From Escarpia spicata (Eukaryota > Annelida > Polychaeta > Sabellida > Siboglinidae), in the NCBI GenBank assembly GCA_963995525.1, contig OZ023205.1, positions 45,586,704 through 45,650,703 of the forward strand: DNA of 64,000 nt, read 5' to 3'. The notes beneath the pieces were generated by a model. That model made no database searches, was not told where the DNA came from, and saw only the letters and a list, made by a program, of their open reading frames with translations. The position numbers and the translations under genes are program-made. Below, piece after piece: positions 1 through 64,000 of this stretch. Position 1 is the first letter of the stretch. Each line of letters opens with the position of its first letter.

Positions 1-761
1 GAACTTTGGCATCTCATTCGCAAGTGAAGTCTTATAAAATGCCATATCACAAGCTCTGCAAGGACTTCCAGGTGTCCTCAATATCAGTGACGACATTCTG
101 ATATAAGCTAACTCACAAGAACAGCCCGATGAGAGGCTGAGAGCCACTCTTCAGCATCTGAGGGAGAAAAACCTGATGTTAAATTGGAAGAAATGTGACA
201 TCGTGACAAACAAGACAGGATTCTTTGGATACGTATTCAGTGATGCAGGCATGGACCCAAAGAAAGTACAGGACGTTCTCAATGTCAAGGAACCCAAGAA
301 TGTTACCAAAGTTCGCTCATTCTTGGGATAGGTTGCATATGTTGCTCGCTTCATACCCAACATGGCACTATTGACCACTCAGGTTGTTGACAAGAAAGAA
401 ATCAGTCTGGAGATGGGAGAAACCTCAGTCAGTTGCGTTTGAGAAGCTGAAACAGTGCTTAGTGAGTGGCAGAGTAATGGCACACTTTGACACTGCAAAA
501 CACACCACGTTGGTTGTGGATGCTAGTTCCGTGGACTAGGGGCTATGTTGGTACAAGAAGGCAAAATTGTCTCATATGCAAGCAGATCTCTCACATAAGT
601 TGAATCAAGGTATATACAGAGCGAAAATGAAGCCCTAGCTATATTCTGGGCATGCAACCACTATCATCTCTATGTTTATGGCAGACCAATCGACGTCATA
701 ACCGATCACAAAGCATTGGAGCCAATATTCAACAAAGCGAACTCAAAACCACCGCCACATA

Positions 762-1205
762 TTGAGCGATGAAAAGAAACTTCAGGACTACAATGTCACA
801 GTGAAGTATTCGCCTGGTGAAAGGAATCCAGCAGACTACGTGTCACGTCACCCCGTGAAAGGCAGCTCTGGGAAAGACGAAGAGCAAATGAACTTCATCA
901 TGCATAGCGCAATGCCAAGAGAAATCACAAAAGAACAGGTAGTTAATGCTACAGAGAACGACCGAACGCTTACCAACGTCATGCATGCCTTACAAGATGG
1001 TCACTGGCATCAAATCATTGGTGATGACCCTACTGTTAAGTCACTGATGAATTGTGTGTCCCAAGACGGTATTCTACTATGTGGCAATCGCATTGTTGTA
1101 CCTACTGATCTTCGACATCGTTGTGTGCAGTTGGCTCACCTCGGACACCAAGGCAGTGAAAACAAAAAATCTGCTGCGACCCAAAGTGTGGTTCCCATGA
1201 ATTGA
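762..1205 (+). pseudogene. G1 pol segment: RNase H end and integrase zinc-binding region
   Basis: This is an open stretch of about 147 codons inside G1. Its first residues (KLQDYNVTVKYSPGE, then NPADYVSRHP) are the usual end of a Gypsy RNase H domain, with the conserved NPADYVSR motif. The later part has the LAHLGHQG histidine pair of the integrase HHCC finger. The cysteine pair (CLVCQ) lies just past the stop in another frame, near 1232. It is a fragment of a broken polyprotein gene rather than a separate gene. Confidence 0.8.
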
Positions 1206-1323
1206 CTAGTAGAAGAGGAAGATGGATAGTGTTTAGTATGTCAAGCCTCTAAACCTAACTCGAAAAGAGAGCCACTGAAAACGACACCAATTCCGAGTGA
1301 CAGGTAAGAAAAACTGTCGATGG

Positions 1324-1475
1324 ACTTCTGCAGACCACTCCCCACAGGAGAGTATCTAATGGTGGTGATAGATGACTTCTGTGGACCTCTCCCCACGGGG
1401 AGTATCTAATGGTGGTGATAGATGACTTCTGTGGACCACTCCCCACGGGGGAGTATCTAATGGTAGTGATAGATG
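1324..1475 (+). repeat. 51-bp tandem triplication inside the G1 integrase core
   Basis: Three head-to-tail copies (1324-1374, 1375-1424, 1425-1475) are 51, 50 and 51 bp long. Each starts ACTTCTG and ends GATAGATG. The unit encodes FCGPLPTGEYLMVVIDD, the segment holding the first catalytic aspartate of the DDE core. The middle copy lacks one G in its G-run, which shifts the frame. Confidence 0.9.
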
Positions 1476-1653
1476 ACCATAGCCGATATCCAGAGGTAGA
1501 AGTCATCAGTGGTACATCAGCAGACATCCATATCTGGAGAAAATCTTTGCAGCTCACGGAGTTCCATCAGAAATACGCACCGATAACGGTCCACCGTTCA
1601 GCGGTCATGGATTTTATCAGTATGCAGAAATTAGTGGATTCCGTCATAGGAAA

Positions 1654-1840
1654 GTGGCTCCACTATGGCCTGAAGCAAATGGTGAGGCGGAACGATTTAT
1701 GAGGACACTGGTGAAAACGATTCACGCCGCTGTGAGTGAACAGAAACCATGGAAGAATGAACTGTACAAATTTCTGAGAGTGTACGGAGCTGCTCCACAC
1801 CAGTCCACTGGAGTGTCACCGTCCATGGCCCTCATAATAA
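1654..1840 (+). pseudogene. G1 integrase C-terminal core with catalytic Glu
   Basis: The frame reads PLWPEANGEAERFMRTLV, the canonical region around the catalytic glutamate of Gypsy integrases, and continues to HQSTGVSPSMAL. The second aspartate block (TDNGPPFSG) lies in a different frame near 1575-1605, so at least one frameshift separates the catalytic residues. The chromodomain or tail and the LTR expected downstream are absent. Confidence 0.8.
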
Positions 1841-2380
1841 TAATTATTATTATTAGTTTATTTAATAACAAAATGGCCACATCTTATATTTTTGGAGAGA
1901 TTATTGTTTCCCCGTCAAAATGAAATATGATATGGAACTGTTACCCGGAATAATAAATATGGAGCTAAGATCAAACAAGGCCACCATGAAATGATCAACA
2001 TTCGAACTTTCCAAAGACATGTATGAACACCATTGGTATTGTATAAAGTTTGGGGATGGCATAATTTTGAATATTTATGACTTGATGGTGATACCATTTG
2101 ATCGTCGCTCCACACAAACTCCATCAACTGATACCTCCAAGTCATATCTCATTTCGATGGGAAGAAAGTGGTATTTCATGCTGTGTTTAACGTGTTCATA
2201 GAAATTAAATAGTTACAAAGTTATTGTTCCTTTATGATGTTCGGGATATTGCAAAAGTTTGGTTATTCATAATTTCATGGTGTCCTTGTTTGACCTTAGC
2301 TCCACACTTTCTATGCAGTGTGACAGATCCATATCATATCTCATTTTGACGGAGAGACAATAAGGTTTCCAAAAATGCCA
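1834..2380. repeat. ATT-rich junction and cluster of related inverted and direct repeats
   Basis: An ATA/ATT run (1834-1856) marks the end of Gypsy sequence. Bases 1887-2002 and 2256-2379 are imperfect inverted copies of each other, sharing CCGTCAAAATGA, ATATGATATGGA and GGAGCTAAG on opposite strands. A third, direct-orientation relative sits at about 2081-2172 (shared CATATCTCATTT). No coding capacity is recognised. This could be a non-autonomous element or degraded satellite monomers. Confidence 0.65.
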
Positions 2381-2460
2381 TGGTTATTTTAGTATTAATG
2401 AACGTAGATATGCAACCATTGTAATTATAAGATGTTTGTGGAAGCAGACAATTGAGAAAA

Positions 2461-2680
2461 TTTGTCATTTGACAGTGACCTTGAAGTCACGCTAGTTCTA
2501 CGATAAGCCTCGTTGTGATGGGGATATATAGGGTTTTCAAATGATATACCATTGGCGTGTTTGTACATGTAGGGTGCATTTAAGTCGGTCCGTTAAGTAG
2601 TGCCTACAACTCGCCTAATGGGGAGATATAAACGAATATCGTGAGGTTATATTGGTCAGATCTAATTTGCATATTCATTC
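2461..2680 (+). repeat. Dispersed repeat R, copy 1
   Basis: Aligned by eye, this stretch matches the reverse complement of 12060-12290 and of its duplicate at 20815-21045. Shared landmarks are GTTGTGATGG, TTTCAAATGATAT, TTGTACATGT and ATATTGGTCAGA followed by TTTGCATAT. It has no open frame or tRNA-like promoter and the family is not recognised. Confidence 0.7.
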
Positions 2681-2681
2681 T

Positions 2682-2842
2682 GGAGTAAGGATAGACTATA
2701 GGTATGCAATTTGTTTGGATGATAGGGGTTGATAAGTAATTCAACAGATTTAAAAAATAATGTGATATCGCACAGGTAGCTAATGCAGTAATTTTAGAAG
2801 TGGCATTGTTGTATGTTGTACATTGTAAATGCAACAAACCCA
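2682..2842. repeat. Flank of the CA array, shared with 15112-15245
   Basis: GAGTAAGGATAGACTATAGG and the following sequence, up to GCAACAAACCCATTA at the CA array, recur at 15112-15245 with substitutions and a deletion. The array and LINE-A1 to its right, and the equivalents at 15.2-17.7 kb, are therefore products of one segmental duplication. Confidence 0.85.
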
Positions 2843-3302
2843 TTAGACACACATGCACACACATAGACACACACACCACACACACATAGACATACACACG
2901 TGTGCATGCGCACACACCCACGCAGGAACACACACACATGCACACACCACATGCACACACCACATACACCCAACTGACACACCACACACACCACACACAC
3001 CACTCACACCCAAATGACACACCACACACACCACACACACAGAGACCACACACACACCCAACTGACACACCACACACACCACTCACACCCAACTGACACA
3101 TCACACACACCACACACAGAGACCACACACACACACACCATACAGAGACCTCACACACACACCACACACACACCACACACAGAGACCACACACACCACAC
3201 ACAGAGACCACACACACCACATACAGAGACCATACACACCACACACACACACACACCACACACCGCACACGCCACAAACACCACACACCACACACACAAC
3301 AT
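2843..3302. repeat. CA/CACC microsatellite array 1
   Basis: This is about 460 bp of ACACACC units with interspersed AGAGACC blocks at roughly 20-bp spacing. The alternating purine/pyrimidine strand could favour Z-DNA. It abuts the 3-prime end of LINE-A1. The Thr/His/Pro and Cys/Val open frames crossing it are translations of the repeat. Confidence 0.95.
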
Positions 3303-3899
3303 GCACACATATAATACTATTATAGTCTTCCTATATCTGGCTTCTTACTAGTCTTCTTTCCGAGCTCAGCTGCGTCCCAGTCTGTTCCCACAAATCACCC
3401 ACTCCCAGTGCTCCTGTAATTTCCCGGACTAAGTTCTTCTCAAAAACGTTTCACCTTAGTAGTTGCTGTTCTATCTATCAATGTAAATCATTGGTGTTCG
3501 AATACTCGAATTCATCGTCATCACTTATCAAAATCTTTTATTATTTTTTTATTTAAGGAGTGTTTTAAAAATGCATAAAGGTGTCACAACACTTTTTAGA
3601 ACATCTCGTTCCACTTTGCAGAGCTCCTCGTAATCCATGTTTGTTCTCCATTAATGTGGCAGTATCAGCAGATATATCCAAAACCTGTGTGGGCTAACCG
3701 GGCCTGTAACTTAACAGAAGACTGACGGGCCCCGAGCCCACGGACCCACAGTTATATCGAATGCTGGGTGTAAAGAATGAAAATCAAAGGTCCAAGAACA
3801 GAACCCTGGGGAACACCACATAAGGTGGGCAGTGCACCTGAAAATAGTTCCCAATCATTATGGTTTGGTATATATCAGTTAGGTATAAAGAAAACCACC

Positions 3900-4259
3900 T
3901 CAGAGGTGTGCCATCTTTGATAAATGTTTAATTAGAATGTTATGATCAATAGTATCAAAGGCTGAAGAAAGATAAAGTATGGTCACGGCAATTACTTTAC
4001 CATCATTAATTTTCAAGTTAATATCACTGAGTACTTTTAAAACAGCCGTTTCCGTTGAATGACATTGTTTATTTGCTAATTGTGACACATTAGTTAAGAC
4101 ATTTGTGCTATTGTAAGACCTTAGATGGCTTGTTACAACGTTTTCTACTATTGTAGAAATAAAACCAAGGTTAGAAATAGGTCTACAACTGTTTAGGTCT
4201 TGTATAGGCAGGGGTGACTTCTTAAAGAACTGGACTGACATGGGCGTATTTAAAGTCAT
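3900..4259 (-). pseudogene. LINE-A1 reverse transcriptase fragment
   Basis: The frame shows FKKSPLPIQDLNSCRPISN and later LYLSSAFDTIDHNILIKHLS, the first RT boxes with the catalytic aspartate (AFDTIDH). It breaks before the FSSYLTDR block preserved at 22.4 and 16.7 kb. Confidence 0.8.
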
Positions 4260-5099
4260 CAGGAAAAAGCCAGAGAACAGTGCTGCATTAATGATATTTG
4301 TTGTAGGTCTGAGTAATGTACCAAGACATGCTTCTAGCAGTATAGTCGGAAATGGATCATGAGCACAAAACTTATTTGGGAGGACTAAATATTCTCCTCA
4401 CTTCATCAACTGCTGCAGGTTCAATGCACAAGTAGAGAATTTACTTGTGGAGTGTCCACATCTACAGTACTTAAAATTATGACCTGGGGAAGCTGAGCGA
4501 ATAAGACTGATTTTGAGTGATGTAGCAGGCCACCTGTGTAGAATGTTATTGATGCAGTTCCATAACTGACTTGAACTACTGGACTTAATTATGACCATAA
4601 TAATAAGCTGTGTAGTAATCTGACTTAGCTTTGGCCATTTGTCTGTTACAGAGGTGACATTGTTTAGAATAAGGTGACTTGTCCAGAGGTGAGCATGCTT
4701 TGCATTACACACACTCTAAATAATGACGGAGCCTTTTAGGTAGTAATATTTCGGAAGTCATCCATGGAGCCGGTGGCTTTTGTGACACAAATTTTGATTT
4801 CATAGGTACATGTTTGTCAAGTAATGCCTTGAGTACCAGACAGTATACTGTTTTCATTAGTCAGATAGGTTTTCTTTTGGGTATGTGATAATGTCAGATT
4901 TAAGGATATCAGCCATTAAAGCTGTAATGTCAATCCTGTTAATGGTTGTATAAGATATATAGTATTTTAACTGTCTGAGTTATAGAAATGTTAACATTAG
5001 CAATGACAGTGTGGTGGTCTCATAACCCATCTGAAACAGTAGGTGTCTGGATATTGTTACAAGTTGAATGTGTTATCAAGAGGTCAAGCTAGTGGTCAT

Positions 5100-5620
5100 G
5101 TATGTGTCGAATAGGTAACATGACATTTCATATCAAAGGATGAAAGAATATCATCAAAAGCTGTTGTTGTTGCAAAAGGTATATCCAAATGAAGATTAAA
5201 ATCACGAAGAATCTAAAATTCTGAATAAATGATTGCCAGATTTTCCAAAAGATCCTGAAAGTCTTTAAAGAAATTTGCTGGATGTCCTGAAGGGCGATGA
5301 ATGCAGAAAAATTAAGCGGACAAAGAAGAATCAGAAATGTTAACACAAATTGACTAAAAACTACAGTATTCAAGGGTAGAATGTAAATTAACTATGAACT
5401 GTTGCGACACCAGAAAGCCAACATGACCATCTCGTCCAACTGAATGTGGCAAATGATGGAACGTGTAACCAGATGGAGAAATGTTAGCAATACATGCAGC
5501 TGCGTCATGTGGCCTGAGCCACATGGCAAGGATGTCTATTTTCTTAGAAATGAGTAAATCACAAAGCGAGACTGTCTTAACTCAAACAGATTGAACATTT
5601 GTAGTGGCTACCCGAACGTT
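5100..5620 (-). pseudogene. LINE-A1 endonuclease remnant
   Basis: By comparison with LINE-A3, this is the AP-endonuclease-like domain. WLRPHD and a frame-shifted HHLP block are visible near 5450-5530, with the ILGDFN-type segment damaged near 5190-5210. Only short frames remain. Confidence 0.65.
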
Positions 5621-5708
5621 ACACCTAACAGCTGGCCAAGGATTCAGACTTACATCTCCTGCTAGTAGTACAGTTATTGCTAATTTCAATGTTGGTATAG
5701 AGCAACTT

Positions 5709-5933
5709 TCAATTAAAATAAATATCAAGGCATAGTAAACTGTGTAAACACGTCAACAAATCGTGTAGTGTCTTGGGTTGAGAAACTATTGCGTTGACAA
5801 CCAACCTTTGCAAAGTCAGTGGCTTGCACAAGGTAAAATCATCACTTCTCGAAGCCACAGAACAGGATAAAAATAGAACACATAATAGAAATAATGGTGA
5901 CATTGTCTTAATGACACAGTCTAGCGGTCTCAA
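5709..5933 (-). pseudogene. LINE-A1 leader with signal-peptide-like start
   Basis: This minus-strand frame of 75 codons begins MRPLDCVIKTMSPLFLL and has a hydrophobic run with VLFLSCSVASRS, which looks like a secretory signal. It lies just upstream of the 2A-like motif but in another frame, with a stop (DIYFN*) between. The same segment occurs in LINE-A3 (about 24290-24500) with an extra stop. It may be the 5-prime part of the element ORF. Confidence 0.4.
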
Positions 5934-6226
5934 AAGGTGAATTATTCAAATCACAAAATCTGAAAGAAGACAGAGAAGAAGAGGGGAGCACATCATCACG
6001 CCACTAAAATAGTGTGGGCTCCAAGTTGGATGATGCCGACAATGAAAGACCAACAATAACCTCAGAAGGGAATGATCTAAGAAAATAAGAACACGTAGAA
6101 GTCCAAAGGCATGAACCATATGTCAAAGGAGAAAGACTCTTGTACAAGGAGGTGCACATGCTGACATTTGTACTGTGTTATACAATATTATAGAGGTTTT
6201 TATATGTGTAACAGGGAAAGTAATTA

Positions 6227-6960
6227 CAAGTGTTACACTTCCTCTTGCTATTTAGTTCAGAACCGTGTCAGATATTGTCATGGGGGGGGTAGGGACAGCA
6301 AAATCATTACGTTACGCTAGTCATCGACATCACCTAGATTCTAGTGACTAGTCTACTCAACTCTAGTATACAAGCCTATCCCTGTATTATAGCCTGTAAA
6401 TGATAGATGCGGGGGGGGGGGGTAGGTACGGCAAAACCATTACGTTACGCTAGTCATCGACATCGCCTAGACTCTAGTGACTGTATGATAGGCTGTAAAT
6501 GATAGACTAAACTCAATAAATACACTAACTTAGTCTTAGTACAGTCAGTTGGCCTAACAATACAAGTACAACACTCACTAAATTTTTGCATTACACGTTT
6601 CTTTTTGGTTGGCGGTTGCGTCGTTTTGCTGTCAGCCATCATTCCGTGCCGCGTGACTTCATTTTGTTTGATCGCGGAAATGTGAATTTGTCATTACGCT
6701 GTTTCCTATTGGTTAGATTACGACCAGACTCAGCGAATGAAAAACCATGTCACAACATGCTGCAATCATATGCTGCCACCTGTTGAATATAGTGGAAGCT
6801 AAATTTGAGGAGCACGGAAGTGATTGGCGAACATGGTGACAGTCCGTAATATTTTCATCCCTCACCGTAATACCGTAATTTGAGGTGACTTTCCGGAATG
6901 ATTCCGGACAATCCGGAATGGTAGGCAGGTCTGCAAGTGTTACACTTCTTCTTGCCATTT
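6227..6960 (-). mobile_element. 680-bp insertion bounded by 27-bp direct repeats; possible DNA transposon fragment
   Basis: Near-identical 27-bp repeats (6227-6253 and 6934-6960, starting CAAGTGTTACACTT) flank sequence missing from the equivalent site at 24790, so this is an insertion. On the minus strand its edge reads CAGACCTGCCTACC, which resembles a transposon terminus. An ATG at 6642 opens MMADSKTTQPPTKKKR, a lysine-rich N-terminus like those of several transposase-derived proteins. The other edge has no matching inverted terminus, so the copy is incomplete. Family assignment (hAT-like) is a guess. Confidence 0.45.
6282..6505. repeat. Tandem pair with poly-G starts
   Basis: Two diverged copies with a period near 133 bp begin with G-runs of 8 (6282-6289) and 12 (6411-6422), followed by TAGG and CATTACGTTACGCTAGTC. 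The second copy is shortened in the middle. Both lie inside the 680-bp insertion. Confidence 0.85.
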
Positions 6961-7646
6961 TTCAACAATGGTACATATTTATAATTTAATAATTAGCTAC
7001 TTTATTATGTCTGTTGTTGTTGAAATGAAGTTTCATTCATTGAAAAAAACTGGTACAGGACATACTAAAACATCGCCATATCGCGTCAGCTGACAGACCA
7101 CACCTAATTCTCTGAATTAGGAGGGATAAGTCATCAGCAAAAAATCAAATGTTCAGAAATCTGCAAGCGTAATAGGGGTCTAGCAGAGTAGTTGTGGGTC
7201 ATACCATTTTCTTTGATATTAACAAAAGTCAGTCAAATAGGCAGAATTCATTTTGAAATTGTGTTATTATTTTAAGTACTATAAAAAAATGTGAAAATAA
7301 TTAATGAAATAATAACAAATATAACAACAATGTGCTCACAACACATGTAAAGAAAGCAATATTTTGCAGATAACGTAACATTCACTTTAACTACAGCAAA
7401 CCAGAAATAAATCACAACTTCAAACATTGATCAGCATCTAACTAATATATGTATAGGTACATAATACGTTATCCAAGTATTCTTTCTAAAGTCCACCACA
7501 CAATACAATTTTTTGCACAATGAACCCATCACAAGTTGGTAACTCTTGTGCCCCACTGCATGGTGTCTTTAGTAAAGGTATTGTCTCTATGAGCTGGTGA
7601 AGAGCACTGTTTACAAAAGGTTTGAACATCAAGAACTATAACTCAC

Positions 7647-7730
7647 CTAAGTACTTCCATCTTTCGGCACTGCTGAAGGGTGCATGCTACAGTCAGCATG
7701 GATGTAGCTCTGATTGCACATGAGTACAAG
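7647..7730 (-). CDS. LRR-84 exon, module U0
   Basis: This is a predicted 84-nt internal exon on the minus strand, with acceptor CTGTTTGCAG before it and donor GTGAGTTA after it. One leading C completes a codon from the previous exon, then 27 codons and two trailing bases follow, so the introns are in the same phase on both sides. It encodes LYSCAIRATSMLT, then VACTLQQ and CRKMEVL. The pattern of LxxCxI, a helix, then CRxMEVL is a ribonuclease-inhibitor-type LRR of 28 residues. LRRs of this kind form curved binding surfaces, for example in NLR immune receptors. The parent gene and its function are unknown, because no start, stop or other domain is linked to it. Confidence 0.7.
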   Translation of the reverse strand, partial: LVLMCNQSYIHADCSMHPSAVPKDGST

Positions 7731-8645
7731 CTGCAAACAGACATTGTTGAGACACTGGTGTACGTTTCACACAAGAAAGCATATAAAAGTTCATAGAACT
7801 GTATTCCATCAGATGTCCTGCTCCTGTCCAAGTCACTGGACCATATTTGTCACTTATTAACTGCAGTTAGATATCTGTTTTTACCACAATGCCACTATTG
7901 GGGTTATTGCATTTATGCGCACACTTCTTATTGTGCTTAACTTAGTGATATAATTTCTGCACAGTTAACTTAGTTGCAAGGCAGAAACAACAAAATACTG
8001 GAGACTTTGTAGTGCCGATATTGTTTTCACTGAATGTATAAAATAAGTTGTTATTAAATTAAGCAAATATACAAAATGTAGAAATGATGTGCCCTACATA
8101 TATAATATTAGAACAAAAGTAACAACCATATTTGAGTAATCAGAACCTCTCACAAGAAATTAACATATAATACTAAGTTATCATATTATTTATGATAATC
8201 AAAGTCACCCTATACATTTCATTGTTGTCAGATTGGGGAGTAACTCAGATAAAACAACACCTTTTTGTTCACAGAACTCAGCTTAACCTGGGAATGTGCG
8301 CTCCATGTGTAGTAGTGTCCAGAATCAAGGATGACCCACATTACATTAACATTATCTGAAACTGTGGGTCCATGCATATGATATATTTCTTATCAATTCC
8401 AGTTTGTTGTGCCGATGAGCGGAGGTTTCTGATTATTTAGGTATTATATTTATTGTTATTAGTTAGCATTATTATTATAATTATCTCTAATGTATGCAAA
8501 TGTCATGATATATGCATGCCAGTACAGTGCTACAATTAGGACTAGTCATGTGACACTCACTGCCCTATTGGCTGATCAATTGGCTGTTTACACTTCGAAG
8601 GGTTAACTTGTGGCTAATGTCAAAACAAGTAATGCAACCACTTAC
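7731..8645 (-). other. Intron between LRR-87 and LRR-84, U0
   Basis: This is a predicted 915-bp phase-2 intron, GTAAGT to TTTGCAG on the minus strand. It is AT-rich, has no recognised element and no coding potential, and is conserved in all seven modules. Confidence 0.6.
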
Positions 8646-8732
8646 TACAACTTCTGTAGAGATGGCATAGAGCTGATGCTGGTGGCCAGTGCTTCAGCGG
8701 CGTCTTGATCACTCAGGTCGTTTTGAGAGAGG
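8646..8732 (-). CDS. LRR-87 exon, module U0
   Basis: This predicted 87-nt exon (minus) lies 915 bp upstream of the U0 LRR-84 exon. Its acceptor is ACTTTGCAG and its donor GTAAGTGG. After one leading C it reads LSQNDLSDQDAAEAL, then ATSISSMPSLQKL, a 29-residue RNI-type LRR (LSxNxLSDE, alanine-rich helix, PSLxxL). Phase matches LRR-84, so splicing LRR-87 to LRR-84 gives a continuous 57-residue pair. This copy is the most diverged of the seven, with Q for E at two positions and QK for RE near the end. The longer open frame running through it (8645-8959) is intron read-through. Confidence 0.7.
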
Positions 8733-9266
8733 CTGCAAAGTATTCTTTTATTAATTAAAATAACAATATGTCCAGACATTATGCAAAACATAAGTATAAA
8801 AAACAATGTTACATTTACAAATACAGTGTAGACCTGACATGATCTGGACACCCAACAAACACAATCCTTATCGCCATAACCAAACATCAAATTGTGTGCA
8901 ACCATGTGCATATAAACCTGCTTCTGCAACTGGCTTATCCTGTCGTGAATAATCTCCAAATATGCATTGTGTGGCTAGTTTAAATAATATCCACAAATAG
9001 ATCGATATAAAAGTGCATATATTGATTTAAATTGTCGAAAGAATTTACTTTGGCCGTTACATCTTGTAACTGGCCAGCGTCAATTACTGGACTGAGAGTT
9101 ATCATTCAAAACCCAGTGCATTTCTTCATTACATGGTTTCTGAGATATCAGTAGGCCTAGTCGAAAACACAATGAAAGAATTACATTACATTACATGAAT
9201 TACATTACTGAGAAGGCACTTTTAACCAAAATACAATTTTTAGTAGAGGTGAGAACATTTGTTCGT

Positions 9267-9335
9267 GCAGTATGAAGTAACGTTTGCGAGTACACCACGG
9301 GAACTGAGGGGATGGTGGTTCAATTCCACATGCCA
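9267..9335 (+). mobile_element. tRNA-derived SINE head (copy 1)
   Basis: GTTTGCGAG followed about 45 nt later by GGTTCAATTCCAC resembles the A and B boxes of an RNA polymerase III tRNA promoter. The same segment recurs at 49101-49173 and 58597-58670 in equivalent positions beside LRR-87. There is no cloverleaf good enough for a real tRNA. Confidence 0.4.
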
Positions 9336-9339
9336 CCGT

Positions 9340-10160
9340 TTCAACGTTTACACTTCATTAAACCCATGATGCCTGTGACACAAGTCATCATCAGGACAAA
9401 GAGGGATGTCAACTGAACTATCCTTTCTCTAAAAAGTGTTGCCATCAATACAAATCTATGACCATTCTAATTAATTAGTCGACAGGACTAAATTAACTGA
9501 ACCATGTGAAAATTATTGTCACAAGTAAGAGACAAGGGTGGTGAAGCGACTGGTGGTGGGAAAGATGTTTCTGACTATCCTCGTACAAAACGTAGGGTTG
9601 TCTGCTGAGTCTGGGTGGTGCAAAGTGTGTAAGTGCATGGGGGTACTTGACTTTAGTTGGTTGTAAGCATTTAGTGATGACACACAGGGAGTTGTTGATC
9701 ATCAAATTCACGTTTAATGTGTGTGAGTTCCTGGACCACACTGGTGCAATATTCTCCATACTCATATGTCATGGAGAAGTGTGTAAATATTGTGGTGTTA
9801 GGTCCCCATGTCGTGTCAGTAAGTCAACGTATCAGCCATCCAATGATCAAAATAAAGTTACATTTTTATTTTGGATTTCCAAGATTTGTCTCTATATCAG
9901 TGTCATGTCCAATTTCACATGTAGCTAGGTAGGGACTGTTTTAGAGGTAAGGCTGATGCCATTAACACACACATTCATTTCGAGTTGATTTTCTTTGTTA
10001 CTGAGAAGTAAAAACAATTTTCTTGCTGAGCTTAAGTCACCACTGTCACAGGTTGGCATAGACGATGTTCATGGCATATGTAAGACTAGCCCAGATGTAA
10101 GGTCACTATTTGTGCGTTAAACATAATTTATGGTTGTCTGTACTTATTTGTGGTTGCTCC
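9340..10160. other. Non-coding stretch, partly unit-derived
   Basis: Bases 9340-9465 match 49190-49345 and 58690-58840 before diverging. From about 9480 on, no convincing gene, exon pair or element is seen. Bases 10078-10175 resemble 28870-28985 of the type A tail, so this is old unit sequence. Confidence 0.5.
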
Positions 10161-10161
10161 T

Positions 10162-10310
10162 TTAGCCATGTAACTCTGCTGCACTGTATGTCAATGTCAT
10201 CATTGTGAAGCATTGGATGGAGATGAGTTCCATGATGTAATCATTCATTAATCTGACACCATCCGCAGTAGTTTCAGGTGTTGACCTCAATGCCACAGTG
10301 TTAACGATGA
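10162..10310 (-). pseudogene. Possible diverged LRR-like remnant
   Basis: The minus frame reads TADGVRLMNDYIMEL and then CFTMMTLTYSAAELHG before a TAA stop. CxxMxxLxxSxxxL resembles the second half of an RNI-type LRR followed by the start of the next. A related piece (LTMQTLTHSDPDL) lies at about 10432-10480. No good donor is seen, so it could be a terminal exon or a decayed copy. Weak. Confidence 0.25.
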
Positions 10311-10495
10311 CTGGTAGGTCCAGGAATATAACAACTTTTTGTTTGCTTGCAAACCCTCTTACAAACATTAGGTTAAAAGTTCAATTAATCTTCTATCATA
10401 AAATAAATTTTGCATTTATCCATACATTACTTGAGTCATGTAAATCTGGATCACTGTGTGTCAATGTCTGCATTGTGAGATCCATAAAGTTATAT

Positions 10496-10895
10496 AGAGG
10501 AGGGAGTAGAGTTAGTGATGTGGAGGAGGGAGTAGAGTTAGTGATATGGAGGAGGGAGTAGAGTTAGTGATGTGGAGGAGGGGAGTAGAGTTATGTGGAG
10601 GAGGGAGTAGAGTTAGTGATGTGGAGAAGGGAGTAGAGGTAGTGATGTGGAGGAGGGGAGTAGAGTTATGTGGAGGAGGGAGTAGAGATAGTGATGTGGA
10701 CGAGAGGGGTAGAGTTATGCGGAGGAGGGAATAGAGTTAGTGATGTGGAGGAGGGGAGTAGAGTTATGTGGACGAGGGAGTAGAGTTAGTGATGTGGAGG
10801 ACAGGGGTAGTGTTATGTGGAGGAGGGAGTAGAGTTAGTGATGTGGAGGAGGGGGAGTAGAGTTATGGGGAGGAGGGAGTAGAGTTTGTGATGTG
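10496..10895. repeat. Purine-rich minisatellite
   Basis: This is about 400 bp of GTAGAGTTAGTGATGTGGAG-type units, roughly 26 bp long, with a shorter variant lacking AGTG. Long and short units alternate through much of the array, giving a period near 48-49 bp. The open frames across it are repeat translations. Confidence 0.95.
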
Positions 10896-11640
10896 GATGT
10901 GGCAGGTAGTCCACAATTTAGAATAATTCCATACATTCATGTGTAAATTCAAAGTTCAACACAAGATGAAACAGACAATATATCTATACATTAATAAACT
11001 GATTGGTCTTATGCAAAGATATGCAGAAAAAGCCCCACACCGACCAGTAAACCAGAAACTGAGTATTATCAAAACCTTACTAAAAATATACAAGAACACT
11101 GTATAATAATCTTAATAATGGAATGACTTCTTTAGCACCAATATCCATGGAAAACCCAAGCTCAGTGGTGCAACAAATCCAATGGATTAAGCGTTCTCAT
11201 TGTTATGTACAGAGCAAATGTCATCAACAGATGGATGGAATTGTTATGACGCTAAGGAGAATACGCAGTATTAGAAATATAGGTTTTTAGATGATGGCGA
11301 AATGAAACTATATTTCTTACTGACTTAGCACCAACAGGGAGTAAGTTCTATAAAGTTGGTGCACCAACCGAAAAGCTCGAGTTCCAGCATTCATCTTAAC
11401 TATGGGAATAACAAATTGTAGAACTTTCTAGCTGTTTCCAGTGCTCGGCAATGTTCTATTAACTGACTAGTCTGTATTATTGTGGTTACAATGTAATGGT
11501 CTTATGAGGTCTCATTCAACTAGTCAGGTTAATTTACTGTCCTAAATTGAGAGGGGACCAACATTAACGTGATCTCCAAGTCACAAAGGATACACAATCC
11601 CCAATGTTGAGAGCCAAGTTTTTACACCAAATATCATGCC

Positions 11641-11715
11641 TGTCCAGTTCGGGTTTTGAACTCAGAGCGCTGGCATGCCAGGCGGATGTGTTAGCCACTA
11701 CACTACACGCGCTCC
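11641..11715 (-). mobile_element. tRNA-derived SINE head in block D
   Basis: On the minus strand GGGAGCGCGTGTAGTGTAGT opens a tRNA-like sequence with an A box (TAGTGTAGTGGCTAAC) and a B box (GAGTTCAAAACCC). It is closest in look to tRNA-Val-type genes, but the 3-prime acceptor strand does not pair, so it is a SINE promoter rather than a tRNA. The body runs on toward 11540. Confidence 0.6.
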
Positions 11716-12059
11716 CTAAAAATGCAATATGAGTTGAAATGAATATAGTTCGCCAGTCAAATGCCCTTTTGAAGGCGTACCGTGCGTTAGCGTCCGCACG
11801 ATTTATTTTTGCTTTTTTGTGACATTCTAACCCTCTAGGTCAATAACCGACTGATGATAACAACGCACCCTTGAGCGTTTTTGTAGTAACCCATTAATAT
11901 GCAAATTAGTTATCGCCATTAAAATATATACTACTTTTCTGAATATCTCGATTTGTAAACATCCAAACAATCAAAATTACGTGTCCAAACGCATGTATTT
12001 GGGTATGATTACATCAGTGAACAAATTGTAGTATGCAAATATGTCACATTAATATGCAA

Positions 12060-12290
12060 ATCAGCTCTGACCAATATATCCTGACGTTTTCGTGTGTATC
12101 TCCTCAATACGTGAGCGGTAGATACTGCCTAACGGACTAGTTAAATGCCCCCCTCCCCACATGTACAAGCACCCAACTGGCATATCATTTGAAAGTCTAG
12201 GATATCGCCATCACAACATGGCCTGTTGTAGAACTGCCAAGTGATGCAGTAAGCATGACATCAAGGTCAAACAAGGTCGCCGTAAAATGG
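12060..12290 (-). repeat. Dispersed repeat R, copy 2 (inverted)
   Basis: This is the reverse-complement counterpart of 2461-2680, lying directly upstream of the Gypsy LTR. It includes CAAGGTCAAACAAGGTC at its right side, a motif also present at 1960-1980 and (inverted) 2284-2296. Confidence 0.7.
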
Positions 12291-12336
12291 TAATTTTTTT
12301 TTATTGTGAGCTGCCGCAAACGTCTTAAAGCTACAA

Positions 12337-12494
12337 TGTGTAGTGTTTAGACTTGTAAATGTGCTGCCCTCTTGCAGATTAGTTTAGAAACCTACTAGAT
12401 GACGGGGCGAGCAATAATGTAGCGGGTCCTGGCCATGTGCTTTGATGTAATTTGGCATTAATAAACAATATGTGATCAAACAAGAAATCGTACA
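12337..12494 (+). mobile_element. Gypsy G2 5-prime LTR (predicted)
   Basis: The segment starts TGTGTAG, ends ATCGTACA, contains AATAAACAA, and is followed by GTGGTGACGAGGAC, the usual position of a primer-binding site. At about 158 bp it has the short length typical of Mag-like Gypsy elements. The left edge is inferred from the TG rule only, because no 3-prime LTR is present for comparison. Confidence 0.55.
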
Positions 12495-12535
12495 GTGGTG
12501 ACGAGGACGCAGGGGGAAGAGCCGCATCTGTTCTT

Positions 12536-13260
12536 TTGTTACATAACATAAATTGGCAACAGCAGGGTTACCATCGTATCCTCAATTTAACTTGCATGAA
12601 GACCAATCCACACTCGCTCAAAGATGGAAGAAATGGTTACGCGGATTCGAAAAACATGATGGTCGGACTAAATATCACAGATAACAAGAGAAAGCGAGCA
12701 TTACTACTATATTACGCAGGGGAGGATGTTGATGAAATGTTTGAAACTCTACCAGCTTGGGGTACTGATGATGACTATCAAAGAGCCTGAGCCTGACCAG
12801 TGTTGAACAAGTATATGGAGCCCGCCAAGAACGTTGAGTTTCATGAATATGAATTTAGACAAATGAGTCAACAACCCAGTGAGAGCACTGATGCCTTCCA
12901 CACTAGACTTATGCAGAAGGCGGCCTTTTGTGAGTTCCACGACCGGGACAAAGCAGTCAGGTCACAACTAATAGCTGGTACCATCTCATTATACTCGTCA
13001 CAAAAAGCTGAAGAACAACACAGAGAAGATGCCTCTGGCAGTATTACTAGAAGAAGCTAGGTCACATGAACTCGCCCAATCTGAAGCAAACAGCATGGAG
13101 CATTCGTTCAAATCAGTGAACATAGTACAATGAAATCATTCAAACCCAAGCGAAAGTCATATGCAAGTGCACAGTCACAAAACAGCACAAAGTCATGTTA
13201 GTTTTGTGGGGGAGATTATCCGCACAAGCACGGTTGTCCTGCAGAAGGACAAACTTGCCA
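12536..13260 (+). pseudogene. Gypsy G2 gag remnant
   Basis: The gag capsid-like frame (MMVGLNITDNKRKRALLL, GEDVDEMFETLPAWGTDDD) ends at a stop near 12788. A second frame continues from 12800 with EFHEYEFRQMSQQPSEST to about 13060. A CCHC knuckle (CGGDYPHKHGCPAEG) is visible near 13200-13250 with a stop where its first cysteine block begins. At least two frameshifts and one stop break it. Capsid and RNA-binding roles follow from the family. Confidence 0.8.
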
Positions 13261-13449
13261 AAATGCTCAAAAGCTGGACACTTTGAAAGAGTGCCGCTCC
13301 ACGTCTACCTTTAAGCTAACACAATCAAAAGGTAAACCCAAGCCAAAGAAATATGAACAGAATCAAATTAGACATGTAGCCCGAAACACAAGTGATTCGT
13401 CAGACGTGGGAATATTTGCCGTCCATGGGAAGACAAACAACCCACTGTC

Positions 13450-14280
13450 ATGGTTACATTTGGTGATGAGCAGTCTGCAGTACAAATGGTTGTTGATTCT
13501 GGATGTCTGGAAAATCTTATTGATGAAGCAACATTGAGTTCATTCACTAGAAAACCAAATCTGAAAGAGTTGAACATCAAGCTATATCCATACTGCACGA
13601 CGAATCTGTTGGACATTTTTGGCAAGTTCAACAGCCGCATTCACTGTGAAGGACGTACAGTAGATGCTAATGTCTGTGTTGTCAAAGGTAGTGCCACATG
13701 TCTTATGAGTGCAAAGACAGCTAAAGCATTGAATCTCGTTGGAATCAAGTTCCAAGCAGTGAACAATGTTCGTGTAGTGCCATCATCATCTCAACAAATT
13801 CTGAATGAATTTGCAGACAAATTCACAGGAATTGGGAAGTTGAACGATTTCGAAATGAAATTGCGTGTAGACAACAAAGTGAAACCAGTTGCTCAACCAC
13901 ACCGAAGAGTTCCCTACTCGCTAAGAAAAAAGACTAGTACCAAGCTGCAAGAACTTGAGCAAGATGACATCATCGAACAGGTAGACGGACCTAAACCATG
14001 GGTGTCTCCCATTGTCAGCGCTCCGAAACCAAAGAATCCCGAAGAGATGCAATTGTGTGTAGACATGCGAGCTGTAAACAATGCCATTCAAAGAGAACGT
14101 CACATCACCCCAACCATCACTGAGGTGATTGCTGACATCAATGGGTCAATGCTATTCACGAAATTAGACCTGAATCAGTGGTATCACCAGTTGGAAGTTT
14201 ATCCTGAAAGTACACATCTGACTACGTTTTCAACTTATGACGGGTTGAGAAGATACAAACGCTTGAACTTTGGCATCTGA
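13450..14280 (+). pseudogene. Gypsy G2 protease and RT N-terminal half
   Basis: This open frame of 276 codons begins in an aspartic protease with VDSGCLENLID (active-site DSG) and passes through a linker to RT fingers and palm. It shows KPWVSPIVSAPKPKN, LCVDMRAVNNAI and FTKLDLNQWYHQLE, the last with the first catalytic aspartate. It stops at LNFGI just before the region that would carry the DD active site, which follows in a rearranged segment. This is the longest intact Gypsy frame in the window, but the polymerase is incomplete. Confidence 0.85.
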
Positions 14281-14993
14281 TGCGCGAGTGAAGTCTTCCA
14301 AAATGCAATATCACAAGCTCTGCAAGAAAGTACAGGTCATTCTCAATGTGAAGGAACCCAAGAATGTTACTGGAGTTCGTTCATTCTTGGGACTGGTTGC
14401 ATATGTTGCTCGCTTCATACCCAACATGGCAACGCTTGAACTTTGACATCTGATGCACGAGTGAAGTGTTTCAAAATGCCATATCACAAACTCTGCAAGG
14501 ACTTCCAGGTGTCCTCAATATCAGTGATGACATTCTGATATAAGCTAACTCATAAAAACAGCCCGATGAGAGGCTGAGAGCCACTCTTCAGCGTCTGAGG
14601 GAGAAAAATTTGATGTTAAATCGGAAGAAATGTGACATCGTGACAAACAAGACAAGATTCTTTGGATACGTCTTCAGTGATGCAGGCATGGAGTCTCACC
14701 TAAAGAAAGTACAGGTCATTCTCAATGTCAAGGAACCCAAGAATGTTACTGAAGTTCATTCATTCTTGGGACTGGTTGCATATGTTGCTCGCTTCATACC
14801 CAACATGGCAACATTGACCACTCCGGTTGCTGACAAGAAAGATATCAGTCTGGAGATGGGAGAAACCTCAGTCAGATGCGTTTGAGAAGCTGAAACAGTG
14901 CTTAGTGAGTGCCAGAGTAATGGCACACTTTGACACTGCAAAACACACCACGTTGGTTGTGGATGCTAGTTCCGTGGACTAGGGGCTATGTTG
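14281..14993 (+). pseudogene. Gypsy G2 rearranged RT/RNase H part
   Basis: After 14326 the sequence jumps forward to a copy of the connection region (14327-14433), then back to RT (14434 onward repeats 14262-14310). It then proceeds through ISDD (about 14519-14530), the frame 14610-14885 (FFGYVFSDAGMES) and the RNase H start. It ends abruptly in GGGCTATGTTG at 14993, where G1 continues into RNase H. Confidence 0.8.
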
Positions 14994-15111
14994 ATAAGTC
15001 ACAAAAATGCAAAACAAACATTGTGCGGACCCCAATGCATGCTTCACTGGTCAACACCTGGACTATAGGTAGATCAGAATCTGCTGACCGAAGCTGTTTA
15101 GGTATCTGTCT
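14994..15111. other. Short unassigned sequence after the Gypsy G2 break
   Basis: These 118 bp lie between the Gypsy truncation and the duplicated flank of the CA array and match nothing I recognise in the window. Confidence 0.5.
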
Positions 15112-15239
15112 AGAGTAAGGATAGACTATAGGTATGCAAGCTGTTTGAATGATTAGGGTTGATAAGTAATTTAACAGATCTCAAAAATAATTTTAGAAAT
15201 GGCATTGTTGTATGTTGTACATTATAAATGCAACAAACT
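15112..15239. repeat. Flank of CA array 2
   Basis: This is the counterpart of 2682-2842, shortened by a deletion of about 30 bp around AATAATTTTAGAA. Confidence 0.85.
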
Positions 15240-15975
15240 CATTACACACATACCACACACACATACACACGTGTGCACGAGCACACACGTACGCACGCAT
15301 GCAGGAACGAACACACACGCACACACACCAAACACACATAGACACACACACACCACACCACACCACACACACATAGACACACACGCGCACGCACGCACAC
15401 CACACACAGAGACCACACACACACACCTACATCACACACACAGAGACTACACACACCACACACAGAGACCATACACACAACACACACCATACACAAAGAC
15501 CACACACACACACCGCACACGCCGCACACGCCACACACACCACACACACCACACACACACCATACACACCGCACACACCACACACAGAGACCATACACAC
15601 AACACACACAGAGACCACACACACCGCACACGCCACAAACACCACACACACCACACACAGAGACCACACACACCACACACACCATACACACCACAGACAC
15701 CACACACAGAGACCACACACACACACCACAGACACCACACACAGAGACCACACACACCACACACAGAAACCATACACACAACACACACCACACACAGAAA
15801 CCACACACACACACACCGCACACACCGCACACGCCACACACGCCACACACACCACACACACCACACACACCACACACACCATACACACCACAGACACCAC
15901 ACACAGAGACCACACACATCACACACACCACACACACCACACACATCACACACACCACACACATCACACACACAC
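15240..15975. repeat. CA/CACC microsatellite array 2
   Basis: This is 735 bp of the same ACACACC/AGAGACC unit mixture as array 1, expanded and with CGCACACGCC variants. It abuts the 3-prime end of LINE-A2. Long Thr/His/Pro frames (up to 260 codons) are repeat artefacts. Confidence 0.95.
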
Positions 15976-17750
15976 ATGTAATACTATTATAGTCTTCGTA
16001 TATCTGGCTTCTTACTAGTCTTCTTTCTGAGCTCAGCTGCATCCCAGTCTGTTCCCACAAATCACCCACTCCCAGTGCTCCTGTAATTTCCCGGACTAAG
16101 TTCTTCTCAAAAACGTTTCACCTTAGCAGTTGCTGTTCTATCTATAAACGCAAATCATAAATGTTCGAATACTCGAATTCATCATCATCACTTATCAAAA
16201 TCTGTTATTATTTTTTATATAAGGAGTGTTTTAAAAATGCAAAAAGGTGTCACAACACTTTTTAGAACATCTCGTTTGTTTTATTTGACCCAGACATTTC
16301 AAATCAAAAAATGTATAAAGGTGTCACTCTATTATCGAGGACCATATTTCCGTGACATAGTGTTAACGAAGAAATCGGTTTTAAACCGCAAAATCTGGCT
16401 TGGGAGCTGATACAAATGTTAATGAAATGGTCTCCACAACCCAACACTTTTTAGAACATCTCATTTCACTTTGCAGAGCTCCTCGTAATCCATGTTTATT
16501 CTCCATTAATGTGGCAGGATCAGCAAATATATCCAAAAACTGTGTGGGCCAACCGGGCCTGTAACTTAACAGAAGACTGACGGGCCCCGAGCCCACGGAC
16601 CCACAGTTATGTCGAATGCTGGGTGTAAAGAATGAAAACCAAAGGTCCGAGAACAGAACCCTGGAGAACATCACATAAGGTGGGCAGTGCACCCGAAAAT
16701 AGATCCCAATCATTATGGTTTGGTATCTATCGGTTAGGTATGAAGAAAACCACCTGAGAGGTGTGCGATATATGCCATACCACTTTGATAAATGTTTAAT
16801 TAGAATGTTATGATCAATAATATCAAAGGCTGCAGAAAGATAAAGTAAGGTCACGGCAATTACTTTACTATCATTAATCATTAATTTTCAAGTTAATATC
16901 ACTGAATACTTTTAAAAGAGCCATTTCCATTGAATGAAATTGTTCATTTGCTAATTGTGACACATTAGTTAAGACATTTGTGCTATTGTAAGACCTTAGA
17001 TGGCTTGTTACAACGTTTTCTACTATTGTAGAAATAAAGCCAAGGTTAGAAATAGGTCTACAACTGTTTAGGTCTTGTTAGGCAGGGGTGACTTCTTAAA
17101 GAACTGAACTGACATGGGCGTATTTAAAGTCATCAGGAAAAAGCCAGAGAACAGTGCTGCATTAATGATATTTGTTAGAGGTCTGAGTAATGTACCAAGA
17201 CATGCTTCTAGCAGTATAGTCGGAAATGGATCATGAGCACAACACTTATTTGGGAGGACATAAATATTCTCCTCACTTCATCAACTGCTGCAGGTTCAAA
17301 TGACACAAGTAGAGAATTTACTTGTGGATTGTCCACATCTACAGTTCTTAAAATTATGACCTGGGAAAGCTGAGCGAATAGGACTGATTTTGCCCAGAAA
17401 CTGATTAGAAAATGAGTCACACAGAGACTTGATGCATGACTAGGTCGTGATGTAGCAGGCCATCTGAGTAGAATGTTATTGATGCAGTTCCATAACTGAC
17501 TTGAACTATTGGACTTATTCATGACCATAATATGGTCTTAATAAGCTGTGTAGTAATCTGACTTAGCTTTGGCCATTTGTCTGTTACAGAGGTGACATTG
17601 TTTAGAATAAGGTGACTTGTCCAGAGGTGAGCGTGCTTTGCATCTCACACTCTAAATAATGACGGAGCCTTTTAGGTAATAATATATTTGGAAGTCATTC
17701 ATGGAGCCAGTGGCCTTTGTGACACAAATTTGAATTTCATAGGTAACTTT
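15972..17750 (-). mobile_element. LINE-A2, 5-prime truncated
   Basis: This copy runs from the CA array to about 17750, where LINE-C sequence begins, so endonuclease and leader are lost. RT boxes are clearest at 16381-16881: LYLSAAFDIIDHNILIKHLS, KWYGIYRTPLRWFSSYLTD and a GVPQGSVLGP-type block in another frame. A 100-bp insertion relative to A1 (about 16270-16440) holds a second GTGTCAC stretch. No ADD box is found. Confidence 0.8.
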
Positions 17751-19150
17751 GTTGACTGTGTGCTTTCTAGTTTATGTCATGCTTAATGGCCAGGTTCTTT
17801 ATGTTGGAGGCTGTGGTCAGTGTGTGGCCGTGCAGCTGGTATGCATGGTGTAGTGGACGTCTGCTTCTGGTGATTGTCAGGCACATGCATTTGACAGGGT
17901 GGAACATATATCCCAGTTCTTCTCACATTTCGCAAGGTGATAGAGGTCCTGCTGTAGCTGGTCCTGGAAAAAGTCGCTGGTTTTCACTCTGGTGACTGCG
18001 GTGTCATCTGCGAAAAGTGTTGACAGTGCTGGCAGCTTCTCAGGGAGGTCATTAATGTATGTCAGAAACAAACAGGGCCCAAGAACAGACCCACCTAACC
18101 TAACGCTGATTAAGGCTAACTGAGGAGTAAGAAACACTCATAACTGCCTATAGCATAGCCCACTGAGAAAGCTGGTGATCAACGTGATGCTGGAGCCCTT
18201 GATGCCGTAGCAAGCAGGCTGTGGTTCAGTTGATCAAATGCCTTGGTTGTTGTTGTCCTCATTGTTCCCTGTCTTCAGGGGTGGGGCTGGCTTGGATACG
18301 CCAACAATTTCTTTTTATTTCTCTTCCTCTTCTTTCTATCTCTTCCTACTCATTGTGCTTGCACTACTTTCTCTACCACCCTTCTCCATTCTCCTCGGTC
18401 TTTTGTTCTTTTCCTCCATTCCCTTTCTATCCGTCCAGATCTCGTTTCACGCAATCCTCCCACCTCAGTCTCGGTTGCCCTCATCTTCTTTTTCCCTCCA
18501 CTCTCCGGGCATCTGTATTCTTTGCTATCCGGTCTTCTCCTATTCGCTCCACATGTCCTGCCCAGTTCAACCGACTTCTCACCAACGTCTACTTGAAACT
18601 TTCTTTCACACCAACATGGTCCCTCACTCAACTCTTCCACTTTTCACTGATCTATTCTCTTTACCCCCGCAATTCCCCCGACCCAGATGTTTTCGCACAC
18701 TTGTACCCTCTCCTGTTGTTTCTCTGTCATTGCTAGTCTCTAGGCCACACAGGTAGGCTGGTGTCACACATGTGCATAGTACCTTTCCCTTGAGTTTTCG
18801 CGATATGTGCTTGTCTTGGCAAAGTCCCTTATCAGGATGTCAGTCTGACTGGAAGAGAAGGGTCAGGGTGGTGGAAGCTCCTCTGAAAACTCTTTCACCA
18901 CATGTGGATTTATGCTGTCTGGTCCGCATGCCTTGTACAGATGTTCAGATTCTTCACAGGTTTCACCTCACACATTGATCATGGATTTTACATCATAGGT
19001 TGTTTACTTCCTTCTTCAGGTTTTCAGATCCAGTCTTCTTCATCATTCAATATACTCAATCTCTCTTCTTGATCAGCTTCCAGATATATGGAGTGACCCA
19101 GGGCTGGCTACTCTTTGTCCATTTTGCAGGGATTCGCTTGGAGGGTGAAA
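17751..19150 (-). mobile_element. LINE-C (Jockey-like) remnant with nested LINE-B
   Basis: The minus frame 17877-18137 reads GSVLGPCLFLTYINDLPEK then LFADDTAVTRVK, the RT boxes with the catalytic FADD. KAFDQLNH lies at about 18215-18240. Farther upstream, about 18850-18960, CGPDSINPHVVKEFSEEL is the RT N-terminal block. The middle is interrupted by LINE-B (18238-18830). The 3-prime end after FADD is missing here but present at 50.3-50.8 kb. Confidence 0.75.
18238..18830 (-). mobile_element. LINE-B 3-prime fragment nested in LINE-C
   Basis: This minus fragment has CVTPAYL, GLET and, downstream, the arginine/lysine-rich tail found in LINE-E-like elements (WRKRTKDRGEWRRVVEKVV). Its 3-prime end is GAACAATGAGGACAACAACA, joined to LINE-C at AAGGCATTTGATC. 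Exactly the same join occurs at 51306, so one nested insertion was later copied. Plus-strand Ser/Leu/Pro-rich frames here are antisense shadows. Confidence 0.75.
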
Positions 19151-19674
19151 AAGCATCAATGACGCATTGTAAGCTGGAATGCTGCATATGTTTTTGTTGC
19201 ATGTGCCCAAAAGACACATACAAAACGTGTCTGAGAAATCTGACAAAAATTGGGGGGCATTTGTGTAGAATCCAAGCCCACCTTGATTTTGCTGTTATTA
19301 AAAGTTTTGCCTAAATTTGACATGTCGATGTGAAAATTAAATCATTCTACATCATCCCCTGGAGGCATATTTATGCTATAAAAATATTGCGTCACAGGCG
19401 TTAGCACATTTCAAGGCCCAAAACTGCTCCAGTTTGCGCCTGAACACAGTCAGTGGCCGTGCAGACAACAAAGCAGGGTACCAGGTTATTTAAGCGATCA
19501 TACTGTCATGTAGATAAATAATTAGTAATTTAATAAAATTTTAATCAACTGATTTCGGGCACATAGTTCTATCTCTGATGTGCCCAAAGGGCACACTCAT
19601 GTCTTTATCCAGATCGATCCTTGGTCTTGTGAGGGATGAATTAGTGGGCCACTGCGAGAAAAATGTATCTAAAA
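19151..19674. other. Non-coding stretch with a small palindrome
   Basis: No gene is seen. GTGCCCAAAGGGCAC (about 19579-19593) is a perfect 6-bp stem with an AAA loop, and an imperfect relative (GTGCCCAAAAGACAC) lies near 19204. The pair could be ends of a small non-autonomous element. Confidence 0.35.
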
Positions 19675-20395
19675 GTAGTCCACAATTTAGAATAATTCCA
19701 TACATTCATGTGTAAATTCAAAGTTCAACACAAGATGAAACAGACAATATATCTATACATTAATAAACTTGTTGGTCTTATGCAAAGCCCCACACCGACA
19801 AGTTAACAAGAAACTGGGTTTATCATAACCTTACTAAAAATATGCAAGAACACCATATTCTAATTTTAATAATGGAATGATTTCTTTATCAGCAATATCC
19901 ACGGAAAACCGGAGCTCAGTGGTGCAACAAATCCAAAGGATTAAGCGTTCTCATTGTTATGTACAGAGCAAATGTCATCAACAGATGGATGGAATTGTTA
20001 TGACGCTAAGGAGAATACGCAGTATTAGAAATATAGGTTTTTAGATGATGGCGAAATGAAACTATATTTCTTACTGACTTAGCACCAACAGGGAGTAAGT
20101 TCTATAAAGTTGGTGCACCAACCGAAAAGCTCGAGTTCCAGCATTCATCTTAACTATGGGAATAACAAATTGTAGAACTTTCTAGCTGTTTCCAGTGCTC
20201 GGCAATGTTCTATTAACTGACTAGTTTGTATTATTGTGGTTACAATGTAATGGTCTTATGAGGTCTCATTCAACTAGTCAGGTTAATTTACCGTCCTAAA
20301 TTGAGAGGGGACCAACATTAACGTGATCTCCAAGTCACAAAGGATACACAATCCCCAATGTTGAGAGCCAAGTTTTTACACCAAATATCATGCCT

Positions 20396-20470
20396 GTCCA
20401 GTTCGGGTTTTGAACTCAGAGCGCTGGCATGCCAGGCGGATGTGTTAGCCACTACACTACACGCGCTCCC
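20396..20470 (-). mobile_element. tRNA-derived SINE head in block D copy 2
   Basis: Same A/B-box segment as 11641-11715; no base difference noticed. Confidence 0.6.
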
Positions 20471-20814
20471 TAAAAATGCAATATGAGTTGAAATGAATAT
20501 AGTTCGCCAGTCAAATGCCCTTTTGAAGGCGTACCGTGCGTTAGCGTCCGCACGATTTATTTTTGCTTTTTTGTGACATTCTAACCCTCTAGGTCAATAA
20601 CCGACTGATGATAACAACGCACCCTTGAGCGTTTTTGTAGTAACCCATTAATATGCAAATTAGTTATCGCCATTAAAATATATACTACTTTTCTGAATAT
20701 CTCGATTTGTAAACATCCAAACAATCAAAATTACGTGTCCAAACGCATGTATTTGGGTATGATTACATCAGTGAACAAATTGTAGTATGCAAATATGTCA
20801 CATTAATATGCAAA

Positions 20815-21045
20815 TCAGCTCTGACCAATATATCCTGACGTTTTCGTGTGTATCTCCTCAATACGTGAGCGGTAGATACTGCCTAACGGACTAGTTAAAT
20901 GCCCCCCTCCCCACATGTACAAGCACCCAACTGGCATATCATTTGAAAGTCTAGGATATCGCCATCACAACATGGCCTGTTGTAGAACTGCCAAGTGATG
21001 CAGTAAGCATGACATCAAGGTCAAACAAGGTCGCCGTAAAATGGT
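20815..21045 (-). repeat. Dispersed repeat R, copy 3
   Basis: Duplicate of 12060-12290 carried along in block D. Confidence 0.7.
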
Positions 21046-21090
21046 AATTTTTTTTTATTGTGAGCTGCCGCAAACGTCTTAAAGCTACAA

Positions 21091-21248
21091 TGTGTAGTGT
21101 TTAGACTTGTAAATGTGCTGCCCTCTTGCAGATTAGTTTAGAAACCTACTAGATGACGGGGCGAGCAATAATGTAGCGGGTCCTGGCCATGTGCTTTGAT
21201 GTAATTTGGCATTAATAAACAATATGTGATCAAACAAGAAATCGTACA
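21091..21248 (+). mobile_element. Gypsy G3 5-prime LTR (predicted)
   Basis: Duplicate of the LTR at 12337-12494, ending ATCGTACA and followed by the same GTGGTGACGAGGAC. Confidence 0.55.
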
Positions 21249-21289
21249 GTGGTGACGAGGACGCAGGGGGAAGAGCCGCATCTGTTCTT

Positions 21290-21865
21290 TTGTTACATAA
21301 CATAAATTGGCAACAGCAGGGTTACCATCGTATCCTCAATTTAACTTGCATGAAGACCAATCCACACTCGCTCAAAGATGGAAGAAATGGTTACGCGGAT
21401 TCGAAAAACATGATGGTCGGACTAAATATCACAGATAACAAGAGAAAGCGAGCATTACTACTACATTACGCAGGGGAGGATGTTGATGAAATGTTTGAAA
21501 CTCTACCAGCTTGGGGTACTGATGATGACTATCAAAGAGCCTGAGCCTGACCAGTGTTGAACAAGTACATGGAGCCCGCCAAGAACGTTGAGTTTCATGA
21601 ATATGAATTTAGACAAATGAGTCAACAACCCAGTGAGAGCACTGATGCCTTCCACACTAGACTTATGCAGAAGGCGGCCTTTTGTGAGTTCCACGACCGG
21701 GACAAAGCAGTCAGGTCACAACTAATAGCTGGTACCATCTCATTATACTCGTCACAAAAAGCTGAAGAACAACACAGAGAAGATGCCTCTGGCAGTATTA
21801 CTAGAAGAAGCTAGGTCACATGAACTCGACCAATCCGAAGCAATGTACAGTAGATGCTAATGTCT
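21290..21865 (+). pseudogene. Gypsy G3 gag, truncated
   Basis: The two broken gag frames are as in G2, with one visible residue change (H for Y after ALLL). At 21843 the sequence skips what in G2 is 13089-13655, keeps 22 bp of protease region (TACAGTAGATGCTAATGTCT) and stops at the LINE-A3 3-prime end. Confidence 0.8.
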
Positions 21866-22129
21866 CACATGCACACATATAATACTATTATAGTCTTCCT
21901 ATATCTGGCTTCTTACTAGTCTTCTTTCTGAGCTCAGCTGCGTCCCAGTCTGTTCCCACAAATCACCCACTCCCATTGCTCCTGTAATTTCTCGGACTAA
22001 GTTCTTCTCAAAAACGTTTCACCTTAGTAGTTGCTGTTCTATCTATAAATGTAAATCATTGGTGGTCGAATACTCAAATTCATCATCACTTATCAAAATC
22101 TGTTATAATTTTTTTATTTAAGGAGTGTT

Positions 22130-22907
22130 TTAAAAATGCATAAAGGTGTCACAACACTTTTTACAACATCTTGGTCCACTTTGCAAAGCTCCTCGTAATC
22201 CATGTTTGTTCTCCATTAATGTGGCAGGATCAGCAGATATATCCCAAAACTGTGTGGGCCAACCGGGCATGTAAGTTAACAGATGACTGACGGGCCCCGA
22301 GCCCACGGACCCACAGTTATGTCGAATGCTGGGTGTAAAGGGTGAAAACCAAAGGTCCAAGAACAGAACCCTGGGGAACACCACATAAGGTGGGCTGTGC
22401 ACCTGAAAATAGTTCCCAATCATTATGGTTTGGTATCTATCAGTTAGGTATGAAGAAAACCACCTCAGAGGTGTGCGATATACGCCATACCACTTTGACA
22501 AATGTTTAATTAGAAAGTTATGATCAATAGTATCAAAGGTTGAAGAAAGATAAAGTAAGGTCACGGCAATTACTTTACCATCATTAATTTTCAAGTTAAT
22601 ATCACTGAGTACTTTTAAAAGATCCGTTTCAATTGAATGAAATTGTTTATTTGCTAATAGTGACACATTAGTTAAGACATTTGTGCTATTGTAAGACCTT
22701 AGATGGCTTGCTACAACGTTTTCTACTATTATAGAAATAAAGCAAAATGTTAGAAATAGATCTACAACTGTTTAGGTCTTGTTTAGGGAAGGGTGACTTC
22801 TTATAGAACTGGACTGACATGGGCGTATTTAAAGTCATCAGGGAAACATCCAGAGCAGTGCTGCATTGATGATATTTGTTAGAGGTCTGAGCAATGTACC
22901 AAGACAT
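22130..22907 (-). pseudogene. LINE-A3 reverse transcriptase part
   Basis: Two frames are visible. The upstream one has FYKKSPFPKQDLNSCRSISN. The downstream one has LYLSSTFDTIDHNFLIKHLS and WFSSYLTDRYQTIMIGNYF, followed by GVPQGSVLGPLVFTLYT in a shifted frame (about 22325-22380) and a stop soon after. The part where the YADD box belongs is replaced by GSVGSGPVSHLL-type sequence shared with A1 and A2. Confidence 0.8.
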
Positions 22908-23679
22908 GCTTTTAGCAGTATAGTCGGAAATGGATCATGAGCACACAATTTATTTGGGAGGACATAAATATTCTCCTCACTTCAACAACTGCTGCAGGTT
23001 CAAATGACAAAAGTAGAGAATTTACTTCTGGAGTGTCCACATGTACAGTTCTTAAAATTATGACCTGGGGAAGCTGAGCGAATAAGACTGATTTTGAGTG
23101 ATGTAGCAGGCCACCTGTGTAGAATGTTATTGATGCAGTTCCATAACTGACTTCAACTACTGGACTTATTTATGACCATAATAATAAGCTGTGTAGTAAT
23201 CTGACTTAGCTTTGGTCATTTGTCTGTTACATAGGTGACATTGTTTAGAATAAAGTGACTTGTCCAGAGGTGAGCGTGCTTTGCATCACACACACTCTAA
23301 ATAATGACGGAGCCTTTTAGGTAGCAGTATATTTGAAAGTCATCCATGGAGCCGGTGGCTTTTGTGACATAAAAATTTGGATTTCATAGTTACATGTTTG
23401 TCAAGTAATGCCTTGAGTACCAGACAGTATACTGTTTATGTAAGTCAGATAGGTTTTCTTTTGGGTATGTGATAATGTCAGATTTAAGGATATCAGCCTT
23501 TAAAGCTGTAATGTCAATCCTGTTAATGGTTGTATAAGATATATAGTATTTTAACTGTCTGAGTTATAGAAATGTTAACATTAGCAATGACAGTGTGGTG
23601 GTCTCATAACCCATCCGAAACAGTAGGTGTCTGGATATTGTTACAAGTTGAATGTGTTATCAAGAGGTCAAGCTAGTGG

Positions 23680-24083
23680 TCATGTATGTGTCGAATAGGT
23701 AACATGACATTTCATATCAAAGGATGAAAGAATATCATCAAAAGCAGTTGTTGTTGCAAAAGGTATATCCAAATGAAGATTAAAATCACCAAGAATCTGA
23801 AATTCTGAATAAATGATTGCCAGATTTTCCAACAGATCCTGAAAGGCTTCAAAGAAATTTGCTGGATGTCCTGAAGGGGGATAATTGCACATAAAGTAAG
23901 CGGACAAAGAAGGATCAGAAATGTTAACACAAATTGACTCAAAACAACAGTATTCATATTCATACCAGAAACCAACATGACCATCTCGTCCAACTGAACG
24001 TGGCAAATGATAGAACGTGTAACAAGATGGAGAAATGTTAGCAATACACGCAGCTGTGTCATGTGGCCTGAGCCACACGGCAA
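23680..24083 (-). pseudogene. LINE-A3 AP-type endonuclease
   Basis: The frame runs WLRPHDTAACIANISPS, FYHLPRSVGRDGHVGF and ILGDFNLHLDIP. GDFN is the conserved active-site block of exonuclease-endonuclease-phosphatase folds used to nick target DNA. The N-terminal part (VRVATTNVQ) lies before an in-frame stop upstream. Confidence 0.8.
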
Positions 24084-24186
24084 GGATGTCTATTTTCTTA
24101 GAAATGAGTAAATCACAAAGCGAGACTGTCTTAACTCAAACAGTTTGAACATTTGTAGTGGCTACCCGAACGTTACACCTAACAGC

Positions 24187-24216
24187 TGGCCCAGGATTCA
24201 GACTTACATCTCCTGC
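24187..24216 (-). other. 2A-like motif upstream of the LINE-A3 endonuclease
   Basis: The minus strand encodes AGDVSLNPGP, preceded by VLL and followed by the endonuclease start AVRCNVRVATT. The consensus of 2A ribosome-skipping peptides is D-V/I-E-x-N-P-G-P, so only the E is changed (to S). Similar motifs are known at the N-termini of APE-type LINEs in marine invertebrates. In LINE-A1 the same place (about 5627-5656) reads NPWP and is dead. Confidence 0.6.
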
Positions 24217-25496
24217 TAGTAGAACAGTTATTGCAAATTTCAATGTTGGTACAGAACGGGGGATTGACAGCAACTTTCAATTAAAATAAATATCAAGGCA
24301 TAGTAAACTGTGTAAACACATCAACAGTGTAGTGTCTTGGGTTGAAAAAATGTTGCGTTGACAACCAACCTTTGCAAAGTAAATGGCTTGCATTAGGTAA
24401 AATCATCACTTCTCGAAGCCACAGAACAGGATAAAAATAGAACACATAATAGAAATAGTGGTGACATTGTCTTAATGACGCAGTCTAGTGGTCTCAAAAG
24501 GTGAATTATTCACATCACAAAATCTGAAAGAAGACAGAGAAGATGGAGCACATCATCACGCCACTAAAATAGTGTGGGCCCCAAGTTGGATGATGCCGAC
24601 AATGAAAGACCAACAATAACCTCAGAACGGAATGATCTAAGAAAATAAGAACACGTAGAAGTCCAAAGGCATGATGGCTTTACCATATGTCAAAGGAGAA
24701 AGACTGTTGTACAAGGAGGTGCACAAGCCAACATTTGTACAGTGTTATACAATATTATAGAGGTTTTTATAACTGGGCAAGTAATTACAAGTGTTACACT
24801 TCTTCTTGCCATTTTCAACAATGGTACATATTTATAATTAAAAAATTAGCTACTTTATTATGTCTTTTGTTGTTGTTGAAATGAAGTTTCATTCATTAAA
24901 AAAACTGCTACAGGACATACTAAAACATCGTCATATCGCGTCACCTGTCAAACCACACCTAATTCTCTGAATTAGGAGGGATACGTCTTCACCAAAAAAG
25001 TAAATGTTCAGAAATCTGCAAGCATAATAGGGTTCTAGCAGAGTAGTTGTGGGTCATACCATTTTCTTTGATATTAACAAAAATCACTAAAACAGGCAGA
25101 ATTCGTTTTGAAATTGTTTTAGGTACTGTAAAAACATGTGAAAATAATTAATGAAATAAAAAACAAATATAACAACAATGTGCTCAGGACACGTGTAAAC
25201 AAAGCAATATTTTGTCAAGAACGTAACATTCACTTTAACTACAGCAAACCAGAAATAAATCACAACTTCAAATATTGATCAGCATCTAGCAAATATATGT
25301 GTATAGGTACATAATAGGTTATCCAAGTATTCTTTCTAAAGTCCACCACACAATACCATTTTTAGCACAATATACCCATCACAAGTTGGTAACTCTTGTG
25401 CCCCACTGCATGGTGTCTTTAGTAAAGGTTTTGTCTCTATGAGCTGGTGAAGAGCACTGTTTACAAAAGGTTTGAACATAAAGAACTAAAACTCAC

Positions 25497-25580
25497 CCAA
25501 GTACTTCCATCTTTCGGCACTGCTGAAGGGCGCATGCTACAGACACCATGGATCTAGCTCCGATCGCACATGACTGCAAG
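25497..25580 (-). CDS. LRR-84 exon, module U1
   Basis: Encodes LQSCAIGARSMVSVA then CALQQCRKMEVL, 28 residues with the split codons. The acceptor is ATGTTTGCAG and the donor GTGAGTTT. It is intermediate between U0 (QQCRK) and the later copies (LQCRK). Confidence 0.7.
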
Positions 25581-26509
25581 CTGCAAACATACATATTTAC
25601 TACATTTGGTATATTTTACAACAACAAATGTAGAAGTTCATAAAACTGAATTCCAGTCAAATGTCCTGCTCCTGTCCAAGTCACTGGATCATATTTGTCA
25701 CTTATCAAGTGCAATTGTCTTTGTTTCACCGCAACGACACTATTGGGGTTATTGCATTTATGCACACAATTTTTATTGTGCTTAATTTGGTGATACCATT
25801 TCTGCAAAGTTAACTTAGTAGCAAGGCAGAAACAACAAAATACTGGAGACTTTGTAGTGCTGATATTGTTCTCACTGAATGTATAAAATAAGTTGTTATT
25901 GAATTAAGCAAATATACAAAATGTAGAAATGATGTGCCCTACATATATAATATTACAACAAAAGTAACAACTGTATTTCAGTAATCAGAACCTCTCACAA
26001 GAAATTAACATACAATACTAAGTTATCATATTATTTATAATTAGTATTATTTATGATAATCAAAGTCACCCTACACATTTCATTGTTGTCAGATTGGGGA
26101 GTAACTCAGATAAAACAACACCTTTTTGTTCACAGAACTCAGCTTATCCTGGGAATGTGCGCTCCGTGTGTAGTAGTGCCCAGAATCAAGGACGATCCAC
26201 ATTACATTAACATTATCTGAAACTGTGGGTCCATGCATATGATATATTTCTTATCAATTCCAGTTTGTTGTGCCGATGAGCGGAGGTTCCTGATTATTTA
26301 GGTATTATATTTATTGTTATTAGTTAGCATTATTATTATTATAATTATCTCTAATGTATGCAAATGTCATGATATATGCATGCCAGTACAGTGTTACAAT
26401 TAGGACTAGTCATGTGACACTCACTGCCCTATTGGCTGATCAATTGGTTGTTTACACTTCGAACGGTTAACTTGTGGCTAATGTCAAAACAAGTAATGCA
26501 ACCACTTAC

Positions 26510-26596
26510 TTTAACTCTCGTAGAGATGGCATAGAGCTGATGCTGGTGGCCAGCGCTTCAGCGGCGTCTTCATCACTCAGGTCGTTTTCAGAGAGG
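26510..26596 (-). CDS. LRR-87 exon, module U1
   Basis: Encodes LSENDLSDEDAAEAL then ATSISSMPSLREL, with AA as trailing bases. Joined to the C that starts LRR-84, this gives Asn, so the spliced text would read LREL-N-LQSCAIG, a normal LRR boundary. Donor GTAAGTGG, acceptor ACTTTGCAG. Confidence 0.7.
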
Positions 26597-27074
26597 CTGC
26601 AAAGTATTCTCTTACTAATTAAAATAACAATATGTCCAGACATTATGCAAAACATAAGTATAAAAAACAATGTTACATTTACAAATACAGTGTAGACCTG
26701 ACATGATCTGGACACCCAACAAACACAATCCTTATCGCCATAACCAAACATCAAATTGTGTGCAACCATGTGCATATAAACCTGCTTTTGCAACTGGCTT
26801 ATCCTGTCGTGAATAATCTCCAAATATGCATTGTGTGGCTAGTTTAAATAATATCCACAAATAGATTGATATAAAAGTGCATATATTGATTTTAATTGTC
26901 GAAAGAATTGACTTTGGCCGTTACATCTTGTAACTGGCCAGCGTCAATTACTGGACTGACAGTTATCCTTCAAAACACAGTGCATTTGTTCATTACATGG
27001 TTTTTGAGATATCAGTAGACCTAGTCGAAAACATAAAGTAAGAAAGACATTACATCAATTACATTACTGAGAAG

Positions 27075-28020
27075 TGTGAGAACATCACTATCATCATTTC
27101 TCTTTCTGATGGCTATTGACTGGACCATGAGAACAGCAGCATAAGGAAAATGGCATACTGTTCACTCTGGGGGAAACTAGATGAACTAGACTTTGTTGAT
27201 GATGTGGCTCTTCTTTCACACAACCAAAACCAAATGCAAGGAAAAACATCACTAATAGAAACAACTGCAGCCACCTTAGAATTAAAAGTGAACAAAGTGA
27301 ACAAAGGTAAAATCAAGATCATGAGAATGCTTGTAGAAAGGTAGAGAGTCATGATGGACAGAAAAATCTCAAAAAAGTTGAAAGGAAAGTCCTAAGAGTG
27401 TGTGTTACACCGGCATGCCTTTATGGTCTGAAAACAGTGGCGCTGACAGAACAACAACAAAAGAGGCTGCAAATTTGTGAGAACAACTGGGTTAGAAGAA
27501 TAACAAGAACAAAGAGGGTAGACAGAAGAAGAACAAATGACCTGAGAACAGAGGTTGGAATGCAATGTAATGTAACAGGAAGATTATTGAGAAGCTGGAT
27601 TAGATGGGCAGGCCAACTGGCAAGAATGGATGCCGAAAAAATAGCAAAGAGAGCAGAGGCGGAACAACATAAAGGACACAGGAAAAGGGGAAGGCCACAG
27701 TTGAGATGGGAGGTCTGTGTGAGGAGGGACATGAGAAGATCAGGGGAGGATGACCGATGGAGAGAGGGAGCGATGGACAGAAGATTATGTAAGGAAAAGA
27801 CACTGAGAATGGATCAGCTTGACTGTACTTGACCCTCACCCCTGTACCCAGGGAACAAGGAGGAGAGCAACATTTTGCGTAATGAATGGAACAGGGTTTC
27901 AGTATTTCTTCTCGTTGGTGACTAGTGAGGTAGGCTGTTTGTCTACTACACATCAATTATTTGCAGAAATTGTCACCTCGCAGCTCAACAGCATAAACCC
28001 TTGAAACAACTTACAAGCTA
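27075..28020 (+). mobile_element. LINE-E fragment, U1
   Basis: This is a 5-prime-deleted non-LTR element on the plus strand. It has RT block SLWGKLDELDFVDDVALLSH (27150 on) with the FVDD active site, a frame break, then a 144-codon C-terminal frame (27398-27832: CVTPACLYGLKTVALTE, NNWVRRITRTKR, RKRGRPQLRWEVCVRRD) and a 3-prime UTR. The clade is not certain (RTE/Jockey-like). The sequence upstream of GVRTSLSPFLFL is missing here but present in U5 and U6. Confidence 0.8.
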
Positions 28021-28990
28021 CAACTAATGCATCACATTGGTTATATAAATCTTTGTCGTGATCATCTGTTCTGAAACCAAGAACTCATACACATTCACAC
28101 ATACACTCATTACACAAAATGTTCTCATAGAGTAAGTACCACACAAAAGTTTGGGGACCTAACCATGAATCACGCAATATGATTAACACAAAAATGAGCT
28201 GATGGTACACACATTATACGTATAAATATCTAGAAGTCATACACATTCACATGTACACTCATTACACGAAATGTTGTCATAGCATAAGTTCCAGACAAAC
28301 GTTTGGGTATCTAAACATAAATGGTGATGTTATATCATTATTATCGGATAGTTTACCACTATTGCTCATCTTAATGCAATCATTCACAACATTTATTAAA
28401 AAGCCATAAACCACAATTAACCAATGATAAGCAGTGTTGCCAAGATATCTTTAGAAAATCCATCGTCAAATAGTACCGCAAATTATCGTCATATCCTAAA
28501 TTAATGTAATGTGTAATGTGAATGTTCTATTCTAAATGTTACAAATCAAGTGGTTTCAAGAAATGCACTATTTTAAACAATGATGATGTCAGTTGTATTA
28601 CTACGGAAGTTACTGTATTGTAAAGAATGTACAATTGCCTTTTTCAACTTACGAAATGTAGATTTTATTTATTATACCAGTACATATCTCGCCAATAATT
28701 TTATCACATGCACAACCAACTTATACATTATCGACCAGAATTGAGGCAGGAGTGTGAAACATCTGCATGAAATGGTTTTAAATGTCGGTGGAATTGTGTA
28801 ATCTTTCCAACTGATCATTTTGTTATAGCTGAGTCACCATGCACAATCACTTGTTGGCAGACAGGATACTCATATCTTACGTAAGACTAAGACCAGCCTA
28901 AATTCAAGGCTACGATTTGTGCATTAAAATAACTTCAAGGTCGTCTGAAATAATGTGTGGTTGTTTCTTTATTCATGTAAGGTTATTCAT
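28021..28990. other. Type A tail, non-coding
   Basis: No exon, element or RNA gene is recognised. A loose direct repeat (CATACACATTCACA and TACACTCATTACAC) occurs near 28085 and 28240. The same sequence follows LINE-E in U3, U4 and U6. Confidence 0.6.
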
Positions 28991-28998
28991 CAAACGTC

Positions 28999-29208
28999 TT
29001 GAACAATTTCAATAGCGTATGCTCACAGCTATTTTGGGAATCTGCACCACTAGCATTGTGCCACTGGGGGTCAACAGAAATGGTACAAAGACTAAATGAA
29101 AACAAACATGCAAATGCAACAAGTGTGTACAAAATCAGTGTGGAGCTTCTTGAACTAAACCGACCTGTCCAAGAAGCAAAAGAGAGAGAGATGAGAGAGA
29201 GGGGGTGA
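28999..29208 (+). other. Conserved short open frame running into the GA tract
   Basis: The open frame NNFNSVCSQLFWESAPLAL through VELLELNRPVQEAKERE recurs in U3 (40343), U4 (45660) and U6 (61828, one V to L change). It has no upstream ATG; the track start is TTG. No homology is recognised. It may be a decayed exon or chance. Confidence 0.2.
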
Positions 29209-29480
29209 GAGAGGAGGAGAGAGGGTGGTGAGAGAGGTGTGAGTGAAGAGAGAGGGGGTGAGTGAAGAGAGAGAGGGTGAGAGAGAAGGGGGAGAGTGAG
29301 ACAGACGGGGAAGAGAGGGAGCGAGAGAGGGGATGGTGAGAGAGAAGGGGGAGAGAGGGGAAGAGAGGGGGATAGAGGTAGTGAAATACATAGATGAAGT
29401 GATGGGAGAGAGGAGGAGAGGGTACAGGGAGAATAAGGGGAAGGAAAGAGAGCAAGAGAGGGGCAGGAGAGGGAATGTCA
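29180..29480. repeat. GA-rich tract, U1
   Basis: About 300 bp of GAGAGGGGGAGA-type purine sequence, with copies at 40524-40825, 45841-46140 and 61999-62300. Minus-strand Ser/Leu/Pro frames are its shadows. Confidence 0.9.
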
Positions 29481-29523
29481 TAGCCAAAAGTTGTTGCTAA
29501 GTTAGGTACCTGCAGTGAGTGAG

Positions 29524-29784
29524 CACCTGCCTAATGCGACCTACATAAACTGGTTTTTATATGTGTAACAGGGCAAGTAATTACAAGTGTTACACCTTTT
29601 TTGCTATTTTTCAATTTATAACTTAATAATTAGCTACTTTATTATGTTTGTTGTTGTTGTTGAAATTAAGTTTCATTCATTAAAAAACTGGTACAGGACA
29701 TACTAAAACATCGCCATATCACGTCAGCTGTCGGACCACACCTAATTCTCTGAACACCTGCCTAATGTGACCTACATAAACTGG
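29524..29784. repeat. 201-bp insert between 30-bp direct repeats, U1
   Basis: CACCTGCCTAATGCGACC and the bases following it form a 30-bp repeat at 29524-29553 and 29755-29784 with one mismatch. The insert (29554-29754) is an extra copy of the unit start (30162-30357). U6 has the single, empty site at 62344-62373. Confidence 0.85.
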
Positions 29785-30805
29785 TCATGAGATCACATTT
29801 TATCTGTTTTAGAGTGACCAGCCATGATTCGAACATAGCAGGCCTCAAAATAGATGACTGCTTAGGGACAAATTGCCAGGACGTTATTTGCAATGAAGAA
29901 TAAAGATGCTTCAATTCCAATAAAGCACACCTAACGAGAAAGTAAATACAAAACAGGAAAACTGTGTGAAGAGGGATATGAGAACTTCAGAGGAGGATCA
30001 AGGATGGAGAGGGGGCTCAGAAGGGAATAACCAAAGAAATTAAGAACACGTAGAAGTCCAAAGGCACGGCAGCTTTACCATATGTCTAAGGAGAAAGACT
30101 GTTGTACAAGGAGGTGCACATGCCAAAATTTGTACTGTGTTATACAATATTATAGAGGTTTTTATATGTGTAACAGGGCAAGTAATTACAAGTGTTACAC
30201 CTTTTTTGCTATTTTTCAATTTATAATTTAATAATTAGCTACTTTATTATGTTTGTTGTTGTTGAAATGAAGTTAAAAAAACTGGTACAGGACATACTAA
30301 AACATCGCCATATCACGTCAGCTGTCAGACCACACCTAATTCTCTGAATTAGGAGGGACACGTCATCAGCAAAAAAGCAAATGTTCAGAAATCTGCAAGC
30401 GTAATAGGGGTCTAGCAGAGTAGTTGTGGGTCATACCATTTTCTTTGATATTAACATAAATCACTAAAACAGGCAGAATTCATTCTGAAATTGTGTTATT
30501 ATTTTAGGTACTGTAAAAAAATGTGTAGAGGTCATAACATTCACTTTAACTACAGCAAACCAGAAATTAATCACAACTTCAAACATTGATCAGCATCTAG
30601 CAAATATATGTATAGATACATAATAGGTTATCCAAGTATTCTTTCTAAAGTCCACCACACAATACCATTTTTAGCACAATGAACCCATCACAAGTTGGTA
30701 ACTCTTGTGCCCCACTGCATGGTGTCTTTAGTAAAGGTACTGTCTCTATGAGTTGGTGAAGAACACTGTTTACAAAAGGTTTGATCATAAAGAACTATAA
30801 CTCAC

Positions 30806-30889
30806 ACAAGTACTTCCATCTTTCGGCACTGCAGCAAGGCGCATGCTACAGACGCCATGGATCTAGCTCCGATTGCACATGACTGCAAG
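30806..30889 (-). CDS. LRR-84 exon, module U2
   Basis: Encodes LQSCAIGARSMASVA then CALLQCRKMEVL with trailing GT before donor GTGAGTTA. The acceptor is CTGTTTGCAG. The frame is unaffected by the nearby DIRS insertion. Confidence 0.7.
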
Positions 30890-31193
30890 CTGCAAACAGA
30901 CATTTTTACTACATTTGGTATCTGTTTTACATAAAAAAATACAGAAGTTAATAAAATTGAATTCCAGTCAAATGTCATGCTCCTGTCCAAGTCACTGGAT
31001 CATATTTGTCACTTATCAACTGCAACTGTCTTTTTTTAACCGCAGCAATACTATTGGGGTTATTGCATTGATGCGCACAATTCAATATTATGATTAATTT
31101 GGTGATACCATTTCTGCACAGTTAACTTAGTAGCAAGGCAGAAACAACAAAATACTAGAGACTTTATAGTGCTGATATTGTTTTCACTGAACG

Positions 31194-31630
31194 ATGCCGC
31201 AGGGGGAATAGGTTATGGGGCTCTGTACGGGACAGAATGGTTTTGTGGTCTCTGGCCGGTGGCATGGCGTTCACATAATGTCGCAGTTTTGGAATTATAC
31301 CCTATCGTAGCAGCAGTACATGTGTGGGGTAATGCTTGGGAAAATAAGAGCGTATGTTTTTTCACAGATAACGAAGCCCTTGTCCCCATTATTAACAACC
31401 AGACATCGCGTGAACCCCACATTATGGCTTTAATCCGTCCCCTGGTACTGGCATGCCTGCGGTTTAACATAAACTTTGCAGCACGTCATATTCCAGGCCG
31501 TTGTAACATTTTGGCTGATAAGTTATCTCGTTCACAGGTGGGAGATTTCCACGAACTGGCGCCATGGGTGAACACCAGCCCGGTAGACATCCCGTACAGC
31601 GTGTCCCCAGCCGGTTTAGGGAGTCTTTAA
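31194..31630 (+). pseudogene. DIRS RNase H domain, 5-prime truncated
   Basis: The frame enters at DAAGGIGYGALYGTEWF and shows the RNase H acidic residues in order: the D of DAAGG, E in AVLELYPIVAAV, D in FFTDNEAL and D in ILADKLSR. It would degrade the RNA strand of the RNA/DNA hybrid. The open frame extends eight codons left into host sequence by chance; the RT part that normally precedes it is absent. It overlaps the recombinase ORF by 67 bp in another frame, as in intact DIRS-type elements. Confidence 0.85.
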
Positions 31631-32514
31631 CCACATTAATGCAGGCCTCTCTTGCACCATCGTCTCGGCTGCATTATGAGCGGGCATGGAAGAAGTTGAT
31701 AACGTTTCATGATTCTTTATCTCTTCCCACTATGTTGCCTGTTTCTGTACCCATGATGTTGTTGTTCATTGCTCACCTGCATGCTGATGGATCCGCTCCG
31801 GCATCCATTGTGTCCACAGTCTCGGCTGTGGCATATTTCCATAAAAGTAGGGGTTTTGCTGATCCGTCACATTGCTTTGCAGTCTCTAAAGTGTTAGCTG
31901 GGGTTAGAAGTATCGGAGCTGTTCCTGATGTCCGTCTGCCTATCACCCTGCCTGTGCTTGCGCGCCTGGTGCAGGCATTACCCACGGTGTTCTCATCCCG
32001 ATACAAGTGCCTCATGCTCCGTGCCATGATGGTCCTTGCTTTCAAGGCGTACTTGCGCATAGGAGAAATGGTGCCTCGGTCACGGAGTATGGTACAAGGT
32101 TGTTTGCGGGTGGGTGATGTTTTGCTATCTGGTGACTTAGTTACAATTTCTTTCCGGCGTTTTAAACACAGTACTCTTCAAGGTCCACAATCTCTCCAGG
32201 TTAAAGGCGAAAGCCTTCCAGGGACAGCTATCTACCTGGCTTCTTTCCTTCGGGAGTTTAGACAGGCTAGAGGTCCCGGACACGCCTTGCTGTTTGCATA
32301 CCCAGATGGCTCCCCAATGCTACGTAGAGAATTTGATGTGTCGCTGAAACAGTTACTGGTATTCTGTGGCTATGACCCTAGTGCGTTTAAGGGACACAGT
32401 TTTCGCATTGGGGCGGCCACTGCGGCAGCATTACGAGGTGAGTCTGATGCACAGATCAGGGCGGCGGGTAGATGGACATCAGATGCCTTTAAGAAATATA
32501 TCAGGATTGCTTGA
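31564..32514 (+). CDS. DIRS-type tyrosine recombinase, apparently intact
   Basis: This 316-codon ORF encodes a tyrosine recombinase, the enzyme DIRS-like elements use instead of a DDE integrase to insert circular cDNA. An N-terminal SAM-like core-binding region (RLHYERAWKKLITFH, residues 36-50) precedes the catalytic domain. The catalytic set is visible: Arg in AYLRIGEM (about residue 167), His and Arg in GHSFRIGAAT (about 277-280), Trp in GRWTSDAF (about 303) and nucleophile Tyr in KKYIRIA (about 312). No stop or frameshift is seen. The start used is the first ATG, inside the RNase H frame. Whether it is expressed without an upstream promoter is unknown. Confidence 0.85.
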   Translation: MGEHQPGRHPVQRVPSRFRESLTTLMQASLAPSSRLHYERAWKKLITFHDSLSLPTMLPVSVPMMLLFIAHLHADGSAPASIVSTVSAVAYFHKSRGFADPSHCFAVSKVLAGVRSIGAVPDVRLPITLPVLARLVQALPTVFSSRYKCLMLRAMMVLAFKAYLRIGEMVPRSRSMVQGCLRVGDVLLSGDLVTISFRRFKHSTLQGPQSLQVKGESLPGTAIYLASFLREFRQARGPGHALLFAYPDGSPMLRREFDVSLKQLLVFCGYDPSAFKGHSFRIGAATAAALRGESDAQIRAAGRWTSDAFKKYIRIA

Positions 32515-32950
32515 GGTCATTTTGCATGCTTCTTCAACATGACAGGTTATATTGTAGTGGGGTGGTCACATGTTTTGGTGACCGGTGGCGTAATGGCCCC
32601 ACTTATAGGTTTAGGCTAAATCTTGATACAATGTAAGTCTTCAGCAGGTAGTTGGGATTATAGTTAGGTGAATGAATGGTGTGCTTGGTTAGTACGGTAC
32701 GGTGCCTAAGGTCTACTGTGATTACAGTAGTAATGAGGTTGTATATATCTATAACAATACTGCTAATGTTGTATATGCCGAAATGTGGGCTCTGTCAACC
32801 TGAGGGACAGGAGACTAGTATGGGCTCAGTCACAGGCCTGGCCTTGGGATGTAGAGCCCACATTTCTCTCTCTAACTTAATCTCTTAATAAACGTCATTC
32901 ATTTGGCCTTCTTTCATCACTATTCATGACTTGTGTTGGTGCTTGCATAA
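32515..32950 (+). other. DIRS 3-prime region with inverted repeat
   Basis: A perfect 14-bp inverted repeat, GAAATGTGGGCTCT (32780-32793) and its complement (32853-32866), encloses 59 bp. DIRS and Ngaro elements carry terminal or internal complementary repeats used for circle formation, so this may be part of that structure. A polyadenylation-like AATAAA follows. Confidence 0.6.
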
Positions 32951-33510
32951 ATAATATTACAACAAAAGTAACAACCGTATTTCAGTAATCAGAACCTCTC
33001 ACAAGAAATTAACATACAATACTAAGTTATCATATTATTTATAATTAGTATTATTTATGATAATCAAAGTCACCCTACACATTTCATTGTTGTCAGATTG
33101 GGGAGTAACTCAGATAAAACAACACCTTTTTGTTCACAGAACTCAGCTTATCCTGGGAATGTGCGCTCCGTGTGTAGTAGTGCCCAGAATCAAGGACGAT
33201 CCACATTACATTAACATTATCTGAAACTGTGGGTCCATGCATATGATATATTTCTTATCAATTCCAGTTTGTTGTGCCGATGAGCGGAGGTTCCTGATTA
33301 TTTAGGTATTATATTTATTGTTATTAGTTAGCATTATTATTATAATTATCTCTAATGTATGCAAATGTCATGATATATGCATGCCAGTACAGTGTTACAA
33401 TTAGGACTAGTCATGTGACACTCACTGCCCTATTGGCTGATCAATTGGTTGTTTACACTTCGAACGGTTAACTTGTGGCTAATGTCAAAACAAGTAATGC
33501 AACCACTTAC

Positions 33511-33597
33511 TATAACTCTCGTAGAGATGGCATAGAGCTGATGCTGGTGGCCAGCGCTTCAGCGGCGTCTTCATCACTCAGGTCGTTTTCAGAGAGG
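33511..33597 (-). CDS. LRR-87 exon, module U2
   Basis: Same 29-residue LRR as U1 (SENDLSDEDAAEALATS). Trailing bases are TA instead of AA, before donor GTAAGTGG, which makes the split codon Tyr (TA+C). Acceptor TTTGCAG intact. Confidence 0.7.
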
Positions 33598-34075
33598 CTG
33601 CAAAGTATTCTCTTACTAATTAAAATAACAATATGTCCAGACATTATGCAAAACATAAGTATAAAAAACAATGTTACATTTACAAATACAGTGTAGACCT
33701 GACATGATCTGGACACCCAACAAACACAATCCTTATCGCCATAACCAAACATCAAATTGTGTGCAACCATGTGCATATAAACCTGCTTTTGCAACTGGCT
33801 TATCCTGTCGTGAATAATCTCCAAATATGCATTGTGTGGCTAGTTTAAATAATATCCACAAATAGATTGATATAAAAGTGCATATATTGATTTTAATTGT
33901 CGAAAGAATTGACTTTGGCCGTTACATCTTGTAACTGGCCAGCGTCAATTACTGGACTGACAGTTATCCTTCAAAACACAGTGCATTTGTTCATTACATG
34001 GTTTTTGAGATATCAGTAGACCTAGTCGAAAACATAAAGTAAGAAAGACATTACATCAATTACATTACTGAGAAG

Positions 34076-35010
34076 TGTGAGAACATCACTATCATCATTT
34101 CTCTTTCTGATGGCTATTGACTGGACCATGAGAACAGCTACATAAGGAAAATGGCATACTGTTCACTCTGGGGGAAACTAGATGAACTAGACTTTGTTGA
34201 TGATGTGGCTCTTCTTTCACACAACCAAAACCAAATGCAAGGAAAAACATCACTAATAGAAACAACTGCAGCCTCCTTAGAACTAAAAGTGAACAAAGTG
34301 AACAAAGGTAAAATCAAGATCATGAGAATGCTTGTAGAAAGGTAGAGAGTCATGATGGACAGAAAAATCTCAAAAAAGTTGAAAGGAAAGTCCTAAGAGT
34401 GTGTGTTACACCGGCATGCCTTTATGGTCTGAAAACAGTGGCGCTGACAGAACAACAACAAAAGAGGCTGCAAATTTGTGAGAACAACTGGGTTAGAAGA
34501 ATAACAAGAACAAAGATGGTAGATAGAAGAAGAACAAATGACCTGAGAACAGAGGTTGGAATGCAATGTAATGTAACAGGAAGATTATTGAGAAGCCGGA
34601 TTAGATGAGCAGGCCAATTGGCAAGAATGGATGCCGAAAAAATAGCAAAGAGAGCAGAGGCGGAACAACATAAAGGACACAGGAAAAGGGGAAGGCCACA
34701 GTTGAGATGGGAGGTCTGTGTGAGGAGGGACATGAGAAGATCAGGGGAGGATGACCGATGGAGAGAGGGAGCGATGGACAGAAGATTATGGAAGGAATAG
34801 ACACTGAGAATGGATCAGCTTGACTGTACTTGACCCTCACCCCTGTACCCAGGGAACAAGGAGGAGAGCAACATTTTGCGTAATGAATGGAACAGGGTTT
34901 CAGTATTTCTTCTCGTTGGTGACTAGTGAGGTGGGCTGTTTGTCTACTACACGTCAATTATTTGCAGAAATTGTCACCTCGCAGCTCAACAGCATAAACC
35001 CTTGAAACAA
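34076..35010 (+). mobile_element. LINE-E fragment, U2
   Basis: As in U1 but with W to stop (TGA at about 34606) in the C-terminal frame and another stop in GGAATAGAC near 34798. The active site FVDD is retained. Both stops are shared with U5. Confidence 0.8.
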
Positions 35011-35039
35011 CTTACAAGCTACAACAAATGCATCACATT

Positions 35040-35960
35040 GATTATATAAATCTTTGTCGTGATCATCATGTTTCCCACATTATAAGGTGTGTTTTATGGT
35101 GTTCAAATATACACTTGCACAAGTGTCTAAATCATAGAAGGAATGGCTTCAACAGAAGAACTGGGAAAACTCATGTTCATTATATGTTTGAATAGGTTAG
35201 ATTACAAAGGGTTAAAAATCTGTAAAAAAAAAGCTTCAATTTGCAGTTATGAACAGTCTCTGAAAAGTGAAAAGGCATTGGCATGTGAATGTTCATTTTG
35301 TCAACAGCAGTTGCCATGCTTGTGTGCTACAATACAAATTTCAAGAAAATCTGAGGTTACAGGATTTTTTAAAGGTCAAGTCAAAAGTCAAACTTGTTTT
35401 TAAAATATCTTTTCCCTATTATTAAGTGTGTTTTATGGTGTCCAAATATTCAAAATGTGTATCTTTTATGCTACAAATATCAACAGTGCATTTAAAATGT
35501 AATAACTCTGGAAATATTTAATGGGCGTGATAACCATCATAATGTACTGTTTTGCAAATTTTGATGTGTGTTTGATTGATAGGTCGTCAGGTAATCAAGG
35601 TTGGGACATGATTTCATCAGAAGCAAAGACGATAATGTAAATTATAGATTGATTTGATATGGAATATCCAAAATTTTACTTCCTAAAAAGTTATATACAG
35701 TAACTCAAAAATTATATCACTGATTTTGTATTCAAATTTCAATTTAGCTTCAATTTAGCTTCAGACATATTATACAAAATGTAAAACAAAACAGATCAGC
35801 AATTTTAAATTGTCATTCACATCATTAGTACATGGTAAGTGCTTCAACTATTCTCATTAAAAATCCCACCACACTGTTGGATGCACAGCACAATCGCATG
35901 TTTAGAACAAAAGGATGTATTGCACAATAGGATGTTTAGCACAACATCAAGAGGCAGAAA
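35040..35960. other. Type B tail, U2
   Basis: AT-rich sequence with an open frame at 35143-35403 (86 codons, starting MASTEELGKLMFII from a true ATG) also present at 55269. No domain is recognised; it ends in poly-Lys and Ser/Gln-rich text and is probably non-coding. TAAGGTGTGTTTTATGGTGT (35083 on) has a diverged direct copy about 342 bp further right. Confidence 0.4.
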
Positions 35961-36838
35961 AACTCAGTAGTGCAGAAATATAAAACAGGAAGACTGTGTG
36001 AAGGGGGATGTGAGAACTTCAGAGGAGGATCTAGGATGGAGAGGGGGCTCAGAAGGGAATAACCAAAGAAACTAAGAACACGTAGAAGTCCAAAGGCATG
36101 AACCATATGTCAAAGGAGAAAGACTGTTGTACAAGGAGGTGCACATGCCAAAATTTGTACTGTGTTATACAATATTATAGAGGTTTTTATATGTGTAACA
36201 GGGCAAGTAATTACAAGTGTTACACCTTTTTTGCTATTTTTCAATTCATAATTTAATAATTAGCTACTTTATTATGTTTGTTGTTGTTGAAATGAAGTTT
36301 CATTCATTAAAAAACTGGTACAGGACATACTAAAACATCGCCATATCACGTCAGCTGTCAGACCACACCTAATTCTCTGAATTAGGAGGGACACGTCATC
36401 AGCAAAAAAGCAAATGTTCAGAAATCTGCAAGCGTAATAGGGGTCTAGCAGAGTAGTTGTGGGTCATACCATTTTCTTTGATATTAACATAACTCACTAA
36501 AACAGGCAGAATTCATTCTGAAATTGTGTTATTATTTGAGGTACTGTAAAAAAATGTGTAGAGGTCATAACATTCACTTTAACTACAGCAAACCAGAAAT
36601 TAATCACAACTTCAAACATTGATCAGCATCTAGCAAATATATGTATAGATACATAATAGGTTATCCAAGTATTCTTTCTAAAGTCCACCACACAATACCA
36701 TTTTTAGCACAATGAACCCATCACAAGTTGGTAACTCTTGTGCCCCACTGCATGGTATCTTTAGTAAAGGAATTGTCTATATGAGTTGGTGAAGAACACT
36801 GTTTACAAAAGGTTTGAACATAAAGAACTATAACTCAC

Positions 36839-36922
36839 ACAAGTACTTCCATCTTCCGACACTGCAGCAAGGCGCATGCTACAGACGCCATGGATCTAGC
36901 TCTGATTGCACATGACTGCAAG
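36839..36922 (-). CDS. LRR-84 exon, module U3
   Basis: Encodes LQSCAIRARSMASVA then CALLQCRKMEVL. Relative to U2 there is one replacement (G to R) and silent changes in the Cys-Arg codons (TGT CGG for TGC CGA). Splice signals intact. Confidence 0.7.
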
Positions 36923-37851
36923 CTGCAAACAGACATTTTTACTACATTTGGTATCTGTTTTACATAAAAAAATAAAGAAGTTCATAAAATTGAATTCCAG
37001 TCAAATGTCCTGCTCCTGTCCAAGTCACTGAATCATATTTGTCACTTATCAACTGCAACTGTCTTTGTTTCACCGCAGTGACACTATTGGGGTCATTGCA
37101 TTGATGCGCACAATTCAATATTATGATTAATTTGGTGATACCATTTCTGCACAGTTAACTTAGTAGCAAGGCAGAAACAACAAAATACTAGAGACTTTAT
37201 AGTGCTGATATTGTTTTCACTGAACGTGTAAAATATGTTGTTATTGAATTAAGCAAATATACAAAATGTAGAAATGATGTGCCCTACATATATAATATTA
37301 CAACAAAAGTAACAACCGTATTTCAGTAATCAGAACCTCTCACAAGAAATTAACATACAATACTAAGTTATCATATTATTTATAATTAGTATTATTTATG
37401 ATAATCAAAGTCACCCTACACATTTCATTGTTGTCAGATTGGGGAGTAACTCAGATAAAACAACACCTTTTTGTTCACAGAACTCAGCTTATCCTGGGAA
37501 TGTGCGCTCCGTGTGTAGTAGTGCCCAGAATCAAGGACGATCCACATTACATTAACATTATCTGAAACTGTGGGTCCATGCATATGATATATTTCTTATC
37601 AATTCCAGTTTGTTGTGCCGATGAGCGGAGGTTCCTGATTATTTAGGTATTATATTTATTGTTATTAGTTAGCATTATTATTATAATTATCTCTAATGTA
37701 TGCAAATGTCATGATATATGCATGCCAGTACAGTGTTACAATTAGGACTAGTCATGTGACACTCACTGCCCTATTGGCTGATCAATTGGTTGTTTACACT
37801 TCGAACGGTTAACTTGTGGCTAATGTCAAAACAAGTAATGCAACCACTTAC

Positions 37852-37938
37852 TATAACTCTCGTAGAGATGGCATAGAGCTGATGCTGGTGGCCAGCGCTT
37901 CAGCGGCGTCTTCATCACTCAGGTCGTTTTCAGAGAGG
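37852..37938 (-). CDS. LRR-87 exon, module U3
   Basis: Identical at protein level to U1 and U2 (LSENDLSDEDAAEAL start, PSLREL end), trailing TA, donor GTAAGTGG. Confidence 0.7.
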
Positions 37939-38416
37939 CTGCAAAGTATTCTCTTACTAATTAAAATAACAATATGTCCAGACATTATGCAAAACATAAG
38001 TATAAAAAACAATGTTACATTTACAAATACAGTGTAGACCTGACATGATCTGGACACCCAACAAACACAATCCTTATCGCCATAACCAAACATCAAATTG
38101 TGTGCAACCATGTGCATATAAACCTGCTTTTGCAACTGGCTTATCCTGTCGTGAATAATCTCCAAATATGCATTGTGTGGCTAGTTTAAATAATATCCAC
38201 AAATAGATTGATATAAAAGTGCATATATTGATTTTAATTGTCGAAAGAATTGACTTTGGCCGTTACATCTTGTAACTGGCCAGCGTCAATTACTGGACTG
38301 ACAGTTATCCTTCAAAACACAGTGCATTTGTTCATTACATGGTTTTTGAGATATCAGTAGACCTAGTCGAAAACATAAAGTAAGAAAGACATTACATCAA
38401 TTACATTACTGAGAAG

Positions 38417-39360
38417 TGTGAGAACATCACTATCATCATTTCTCTTTCTGATGGCTATTGACTGGACCATGAGAACAGCAGCATAAGGAAAATGGCATAC
38501 TGTTCACTCTGGGGGAAACTAGATGAACTAGACTTTGTTGATGATGTGGCTCTTCTTTCACACAACCAAAACCAAATGCAAGGAAAAACATCACTAATAG
38601 AAACAACTGCAGCCACCTTAGAATTAAAAGTGAACAAAGTGAACAAAGGTAAAATCAAGATCATGAGAATGCTTGTAGAAAGGTAGAGAGTCATGATGGA
38701 CAGAAAAATCTCAAAAAAGTTGAAAGGAAAGTCCTAAGAGTGTGTGTTACACCGGCATGCCTTTATGGTCTGAAAACAGTGGCGCTGACAGAACAACAAC
38801 AAAAGAGGCTGCAAATTTGTGAGAACAACTGGGTTAGAAGAATAACAAGAACAAAGAGGGTAGACAGAAGAAGAACAAATGACCTGAGAACAGAGGTTGG
38901 AATGCAATGTAATGTAACAGGAAGATTATTGAGAAGCTGGATTAGATGGGCAGGCCAACTGGCAAGAATGGATGCCGAAAAAATAGCAAAGAGAGCAGAG
39001 GCGGAACAACATAAAGGACACAGGAAAAGGGGAAGGCCACAGTTGAGATGGGAGGTCTGTGTGAGGAGGGACATGAGAAGATCAGGGGAGGATGACCGAT
39101 GGAGAGAGGGAGCGATGGACAGAAGATTATGTAAGGAAAAGACACTGAGAATGGATCAGCTTGACTGTACTTGACCCTCACCCCTGTACCCAGGGAACAA
39201 GGAGGAGAGCAACATTTTGCGTAATGAATGGAACAGGGTTTCAGTATTTCTTCTCGTTGGTGACTAGTGAGGTAGGCTGTTTGTCTACTACACATCAATT
39301 ATTTGCAGAAATTGTCACCTCGCAGCTCAACAGCATAAACCCTTGAAACAACTTACAAGC
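38417..39360 (+). mobile_element. LINE-E fragment, U3
   Basis: Matches the U1 fragment at nearly every base, including FVDD and the unbroken 144-codon C-terminal frame (38740-39174). Confidence 0.8.
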
Positions 39361-41134
39361 TACAACTAATGCATCACATTGGTTATATAAATCTTTGTCG
39401 TGATCATCTGTTCTGAAACCAAGAACTCATACACATTCACACATACACTCATTACACAAAATGTTCTCATAGAGTAAGTACCACACAAAAGTTTGGGGAC
39501 CTAACCATGAATCACGCAATATGATTAACACAAAAATTAGCTGATGGTACACACATTATACGTATAAATATCTAGAAGTCATACACATTCACATGTACAC
39601 TCATTACACGAAATGTTGTCATAGCATAAGTTCCAGACAAACGTTTGGGTATCTAAACATAAATGGTGATGTTATATCATTATTATCGGATAGTTTACCA
39701 CTATTGCTCATCTTAATGCAATCATTCACAACATTTATTAAAAAGCCATAAACCACAATTAACCAATGATAAGCAGTGTTGCCAAGATATCTTTTGAAAA
39801 TCCATCGTCAAATAGTAGCGCAAATTATCGTCATATCCTAAATTAATGTAATGTGTAATGTGAATGTTCTATTCTAAATGTTACAAATCAAAAGTGGTTT
39901 CAAGAAATGCACTATTTTAAACAATGATGATGTCAGTTGTATTACTACGGAAGTTACTGTATTGTAAAGAATGTACAATTGCCTTTTTCAACTTACGAAA
40001 TGTAGATTTTATTTATTATACCAGTACATATCTCGCCAATAATTTTATCACATGCACAACCAACTTATACATTATCGACCAGAATTGAGGCAGGAGTGTG
40101 AAACATCTGCATGAAATGGTTTTAAATGTCGGTGGAATTGTGTAATCTTTCCAACTGATCATTTTGTTATAGCTGAGTCACCATGCACAATCACTTGTTG
40201 GCAGACAGGATACTCATATCTTACGTAAGACTAAGACCAGCCTAAATTCAAGGCTAAAATTTGTGCATTAAAATAACTTCAAGGTCGTCTGAAATAATGT
40301 GTGGTTGTTTCTTTATTCATGTAAGGTTATTCATCAAACGTCTTGAACAATTTCAATAGCGTATGCTCACAGCTATTTTGGGAATCTGCACCACTAGCAT
40401 TGTGCCACTGGGGGTCAACAGAAATGGTACAAAGACTAAATGAAAACAAACATGCAAATGCAACAAGTGTGTACAAAATCAGTGTGGAGCTTCTTGAACT
40501 AAACCGACCTGTCCAAGAAGCAAAAGAGAGAGAGATGAGAGAGAGGGGGTGAGAGAGGAGGAGAGAGGGTGGTGAGAGAGGTGTGAGTGAAGAGAGAGGG
40601 GGTGAGTGAAGAGAGAGAGGGTGAGAGAGAAGGGGGAGAGTGAGACAGACGGGGAAGAGAGGGAGCGAGAGAGGGGATGGTGAGAGAGAAGGGGGAGAGA
40701 GGGGAAGAGAGGGGGATAGAGGTAGTGAAATACATAGATGAAGTGATGGGAGAGAGGAAGAGAGGGTACAGGGAGAATAAGGGGAAGGAAAGAGAGCAAG
40801 AGAGGGGCAGGAGAGGGAATGTCATAGCCAAAAGTTGTTGCTAAGTTAGGTACCTGCAGTGAGTGAGCACCTGCCTAATGCGACCTACATAAACTGGTTT
40901 TTATATGTGTAACAGGGCAAGTAATTACAAGTGTTACACCTTTTTTGCTATTTTTCAATTTATAACTTAATAATTAGCTACTTTATTATGTTTGTTGTTG
41001 TTGTTGTTGTTGAAATAAAGTTTCATTCATAAAAAAACTGGTACAGGACATACTAAAACATCGCCATATCACGTCAGCTGTCGGACCACACCTAATTCTC
41101 TGAACACCTGCCTAATGTGACCTACATAAACTGG
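39361..41134. repeat. Type A tail with GA tract and 30-bp-flanked insert, U3
   Basis: Non-coding sequence as in U1, a GA-rich tract at 40524-40825, and the insert between 30-bp repeats at 40868-40897 and 41105-41134. TTG microsatellite at 40989 is longer than in U1. Confidence 0.8.
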
Positions 41135-42155
41135 TCATGAGATCACATTTTATCTGTTTTAGAGTGACCAGCCATGATTCGAACATAGCAGGCCTCAAAA
41201 TAGATGACTGCTTAGGGACAAATTGCCAGGACGTTATTTGCAATGAAGAATAAAGATGCTTCAATTCCAATAAAGCACACCTAACGAGAAAGTAAATACA
41301 AAACAGGAAAACTGTGTGAAGAGGGATATGAGAACTTCAGAGGAGGATCAAGGATGGAGAGGGGGCTCAGAAGGGAATAACCAAAGAAATTAAGAACACG
41401 TAGAAGTCCAAAGGCACGGCAGCTTTACCATATGTCTAAGGAGAAAGACTGTTGTACAAGGAGGTGCACATGCCAAAATTTGTACTGTGTTATACAATAT
41501 TATAGAGGTTTTTATATGTGTAACAGGGCAAGTAATTACAAGTGTTACACCTTTTTTGCTATTTTTCAATTTATAATTTAATAATTAGCTACTTTATTAT
41601 GTTTGTTGTTGTTGAAATGAAGTTAAAAAAACTGGTACAGGACATACTAAAACATCGCCATATCATGTCAGCTGTCAGATCACACCTAATTCTCTGAATT
41701 AGGAGGGACACGTCATCAGCAAAAAAGCAAATGTTCAGAAATCTGCAAGCGTAATAGGGGTCTAGCAGAGTAGTTGTGGGTCATACCATTTTCTTTGATA
41801 TTAACATAAATCACTAAAACAGGCAGAATTCATTCTGAAATTGTGTTATTATTTTAGGTACTGTAAACAAATGTGTAGAGATCATAACATTCACTTTAAC
41901 TACAGCAAACCAGAAATAAATCACAACTTCAAACATTGATCAGCATCTAGCAAATATATGTGTAGGTACATAATAGGTTATCCAAGTATTCTTTCTAAAG
42001 TCCACCACACAATATCATTTTTAGCACAATGAACCCATCACAAGTTGGTAACTCTTGTGCCCCACTGCATGGTATCTTTAGTAAAGGAATTGTCTATATG
42101 AGTTGGTGAAGAACACTGTTTACAAAAGGTTTGAACATAAAGAACTATAACTCAC

Positions 42156-42239
42156 ACAAGTACTTCCATCTTCCGACACTGCAGCAAGGCGCATGCTACA
42201 GACGCCATGGATCTAGCTCTGATTGCACATGACTGCAAG
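42156..42239 (-). CDS. LRR-84 exon, module U4
   Basis: Same sequence as U3 by eye, as expected from tandem duplication (offset 5317). Confidence 0.7.
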
Positions 42240-43168
42240 CTGCAAACAGACATTTTTACTACATTTGGTATCTGTTTTACATAAAAAAATAAAGAAGTTC
42301 ATAAAATTGAATTCCAGTCAAATGTCCTGCTCCTGTCCAAGTCACTGAATCATATTTGTCACTTATCAACTGCAACTGTCTTTGTTTCACCGCAGTGACA
42401 CTATTGGGGTCATTGCATTGATGCGCACAATTCAATATTATGATTAATTTGGTGATACCATTTCTGCACAGTTAACTTAGTAGCAAGGCAGAAACAACAA
42501 AATACTAGAGACTTTATAGTGCTGATATTGTTTTCACTGAACGTGTAAAATATGTTGTTATTGAATTAAGCAAATATACAAAATGTAGAAATGATGTGCC
42601 CTACATATATAATATTACAACAAAAGTAACAACCGTATTTCAGTAATCAGAACCTCTCACAAGAAATTAACATACAATACTAAGTTATCATATTATTTAT
42701 AATTAGTATTATTTATGATAATCAAAGTCACCCTACACATTTCATTGTTGTCAGATTGGGGAGTAACTCAGATAAAACAACACCTTTTTGTTCACAGAAC
42801 TCAGCTTATCCTGGGAATGTGCGCTCCGTGTGTAGTAGTGCCCAGAATCAAGGACGATCCACATTACATTAACATTATCTGAAACTGTGGGTCCATGCAT
42901 ATGATATATTTCTTATCAATTCCAGTTTGTTGTGCCGATGAGCGGAGGTTCCTGATTACTTAGGTATTATATTTATTGTTATTAGTTAGCATTATTATTA
43001 TAATTATCTCTAATGTATGCAAATGTCATGATATATGCATGCCAGTACAGTGTTACAATTAGGACTAGTCATGTGACACTCACTGCCCTATTGGCTGATC
43101 AATTGGTTGTTTACACTTCGAACGGTTAACTTGTGGCTAATGTCAAAACAAGTAATGCAACCACTTAC

Positions 43169-43255
43169 TATAACTCTCGTAGAGATGGCATAGAGCTGAT
43201 GCTGGTGGCCAGCGCTTCAGCGGCGTCTTCATCACTCAGGTCGTTTTCAGAGAGG
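43169..43255 (-). CDS. LRR-87 exon, module U4
   Basis: Same sequence as the U3 exon, with the same splice signals. Confidence 0.7.
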
Positions 43256-43733
43256 CTGCAAAGTATTCTCTTACTAATTAAAATAACAATATGTCCAGAC
43301 ATTATGCAAAACATAAGTATAAAAAACAATGTTACATTTACAAATACAGTGTAGACCTGACATGATCTGGACACCCAACAAACACAATCCTTATCGCCAT
43401 AACCAAACATCAAATTGTGTGCAACCATGTGCATATAAACCTGCTTTTGCAACTGGCTTATCCTGTCGTGAATAATCTCCAAATATGCATTGTGTGGCTA
43501 GTTTAAATAATATCCACAAATAGATTGATATAAAAGTGCATATATTGATTTTAATTGTCGAAAGAATTGACTTTGGCCGTTACATCTTGTAACTGGCCAG
43601 CGTCAATTACTGGACTGACAGTTATCCTTCAAAACACAGTGCATTTGTTCATTACATGGTTTTTGAGATATCAGTAGACCTAGTCGAAAACATAAAGTAA
43701 GAAAGACATTACATCAATTACATTACTGAGAAG

Positions 43734-44680
43734 TGTGAGAACATCACTATCATCATTTCTCTTTCTGATGGCTATTGACTGGACCATGAGAACAGCAGCA
43801 TAAGGAAAATGGCATACTGTTCACTCTGGGGGAAACTAGATGAACTAGACTTTGTTGATGATGTGGCTCTTCTTTCACACAACCAAAACCAAATGCAAGG
43901 AAAAACATCACTAATAGAAACAACTGCAGCCACCTTAGAATTAAAAGTGAACAAAGTGAACAAAGGTAAAATCAAGATCATGAGAATGCTTGTAGAAAGG
44001 TAGAGAGTCATGATGGACAGAAAAATCTCAAAAAAGTTGAAAGGAAAGTCCTAAGAGTGTGTGTTACACCGGCATGCCTTTATGGTCTGAAAACAGTGGC
44101 GCTGACAGAACAACAACAAAAGAGGCTGCAAATTTGTGAGAACAACTGGGTTAGAAGAATAACAAGAACAAAGAGGGTAGACAGAAGAAGAACAAATGAC
44201 CTGAGAACAGAGGTTGGAATGCAATGTAATGTAACAGGAAGATTATTGAGAAGCTGGATTAGATGGGCAGGCCAACTGGCAAGAATGGATGCCGAAAAAA
44301 TAGCAAAGAGAGCAGAGGCGGAACAACATAAAGGACACAGGAAAAGGGGAAGGCCACAGTTGAGATGGGAGGTCTGTGTGAGGAGGGACATGAGAAGATC
44401 AGGGGAGGATGACCGATGGAGAGAGGGAGCGATGGACAGAAGATTATGTAAGGAAAAGACACTGAGAATGGATCAGCTTGACTGTACTTGACCCTCACCC
44501 CTGTACCCAGGGAACAAGGAGGAGAGCAACATTTTGCGTAATGAATGGAACAGGGTTTCAGTATTTCTTCTCGTTGGTGACTAGTGAGGTAGGCTGTTTG
44601 TCTACTACACATCAATTATTTGCAGAAATTGTCACCTCGCAGCTCAACAGCATAAACCCTTGAAACAACTTACAAGCTAC
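43734..44680 (+). mobile_element. LINE-E fragment, U4
   Basis: Tandem copy of the U3 fragment; C-terminal frame 44057-44491 intact. Confidence 0.8.
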
Positions 44681-46451
44681 AACTAATGCATCACATTGGT
44701 TATATAAATCTTTGTCGTGATCATCTGTTCTGAAACCAAGAACTCATACACATTCACACATACACTCATTACACAAAATGTTCTCATAGAGTAAGTACCA
44801 CACAAAAGTTTGGGGACCTAACCATGAATCACGCAATATGATTAACACAAAAATTAGCTGATGGTACACACATTATACGTATAAATATCTAGAAGTCATA
44901 CACATTCACATGTACACTCATTACACGAAATGTTGTCATAGCATAAGTTCCAGACAAACGTTTGGGTATCTAAACATAAATGGTGATGTTATATCATTAT
45001 TATCGGATAGTTTACCACTATTGCTCATCTTAATGCAATCATTCACAACATTTATTAAAAAGCCATAAACCACAATTAACCAATGATAAGCAGTGTTGCC
45101 AAGATATCTTTTGAAAATCCATCGTCAAATAGTAGCGCAAATTATCGTCATATCCTAAATTAATGTAATGTGTAATGTGAATGTTCTATTCTAAATGTTA
45201 CAAATCAAAAGTGGTTTCAAGAAATGCACTATTTTAAACAATGATGATGTCAGTTGTATTACTACGGAAGTTACTGTATTGTAAAGAATGTACAATTGCC
45301 TTTTTCAACTTACGAAATGTAGATTTTATTTATTATACCAGTACATATCTCGCCAATAATTTTATCACATGCACAACCAACTTATACATTATCGACCAGA
45401 ATTGAGGCAGGAGTGTGAAACATCTGCATGAAATGGTTTTAAATGTCGGTGGAATTGTGTAATCTTTCCAACTGATCATTTTGTTATAGCTGAGTCACCA
45501 TGCACAATCACTTGTTGGCAGACAGGATACTCATATCTTACGTAAGACTAAGACCAGCCTAAATTCAAGGCTAAAATTTGTGCATTAAAATAACTTCAAG
45601 GTCGTCTGAAATAATGTGTGGTTGTTTCTTTATTCATGTAAGGTTATTCATCAAACGTCTTGAACAATTTCAATAGCGTATGCTCACAGCTATTTTGGGA
45701 ATCTGCACCACTAGCATTGTGCCACTGGGGGTCAACAGAAATGGTACAAAGACTAAATGAAAACAAACATGCAAATGCAACAAGTGTGTACAAAATCAGT
45801 GTGGAGCTTCTTGAACTAAACCGACCTGTCCAAGAAGCAAAAGAGAGAGAGATGAGAGAGAGGGGGTGAGAGAGGAGGAGAGAGGGTGGTGAGAGAGGTG
45901 TGAGTGAAGAGAGAGGGGGTGAGTGAAGAGAGAGAGGGTGAGAGAGAAGGGGGAGAGTGAGACAGACGGGGAAGAGAGGGAGCGAGAGAGGGGATGGTGA
46001 GAGAGAAGGGGGAGAGAGGGGAAGAGAGGGGGATAGAGGTAGTGAAATACATAGATGAAGTGATGGGAGAGAGGAAGAGAGGGTACAGGGAGAATAAGGG
46101 GAAGGAAAGAGAGCAAGAGAGGGGCAGGAGAGGGAATGTCATAGCCAAAAGTTGTTGCTAAGTTAGGTACCTGCAGTGAGTGAGCACCTGCCTAATGCGA
46201 CCTACATAAACTGGTTTTTATATGTGTAACAGGGCAAGTAATTACAAGTGTTACACCTTTTTTGCTATTTTTCAATTTATAACTTAATAATTAGCTACTT
46301 TATTATGTTTGTTGTTGTTGTTGTTGTTGAAATAAAGTTTCATTCATAAAAAAAATGGTACAGGACATACTAAAACATCGCCATATCACGTCAGCTGTCG
46401 GACCACACCTAATTCTCTGAACACCTGCCTAATGTGACCTACATAAACTGG
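44681..46451. repeat. Type A tail with GA tract and insert, U4
   Basis: GA-rich at 45841-46140; 30-bp repeats at 46185-46214 and 46422-46451 around the extra unit-start copy. Confidence 0.8.
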
Positions 46452-47472
46452 TCATGAGATCACATTTTATCTGTTTTAGAGTGACCAGCCATGATTCGAA
46501 CATAGCAGGCCTCAAAATAGATGACTGCTTAGGGACAAATTGCCAGGACGTTATTTGCAATGAAGAATAAAGATGCTTCAATTCCAATAAAGCACACCTA
46601 ACGAGAAAGTAAATACAAAACAGGAAAACTGTGTGAAGAGGGATATGAGAACTTCAGAGGAGGATCAAGGATGGAGAGGGGGCTCAGAAGGGAATAACCA
46701 AAGAAATTAAGAACACGTAGAAGTCCAAAGGCACGGCAGCTTTACCATATGTCTAAGGAGAAAGACTGTTGTACAAGGAGGTGCACATGCCAAAATTTGT
46801 ACTGTGTTATACAATATTATAGAGGTTTTTATATGTGTAACAGGGCAAGTAATTACAAGTGTTACACCTTTTTTGCTATTTTTCAATTTATAATTTAATA
46901 ATTAGCTACTTTATTATGTTTGTTGTTGTTGAAATGAAGTTAAAAAAACTGGTACAGGACATACTAAAACATCGCCATATCATGTCAGCTGTCAGATCAC
47001 ACCTAATTCTCTGAATTAGGAGGGACACGTCATCAGCAAAAAAGCAAATGTTCAGAAATCTGCAAGCGTAATAGGGGTCTAGCAGAGTAGTTGTGGGTCA
47101 TACCATTTTCTTTGATATTAACATAAATCACTAAAACAGGCAGAATTCATTCTGAAATTGTGTTATTATTTTAGGTACTGTAAACAAATGTGTAGAGATC
47201 ATAACATTCACTTTAACTACAGCAAACCAGAAATAAATCACAACTTCAAACATTGATCAGCATCTAGCAAATATATGTGTAGGTACATAATAGGTTATCC
47301 AAGTATTCTTTCTAAAGTCCACCACACAATATCATTTTTAGCACAATGAACCCATCACAAGTTGGTAACTCTTGTGCCCCACTGCATGGTATCTTTAGTA
47401 AAGGAATTGTCTATATGAGTTGGTGAAGAACACTGTTTACAAAAGGTTTGAACATAAAGAACTATAACTCAC

Positions 47473-47556
47473 ACAAGTACTTCCATCTTCCGACACTGCA
47501 GCAAGGCGCATGCTACAGACGCCATGGATCTAGCTCTGATTGCACATGACTGCAAG
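47473..47556 (-). CDS. LRR-84 exon, module U5
   Basis: Same as U3 and U4. It lies inside the part of U5 homogenised by the tandem duplication, unlike its partner LRR-87 exon. Confidence 0.7.
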
Positions 47557-48485
47557 CTGCAAACAGACATTTTTACTACATTTGGTATCTGTTTTACATA
47601 AAAAAATAAAGAAGTTCATAAAATTGAATTCCAGTCAAATGTCCTGCTCCTGTCCAAGTCACTGAATCATATTTGTCACTTATCAACTGCAACTGTCTTT
47701 GTTTCACCGCAGTGACACTATTGGGGTCATTGCATTGATGCGCACAATTCAATATTATGATTAATTTGGTGATACCATTTTTGCACAGTTAACTTAGTAG
47801 CAAGGCAGAAACAACAAAATACTGGAGATTTTATAGTGCTGATATTGTTTTCACTGAACGTGTAAAATATGTTGTTATTGAATTAAGCAAATATACAAAA
47901 TGTAGAAATGATGTGCCCTACATATATAATATTACAACAAAAGTAACAACTGTATTTCAGTAATCAGAACCTCTCACAAGAAATTAACATACAATACTAA
48001 GTTATCATATTATTTATAATTAGTATTATTTATGATAATCAAAGTGACCCTACACATTTCATTGTTATCAGATTGGGGAGTAACTCAGATAAAACAACAC
48101 CTTTTTGTTCACAGAACTCAGCTTAACCTGGGAATGTGCACTCCATGTATAGTAGTGTCCAGAATCAAGGACGACCCACATTACATTAACATTATCTGAA
48201 ACTGTGGATCCATGTATATGATATATTTCTTATCAATTCCAGTTTGTTGTGCCGATGAGCAGAGGTTTCTAATTATTTAGGTATTATATTTATTGTTATT
48301 AGTTAGCATTATTATTATAATTATCTCTAATGTATGCAAATGTCATGATATATGCATGCCAGTACAGTGTTACAATTAGGACTAGTCATGTGACACTCAC
48401 TGCCCTATTGGCTGATCAATTGGTTGTTTACACTTCGAAGGGTTAACTTGTGGCTAATGTCAAAACAAGTAATGCAGCCACTTAC

Positions 48486-48572
48486 TATAACTCTCGTAGA
48501 GATGGCATAGAGCTAATGCTGGTGGCCAACGCTTCAGCGGCGTCTTGATCACTCAGGTCGTTTTGAGAGAGG
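48486..48572 (-). CDS. LRR-87 exon, module U5
   Basis: Encodes LSQNDLSDQDAAEAL then ATSISSMPSLREL. It shares the two Gln residues with U0 but the RE ending with U1-U4. Several codon third positions differ (TTG for CTG, ATT for ATC) without changing residues. Donor GTAAGTGG, acceptor TTTGCAG. Confidence 0.7.
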
Positions 48573-49100
48573 CTGCAAAGTATTCTTTTATTAATTAAAA
48601 TAACAATATGTGTAGACATTATGCAAAACATAAGTATAAAAAACAATGTTACATTTACAAATACAGTGTAGAACTGACATGATCTGGACACCCAACAAAC
48701 ACAATCCTTATCGCCATAACCAAACATCAAATTGTGTGCAACCATGTCCATACAAACCTGCTTCTGCAACTGGCTTATCCTGTCTCGAATAATCTCCAAA
48801 TATGCATTGTGTGGCTAGTTTAAATAATATCCACAAATAGATCGATATAAAAGTGCATATGTTGATTTAAATTGTCGAAAGAATTTCCTTTGGCCGTTAC
48901 ATCTTGTAACTGGCCAGCGTCAATTACTGGACTGACAGTTATCCTTCAAAACACGGTGCATTTGTTCATAACATGGTTTTTGAGATATCAGTAGACCTAG
49001 TCGAAGACATAAAGTAAGAATGACATTACATCAATTACATTACTGAGAAGGCACTATAAACCTAAATACAACTTTCACCAGGGTTGAGAACATTTGTTTG

Positions 49101-49173
49101 AGCAGGATGGAGAAGTAGTGGTTGCGAGTTCAGCACGGGAATTGAGGGGATGGTGGTTCAATTCCACATGCCA
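49101..49173 (+). mobile_element. tRNA-derived SINE head (copy 2)
   Basis: GTAGTGGTTGCGAG and GGTTCAATTCCAC in A- and B-box positions, 5-prime start AGCAGGATGG. Confidence 0.4.
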
Positions 49174-49310
49174 CCGTTTCAAAGTTTAGACTTCATTAAG
49201 CCCATGTTGCCTGTGGCAATCCAAGCTTAGATACATGTAAATCATGAAGATAACACAAGTCATCATCAGGACAAAGAGGGATGTCAACTGAACTCTCCTT
49301 TCTCTAAAAA

Positions 49311-49667
49311 GTGTTGCCATCAATACAAATCTATGACCATTCTATGCTCGACGAGGACCGATCTGTGTTAAGACATTGTCAGGAGTTTATGCTATACTCA
49401 TTGATGTTAAAAAGGCATGTCAAACAAGTTCCTGCAGATCAAGCAACTAAGTGGATGAACACATCATGGAAGAAGCAGATTGCAACGTCACAGGACATAA
49501 CATATGATGACGAGGAAGAGACCACATGCTTCAATTCCACCTGTGACCATCTCAAAATGTGGACAATTTTTTTCACTTTACCTTGCCTGTATCATTTCAG
49601 TGAGACACTCGTTGGTCCCTTCTATCTAGTGCATGTGTCACAGGATGGAATAGATCACACACACTAA
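49311..49667 (+). other. 118-codon open frame of unknown meaning
   Basis: Open frame containing DRSVLRHCQEFMLYSLML and ATKWMNTSWKKQI, repeated with the same length at 58807-59163. The copies differ at about ten residues, mostly replacements, which does not suggest selection. The start is TTG rather than ATG. Possibly an old transposon ORF piece. Confidence 0.25.
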
Positions 49668-49934
49668 ATCAATGCGTAACCTGTTGTAATGAAATATCGT
49701 CACTGACTTTGTGTAAAGGAACAGAAAGTGCAACAACACTCATCCAGTATCTTTGGCAATCAAATGCACTGCACCAACTTCACAAAGTGAAGGAGTCAGC
49801 GATCTTCTAACAGACGACGACTCTGAAAAGCAGCATGCTATCACCAACATTTAGCAATGACTGATTGAGGAAACTAGTGTTTCATGGTGCACTGAAGAAG
49901 CAATGCTGAGAAGCATTTTCTTCTTCTTGCTGTT

Positions 49935-50200
49935 GGTGCTGTCAATCATCATCATCATCATCATCATCATTGTGCAGCCATAGTGTCCCATGGTTGGGCA
50001 AAGTCCTCAGCATGTCTTTACCACATGTGCCTACCTTGCGCTATCCTCTGCCAGATGGTGCCTTTCCATGTCCACTTCTGTGTTCTGATTTGTTCTATCA
50101 CGACTATGACCTTTGTCTTCTCTCTTACCCAGCTGTTTGTTTTTCTCTCCCGAAAAAATCATTCAGCTGATTATTCTGGCATTGAAGGAGGTGTTCGCAC
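49935..50200 (-). mobile_element. RTE-like LINE 3-prime end with ATG-repeat tail
   Basis: Read on the minus strand, a short coding end (DMERHHLAEDSAR, then FAQPWDTMAAQ in related frames) runs into a repeated ATG tail (49945-49970 as ATC repeats on plus). A simple-repeat tail is typical of RTE-type LINEs. A deleted version with the same tail is at 59443-59475. Confidence 0.5.
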
Positions 50201-50299
50201 TGAATTCCAGTCCATGGAACAAATAGAAATAGAATAAAGATGAGAACTGAAAAGAAACCCTGAGAAAAATGAGAGACGGAGAGAACTGAAAGTAAATTA

Positions 50300-51304
50300 A
50301 TAAATAAATACATAAAGGGAGGTGACTAGTTAGTGGGAAGCCTGTGATACATCCTTGGTAAGAGAGTTCCAGTTCTTTATACTGCATCACAGAAACGACG
50401 AACCTCTGTACTGCGTTTTGCTGGTTGACCTGTTGATTGATCATGGTCACGGCGCAGGCAAGATGGTGGTGGGACTAGATTCTTTCTGAGGCTGGTGCAT
50501 TCTACTAGGCTATTTTGGATCTTATACAGCATGGCAAGGCACGCATTCTTGTAGCGTAGTTTAACTTCCAGCAACAGTCACCCAAGTGGTTCCAACATAA
50601 GGTGTGTTGTGATACCTGTTCATCACAAAGTGGGCAGCGCGTCTCTGCATGGCCTCCAGTTACTCTTATGGATCTACAGGTCTAAGACTAACAAAGCATA
50701 TTCCAGTAAGGGCACAATGAAAGCCTTGTACACTATTTCCTTGATGGCACTGTAGTTGATCTTCAGGTTTTGCTGGAGGAAACCAAGCATATCGTTGGCT
50801 TTGTTGACTGTGTTGTTCATGTGGCTTTCTAGTTAATGTTATGCTGAATGGTGATGCCCTGGTACTTTATGTTGGAGGCTGTGGTCAGCATGTGGCCGTG
50901 CAGCTGGTATGCATGGTGTAGTGGACGTCTGCTTCTGGTGATTGTCAGGCACACGCATTTGGCAGAGTGGAGCATCATATCCCAGCTCTTCTCACATTTC
51001 ACAAGGTGATAGAGGTCCTGCTGTAGCTGGTCATGGAAAAAGCCTGTGGTTTTCATTCTGGTGACTGCGGTGTCATCTGGAAGTCTTGACAGCGTTATCG
51101 GCTTCTCAGGGCGTTAATGTATGTCAGGAACAAACAGGGCCCAAGAACAGACCCATGGGTACACCTGACCTAACGCTGACTAAGGCTAATTGAGGAGCAA
51201 GACACACTCATAACTGCCTAGTGCAGCCCACTGAGAAAGCTGGTGATCCACGTGATGCTGGAGCCCTTGATGCCGTAGCAAGCAGGCTGTGGTTCAGTTG
51301 ATCA
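50300..51304 (-). mobile_element. LINE-C copy 2 (Jockey-like), RT to 3-prime end
   Basis: From right to left: KAFDQLNH (about 51280-51304), RT with GPCLFLTYIN (about 51110-51160) and a decayed DD region near 51070, SFLQDQLQQDLYHL-type text (50829-51056), and the C-terminal region LRYKNACLAMLYKIQNSLVE (50377-50574). Many frameshifts. Confidence 0.75.
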
Positions 51305-51815
51305 AATGCCTTGGTTGTTGTTGTCCTCATTGTTCCCTGTCTTCAGGGGTGGGGCTGGCTTGGATACGCCAACAATTTCTTTTTATTTCTCTTCCTCTTC
51401 TTTCTATCTCATCCTCCTCATCGTGCTTGCACTACTTTCTCTTCCACCCTTCTCCATTCTCCTCGGTCTTTTGTTCTTTTCCTCCATTCCCCTTTCCATC
51501 CCTCCAGGTCTCTCTTCACGCAATCCTCCCACCTCAGTCTCGGTCGCCCTCGTCCTCTTTTCCCTCCACTCACCGGACATCTGCTTTCTTTGCCATCCGG
51601 TCTTCTCCCATTCACTCCACATGTCCTGCCCAGTTCAACCGACTTCTCACCAACTTCTTCTTGAAACTTTCTTTCACACCAACATGGTCCCTCACTCAGT
51701 TCTTCCACTTTTCGCTGATCTATTCTCTTTAACCCCGCAATTCTCCTGACCCAGTTGTTTTCGCACACTTGTAACCACTCCTGTTGTTTCTCTGTCATTG
51801 CTATAGTTTCTAGGT
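51305..51815 (-). mobile_element. LINE-B copy 2, nested beside LINE-C
   Basis: Minus frame 51418-51798 encodes TEKQQEWLQVCENNWVRRIA and RGRGRPRLRWEDCVKRDLE, the C-terminal end of a LINE related to LINE-E. The 3-prime join to LINE-C equals that at 18238; its 5-prime side here abuts LINE-D instead. Confidence 0.75.
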
Positions 51816-51819
51816 CGTA

Positions 51820-52815
51820 CCGATGCGAACGTATTTAACCTTCAACAGCTGAAAGCCAAGAACAAGACTTGACAGCTACTTGTACGAGACCTACTCTTTG
51901 TTGATGACTGGGCCCTTGTTGCACATTCAATCGCTGACAATTACTGGCTGTTTTGCCAAAGCATCCCGCCGTTTTGGACTCACAATCAGTCTAAAGAAAA
52001 CAGAAGTAATGTTCCAACCAAAGCCTGGAACCAACCATGTACCACCAAATGTTACAATTGATAACTTCCCATTAAATGTTGTGGAGAAATCTGCATATCT
52101 GGGTAGCAAGTTATCTATAAATACAATGATTGACGATAAAATGTATGTCAATCTTGGGAAGGCAAGCGAATCTTTTGGTAGACTAACAAAGCGCCTATGG
52201 AATGAACTTGGTGTACGCTTGAGCACAAAAATGTGCCGTCGTACTGTCAACATTGCTGTAAGGTTGTGAGGCGTGAACACCATATCAATGCCATATCAGA
52301 CATATAGAGCAATTCCACTTGCGCTGCCTACGGGAGATTGCAGGCATCAAGTGGCAACACATGATACCAAACACTGAGGTGCTGTACAAATGCAAAACGT
52401 TCGGAATCCAGTTTCATATCCAGCGTGCACAACTACGATGATGTGGTCACTTGGTCCGCATGACGGATGAGCACATACCAAAGGCACTTTTCTACGGTCA
52501 ACTGAAGACTGGTTCGCGCTCACGAGGTGGGCAATGCAAATGATACAAAGACGCCCTGAAGGCCATGCTGGAGTCATGCTCTATCCCGTACATGCTCCAA
52601 TCCGTACAACACCTGGTTAGATACTGAAAACAATCGCCCCCTCAAGAGACAAAGAATGCAACAGAAGAACGGTCAACCTCTACCCAGATCTATGACTGTG
52701 CCATCTGTGGTCGCCAATGCGTTTTGTGCATTGGCCTATAGTCTTCAAAGGACGCACAACTGACTCAGGTCGAGCTCCACCGTTCGACGGCTCACTCCAT
52801 TCATTCATTTAAATT
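51820..52815 (+). mobile_element. LINE-D, RT palm/thumb to C-terminal zinc finger
   Basis: The plus frame 51880-52269 reads CFAKASRRFGLTISLKKTEV, EKSAYLGSKLS and KASESFGRLTKRLWNE. Later frames give RRHIEQFHLRCLREIAGIKW (about 52290-52350) and RAQLRWCGHLVRMTDE-like text near 52430-52470. The end encodes YDCAICGRQC (about 52690-52720), a zinc-finger-like Cys cluster followed by QRTHN in a shifted frame. The upstream FADD box is degraded (near 51895). Not functional. Confidence 0.75.
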
Positions 52816-53880
52816 TACCAGATGCACAACCATCTTATATAGCATCAGTCAATATTGTGGCAATAGTATGTCATATCTGCATGGCACCAGCCTGGTGGTA
52901 GCTTTTCTTTCTCCTTTAATAATGATTCCTGTGTGTAAGCTATCAAGTTCAATGAGCTTTCCTCTTTAGAGTCGTCTTAGTGCTGTAAACGTTTCCTCAC
53001 AGGAGAAGGTTGAGAATAGATTCATATATCAACACTTGAAGATTTTTGTAACGCAAATATTTCCATGTACGTTTCTCGCGTGAAGATGTCCATGTTTGGT
53101 GGTGTTCTCTTACAACTGTGTTGTGATGTGAGGCATTTGTTCTGACAGGCACTTGGAATGTAGAAGTTCTGAGAGTGACATCGTTGATGGTCTCTCATAG
53201 CTTTATGTAGTATGGGTAAAATCAGTTATCTCCACAAGTTCTCAGCAGCATTTGTTTCGTTTTTCATCCAGGCATTGGCTGTCCTGTGGATGTTTGTTCT
53301 TCAGGATAGTGTCATCATCGAGATCCTGATATTTGTTTTCAAAGAAAGGGATGCACTGTCTTCAGAAAAACCCACGGGTTGCTAGATATATGATGCAATT
53401 GCAGCAAAAATATACAAATACGGAGGGATGAAGCTCACTAAACAACTTGTCCAACTCTTTACTGTCATCTGGGACAGCAGACATGGCATCGGAAATTATG
53501 AAAACTCTGACTACACATTTGAAACACATCATAAATTTACTATGCATGCATCTAATGTTACATACTCATCAGATAGCATTGTATGTAGATAACAAATTGC
53601 ACCATACCATCATTATATTGATATTTTTATATATGTATGTTTAACTTATATTAATGTAATGTCATATTTTCCCTCAAAATCAAATTTTTTGGGCAACAAT
53701 ATGTTTTGTGTTTACAACAATAATTAGATGAACTTGATCATGGGATTTTATTTCTGTATATTTAGTTTGAATTATGAATGAATAAATTTATATTTTCCCT
53801 AAAACCTCACATGGAAAAATGAGAAAAATACTCTTCATGTTCACCACAATAGTTAGCCAATTTTAAGCATTGTTGCAAAC
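52816..53880. other. Mostly unassigned AT-rich sequence
   Basis: Bases 52815-52890 resemble the type A tail (28705-28790). Bases 53362-53547 (minus) hold the frame SAVPDDSKELDKLFSELHP, with no recognised homology or splice context. Bases 53769-53880 reappear at 59476-59590. Nothing else identified. Confidence 0.4.
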
Positions 53881-53887
53881 ATTTTAG

Positions 53888-55150
53888 ATAGGGTGAAAAC
53901 AGCAGTTGACTCAAAACTGAGGGATCACCAGGCAGGATTCCGACAGGAAAGATCATTCACTGACCCGATAACAAACCTACACATCATAATTGAGCTGTAT
54001 ATGGAATGGAACTCTCCCGCATATGCTAATTATATCGACTTTGAAAAAGCTTTCGACTGCGTAGACCGTGACGCTATGTGGAAATTGATGACATTACGGA
54101 ATTCTAGAGAAGTTCATCTCCATAATCAAAAGCACATACAAGGGAATGACCTGCAGAATCCTGCATCAAGGGAATACTACAGACAAGTTTGATGTAAAGA
54201 CAGGTGTGAGAACATCACTATCACCATTTATCTTTCTGATGGCTATTGACTGGACCATGAGAACAGCTACATAAGGAAAATGGCATACTGTTCACTCTGG
54301 GGGAAACTAGAAGAACTAGACTTTGTTGATAATGTGGCTCTTCTTTCACACAACCAAAACCAAATGCAAGGAAAAACATCACTAATAGAAACAACTGCAG
54401 CCACCTTAGAATTAAAAGTGAACAAAGTGAACAAAGGTAAAATCAAGATCATGAGAATGCTTGTAGAAAGGTAGAGAGTCATGATGGACAGAAAAATCTC
54501 AAAAAAGTTGAAAGGAAAGTCCTAAGAGTGTGTGTTACACAGGCATGCCTTTATGGTCTGAAAACAGTGGCGCTGACAGAACAACAACAGAGGCTGCAAA
54601 TTTGTGAGAACAACTGGGTTAGAAGAATAACAAGAACAAAGATGGTAGATAGAAGAAGAACAAATGACCTGAGAACAGAGGTTGGAATGCAATGTAATGT
54701 AACAGGAAGATTATTGAGAAGCCGGATTAGATGAGCAGGCCAATTGGCAAGAATGGATGCCGAAAAAATAGCAAAGAGAGCAGAGGCGGAACAACATAAA
54801 GGACACAGGAAAAGGGGAAGGCCACAGTTGAGATGGGAGGTCTGTGTGAGGAGGGACATGAGAAGATCAGGGGAGGATGACCGATGGAGAGAGGGAGCGA
54901 TGGACAGAAGATTATGGAAGGAATAGACACTGAGAATGGATCAGCTTGACTGTACTTGACCCTCACCCCTGTACCCAGGGAACAAGGAGGAGAGCAACAT
55001 TTTGCGTAATGAATGGAACAGGGTTTCAGTATTTCTTCTCGTTGGTGACTAGTGAGGTGGGCTGTTTGTCTACTACACGTCAATTATTTGCAGAAATTGT
55101 CACCTCGCAGCTCAACAGCATAAACCCTTGAAACAACTTACAAGCTACAA
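53888..55150 (+). mobile_element. LINE-E, longer copy, U5
   Basis: It includes the RT N-terminal boxes (LRDHQAGFRQERSFTDPI, ANYIDFEKAFDCVDRDAMWK) missing from U1-U4, then GVRTSLSPFIFLMAIDW and FVDNVALLSH. The second Asp of the active-site pair is Asn. A 1-bp shift breaks the RT frame after MWKLM, and the C-terminal frame has the same TGA as U2 plus a 3-bp deletion. Confidence 0.8.
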
Positions 55151-55165
55151 CAAATGCATCACATT

Positions 55166-56100
55166 GATTATATAAATCTTTGTCGTGATCATCATGTTTC
55201 CCACATTATAAGGTGTGTTTTATGGTGTTCAAATATACACTTGCACAAGTGTCTAAATCATAGAAGGAATGGCTTCAACAGAAGAACTGGGAAAACTCAT
55301 GTTCATTATATGTTTGAATAGGTTAGATTACAAAGGGTTAAAAATCTGTAAAAAAAAAGCTTCAATTTGCAGTTATGAACAGTCTCTGAAAAGTGAAAAG
55401 GTATTGGCATGTGAATGTTCATTTTGTCAACAGCAGTTGCCATGCTTGTGTGCTACAATACAAATTTCAAGAAAATCTGAGGTTACAGGATTTTTTAAAG
55501 GTCAAGTCAAAAGTCAAACTTGTTTTTAAAATATCTTTTCCCTATTATTAAGTGTGTTTTATGGTGTCCAAATATTCAAAATGTGTATCTTTTATGCTAC
55601 AAATATCAACAGTGCATTTAAAATGTAATAACTCTGGAAATATTTAATGGGCGTGATAACCATCATAATGTACTGTTTTGCAAATTTTGATGTGTGTTTG
55701 ATTGATAGGTCGTCAGGTAATCAAGGTTGGGACATGATTTCATCAGAAGCAAAGACGATAATGTAAATTATAGATTGATTTGATATGGAATATCCAAAAT
55801 TTTACTTCCTAAAAAGTTATATACAGTAACTCAAAAATTATATCACTGATTTTGTATTCAAATTTCAATTTAGCTTCAATTTAGCTTCAGACATATTATA
55901 CAAAATGTAAAACAAAACAGATCAGCAATTTTAAATTGTCATTCACATCATTAGTACATGGTAAGTGCTTCAACTATTCTCATTAAAAATCCCACCACAC
56001 TGTTGGATGCACAGCACAATCGCATGTTTAGAACAAAAGGATGTATTGCACAATAGGATGTTTAGCACAACATCAAGAGGCAGAAAAACTCAGTAGTGCA
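55166..56100. other. Type B tail, U5
   Basis: Counterpart of 35040-35960 at an offset of 20126; the 86-codon frame (55269-55529) has one A to V change. Confidence 0.5.
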
Positions 56101-56964
56101 GAAATATAAAACAGGAAGACTGTGTGAAGGGGGATGTGAGAACTTCAGAGGAGGATCTAGGATGGAGAGGGGGCTCAGAAGGGAATAACCAAAGAAAATA
56201 AGAACACGTAGAAGTCCAAAGGCATGAACCATATGTCAAAGGAGAAAGACTGTTGTACAAGGAGGTGCACATGCCAAAATTTGTACTGTGTTATACAATA
56301 TTATAGAGGTTTTTATATGTGTAACAGGGCAAGTAATTACAAGTGTTACACCTTTTTTGCTATTTTTCAATTTATAATTTAATAATTAGCTACTTTATTA
56401 TGTTTGTTGTTGTTGAAATGAAGTTTCATTCATTAAAAAACTGGTACAGGACATACTAAAACATCGCCATATCACGTCAGCTGTCAGACCACACCTAATT
56501 CTCTGAATTAGGAGGGACACGTCATCAGCAAAAAAGCAAATGTTCAGAAATCTGCAAGCGTAATAGGGGTCTAGCAGAGTAGTTGTGGGTCATACCATTT
56601 TCTTTGATATTAACATAAATCACTAAAACAGGCAGAATTCATTCTGAAATTGTGTTATTATTTTAGGTACTGTAAAAAAATGTGTAGAGATCATAACATT
56701 CACTTTAACTACAGCAAACCAGAAATTAATCACAACTTCAAACATTGATCAGCATCTAGCAAATATATGTATATATACATAATAGGTTATCCAAGTATTC
56801 TTTCTAAAGTCCACCACACAATACCATTTTTAGCACAATGAACCCATCACAAGTTGGTAACTCTTGTGCCCCACTGCATGGTGTCTTTAGTAAAGGTACT
56901 GTCTCTATGAGTTGGTGAAGAACACTGTTTACAAAAGGTTTGATCATAAAGAACTATAACTCAC

Positions 56965-57048
56965 GCAAGTACTTCCATCTTTCGGCACTGCAGCAAGGCG
57001 CATGCTACAGACGCCATGGATCTAGCTCCGATTGCACATGACTGCAAG
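56965..57048 (-). CDS. LRR-84 exon, module U6
   Basis: Protein text as U2 (LQSCAIGARSMASVA, CALLQCRKMEVL), trailing GC before donor GTGAGTTA, acceptor CTGTTTGCAG. Confidence 0.7.
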
Positions 57049-57977
57049 CTGCAAACAGACATTTTTACTACATTTGGTATCTGTTTTACATAAAAAAATA
57101 CAGAAGTTAATAAAATTGAATTCCAGTCAAATGTCCTGCTCCTGTCCAAGTCACTGGATCATATTTGTCACTTATCAACTGCAACTGTCTTTTTTTAACC
57201 GCAGCAATACTATTGGGGTCATTGCATTGATGCGCACAATTCAATATTATGATTAATTTTGTGATACCATTTCTGCACAGTTAACTTAGTAGCAAGGCAG
57301 AAACAACAAAATACTAGAGACTTTATAGTGCTGATATTGTTTTCACTGAACGTGTAAAATATGTTGTTATTGAATTAAGCAAATATACAAAATGTAGAAA
57401 TGATGTGCCCTACATATATAATATTACAACAAAAGTAACAACTGTATTTCAGTAATCAGAACCTCTCACAAGAAATTAACATACAATACTAAGTTATCAT
57501 ATTATTTATAATTAGTATTATTTATGATAATCAAAGTCACCCTACACATTTCATTGTTGTCAGATTGTGGAGTAACTCAGATAAAACAACACCTTTTTGT
57601 TCACAGAACTCAGCTTAACCTGGGAATCTGCGCTCCATGTGTAGTAGTGCCCAGAATCAAGGACGATCCACATTACATTAACATTATCTGAAACTGTGGG
57701 TCCATGCATATGATATATTTCTTATCAATTCCAGTTTGTTGTGCCGATGAGCGGAGGTTTCTGATTATTTAGGTATTATATTTATTGTTATTAGTTAGCA
57801 TTATTATAATAATTATCTCTAATGTATGCAAATGTCATGATATATGCATGCCAGTACAGTGTTACAATTAGGACTAGTCATGTGACACTCACTGCCCTAT
57901 TGGCTGATCAATTGGTTGTTTACACTTCGAACGGTTAACTTGTGGCTAATGTCAAAACAAGTAATGCAACCACTTAC

Positions 57978-58064
57978 TTTAACTCTCGTAGAGATGGCAT
58001 AGAGCTGATGCTGGTGGCCAACGCTTCAGCGGCCTCTTGGTCACTCAGGTCATTCTCAGAGAGG
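57978..58064 (-). CDS. LRR-87 exon, module U6
   Basis: Encodes LSENDLSDQEAAEAL then ATSISSMPSLREL, with D to E and E to Q conservative changes. The acceptor has lost one base (ACTTTCAG instead of ACTTTGCAG) but still ends in CAG at the same exon edge, so exon length and phase are kept. Trailing AA as in U1. Confidence 0.7.
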
Positions 58065-58596
58065 CTGAAAGTATTCTTTTATTAATTAAAATAACAATAC
58101 GTGTAGACATTATGCAAAACATAAGTATAAAAAACAATGTTACATTTACAAATACAGTGTAGACCTGACATGATCTGGACACCCAACAAACACAATCCTT
58201 ATCGCCATAACCAAACATCAAATTGTGTGCAACCATGTGCATATAAACCTGCTTTTGCAACTGGCTTATCCTGTCTTGAATAATCTCCAAATATGCATTG
58301 TGTGGCTACTTTAAATAATATCCACAAATAGATCGATATAAAAGTGCATATATTTATTTAAATTGTCGAAAGAATTTACTTTGGCCGTTACATCTTGTAA
58401 CTGGCCAGCGTCAATTACTGGACTGACAGTTATCATTCAAAACCCAGTGCATTTCTTCATTACATGGTTTCTGAGATATCAGTAGGCCTAGTCGAAAACA
58501 CAATGAAAGAATTACATTACATTACATGAATTACATTACTGAGAAGGCACTTTTAACCAAAATACAATTTTCAGTAGAGATGAGAACATTTGTTTG

Positions 58597-58670
58597 AGCA
58601 GGATGGAGAAGTAGTGGTTGCGAGTACAGCACGGGAACTGAGGGGATGGTGGTTCAATTCTACATGCCAC
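58597..58670 (+). mobile_element. tRNA-derived SINE head (copy 3)
   Basis: Same A/B-box text as 49101-49173 with one B-box change (GGTTCAATTCTAC). Confidence 0.4.
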
Positions 58671-58806
58671 CGTTTCAAAATTTACACTTCATTAAGCCCA
58701 TGTTGCCTGTGGCAATCCAAGCTTAGATACATGTAAATCATGGACATAACACAAGTCATCATCTGGACAAAGAGGGATGTCAACTGAACTATCCTTTCTC
58801 TAAAAA

Positions 58807-59163
58807 GTGTTGCTATCAATACAAATCTATGACCATTCTATGCTCGACGACGACCGATCTGTGATAAGACATTGTCAGGAGTTTATGCTATACTCATTGA
58901 TGTTAAAAAGGCCTGTCAAACAAGTTCCTGCAGATCAAGCAACTAAGTGGATGAACACATCATGGAAGAAGCAGATTGCTACGTCACAGGACACAACATA
59001 TGATGACGAGGAAGAGACCACATGCTTCGATTCCACCTGTCACCATCTCAAAATGTGGACAATTTTTTTCACTTTACCTTGCCTGTATCATTTCAATGAG
59101 ACACTCATTGGTCCCTTCTATCTAGTGCATGTGTCACAGGATGGAATAGATCACACACACTAA
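58807..59163 (+). other. 118-codon open frame, second copy
   Basis: Counterpart of 49311-49667, with P for H, H for D and other replacements. Length and frame are kept. Confidence 0.25.
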
Positions 59164-59442
59164 ATCAATGCGTAACCTGTTGTAATGAAATATCGTCACT
59201 GACTTCCTGTAAAGGAACAGAAAGTGCAACAACACTCATCCAGTATCTTTGGCAATCAAATGCACTGCACCAACTTCACAAAGTGAAGGAGTCAGCGATC
59301 TTCTAACAGATGACGACTCTGAAAAGCAGCATGTTATCACCAACATTTAGCAATGACTGATTGAGGAAACTACAGTGTTTCATGGTGCACTGAAGAAGCA
59401 ATGCTGACAAACATTTTCTTCTTCTTGCTGTCGGTGCTGTCA

Positions 59443-59475
59443 ATCATCATCATCATCATCATCATTGTGCAGCCA
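59443..59475 (-). repeat. ATG-repeat tail left by a deletion
   Basis: The RTE-like tail and GTGCAGCCAT are joined directly to sequence that in U5 begins at 53769, so about 3.8 kb (RTE body, LINE-C/B, LINE-D) is missing in U6. Confidence 0.8.
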
Positions 59476-59594
59476 TTGAATTATGAATGAATAAATTTAT
59501 ATTTTTCCTAAAACCTCACATGGAAAAATGACAACAATCATCTTCATGTTCACAACAATAGTTAGCCAATTTTAGGCACTGTTGTAAAAATTCG

Positions 59595-60870
59595 AGATAG
59601 GTTGAAAAGAGCAGTTGACTCAAAACTGAGGGATCACCAGACAGGATTCCGACAGGAAAGATCATTCACTGACCCGATAACAAACCTACACATCATAATT
59701 GAGCTGTATATGGAATGGAACTCTCCCGCATATGCTAATTATATCGACTTTGAAAAAGCTTTCGAGTGCGTAGACCGTGATGCTATGTGGAAATTGATGA
59801 GACATTACGGAATTCTAGAGAAGTTCATCTCCATAATCAAAAGCACATACAAGGGAATGACCCGCAGAATCCTGCATTAAGGGAATACTACAGACAAGTT
59901 TGATGTAAAGACAGGTGTGAGAACATCACTATCACCATTTCTCTTTCTGATGGCTATTGACTGGACCATGAGAACAGCTACATAAGAAAAATGGCATACG
60001 GTTCACTCTGGGGAAAACTAGATGAATTAGACTTTGTTGATAATGTGGCTCTTCTTTCACACAACCAAAACCAAATGCAAGGAAAAACATCACTAATAGA
60101 AACAACTGCAGCCACCTTAGAATTAAAAGTGAACAAAGTGAACAAAGATAAAATCAAGATCATGAGAATGCTTATAGAAAGGTAGAGAGTCATGATGGAC
60201 AGAAAAATCTCAAAAAAGTTGAAAGGAAGGTCCTGAGAATGTGTGTTACACCGGCATGCCTTTATGGTCTGAAAACAGTGGCTCTGACATAACAACAGAG
60301 GCTGCAAATTTGTGAGAACAACTGGGTTAGAAAAATAACAAAAACATAGAGGGTAGATAGAAGAAGAACAAATGACCTGAGAACAGAGGTTGGAATGCAA
60401 TGTAATGTAACAGGAAGATTATTGAGAAGCTGGATTAGATGGGCAGGCCAATTGGCAAGAATGGATGCCGAACAAATAGCAAAGAGAGCAGAGGCGGAAC
60501 AACACAAAGGACACAGGAAAAGGGGAAGGCCACAGCTGAGATGGGAGGTCTGTGTGAGGATTGACATGAGAAGATCAGGGGAGGATGAAAGATGGAGAGA
60601 GGGAGCGATGGACAGAAAACTATGCAAGGAAAAGACACTGAGAATGGATCAGCTTGACTGTAGTTGACCCTCACCCCTGTACCCAGGGAACAAGGAGGAG
60701 AGCAAAATTTTGCGTAATGAATGGAACAGTGTTTCAGTATTTCTTCTCGTTGGTGACTAGTGAGGTAGGCTGTTTGTCTACTACACATCAATTATTTGCA
60801 GAAATTGTCACCTCGCAGCTCAACAGCATAAACCCTTGAAACAACTTACAAGCTACAACTAATGCATCAC
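59595..60870 (+). mobile_element. LINE-E, longer copy, U6
   Basis: RT N-terminal frame 59602-59880 is better preserved than in U5 (FEKAFECVDRDAMWK, RHYGILEKFISIIKSTYKG). The active site reads FVDN as in U5. A TAA in CTGACATAACAAC (about 60287) and a 12-bp loss break the C-terminal frame. Confidence 0.8.
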
Positions 60871-62340
60871 ATTGGTTATATAAATCTTTGTCGTGATCAT
60901 TTGTTCTGAAACCAAGAACTCATACACATTCACACATACACTAATTACACGAAATGTTCTCATAGAGTAAGTACCACACAAAAGTTTGGGGACCTAACCA
61001 TGAATCACGCAATATGATTAACACAAAAATGAGCTGATGGTACACACACTATAGGTATAAATATCTAGAAGTCATACACATTCACATGTACACTCATTAC
61101 ATGAAATATTGTTATAGCATAAGTACCAGACAAATGTTTAAGGATCTAAACATAAATGGTGATGTTATATCATTATTATCGGATAGTTGACCACTATTGC
61201 TCATCTTAATGCAATCATTCACAATATTTATTAAAAAGCCATAAACCACAATTAACCAATGATAAGCAGTGTTGCCAAGATATCTTTTGAAAATCCATGG
61301 GCAAATAGTAGCACAAATTATCGTCATATCCTAAATTAATGTAATATGAATGTTCTATTCTAAATGTTACAAATCAAAAGTGGTTTCAAGAAATGCACTA
61401 TTTTAAACGATGATGATGTCAGTTGTATTACTACGGAAGTTACTGTATTGTAAAGAATGTACAATTGCCTTTTTGAACATACAAAATAAAGATTTTATTT
61501 ATTATGCATGTACATATCTCGCCAATAATTTATCACATGCACAACCAACTTATACAGTATCAACCAGAATTGAGGCAGGAGTGTGAAACATCTGCATGAA
61601 ATGGTTTTAAATGTCGGTGGAATTGTGTAATCTTTCCAACTGATCATTTTGTTATAGCTGAGTCACCATGCACAATCACTTGTTGGCAGACAGGATACTC
61701 ATATCTTATGTAAGACTAAGACCAGCCTAAATTCAAGGCTACAATTTGTGCATTAAAATAACTTCAAGGTCGTCTGAAATAATCTGTGGTAGTTTCTTTA
61801 TTCATTTAAGGTTATTCATCAAACGTCTTGAACAATTTCAATAGCGTATGCTCACAGCTATTTTGGGAATCTGCACCACTAGCATTGTGCCACTGGGGGT
61901 CAACAGAAATGGTACAAAGACTAAATGAAAACAAACATGCAAATGCAACAAGTCTGTACAAAATCAGTGTGGAGCTTCTTGAACTAAACCGACCTGTCCA
62001 AGAAGCAAAAGAGAGAGAGAGAGAGATGAGAGAGAGGGGGAGAGAGAGGAGGAGAGAGGGTGGTGAGAGAGGGTGAGATAGGGGAAGAGAGAGAGAGTGA
62101 GAGAGAAGGGGGAGAGTGAGACAGAGGACGGAGAGAGGGAGCGAGAGAGGGGTTGGTGAGAGAGAAGGGGGAGAGAGGGGAAGAGAGGGGGATAGAGGTA
62201 GCGAAATAGATAGATGAAGAGATGGGAGAGAGGAGGAGAGGGTACAGGGAGAAGAAGGGGAAGGAAAGAGAGTAAGAGACGGGCCGGAGAAGGAATGTCA
62301 TAGCCACAAGTTGTTGCTAAGTTATGTACCTGCAGTGAGT
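60871..62340. other. Type A tail, U6
   Basis: Non-coding as in U1, with the 69-codon-like frame (61828 on) and a GA-rich tract (61999-62300) of different internal structure. Confidence 0.7.
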
Positions 62341-62532
62341 GAGCACCTGCCTAATGCGACCTACACAAACTGGTCATGAGATCACATTTTATTTGTTTTA
62401 GAGTGACCAGCCATGATTCGACCATAGCAGGCCTCAAAATAGATGACTGCTTAGGGACAAATTGCCAGGACGTTACTTCCAATGAAGAATAAAGATGCTT
62501 CAATTCCAATAAAGCACACCTAACGAGAAAGA

Positions 62533-63550
62533 AACCTTTTCACTATGCATCATGGTGGTTCACATCCTGTATCATGGGTGAAGTGTATTTATGCAGTTTC
62601 AGTGACAAAAACTCTTACATTGTCAGATGAATGTTATTTACAGAAATGTCACTGTATAAATAACATGTACTATGTCAGCATCTAGGTATAAATCACAAAA
62701 TATTTTTAAGATAGAAATGACCAGATAGACCACGCACTTCATTTATTCAGAGCTCACCAATATTTTTTACTAGATGCCTTGATTTTGCATTTCACATCTA
62801 TTGTGTGTTCTCGTGTGGCTGATAAAGTCAATGCAGAATTTGCATGGTCGTCCAGAGCTTGAAGCTCAAGAAAGTGTTGTATTTTTTAGATGGTTGTGTA
62901 GGCCAATACAAGAAATGAAAGAACATCATAAGTTCGTGCTACAATTCTGTGAACTTTACAGTTGACGTCGAATGGCAATGTTTACCATTTCACATAGCAA
63001 GGGGCCATGTAGTGGTTAAAGAGGATGACAACAAAGGCTAGTCTACAGAGACCTTATCAAGACCAGATCCAGACTCCTCACCAGCTACATGAGTCTATCA
63101 AATAAAATATTCTCTCCTTAGATGTTGAATACTTCTCCATGGGAGACTGGGAAGCTCAGAGACATTGATTCAGAGCTTTGAAAAGGTGCAGTCAGTGCCA
63201 GGGACATGAGAGTTGCATTGTTTCTGACCTGTGTCATTGTTCACATTAAAAGTGAGTCAACAAGCAACCACACAAACCCGACAAGAAACCGTGACAGCTG
63301 AAGGTGATGCCATCAGGTTTAAGAGATGAAGGGTTACATCATGGTACTATATGATGGATGGGGGTGGCTTGGAATGGTCAGGTCCATGGATCAGAAAGAA
63401 AGAGGAGAGCTATTAACTTTCTCCATTCTCATGAACCAGCCAGATCATTCACTTGCCCCAAGCCACCTGATGACCTGGTGTTAGGCAAGGGAGACATCCT
63501 AACCAAAGGTCACCCTACTACAGAACTGGAAGAACATATACCTTGAAGAC
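62533..63550 (+). pseudogene. Degenerate coding-like block, family not named
   Basis: Near 62877 a frame reads YFLDGCVGQYKK and then a stop. Near 62993 another frame reads SHSKGPCSG followed by stops and QQRLVYRD. The order of an (L/S)DGCxxQYK block, an SHGKGxxDG-like block and a KRLVxR-like block recalls an uncharacterised domain often predicted in invertebrate genomes. From memory only. 63358-63546 (62 codons) is open but unrecognised. Confidence 0.3.
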
Positions 63551-63554
63551 AGAG

Positions 63555-64000
63555 AACTTGGCACAAGTGTCTAAATCACTGAAGGATTGGCTTCAAGAGA
63601 AGTACACGGAAACCACATGTCCATTGTACGTTTGAATAGACAAGATAATAGTGTTAATAATCTGGAAAAGTATCAATTTGCAGTCATGAACACTGTCACT
63701 GAAATGTGAAAAGATATTGGCACGAGAATGTTCATATTGTCAAGTGTTGTTTTTTAAAAATATGTTTACCACATTATAAGGTGTGTTTAAATATACACTT
63801 GGCACAAGTGTCTAAATCATAGAAGGAATGGCTTCAACAGTAGAACTGGGAAAACTCATGTTCATTATATGTTTGAATAGGTTAGATTACAAAGGGTTAA
63901 TAATCTGTAAACAAAAGTATCAATTTGCAGTTATGAACACTGTCTCTGAAAAGTGAAAAGGTATTGATATGTGAATGTTCATTGTTGCCATGCCTGTGTG
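63555..64000. repeat. Tandem direct repeat of about 242 bp
   Basis: TGGCACAAGTGTCTAAATCA starts at about 63560 and again at about 63800, each followed by GAAGGA(A/T)TGGCTTCAA and similar text. It is the same sequence as the start of the type B tail (35130, 55256). The second copy runs off the window. Confidence 0.85.

Follow-up and report, generated by a model that had tools for sequence, protein, structure and literature searches.

The window, by which we mean the whole 64,000-nucleotide stretch of DNA analysed, probably (at a probability of about 0.8) lies in the LRR-coding half of an animal NLR gene, whose array of alternating A and B exons grows as tandem blocks. Such a gene would consist of one NACHT exon followed by single-repeat LRR exons, in which a 29-residue N-type repeat (A) alternates with a 28-residue C-type repeat (B). 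The exons near NACHT would be few and diverged, and those farther away would make up an extensive young array, in which three A-B subfamilies have been amplified in tandem blocks some 5.3, 9.1 and 9.5 kb long. Recombination, whose putative junction in the window lies in the A-B intron, would gain or lose blocks, shifting the LRR number by 57-residue pairs with the frame kept and carrying intron transposons along with the blocks. A single transcript may run from NACHT through many or even all exons of the array and encode a very long LRR solenoid that could sense microbial or danger ligands and would vary through copy number and exchange between copies.

Paired LRR exons in the window

The window holds seven 87-nt (A) and seven 84-nt (B) LRR exons, all on the minus strand. 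Unit 58 comprises exon A at 57978..58064, encoding 29 residues with the junction codon and flanked by AG (TTTCAG) and GTAAGT, and exon B at 56965..57048, encoding 28 residues between AG and GTGAGT. Exons A and B of the other units lie at 48486..48572 and 47473..47556 (unit 48), 43169..43255 and 42156..42239 (unit 43), 37852..37938 and 36839..36922 (unit 37), 33511..33597 and 30806..30889 (unit 33, in which a DIRS-like insertion extends the A-B intron to 2,621 nt), 26510..26596 and 25497..25580 (unit 26), and 8646..8732 and 7647..7730 (unit 8, the most diverged in the window). AG precedes and GT follows all 14 exons, the donor being GTAAGT after every 87-mer and GTGAGT after every 84-mer, and none contains a stop in the LRR frame. 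Each exon consists of 1 nt, whole codons and 2 nt, which places it in phase 2 at both ends; spliced in order, the 14 give 398 open residues. The initial annotation, which had described 14 segments with splice signals and a common phase, is confirmed to the base.

LRR identity of the exons

The exons encode LRRs of the ribonuclease-inhibitor/NLR type, 29 and 28 residues long. When a stretch of exon peptides was joined, it matched PF13516 at 54.5 bits (cut-off 23.4), and PDB matches included ribonuclease inhibitor (4peq), NLRP9, NLRP14, NLRP5, NLRP3 and NLRC4, a result that upholds the LRR nature proposed earlier. The alternation of 29- and 28-residue RI-like repeats is that of ribonuclease inhibitor itself. 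A custom LRR profile, combining 18 repeats of ribonuclease inhibitor and of a designed LRR protein with one own repeat per type, gave exactly the 14 window exons the top ranks among the 2,398 open segments of the six frames; no further LRR exon was found in the window. Twelve exons scored at least 19.8 bits, and the two oldest scored low (14.5 bits for 8646-8732 and 11.5 bits for 7647-7730); since both scores lie below the best of 30 Markov-simulated windows (best 16.9 bits, mean 9.0), the assignment of these two rests on homology to the other copies.

A genome-wide LRR_6 profile search at E 0.001 gave no window hit among the six matches listed, because single exons are too short for this threshold. 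No relatives of the LRR pair were confirmed in viral_contigs or genome_contigs, and scanning the window against Rfam and for tRNAs returned nothing. A candidate third LRR exon inside the A-B intron, following an acceptor-like site (at 8029, 25874 and elsewhere), was dropped: its 81 open nt have no donor after them, and its peptide scored −1.1 bits, with 1,230 of 2,000 shuffles equal or better.

Extent of the array

The array was followed in the window's own 1.06-Gb genome, where 318 kb of contig C1 were read as sequence; about 54 kb at window coordinates 164.0k-217.8k and everything left of −120k lay outside this reading. The 318 kb contain 75 LRR exons, all with AG/GT and no stop. The main block holds 64 of them within 264 kb on one strand (AG/GT in 64/64), with A and B alternating without exception, and spliced it yields 1,823 open residues, every junction codon included; the 11 further exons read on C1 share these features in 11/11 cases. 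A protein search added seven strong LRR matches in the parts not read as sequence, so that the locus comprises at least 82 LRR exons over about 430 kb. The earlier assignment of the window to part of an LRR-coding gene stands as regards the locus but underestimated its extent, the window holding 14 of these exons.

Exons were found through open segments, a route able to miss decayed copies, and a frame-blind blastn search of 27 distinct exon sequences against the 318 kb detected no decayed copy. It matched 70 of the 75 exons and nothing else, the five missed being the diverged ones adjoining NACHT. The 64 exons fall into 15 different A sequences and 12 different B sequences, which form three A-B subfamilies in block types of about 5.3, 9.1 and 9.5 kb. 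A rule that the junction codon is always NNC, and hence never a stop, holds for the 14 window exons only; in the 64-exon set the first base is C in 35 and T or G in the others, and junction-codon safety depends on which exons are neighbours. All junction codons in the 64-exon order are sense codons.

NACHT exon and NLR membership

A search for a NACHT or other domain to the right of 64 kb on the minus strand had been proposed, and a NACHT exon was indeed found there, upstream of the array, at window coordinate about 248,704-250,353, 184.7 kb beyond the window end. It matches PF05729 at 98.6 bits (cut-off 26.7) and NLRP-type structures at E 1e-18 to 1e-21; winged-helix and HD2 matches stand in the right order below their cut-offs (PF17779, 20.2 bits against 23.1; PF17776, 21.9 bits against 33.1). 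Its donor, AG|GTAAGT at the 'IKSL' end, is in phase 2, the same phase as in the LRR exons, seven of which were seen nearby downstream and are diverged. RI-like LRRs thus lie C-terminal to NACHT on the same strand in a compatible phase. Because the upstream exon shares strand and donor phase with the array, the locus is, on sequence grounds, an NLR (NACHT-LRR) locus. A free-standing LRR protein without NACHT, the other mark of ribonuclease inhibitor, does not describe it, provided that NACHT exon and array form one gene, as we infer.

No Pfam match was found in the one scanned ORF of the 8 kb upstream, no Death domain lay near C1:45.8 Mb among 45 matches (104/104 candidates scored), and the matches listed for the NACHT exon include none to Fisna. 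Neither a last exon nor a 5′ end nor an effector domain was found at the locus.

The existence of three block types, each with its own unit length and subfamily, would also fit a set of separate LRR genes, or a single gene that chooses between blocks, instead of one continuous array transcript. So would the A-to-A distances, which for some pairs amount to 17-29 kb; up to 29 kb of transposon-rich DNA is long for one gene. We regard this as a serious but doubtful alternative: no second NACHT occurs in the 318 kb read, and strand, phase and A-B alternation are unbroken throughout the 64-exon block. A NACHT in the parts not read as sequence may possibly have been missed by the NACHT search, in which 106 of 1,083 candidates were scored.

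If the array does belong to one NLR gene, the phase-2 symmetry of its exons would allow any number of pairs to be skipped, selected or gained. A fuller version, which we consider unlikely as a whole, assigns more than 80 one-repeat LRR exons to a single NLR gene, whose product would reach about 2,900 residues with every exon joined. The array would then be a recognition repertoire that varies in copy number and possibly through alternative splicing, and another chromosome would carry at least one sister array. Contig C13 carries a NACHT with LRR exons downstream in 2,645-bp units, where 5/5 sampled exons agree with the array in length, phase and splice signals, and two neighbouring NACHT exons on C1 have LRR matches on their downstream side. 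The genome contains at least 64 NACHT matches, with 106 of 1,083 candidates scored. The NACHT and Death-domain matches, together with the CpG level of the window, suggest that the DNA comes from an animal.

Duplication units and putative recombination junction

The seven window units are long segmental duplicates, and 51,963 of the 64,000 window bases have another copy inside the window. Many units are 98-99.99% identical; the 9.52-kb units show 99.95% identity in 3/3 comparisons, and adjacent units of the 9.1-kb array 97.0-99.99%. Difference profiles of unit pairs and the divergence of the A and B sides reveal a zone in the A-B intron, at 25800..25972 in unit 26 coordinates (minus strand), where the nearest relative switches. 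On its A side, units 26, 33, 37 and 43 are at most 0.2% apart; on its B side, units 37, 43 and 48 form one group and units 33 and 58 another. We infer from these sequence relationships that the zone is a recombination junction of tandem blocks. As the junction would lie in the A-B intron, whole pairs would be gained in frame. The locus thereby seems to grow by paired duplication of tiny one-repeat exons, and the growth by segmental duplication suggested by the initial annotation is supported by both self-comparison and junction analysis. A minisatellite of a truncated exon, 105 bp in 12.9 copies, adjoins an intact exon.

Possible selection on exon sequences

At 14 LRR scaffold positions, changes among the window exons number 0 nonsynonymous and 6 synonymous, compared with 18 and 7 at the remaining positions (P=0.0023). 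Positive selection was weighed as well: amino-acid variation in the window concentrates on the concave beta-face (6/10 positions against 8/47, P=0.0096). Across the 264 kb, the 27 distinct exons have on average 3.10 residues at a concave position, 1.29 at a scaffold position and 1.82 at any other (the concave mean exceeds the last at P=0.026, and the scaffold mean falls below it at P=0.015), with 3/14 scaffold positions varying; the concave and scaffold sets were taken from the LRR consensus, but after the translations had been seen. Exon A subfamilies have dN/dS of 0.28-0.44 at dS 0.58-0.97, and exon B subfamilies 0.64-3.03 with few synonymous changes. The window total of 18:13 nonsynonymous to synonymous changes does not differ significantly from a neutral expectation of about 70% nonsynonymous (P=0.089), and the chance that the window exons are stop-free by chance alone is 0.25. 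Third codon positions of exon A vary at 8/29 sites, against 60/1,011 intron sites (P=0.0003). Protein selection does not explain this variation; patchy exchange with other A subfamilies is our guess.

The array could instead be mostly dead, with a few pairs near NACHT in use and the distal ones being recent non-functional tandem duplicates that have not decayed. Many units are indeed too young for decay, window exons diverge no more slowly than introns, or faster, the introns are filled with transposon pieces, and the minisatellite is an instance of useless duplication here. We nevertheless find this rather unlikely, since splice signals and open frame are kept in all exons read, no decayed relative turned up even though the A subfamilies are so far apart at synonymous sites, scaffold residues are spared, and the 64-exon order contains only sense junction codons. 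An assembly artefact, with haplotypes or misplaced reads strung together, could account for near-identical tandem copies such as the 9.52-kb units and 9.1-kb neighbours, but is very improbable given the substitutions, indels and insertions that separate the window copies (including that in unit 33), the diversity of A and B sequences, and the recurrence of the layout on C13 with different units.

Relation to known systems

LRRs of ribonuclease inhibitor and NLRPs belong to the RI-like class, in which N-type repeats of 29 residues alternate with C-type repeats of 28, according to PMC4598782. The array has the same alternation, which the aligned RI residues also show. Vertebrate RI and NLRP genes place two repeats on one exon of about 171 nt, whereas here each repeat has its own exon. 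Genes of the NOD1/NOD2/NLRC3 type share one-LRR exons, of about 84 nt, but have far fewer of them than this array, in which 87 and 84 nt alternate.

Among the closest known likenesses is the zebrafish NLR-B30.2 (NLR-C) family described in PMC4852459, shaped by gene conversion, whose groups 2b and 4 have one large NACHT exon followed by single-exon LRRs in variable number, one LRR type occurring more than 20 times. Unlike that family, the present locus has at least 82 LRR exons in one place, of two alternating lengths and in paired 5-9-kb blocks. The same text names expanded NLR families in sponge, sea urchin, lancelet and coral (PMC4852459), likewise with many NACHT genes in one genome.

Open reading frame lists miss one-repeat exons of 84-87 nt among transposons, and the LRR halves of NLRs built in this way may be undercounted in animal genomes. 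The locus illustrates how an LRR domain can grow, with an exon pair as the unit of change, the junction in an intron and the frame kept. It can now be tested whether pair number differs between individuals, and whether one gene can yield different sets of LRRs through splicing. Were the repertoire reading true, the array would be the LRR counterpart of Dscam-like exon arrays.

Transposon pieces in the introns

A piece that we read as a DIRS-like retroelement (31193..32946, plus strand) lies inside the A-B intron of unit 33 and is absent at the matching place in unit 43. Its ORFs are tyrosine-recombinase-like (31522-32511) and RNase-H-like (31106-31627), with Pfam matches below cut-offs (PF00589, 22.3 bits against 27.1; PF13456, 16.7 bits against 21.6); no relatives of the recombinase-like ORF were confirmed in viral_contigs. 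A block in the B-A introns (27074..29554, plus strand), LINE-like by our reading, was copied along with the exons: self-comparison finds further copies at 38416-40898, 43733-46215 and 59915-62374 and shorter pieces at 34075-35066 and 54204-55198. Its ORF at 27311-27829 has no Pfam match; for a LINE-like ORF, no relatives were confirmed in viral_contigs or genome_contigs. CpG in the window stands at 0.43 of expectation.

LRR Exons in the Window

The window carries part of an NLR locus, whose exon-array layout is of a known type in a new form, with an extreme number of exons. All 14 minus-strand segments proposed in the initial annotation lie at the edges assigned to them: seven pairs of an 87-nt A exon and an 84-nt B exon, encoding 29- and 28-residue leucine-rich repeats (LRRs), respectively. 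Each has AG on its 5′ side and GTAAGT or GTGAGT on its 3′ side; it starts at codon position 3 and ends at codon position 2. The LRR frame has no stops in any of these exons, and splicing them from right to left yields 398 open residues. Typical peptides of a pair are LSENDLSDEDAAEALATSISSMPSLREL(Y/N) for A and LQSCAIGARSMASVACALLQCRKMEVL(V/A/G/S) for B.

The presumed LRR identity holds: a joined stretch of the exon peptides reaches 54.5 bits against Pfam LRR_6, whose cut-off is 23.4. Among solved structures, the peptides come closest to ribonuclease inhibitor (4peq, 1.2e-21) and to a designed LRR protein, ahead of NLRP9, 14 and 5 and NLRC4, which are interspersed with other LRR proteins, e.g., RanGAP. 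A six-frame profile, built from 18 repeats of ribonuclease inhibitor and designed LRR chains plus two of the window's own, placed exactly these 14 exons at the top of 2,398 segments and detected no further LRR-like segment within the window. The exons of unit 8 (units are named by approximate kb position), the most diverged, were recognised via their sister copies, as their own scores are low (14.5 and 11.5 bits; 30 simulated windows peak at 16.9). The curated LRR_6 model, run genome-wide at E 0.001, yielded six matches and none in the window, because it is hardly filled by one exon.

Extent of the Array and the NACHT Exon

The window spans 45,586,704–45,650,703 of contig C1. Together with 100 kb on either side, it contains 32 A and 32 B exons, all on the minus strand in strict ABAB order without exception. 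All 64 possess AG and GT and no stops, and joining them produces 1,823 residues with every junction stop-free. They fall into three subfamilies, A1B1 (14 pairs), A2B2 (7) and A3B3 (11). Two extra pairs are located at window coordinates −100.8k and −110.3k. A further seven exons, diverged and in the order A B A B A B A, run from 242.6k to 220.7k; splice signals and an open frame are present in 11/11 of these exons outside the 64-exon block. A protein search of the genome (1.06-Gb assembly, 1,097 contigs) returned at least 77 minus-strand matches on the window's contig, C1, at 45,409,215–45,813,241 (146 rows; 150 of 200 candidates scored). Among them, 69 belong to the 75 exons located in the 318 kb read as sequence, and seven strong and one weak lie elsewhere; the 75 exons and the seven strong matches thus make at least 82 LRR exons.

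A minisatellite at window coordinates ~231,837–233,200 (in stretch L029, right of the window) repeats a truncated exon 12.9 times. Its 105-bp unit covers most of an LRR A exon and has an acceptor-like site but no donor, and the last copy leads into a complete exon at 231.9k. Such a truncated-exon minisatellite beside an intact exon means that useless duplication occurs here too.

A NACHT domain had been forecast to the right of the window on the minus strand, and one is present there at C1:45,836,280–45,836,759. Its open exon (positions 908–2557 of stretch L027) scores 98.6 bits with PF05729 and contains weak, sub-cut-off matches to winged-helix and HD2 domains in the expected order; its best PDB relatives are NLRP-type (NLRP3, NLRP1 and others). 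The exon ends ...NYHIKSL AG|GTAAGT in phase 2; ~6 kb further on, the LRR series starts with an exon opening TTTCAG|T. No second NACHT was found within the 318 kb, no Death domain close to the NACHT exon, and nothing was recognised in one ORF scanned in the 8 kb upstream. We infer that one transcript may use the whole array.

The array shares its alternating 29/28-residue repeats with NLRP1 and ribonuclease inhibitor, in which they are known (PMC4598782). A literature search confined to short year ranges did not turn up any account of an alternating 87/84-nt exon-pair array this large.

Duplication of the Exon Pairs

Self comparison places units 37, 43 and 48 in tandem at 5,317-bp spacing, other spacings being shorter or longer. 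A-side intron sites differ by 0.1–0.2% among units 26, 33, 37 and 43, with units 48, 58 and 8 ~3% distant from them; on the B side, units 37, 43 and 48 cluster (0.5–1.3%) and 33 pairs with 58 (0.7%). The nearest relatives thus differ between unit halves and switch within the A–B intron, at ~25,800–25,972 in unit 26 coordinates (unit 33 excluded for its insertion), suggesting that the amplified block extends from one A–B intron to the next. Judging by this relatedness, each duplication event would carry one A and one B exon together. LINE-like sequence of the long introns was duplicated together with the exons; a DIRS-like piece is found in the A–B intron of unit 33 and is absent from the window's other units. 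Unequal crossing-over and conversion have been proposed in general terms as the route by which repeats evolve in concert (PMC5120217).

Functional State of the Array

It is unlikely that the array is mostly dead, with the pairs near NACHT in use and the distal ones recent non-functional duplicates. Since the exons had been detected through open segments, decayed copies were sought by frame-blind blastn of the 318 kb with 27 distinct exon sequences (E 0.01). This recovered 70 of the 75 exons, missing the five diverged ones closest to NACHT, and matched nothing else; no decayed copy was found, which speaks against a mostly dead array. That all 75 exons have splice signals and an open frame with no decayed copy speaks for function. 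The sparing of scaffold positions in the window exons (0 nonsynonymous (N) and 6 synonymous (S) changes, versus 18 N and 7 S at remaining positions; P = 0.0023) and dN/dS of 0.28–0.44 in the A subfamilies count for it as well.

Other measures are neutral or against function: the window total N:S of 18:13 (P = 0.089 versus neutrality), the odds of window exons being by chance stop-free (0.25) or indel-free (0.72 for A, 0.36 for B), dN/dS of 0.64 to 3.03 in the B subfamilies, with few synonymous changes, and exon-versus-intron variation. Variable sites are denser in exon A than in introns (14/87 versus 62/1,011; P = 0.0016) and about equal for exon B (16/84 versus 84/552; P = 0.42). Among the A exons, which span 8646–58064 of the window, the excess lies chiefly at third codon positions (8/29 versus 60/1,011 adjoining intron sites) and is partly clustered, which may reflect exchange between copies, perhaps with other A subfamilies. 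Variable residues lean to the concave face, by position sets chosen after the data were seen.

Related Loci

The genome-wide NACHT search gave at least 64 matches (106 of 1,083 candidates scored). The second NACHT on C1 (46,003,036, minus strand) has an open exon 95.8% identical to the first over 551 residues, with the same donor, and at least seven same-strand LRR matches downstream; the third (46,110,716, plus strand) has at least 13 downstream. Both counts are protein-search matches rather than exon edges (150 of 200 candidates scored). LRR match scores along this third locus, C1:46,110,716–46,229,142 (plus), equal those of the array's A3B3/A2B2 exons, which suggests a recent copy between inverted neighbours.

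On C13, a NACHT (9,980,086, minus strand; 44.7% identical, donor AA|GTAAGT) sits upstream of two LRR blocks, C13:9,453,717–9,536,819 and 9,830,970–9,955,955, which comprise at least 112 of 138 rows (E up to 0.1; 150 of 214 candidates scored). In a 6-kb sample, 87-nt A and 84-nt B exons occur in 2,645-bp units, 5/5 with AG/GT, phase-2 edges and an open frame. Among the 106 of 1,083 NACHT candidates scored, none matches near the lower block.

Other Elements in the Window

Ty3-like retroelement pieces occupy 13396–14277 and 702–1920, with a reverse transcriptase ORF matching Ty3-type structures at 1.1e-12 and 2.3e-13. A Ty3-like piece also contains a below-cut-off integrase-core match (1376–1699) and a 51-bp tandem repeat (1323–1477). 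Long CA-rich satellite tracts at 2847–3309 and 15311–15976 account for several of the window's longer ORFs.
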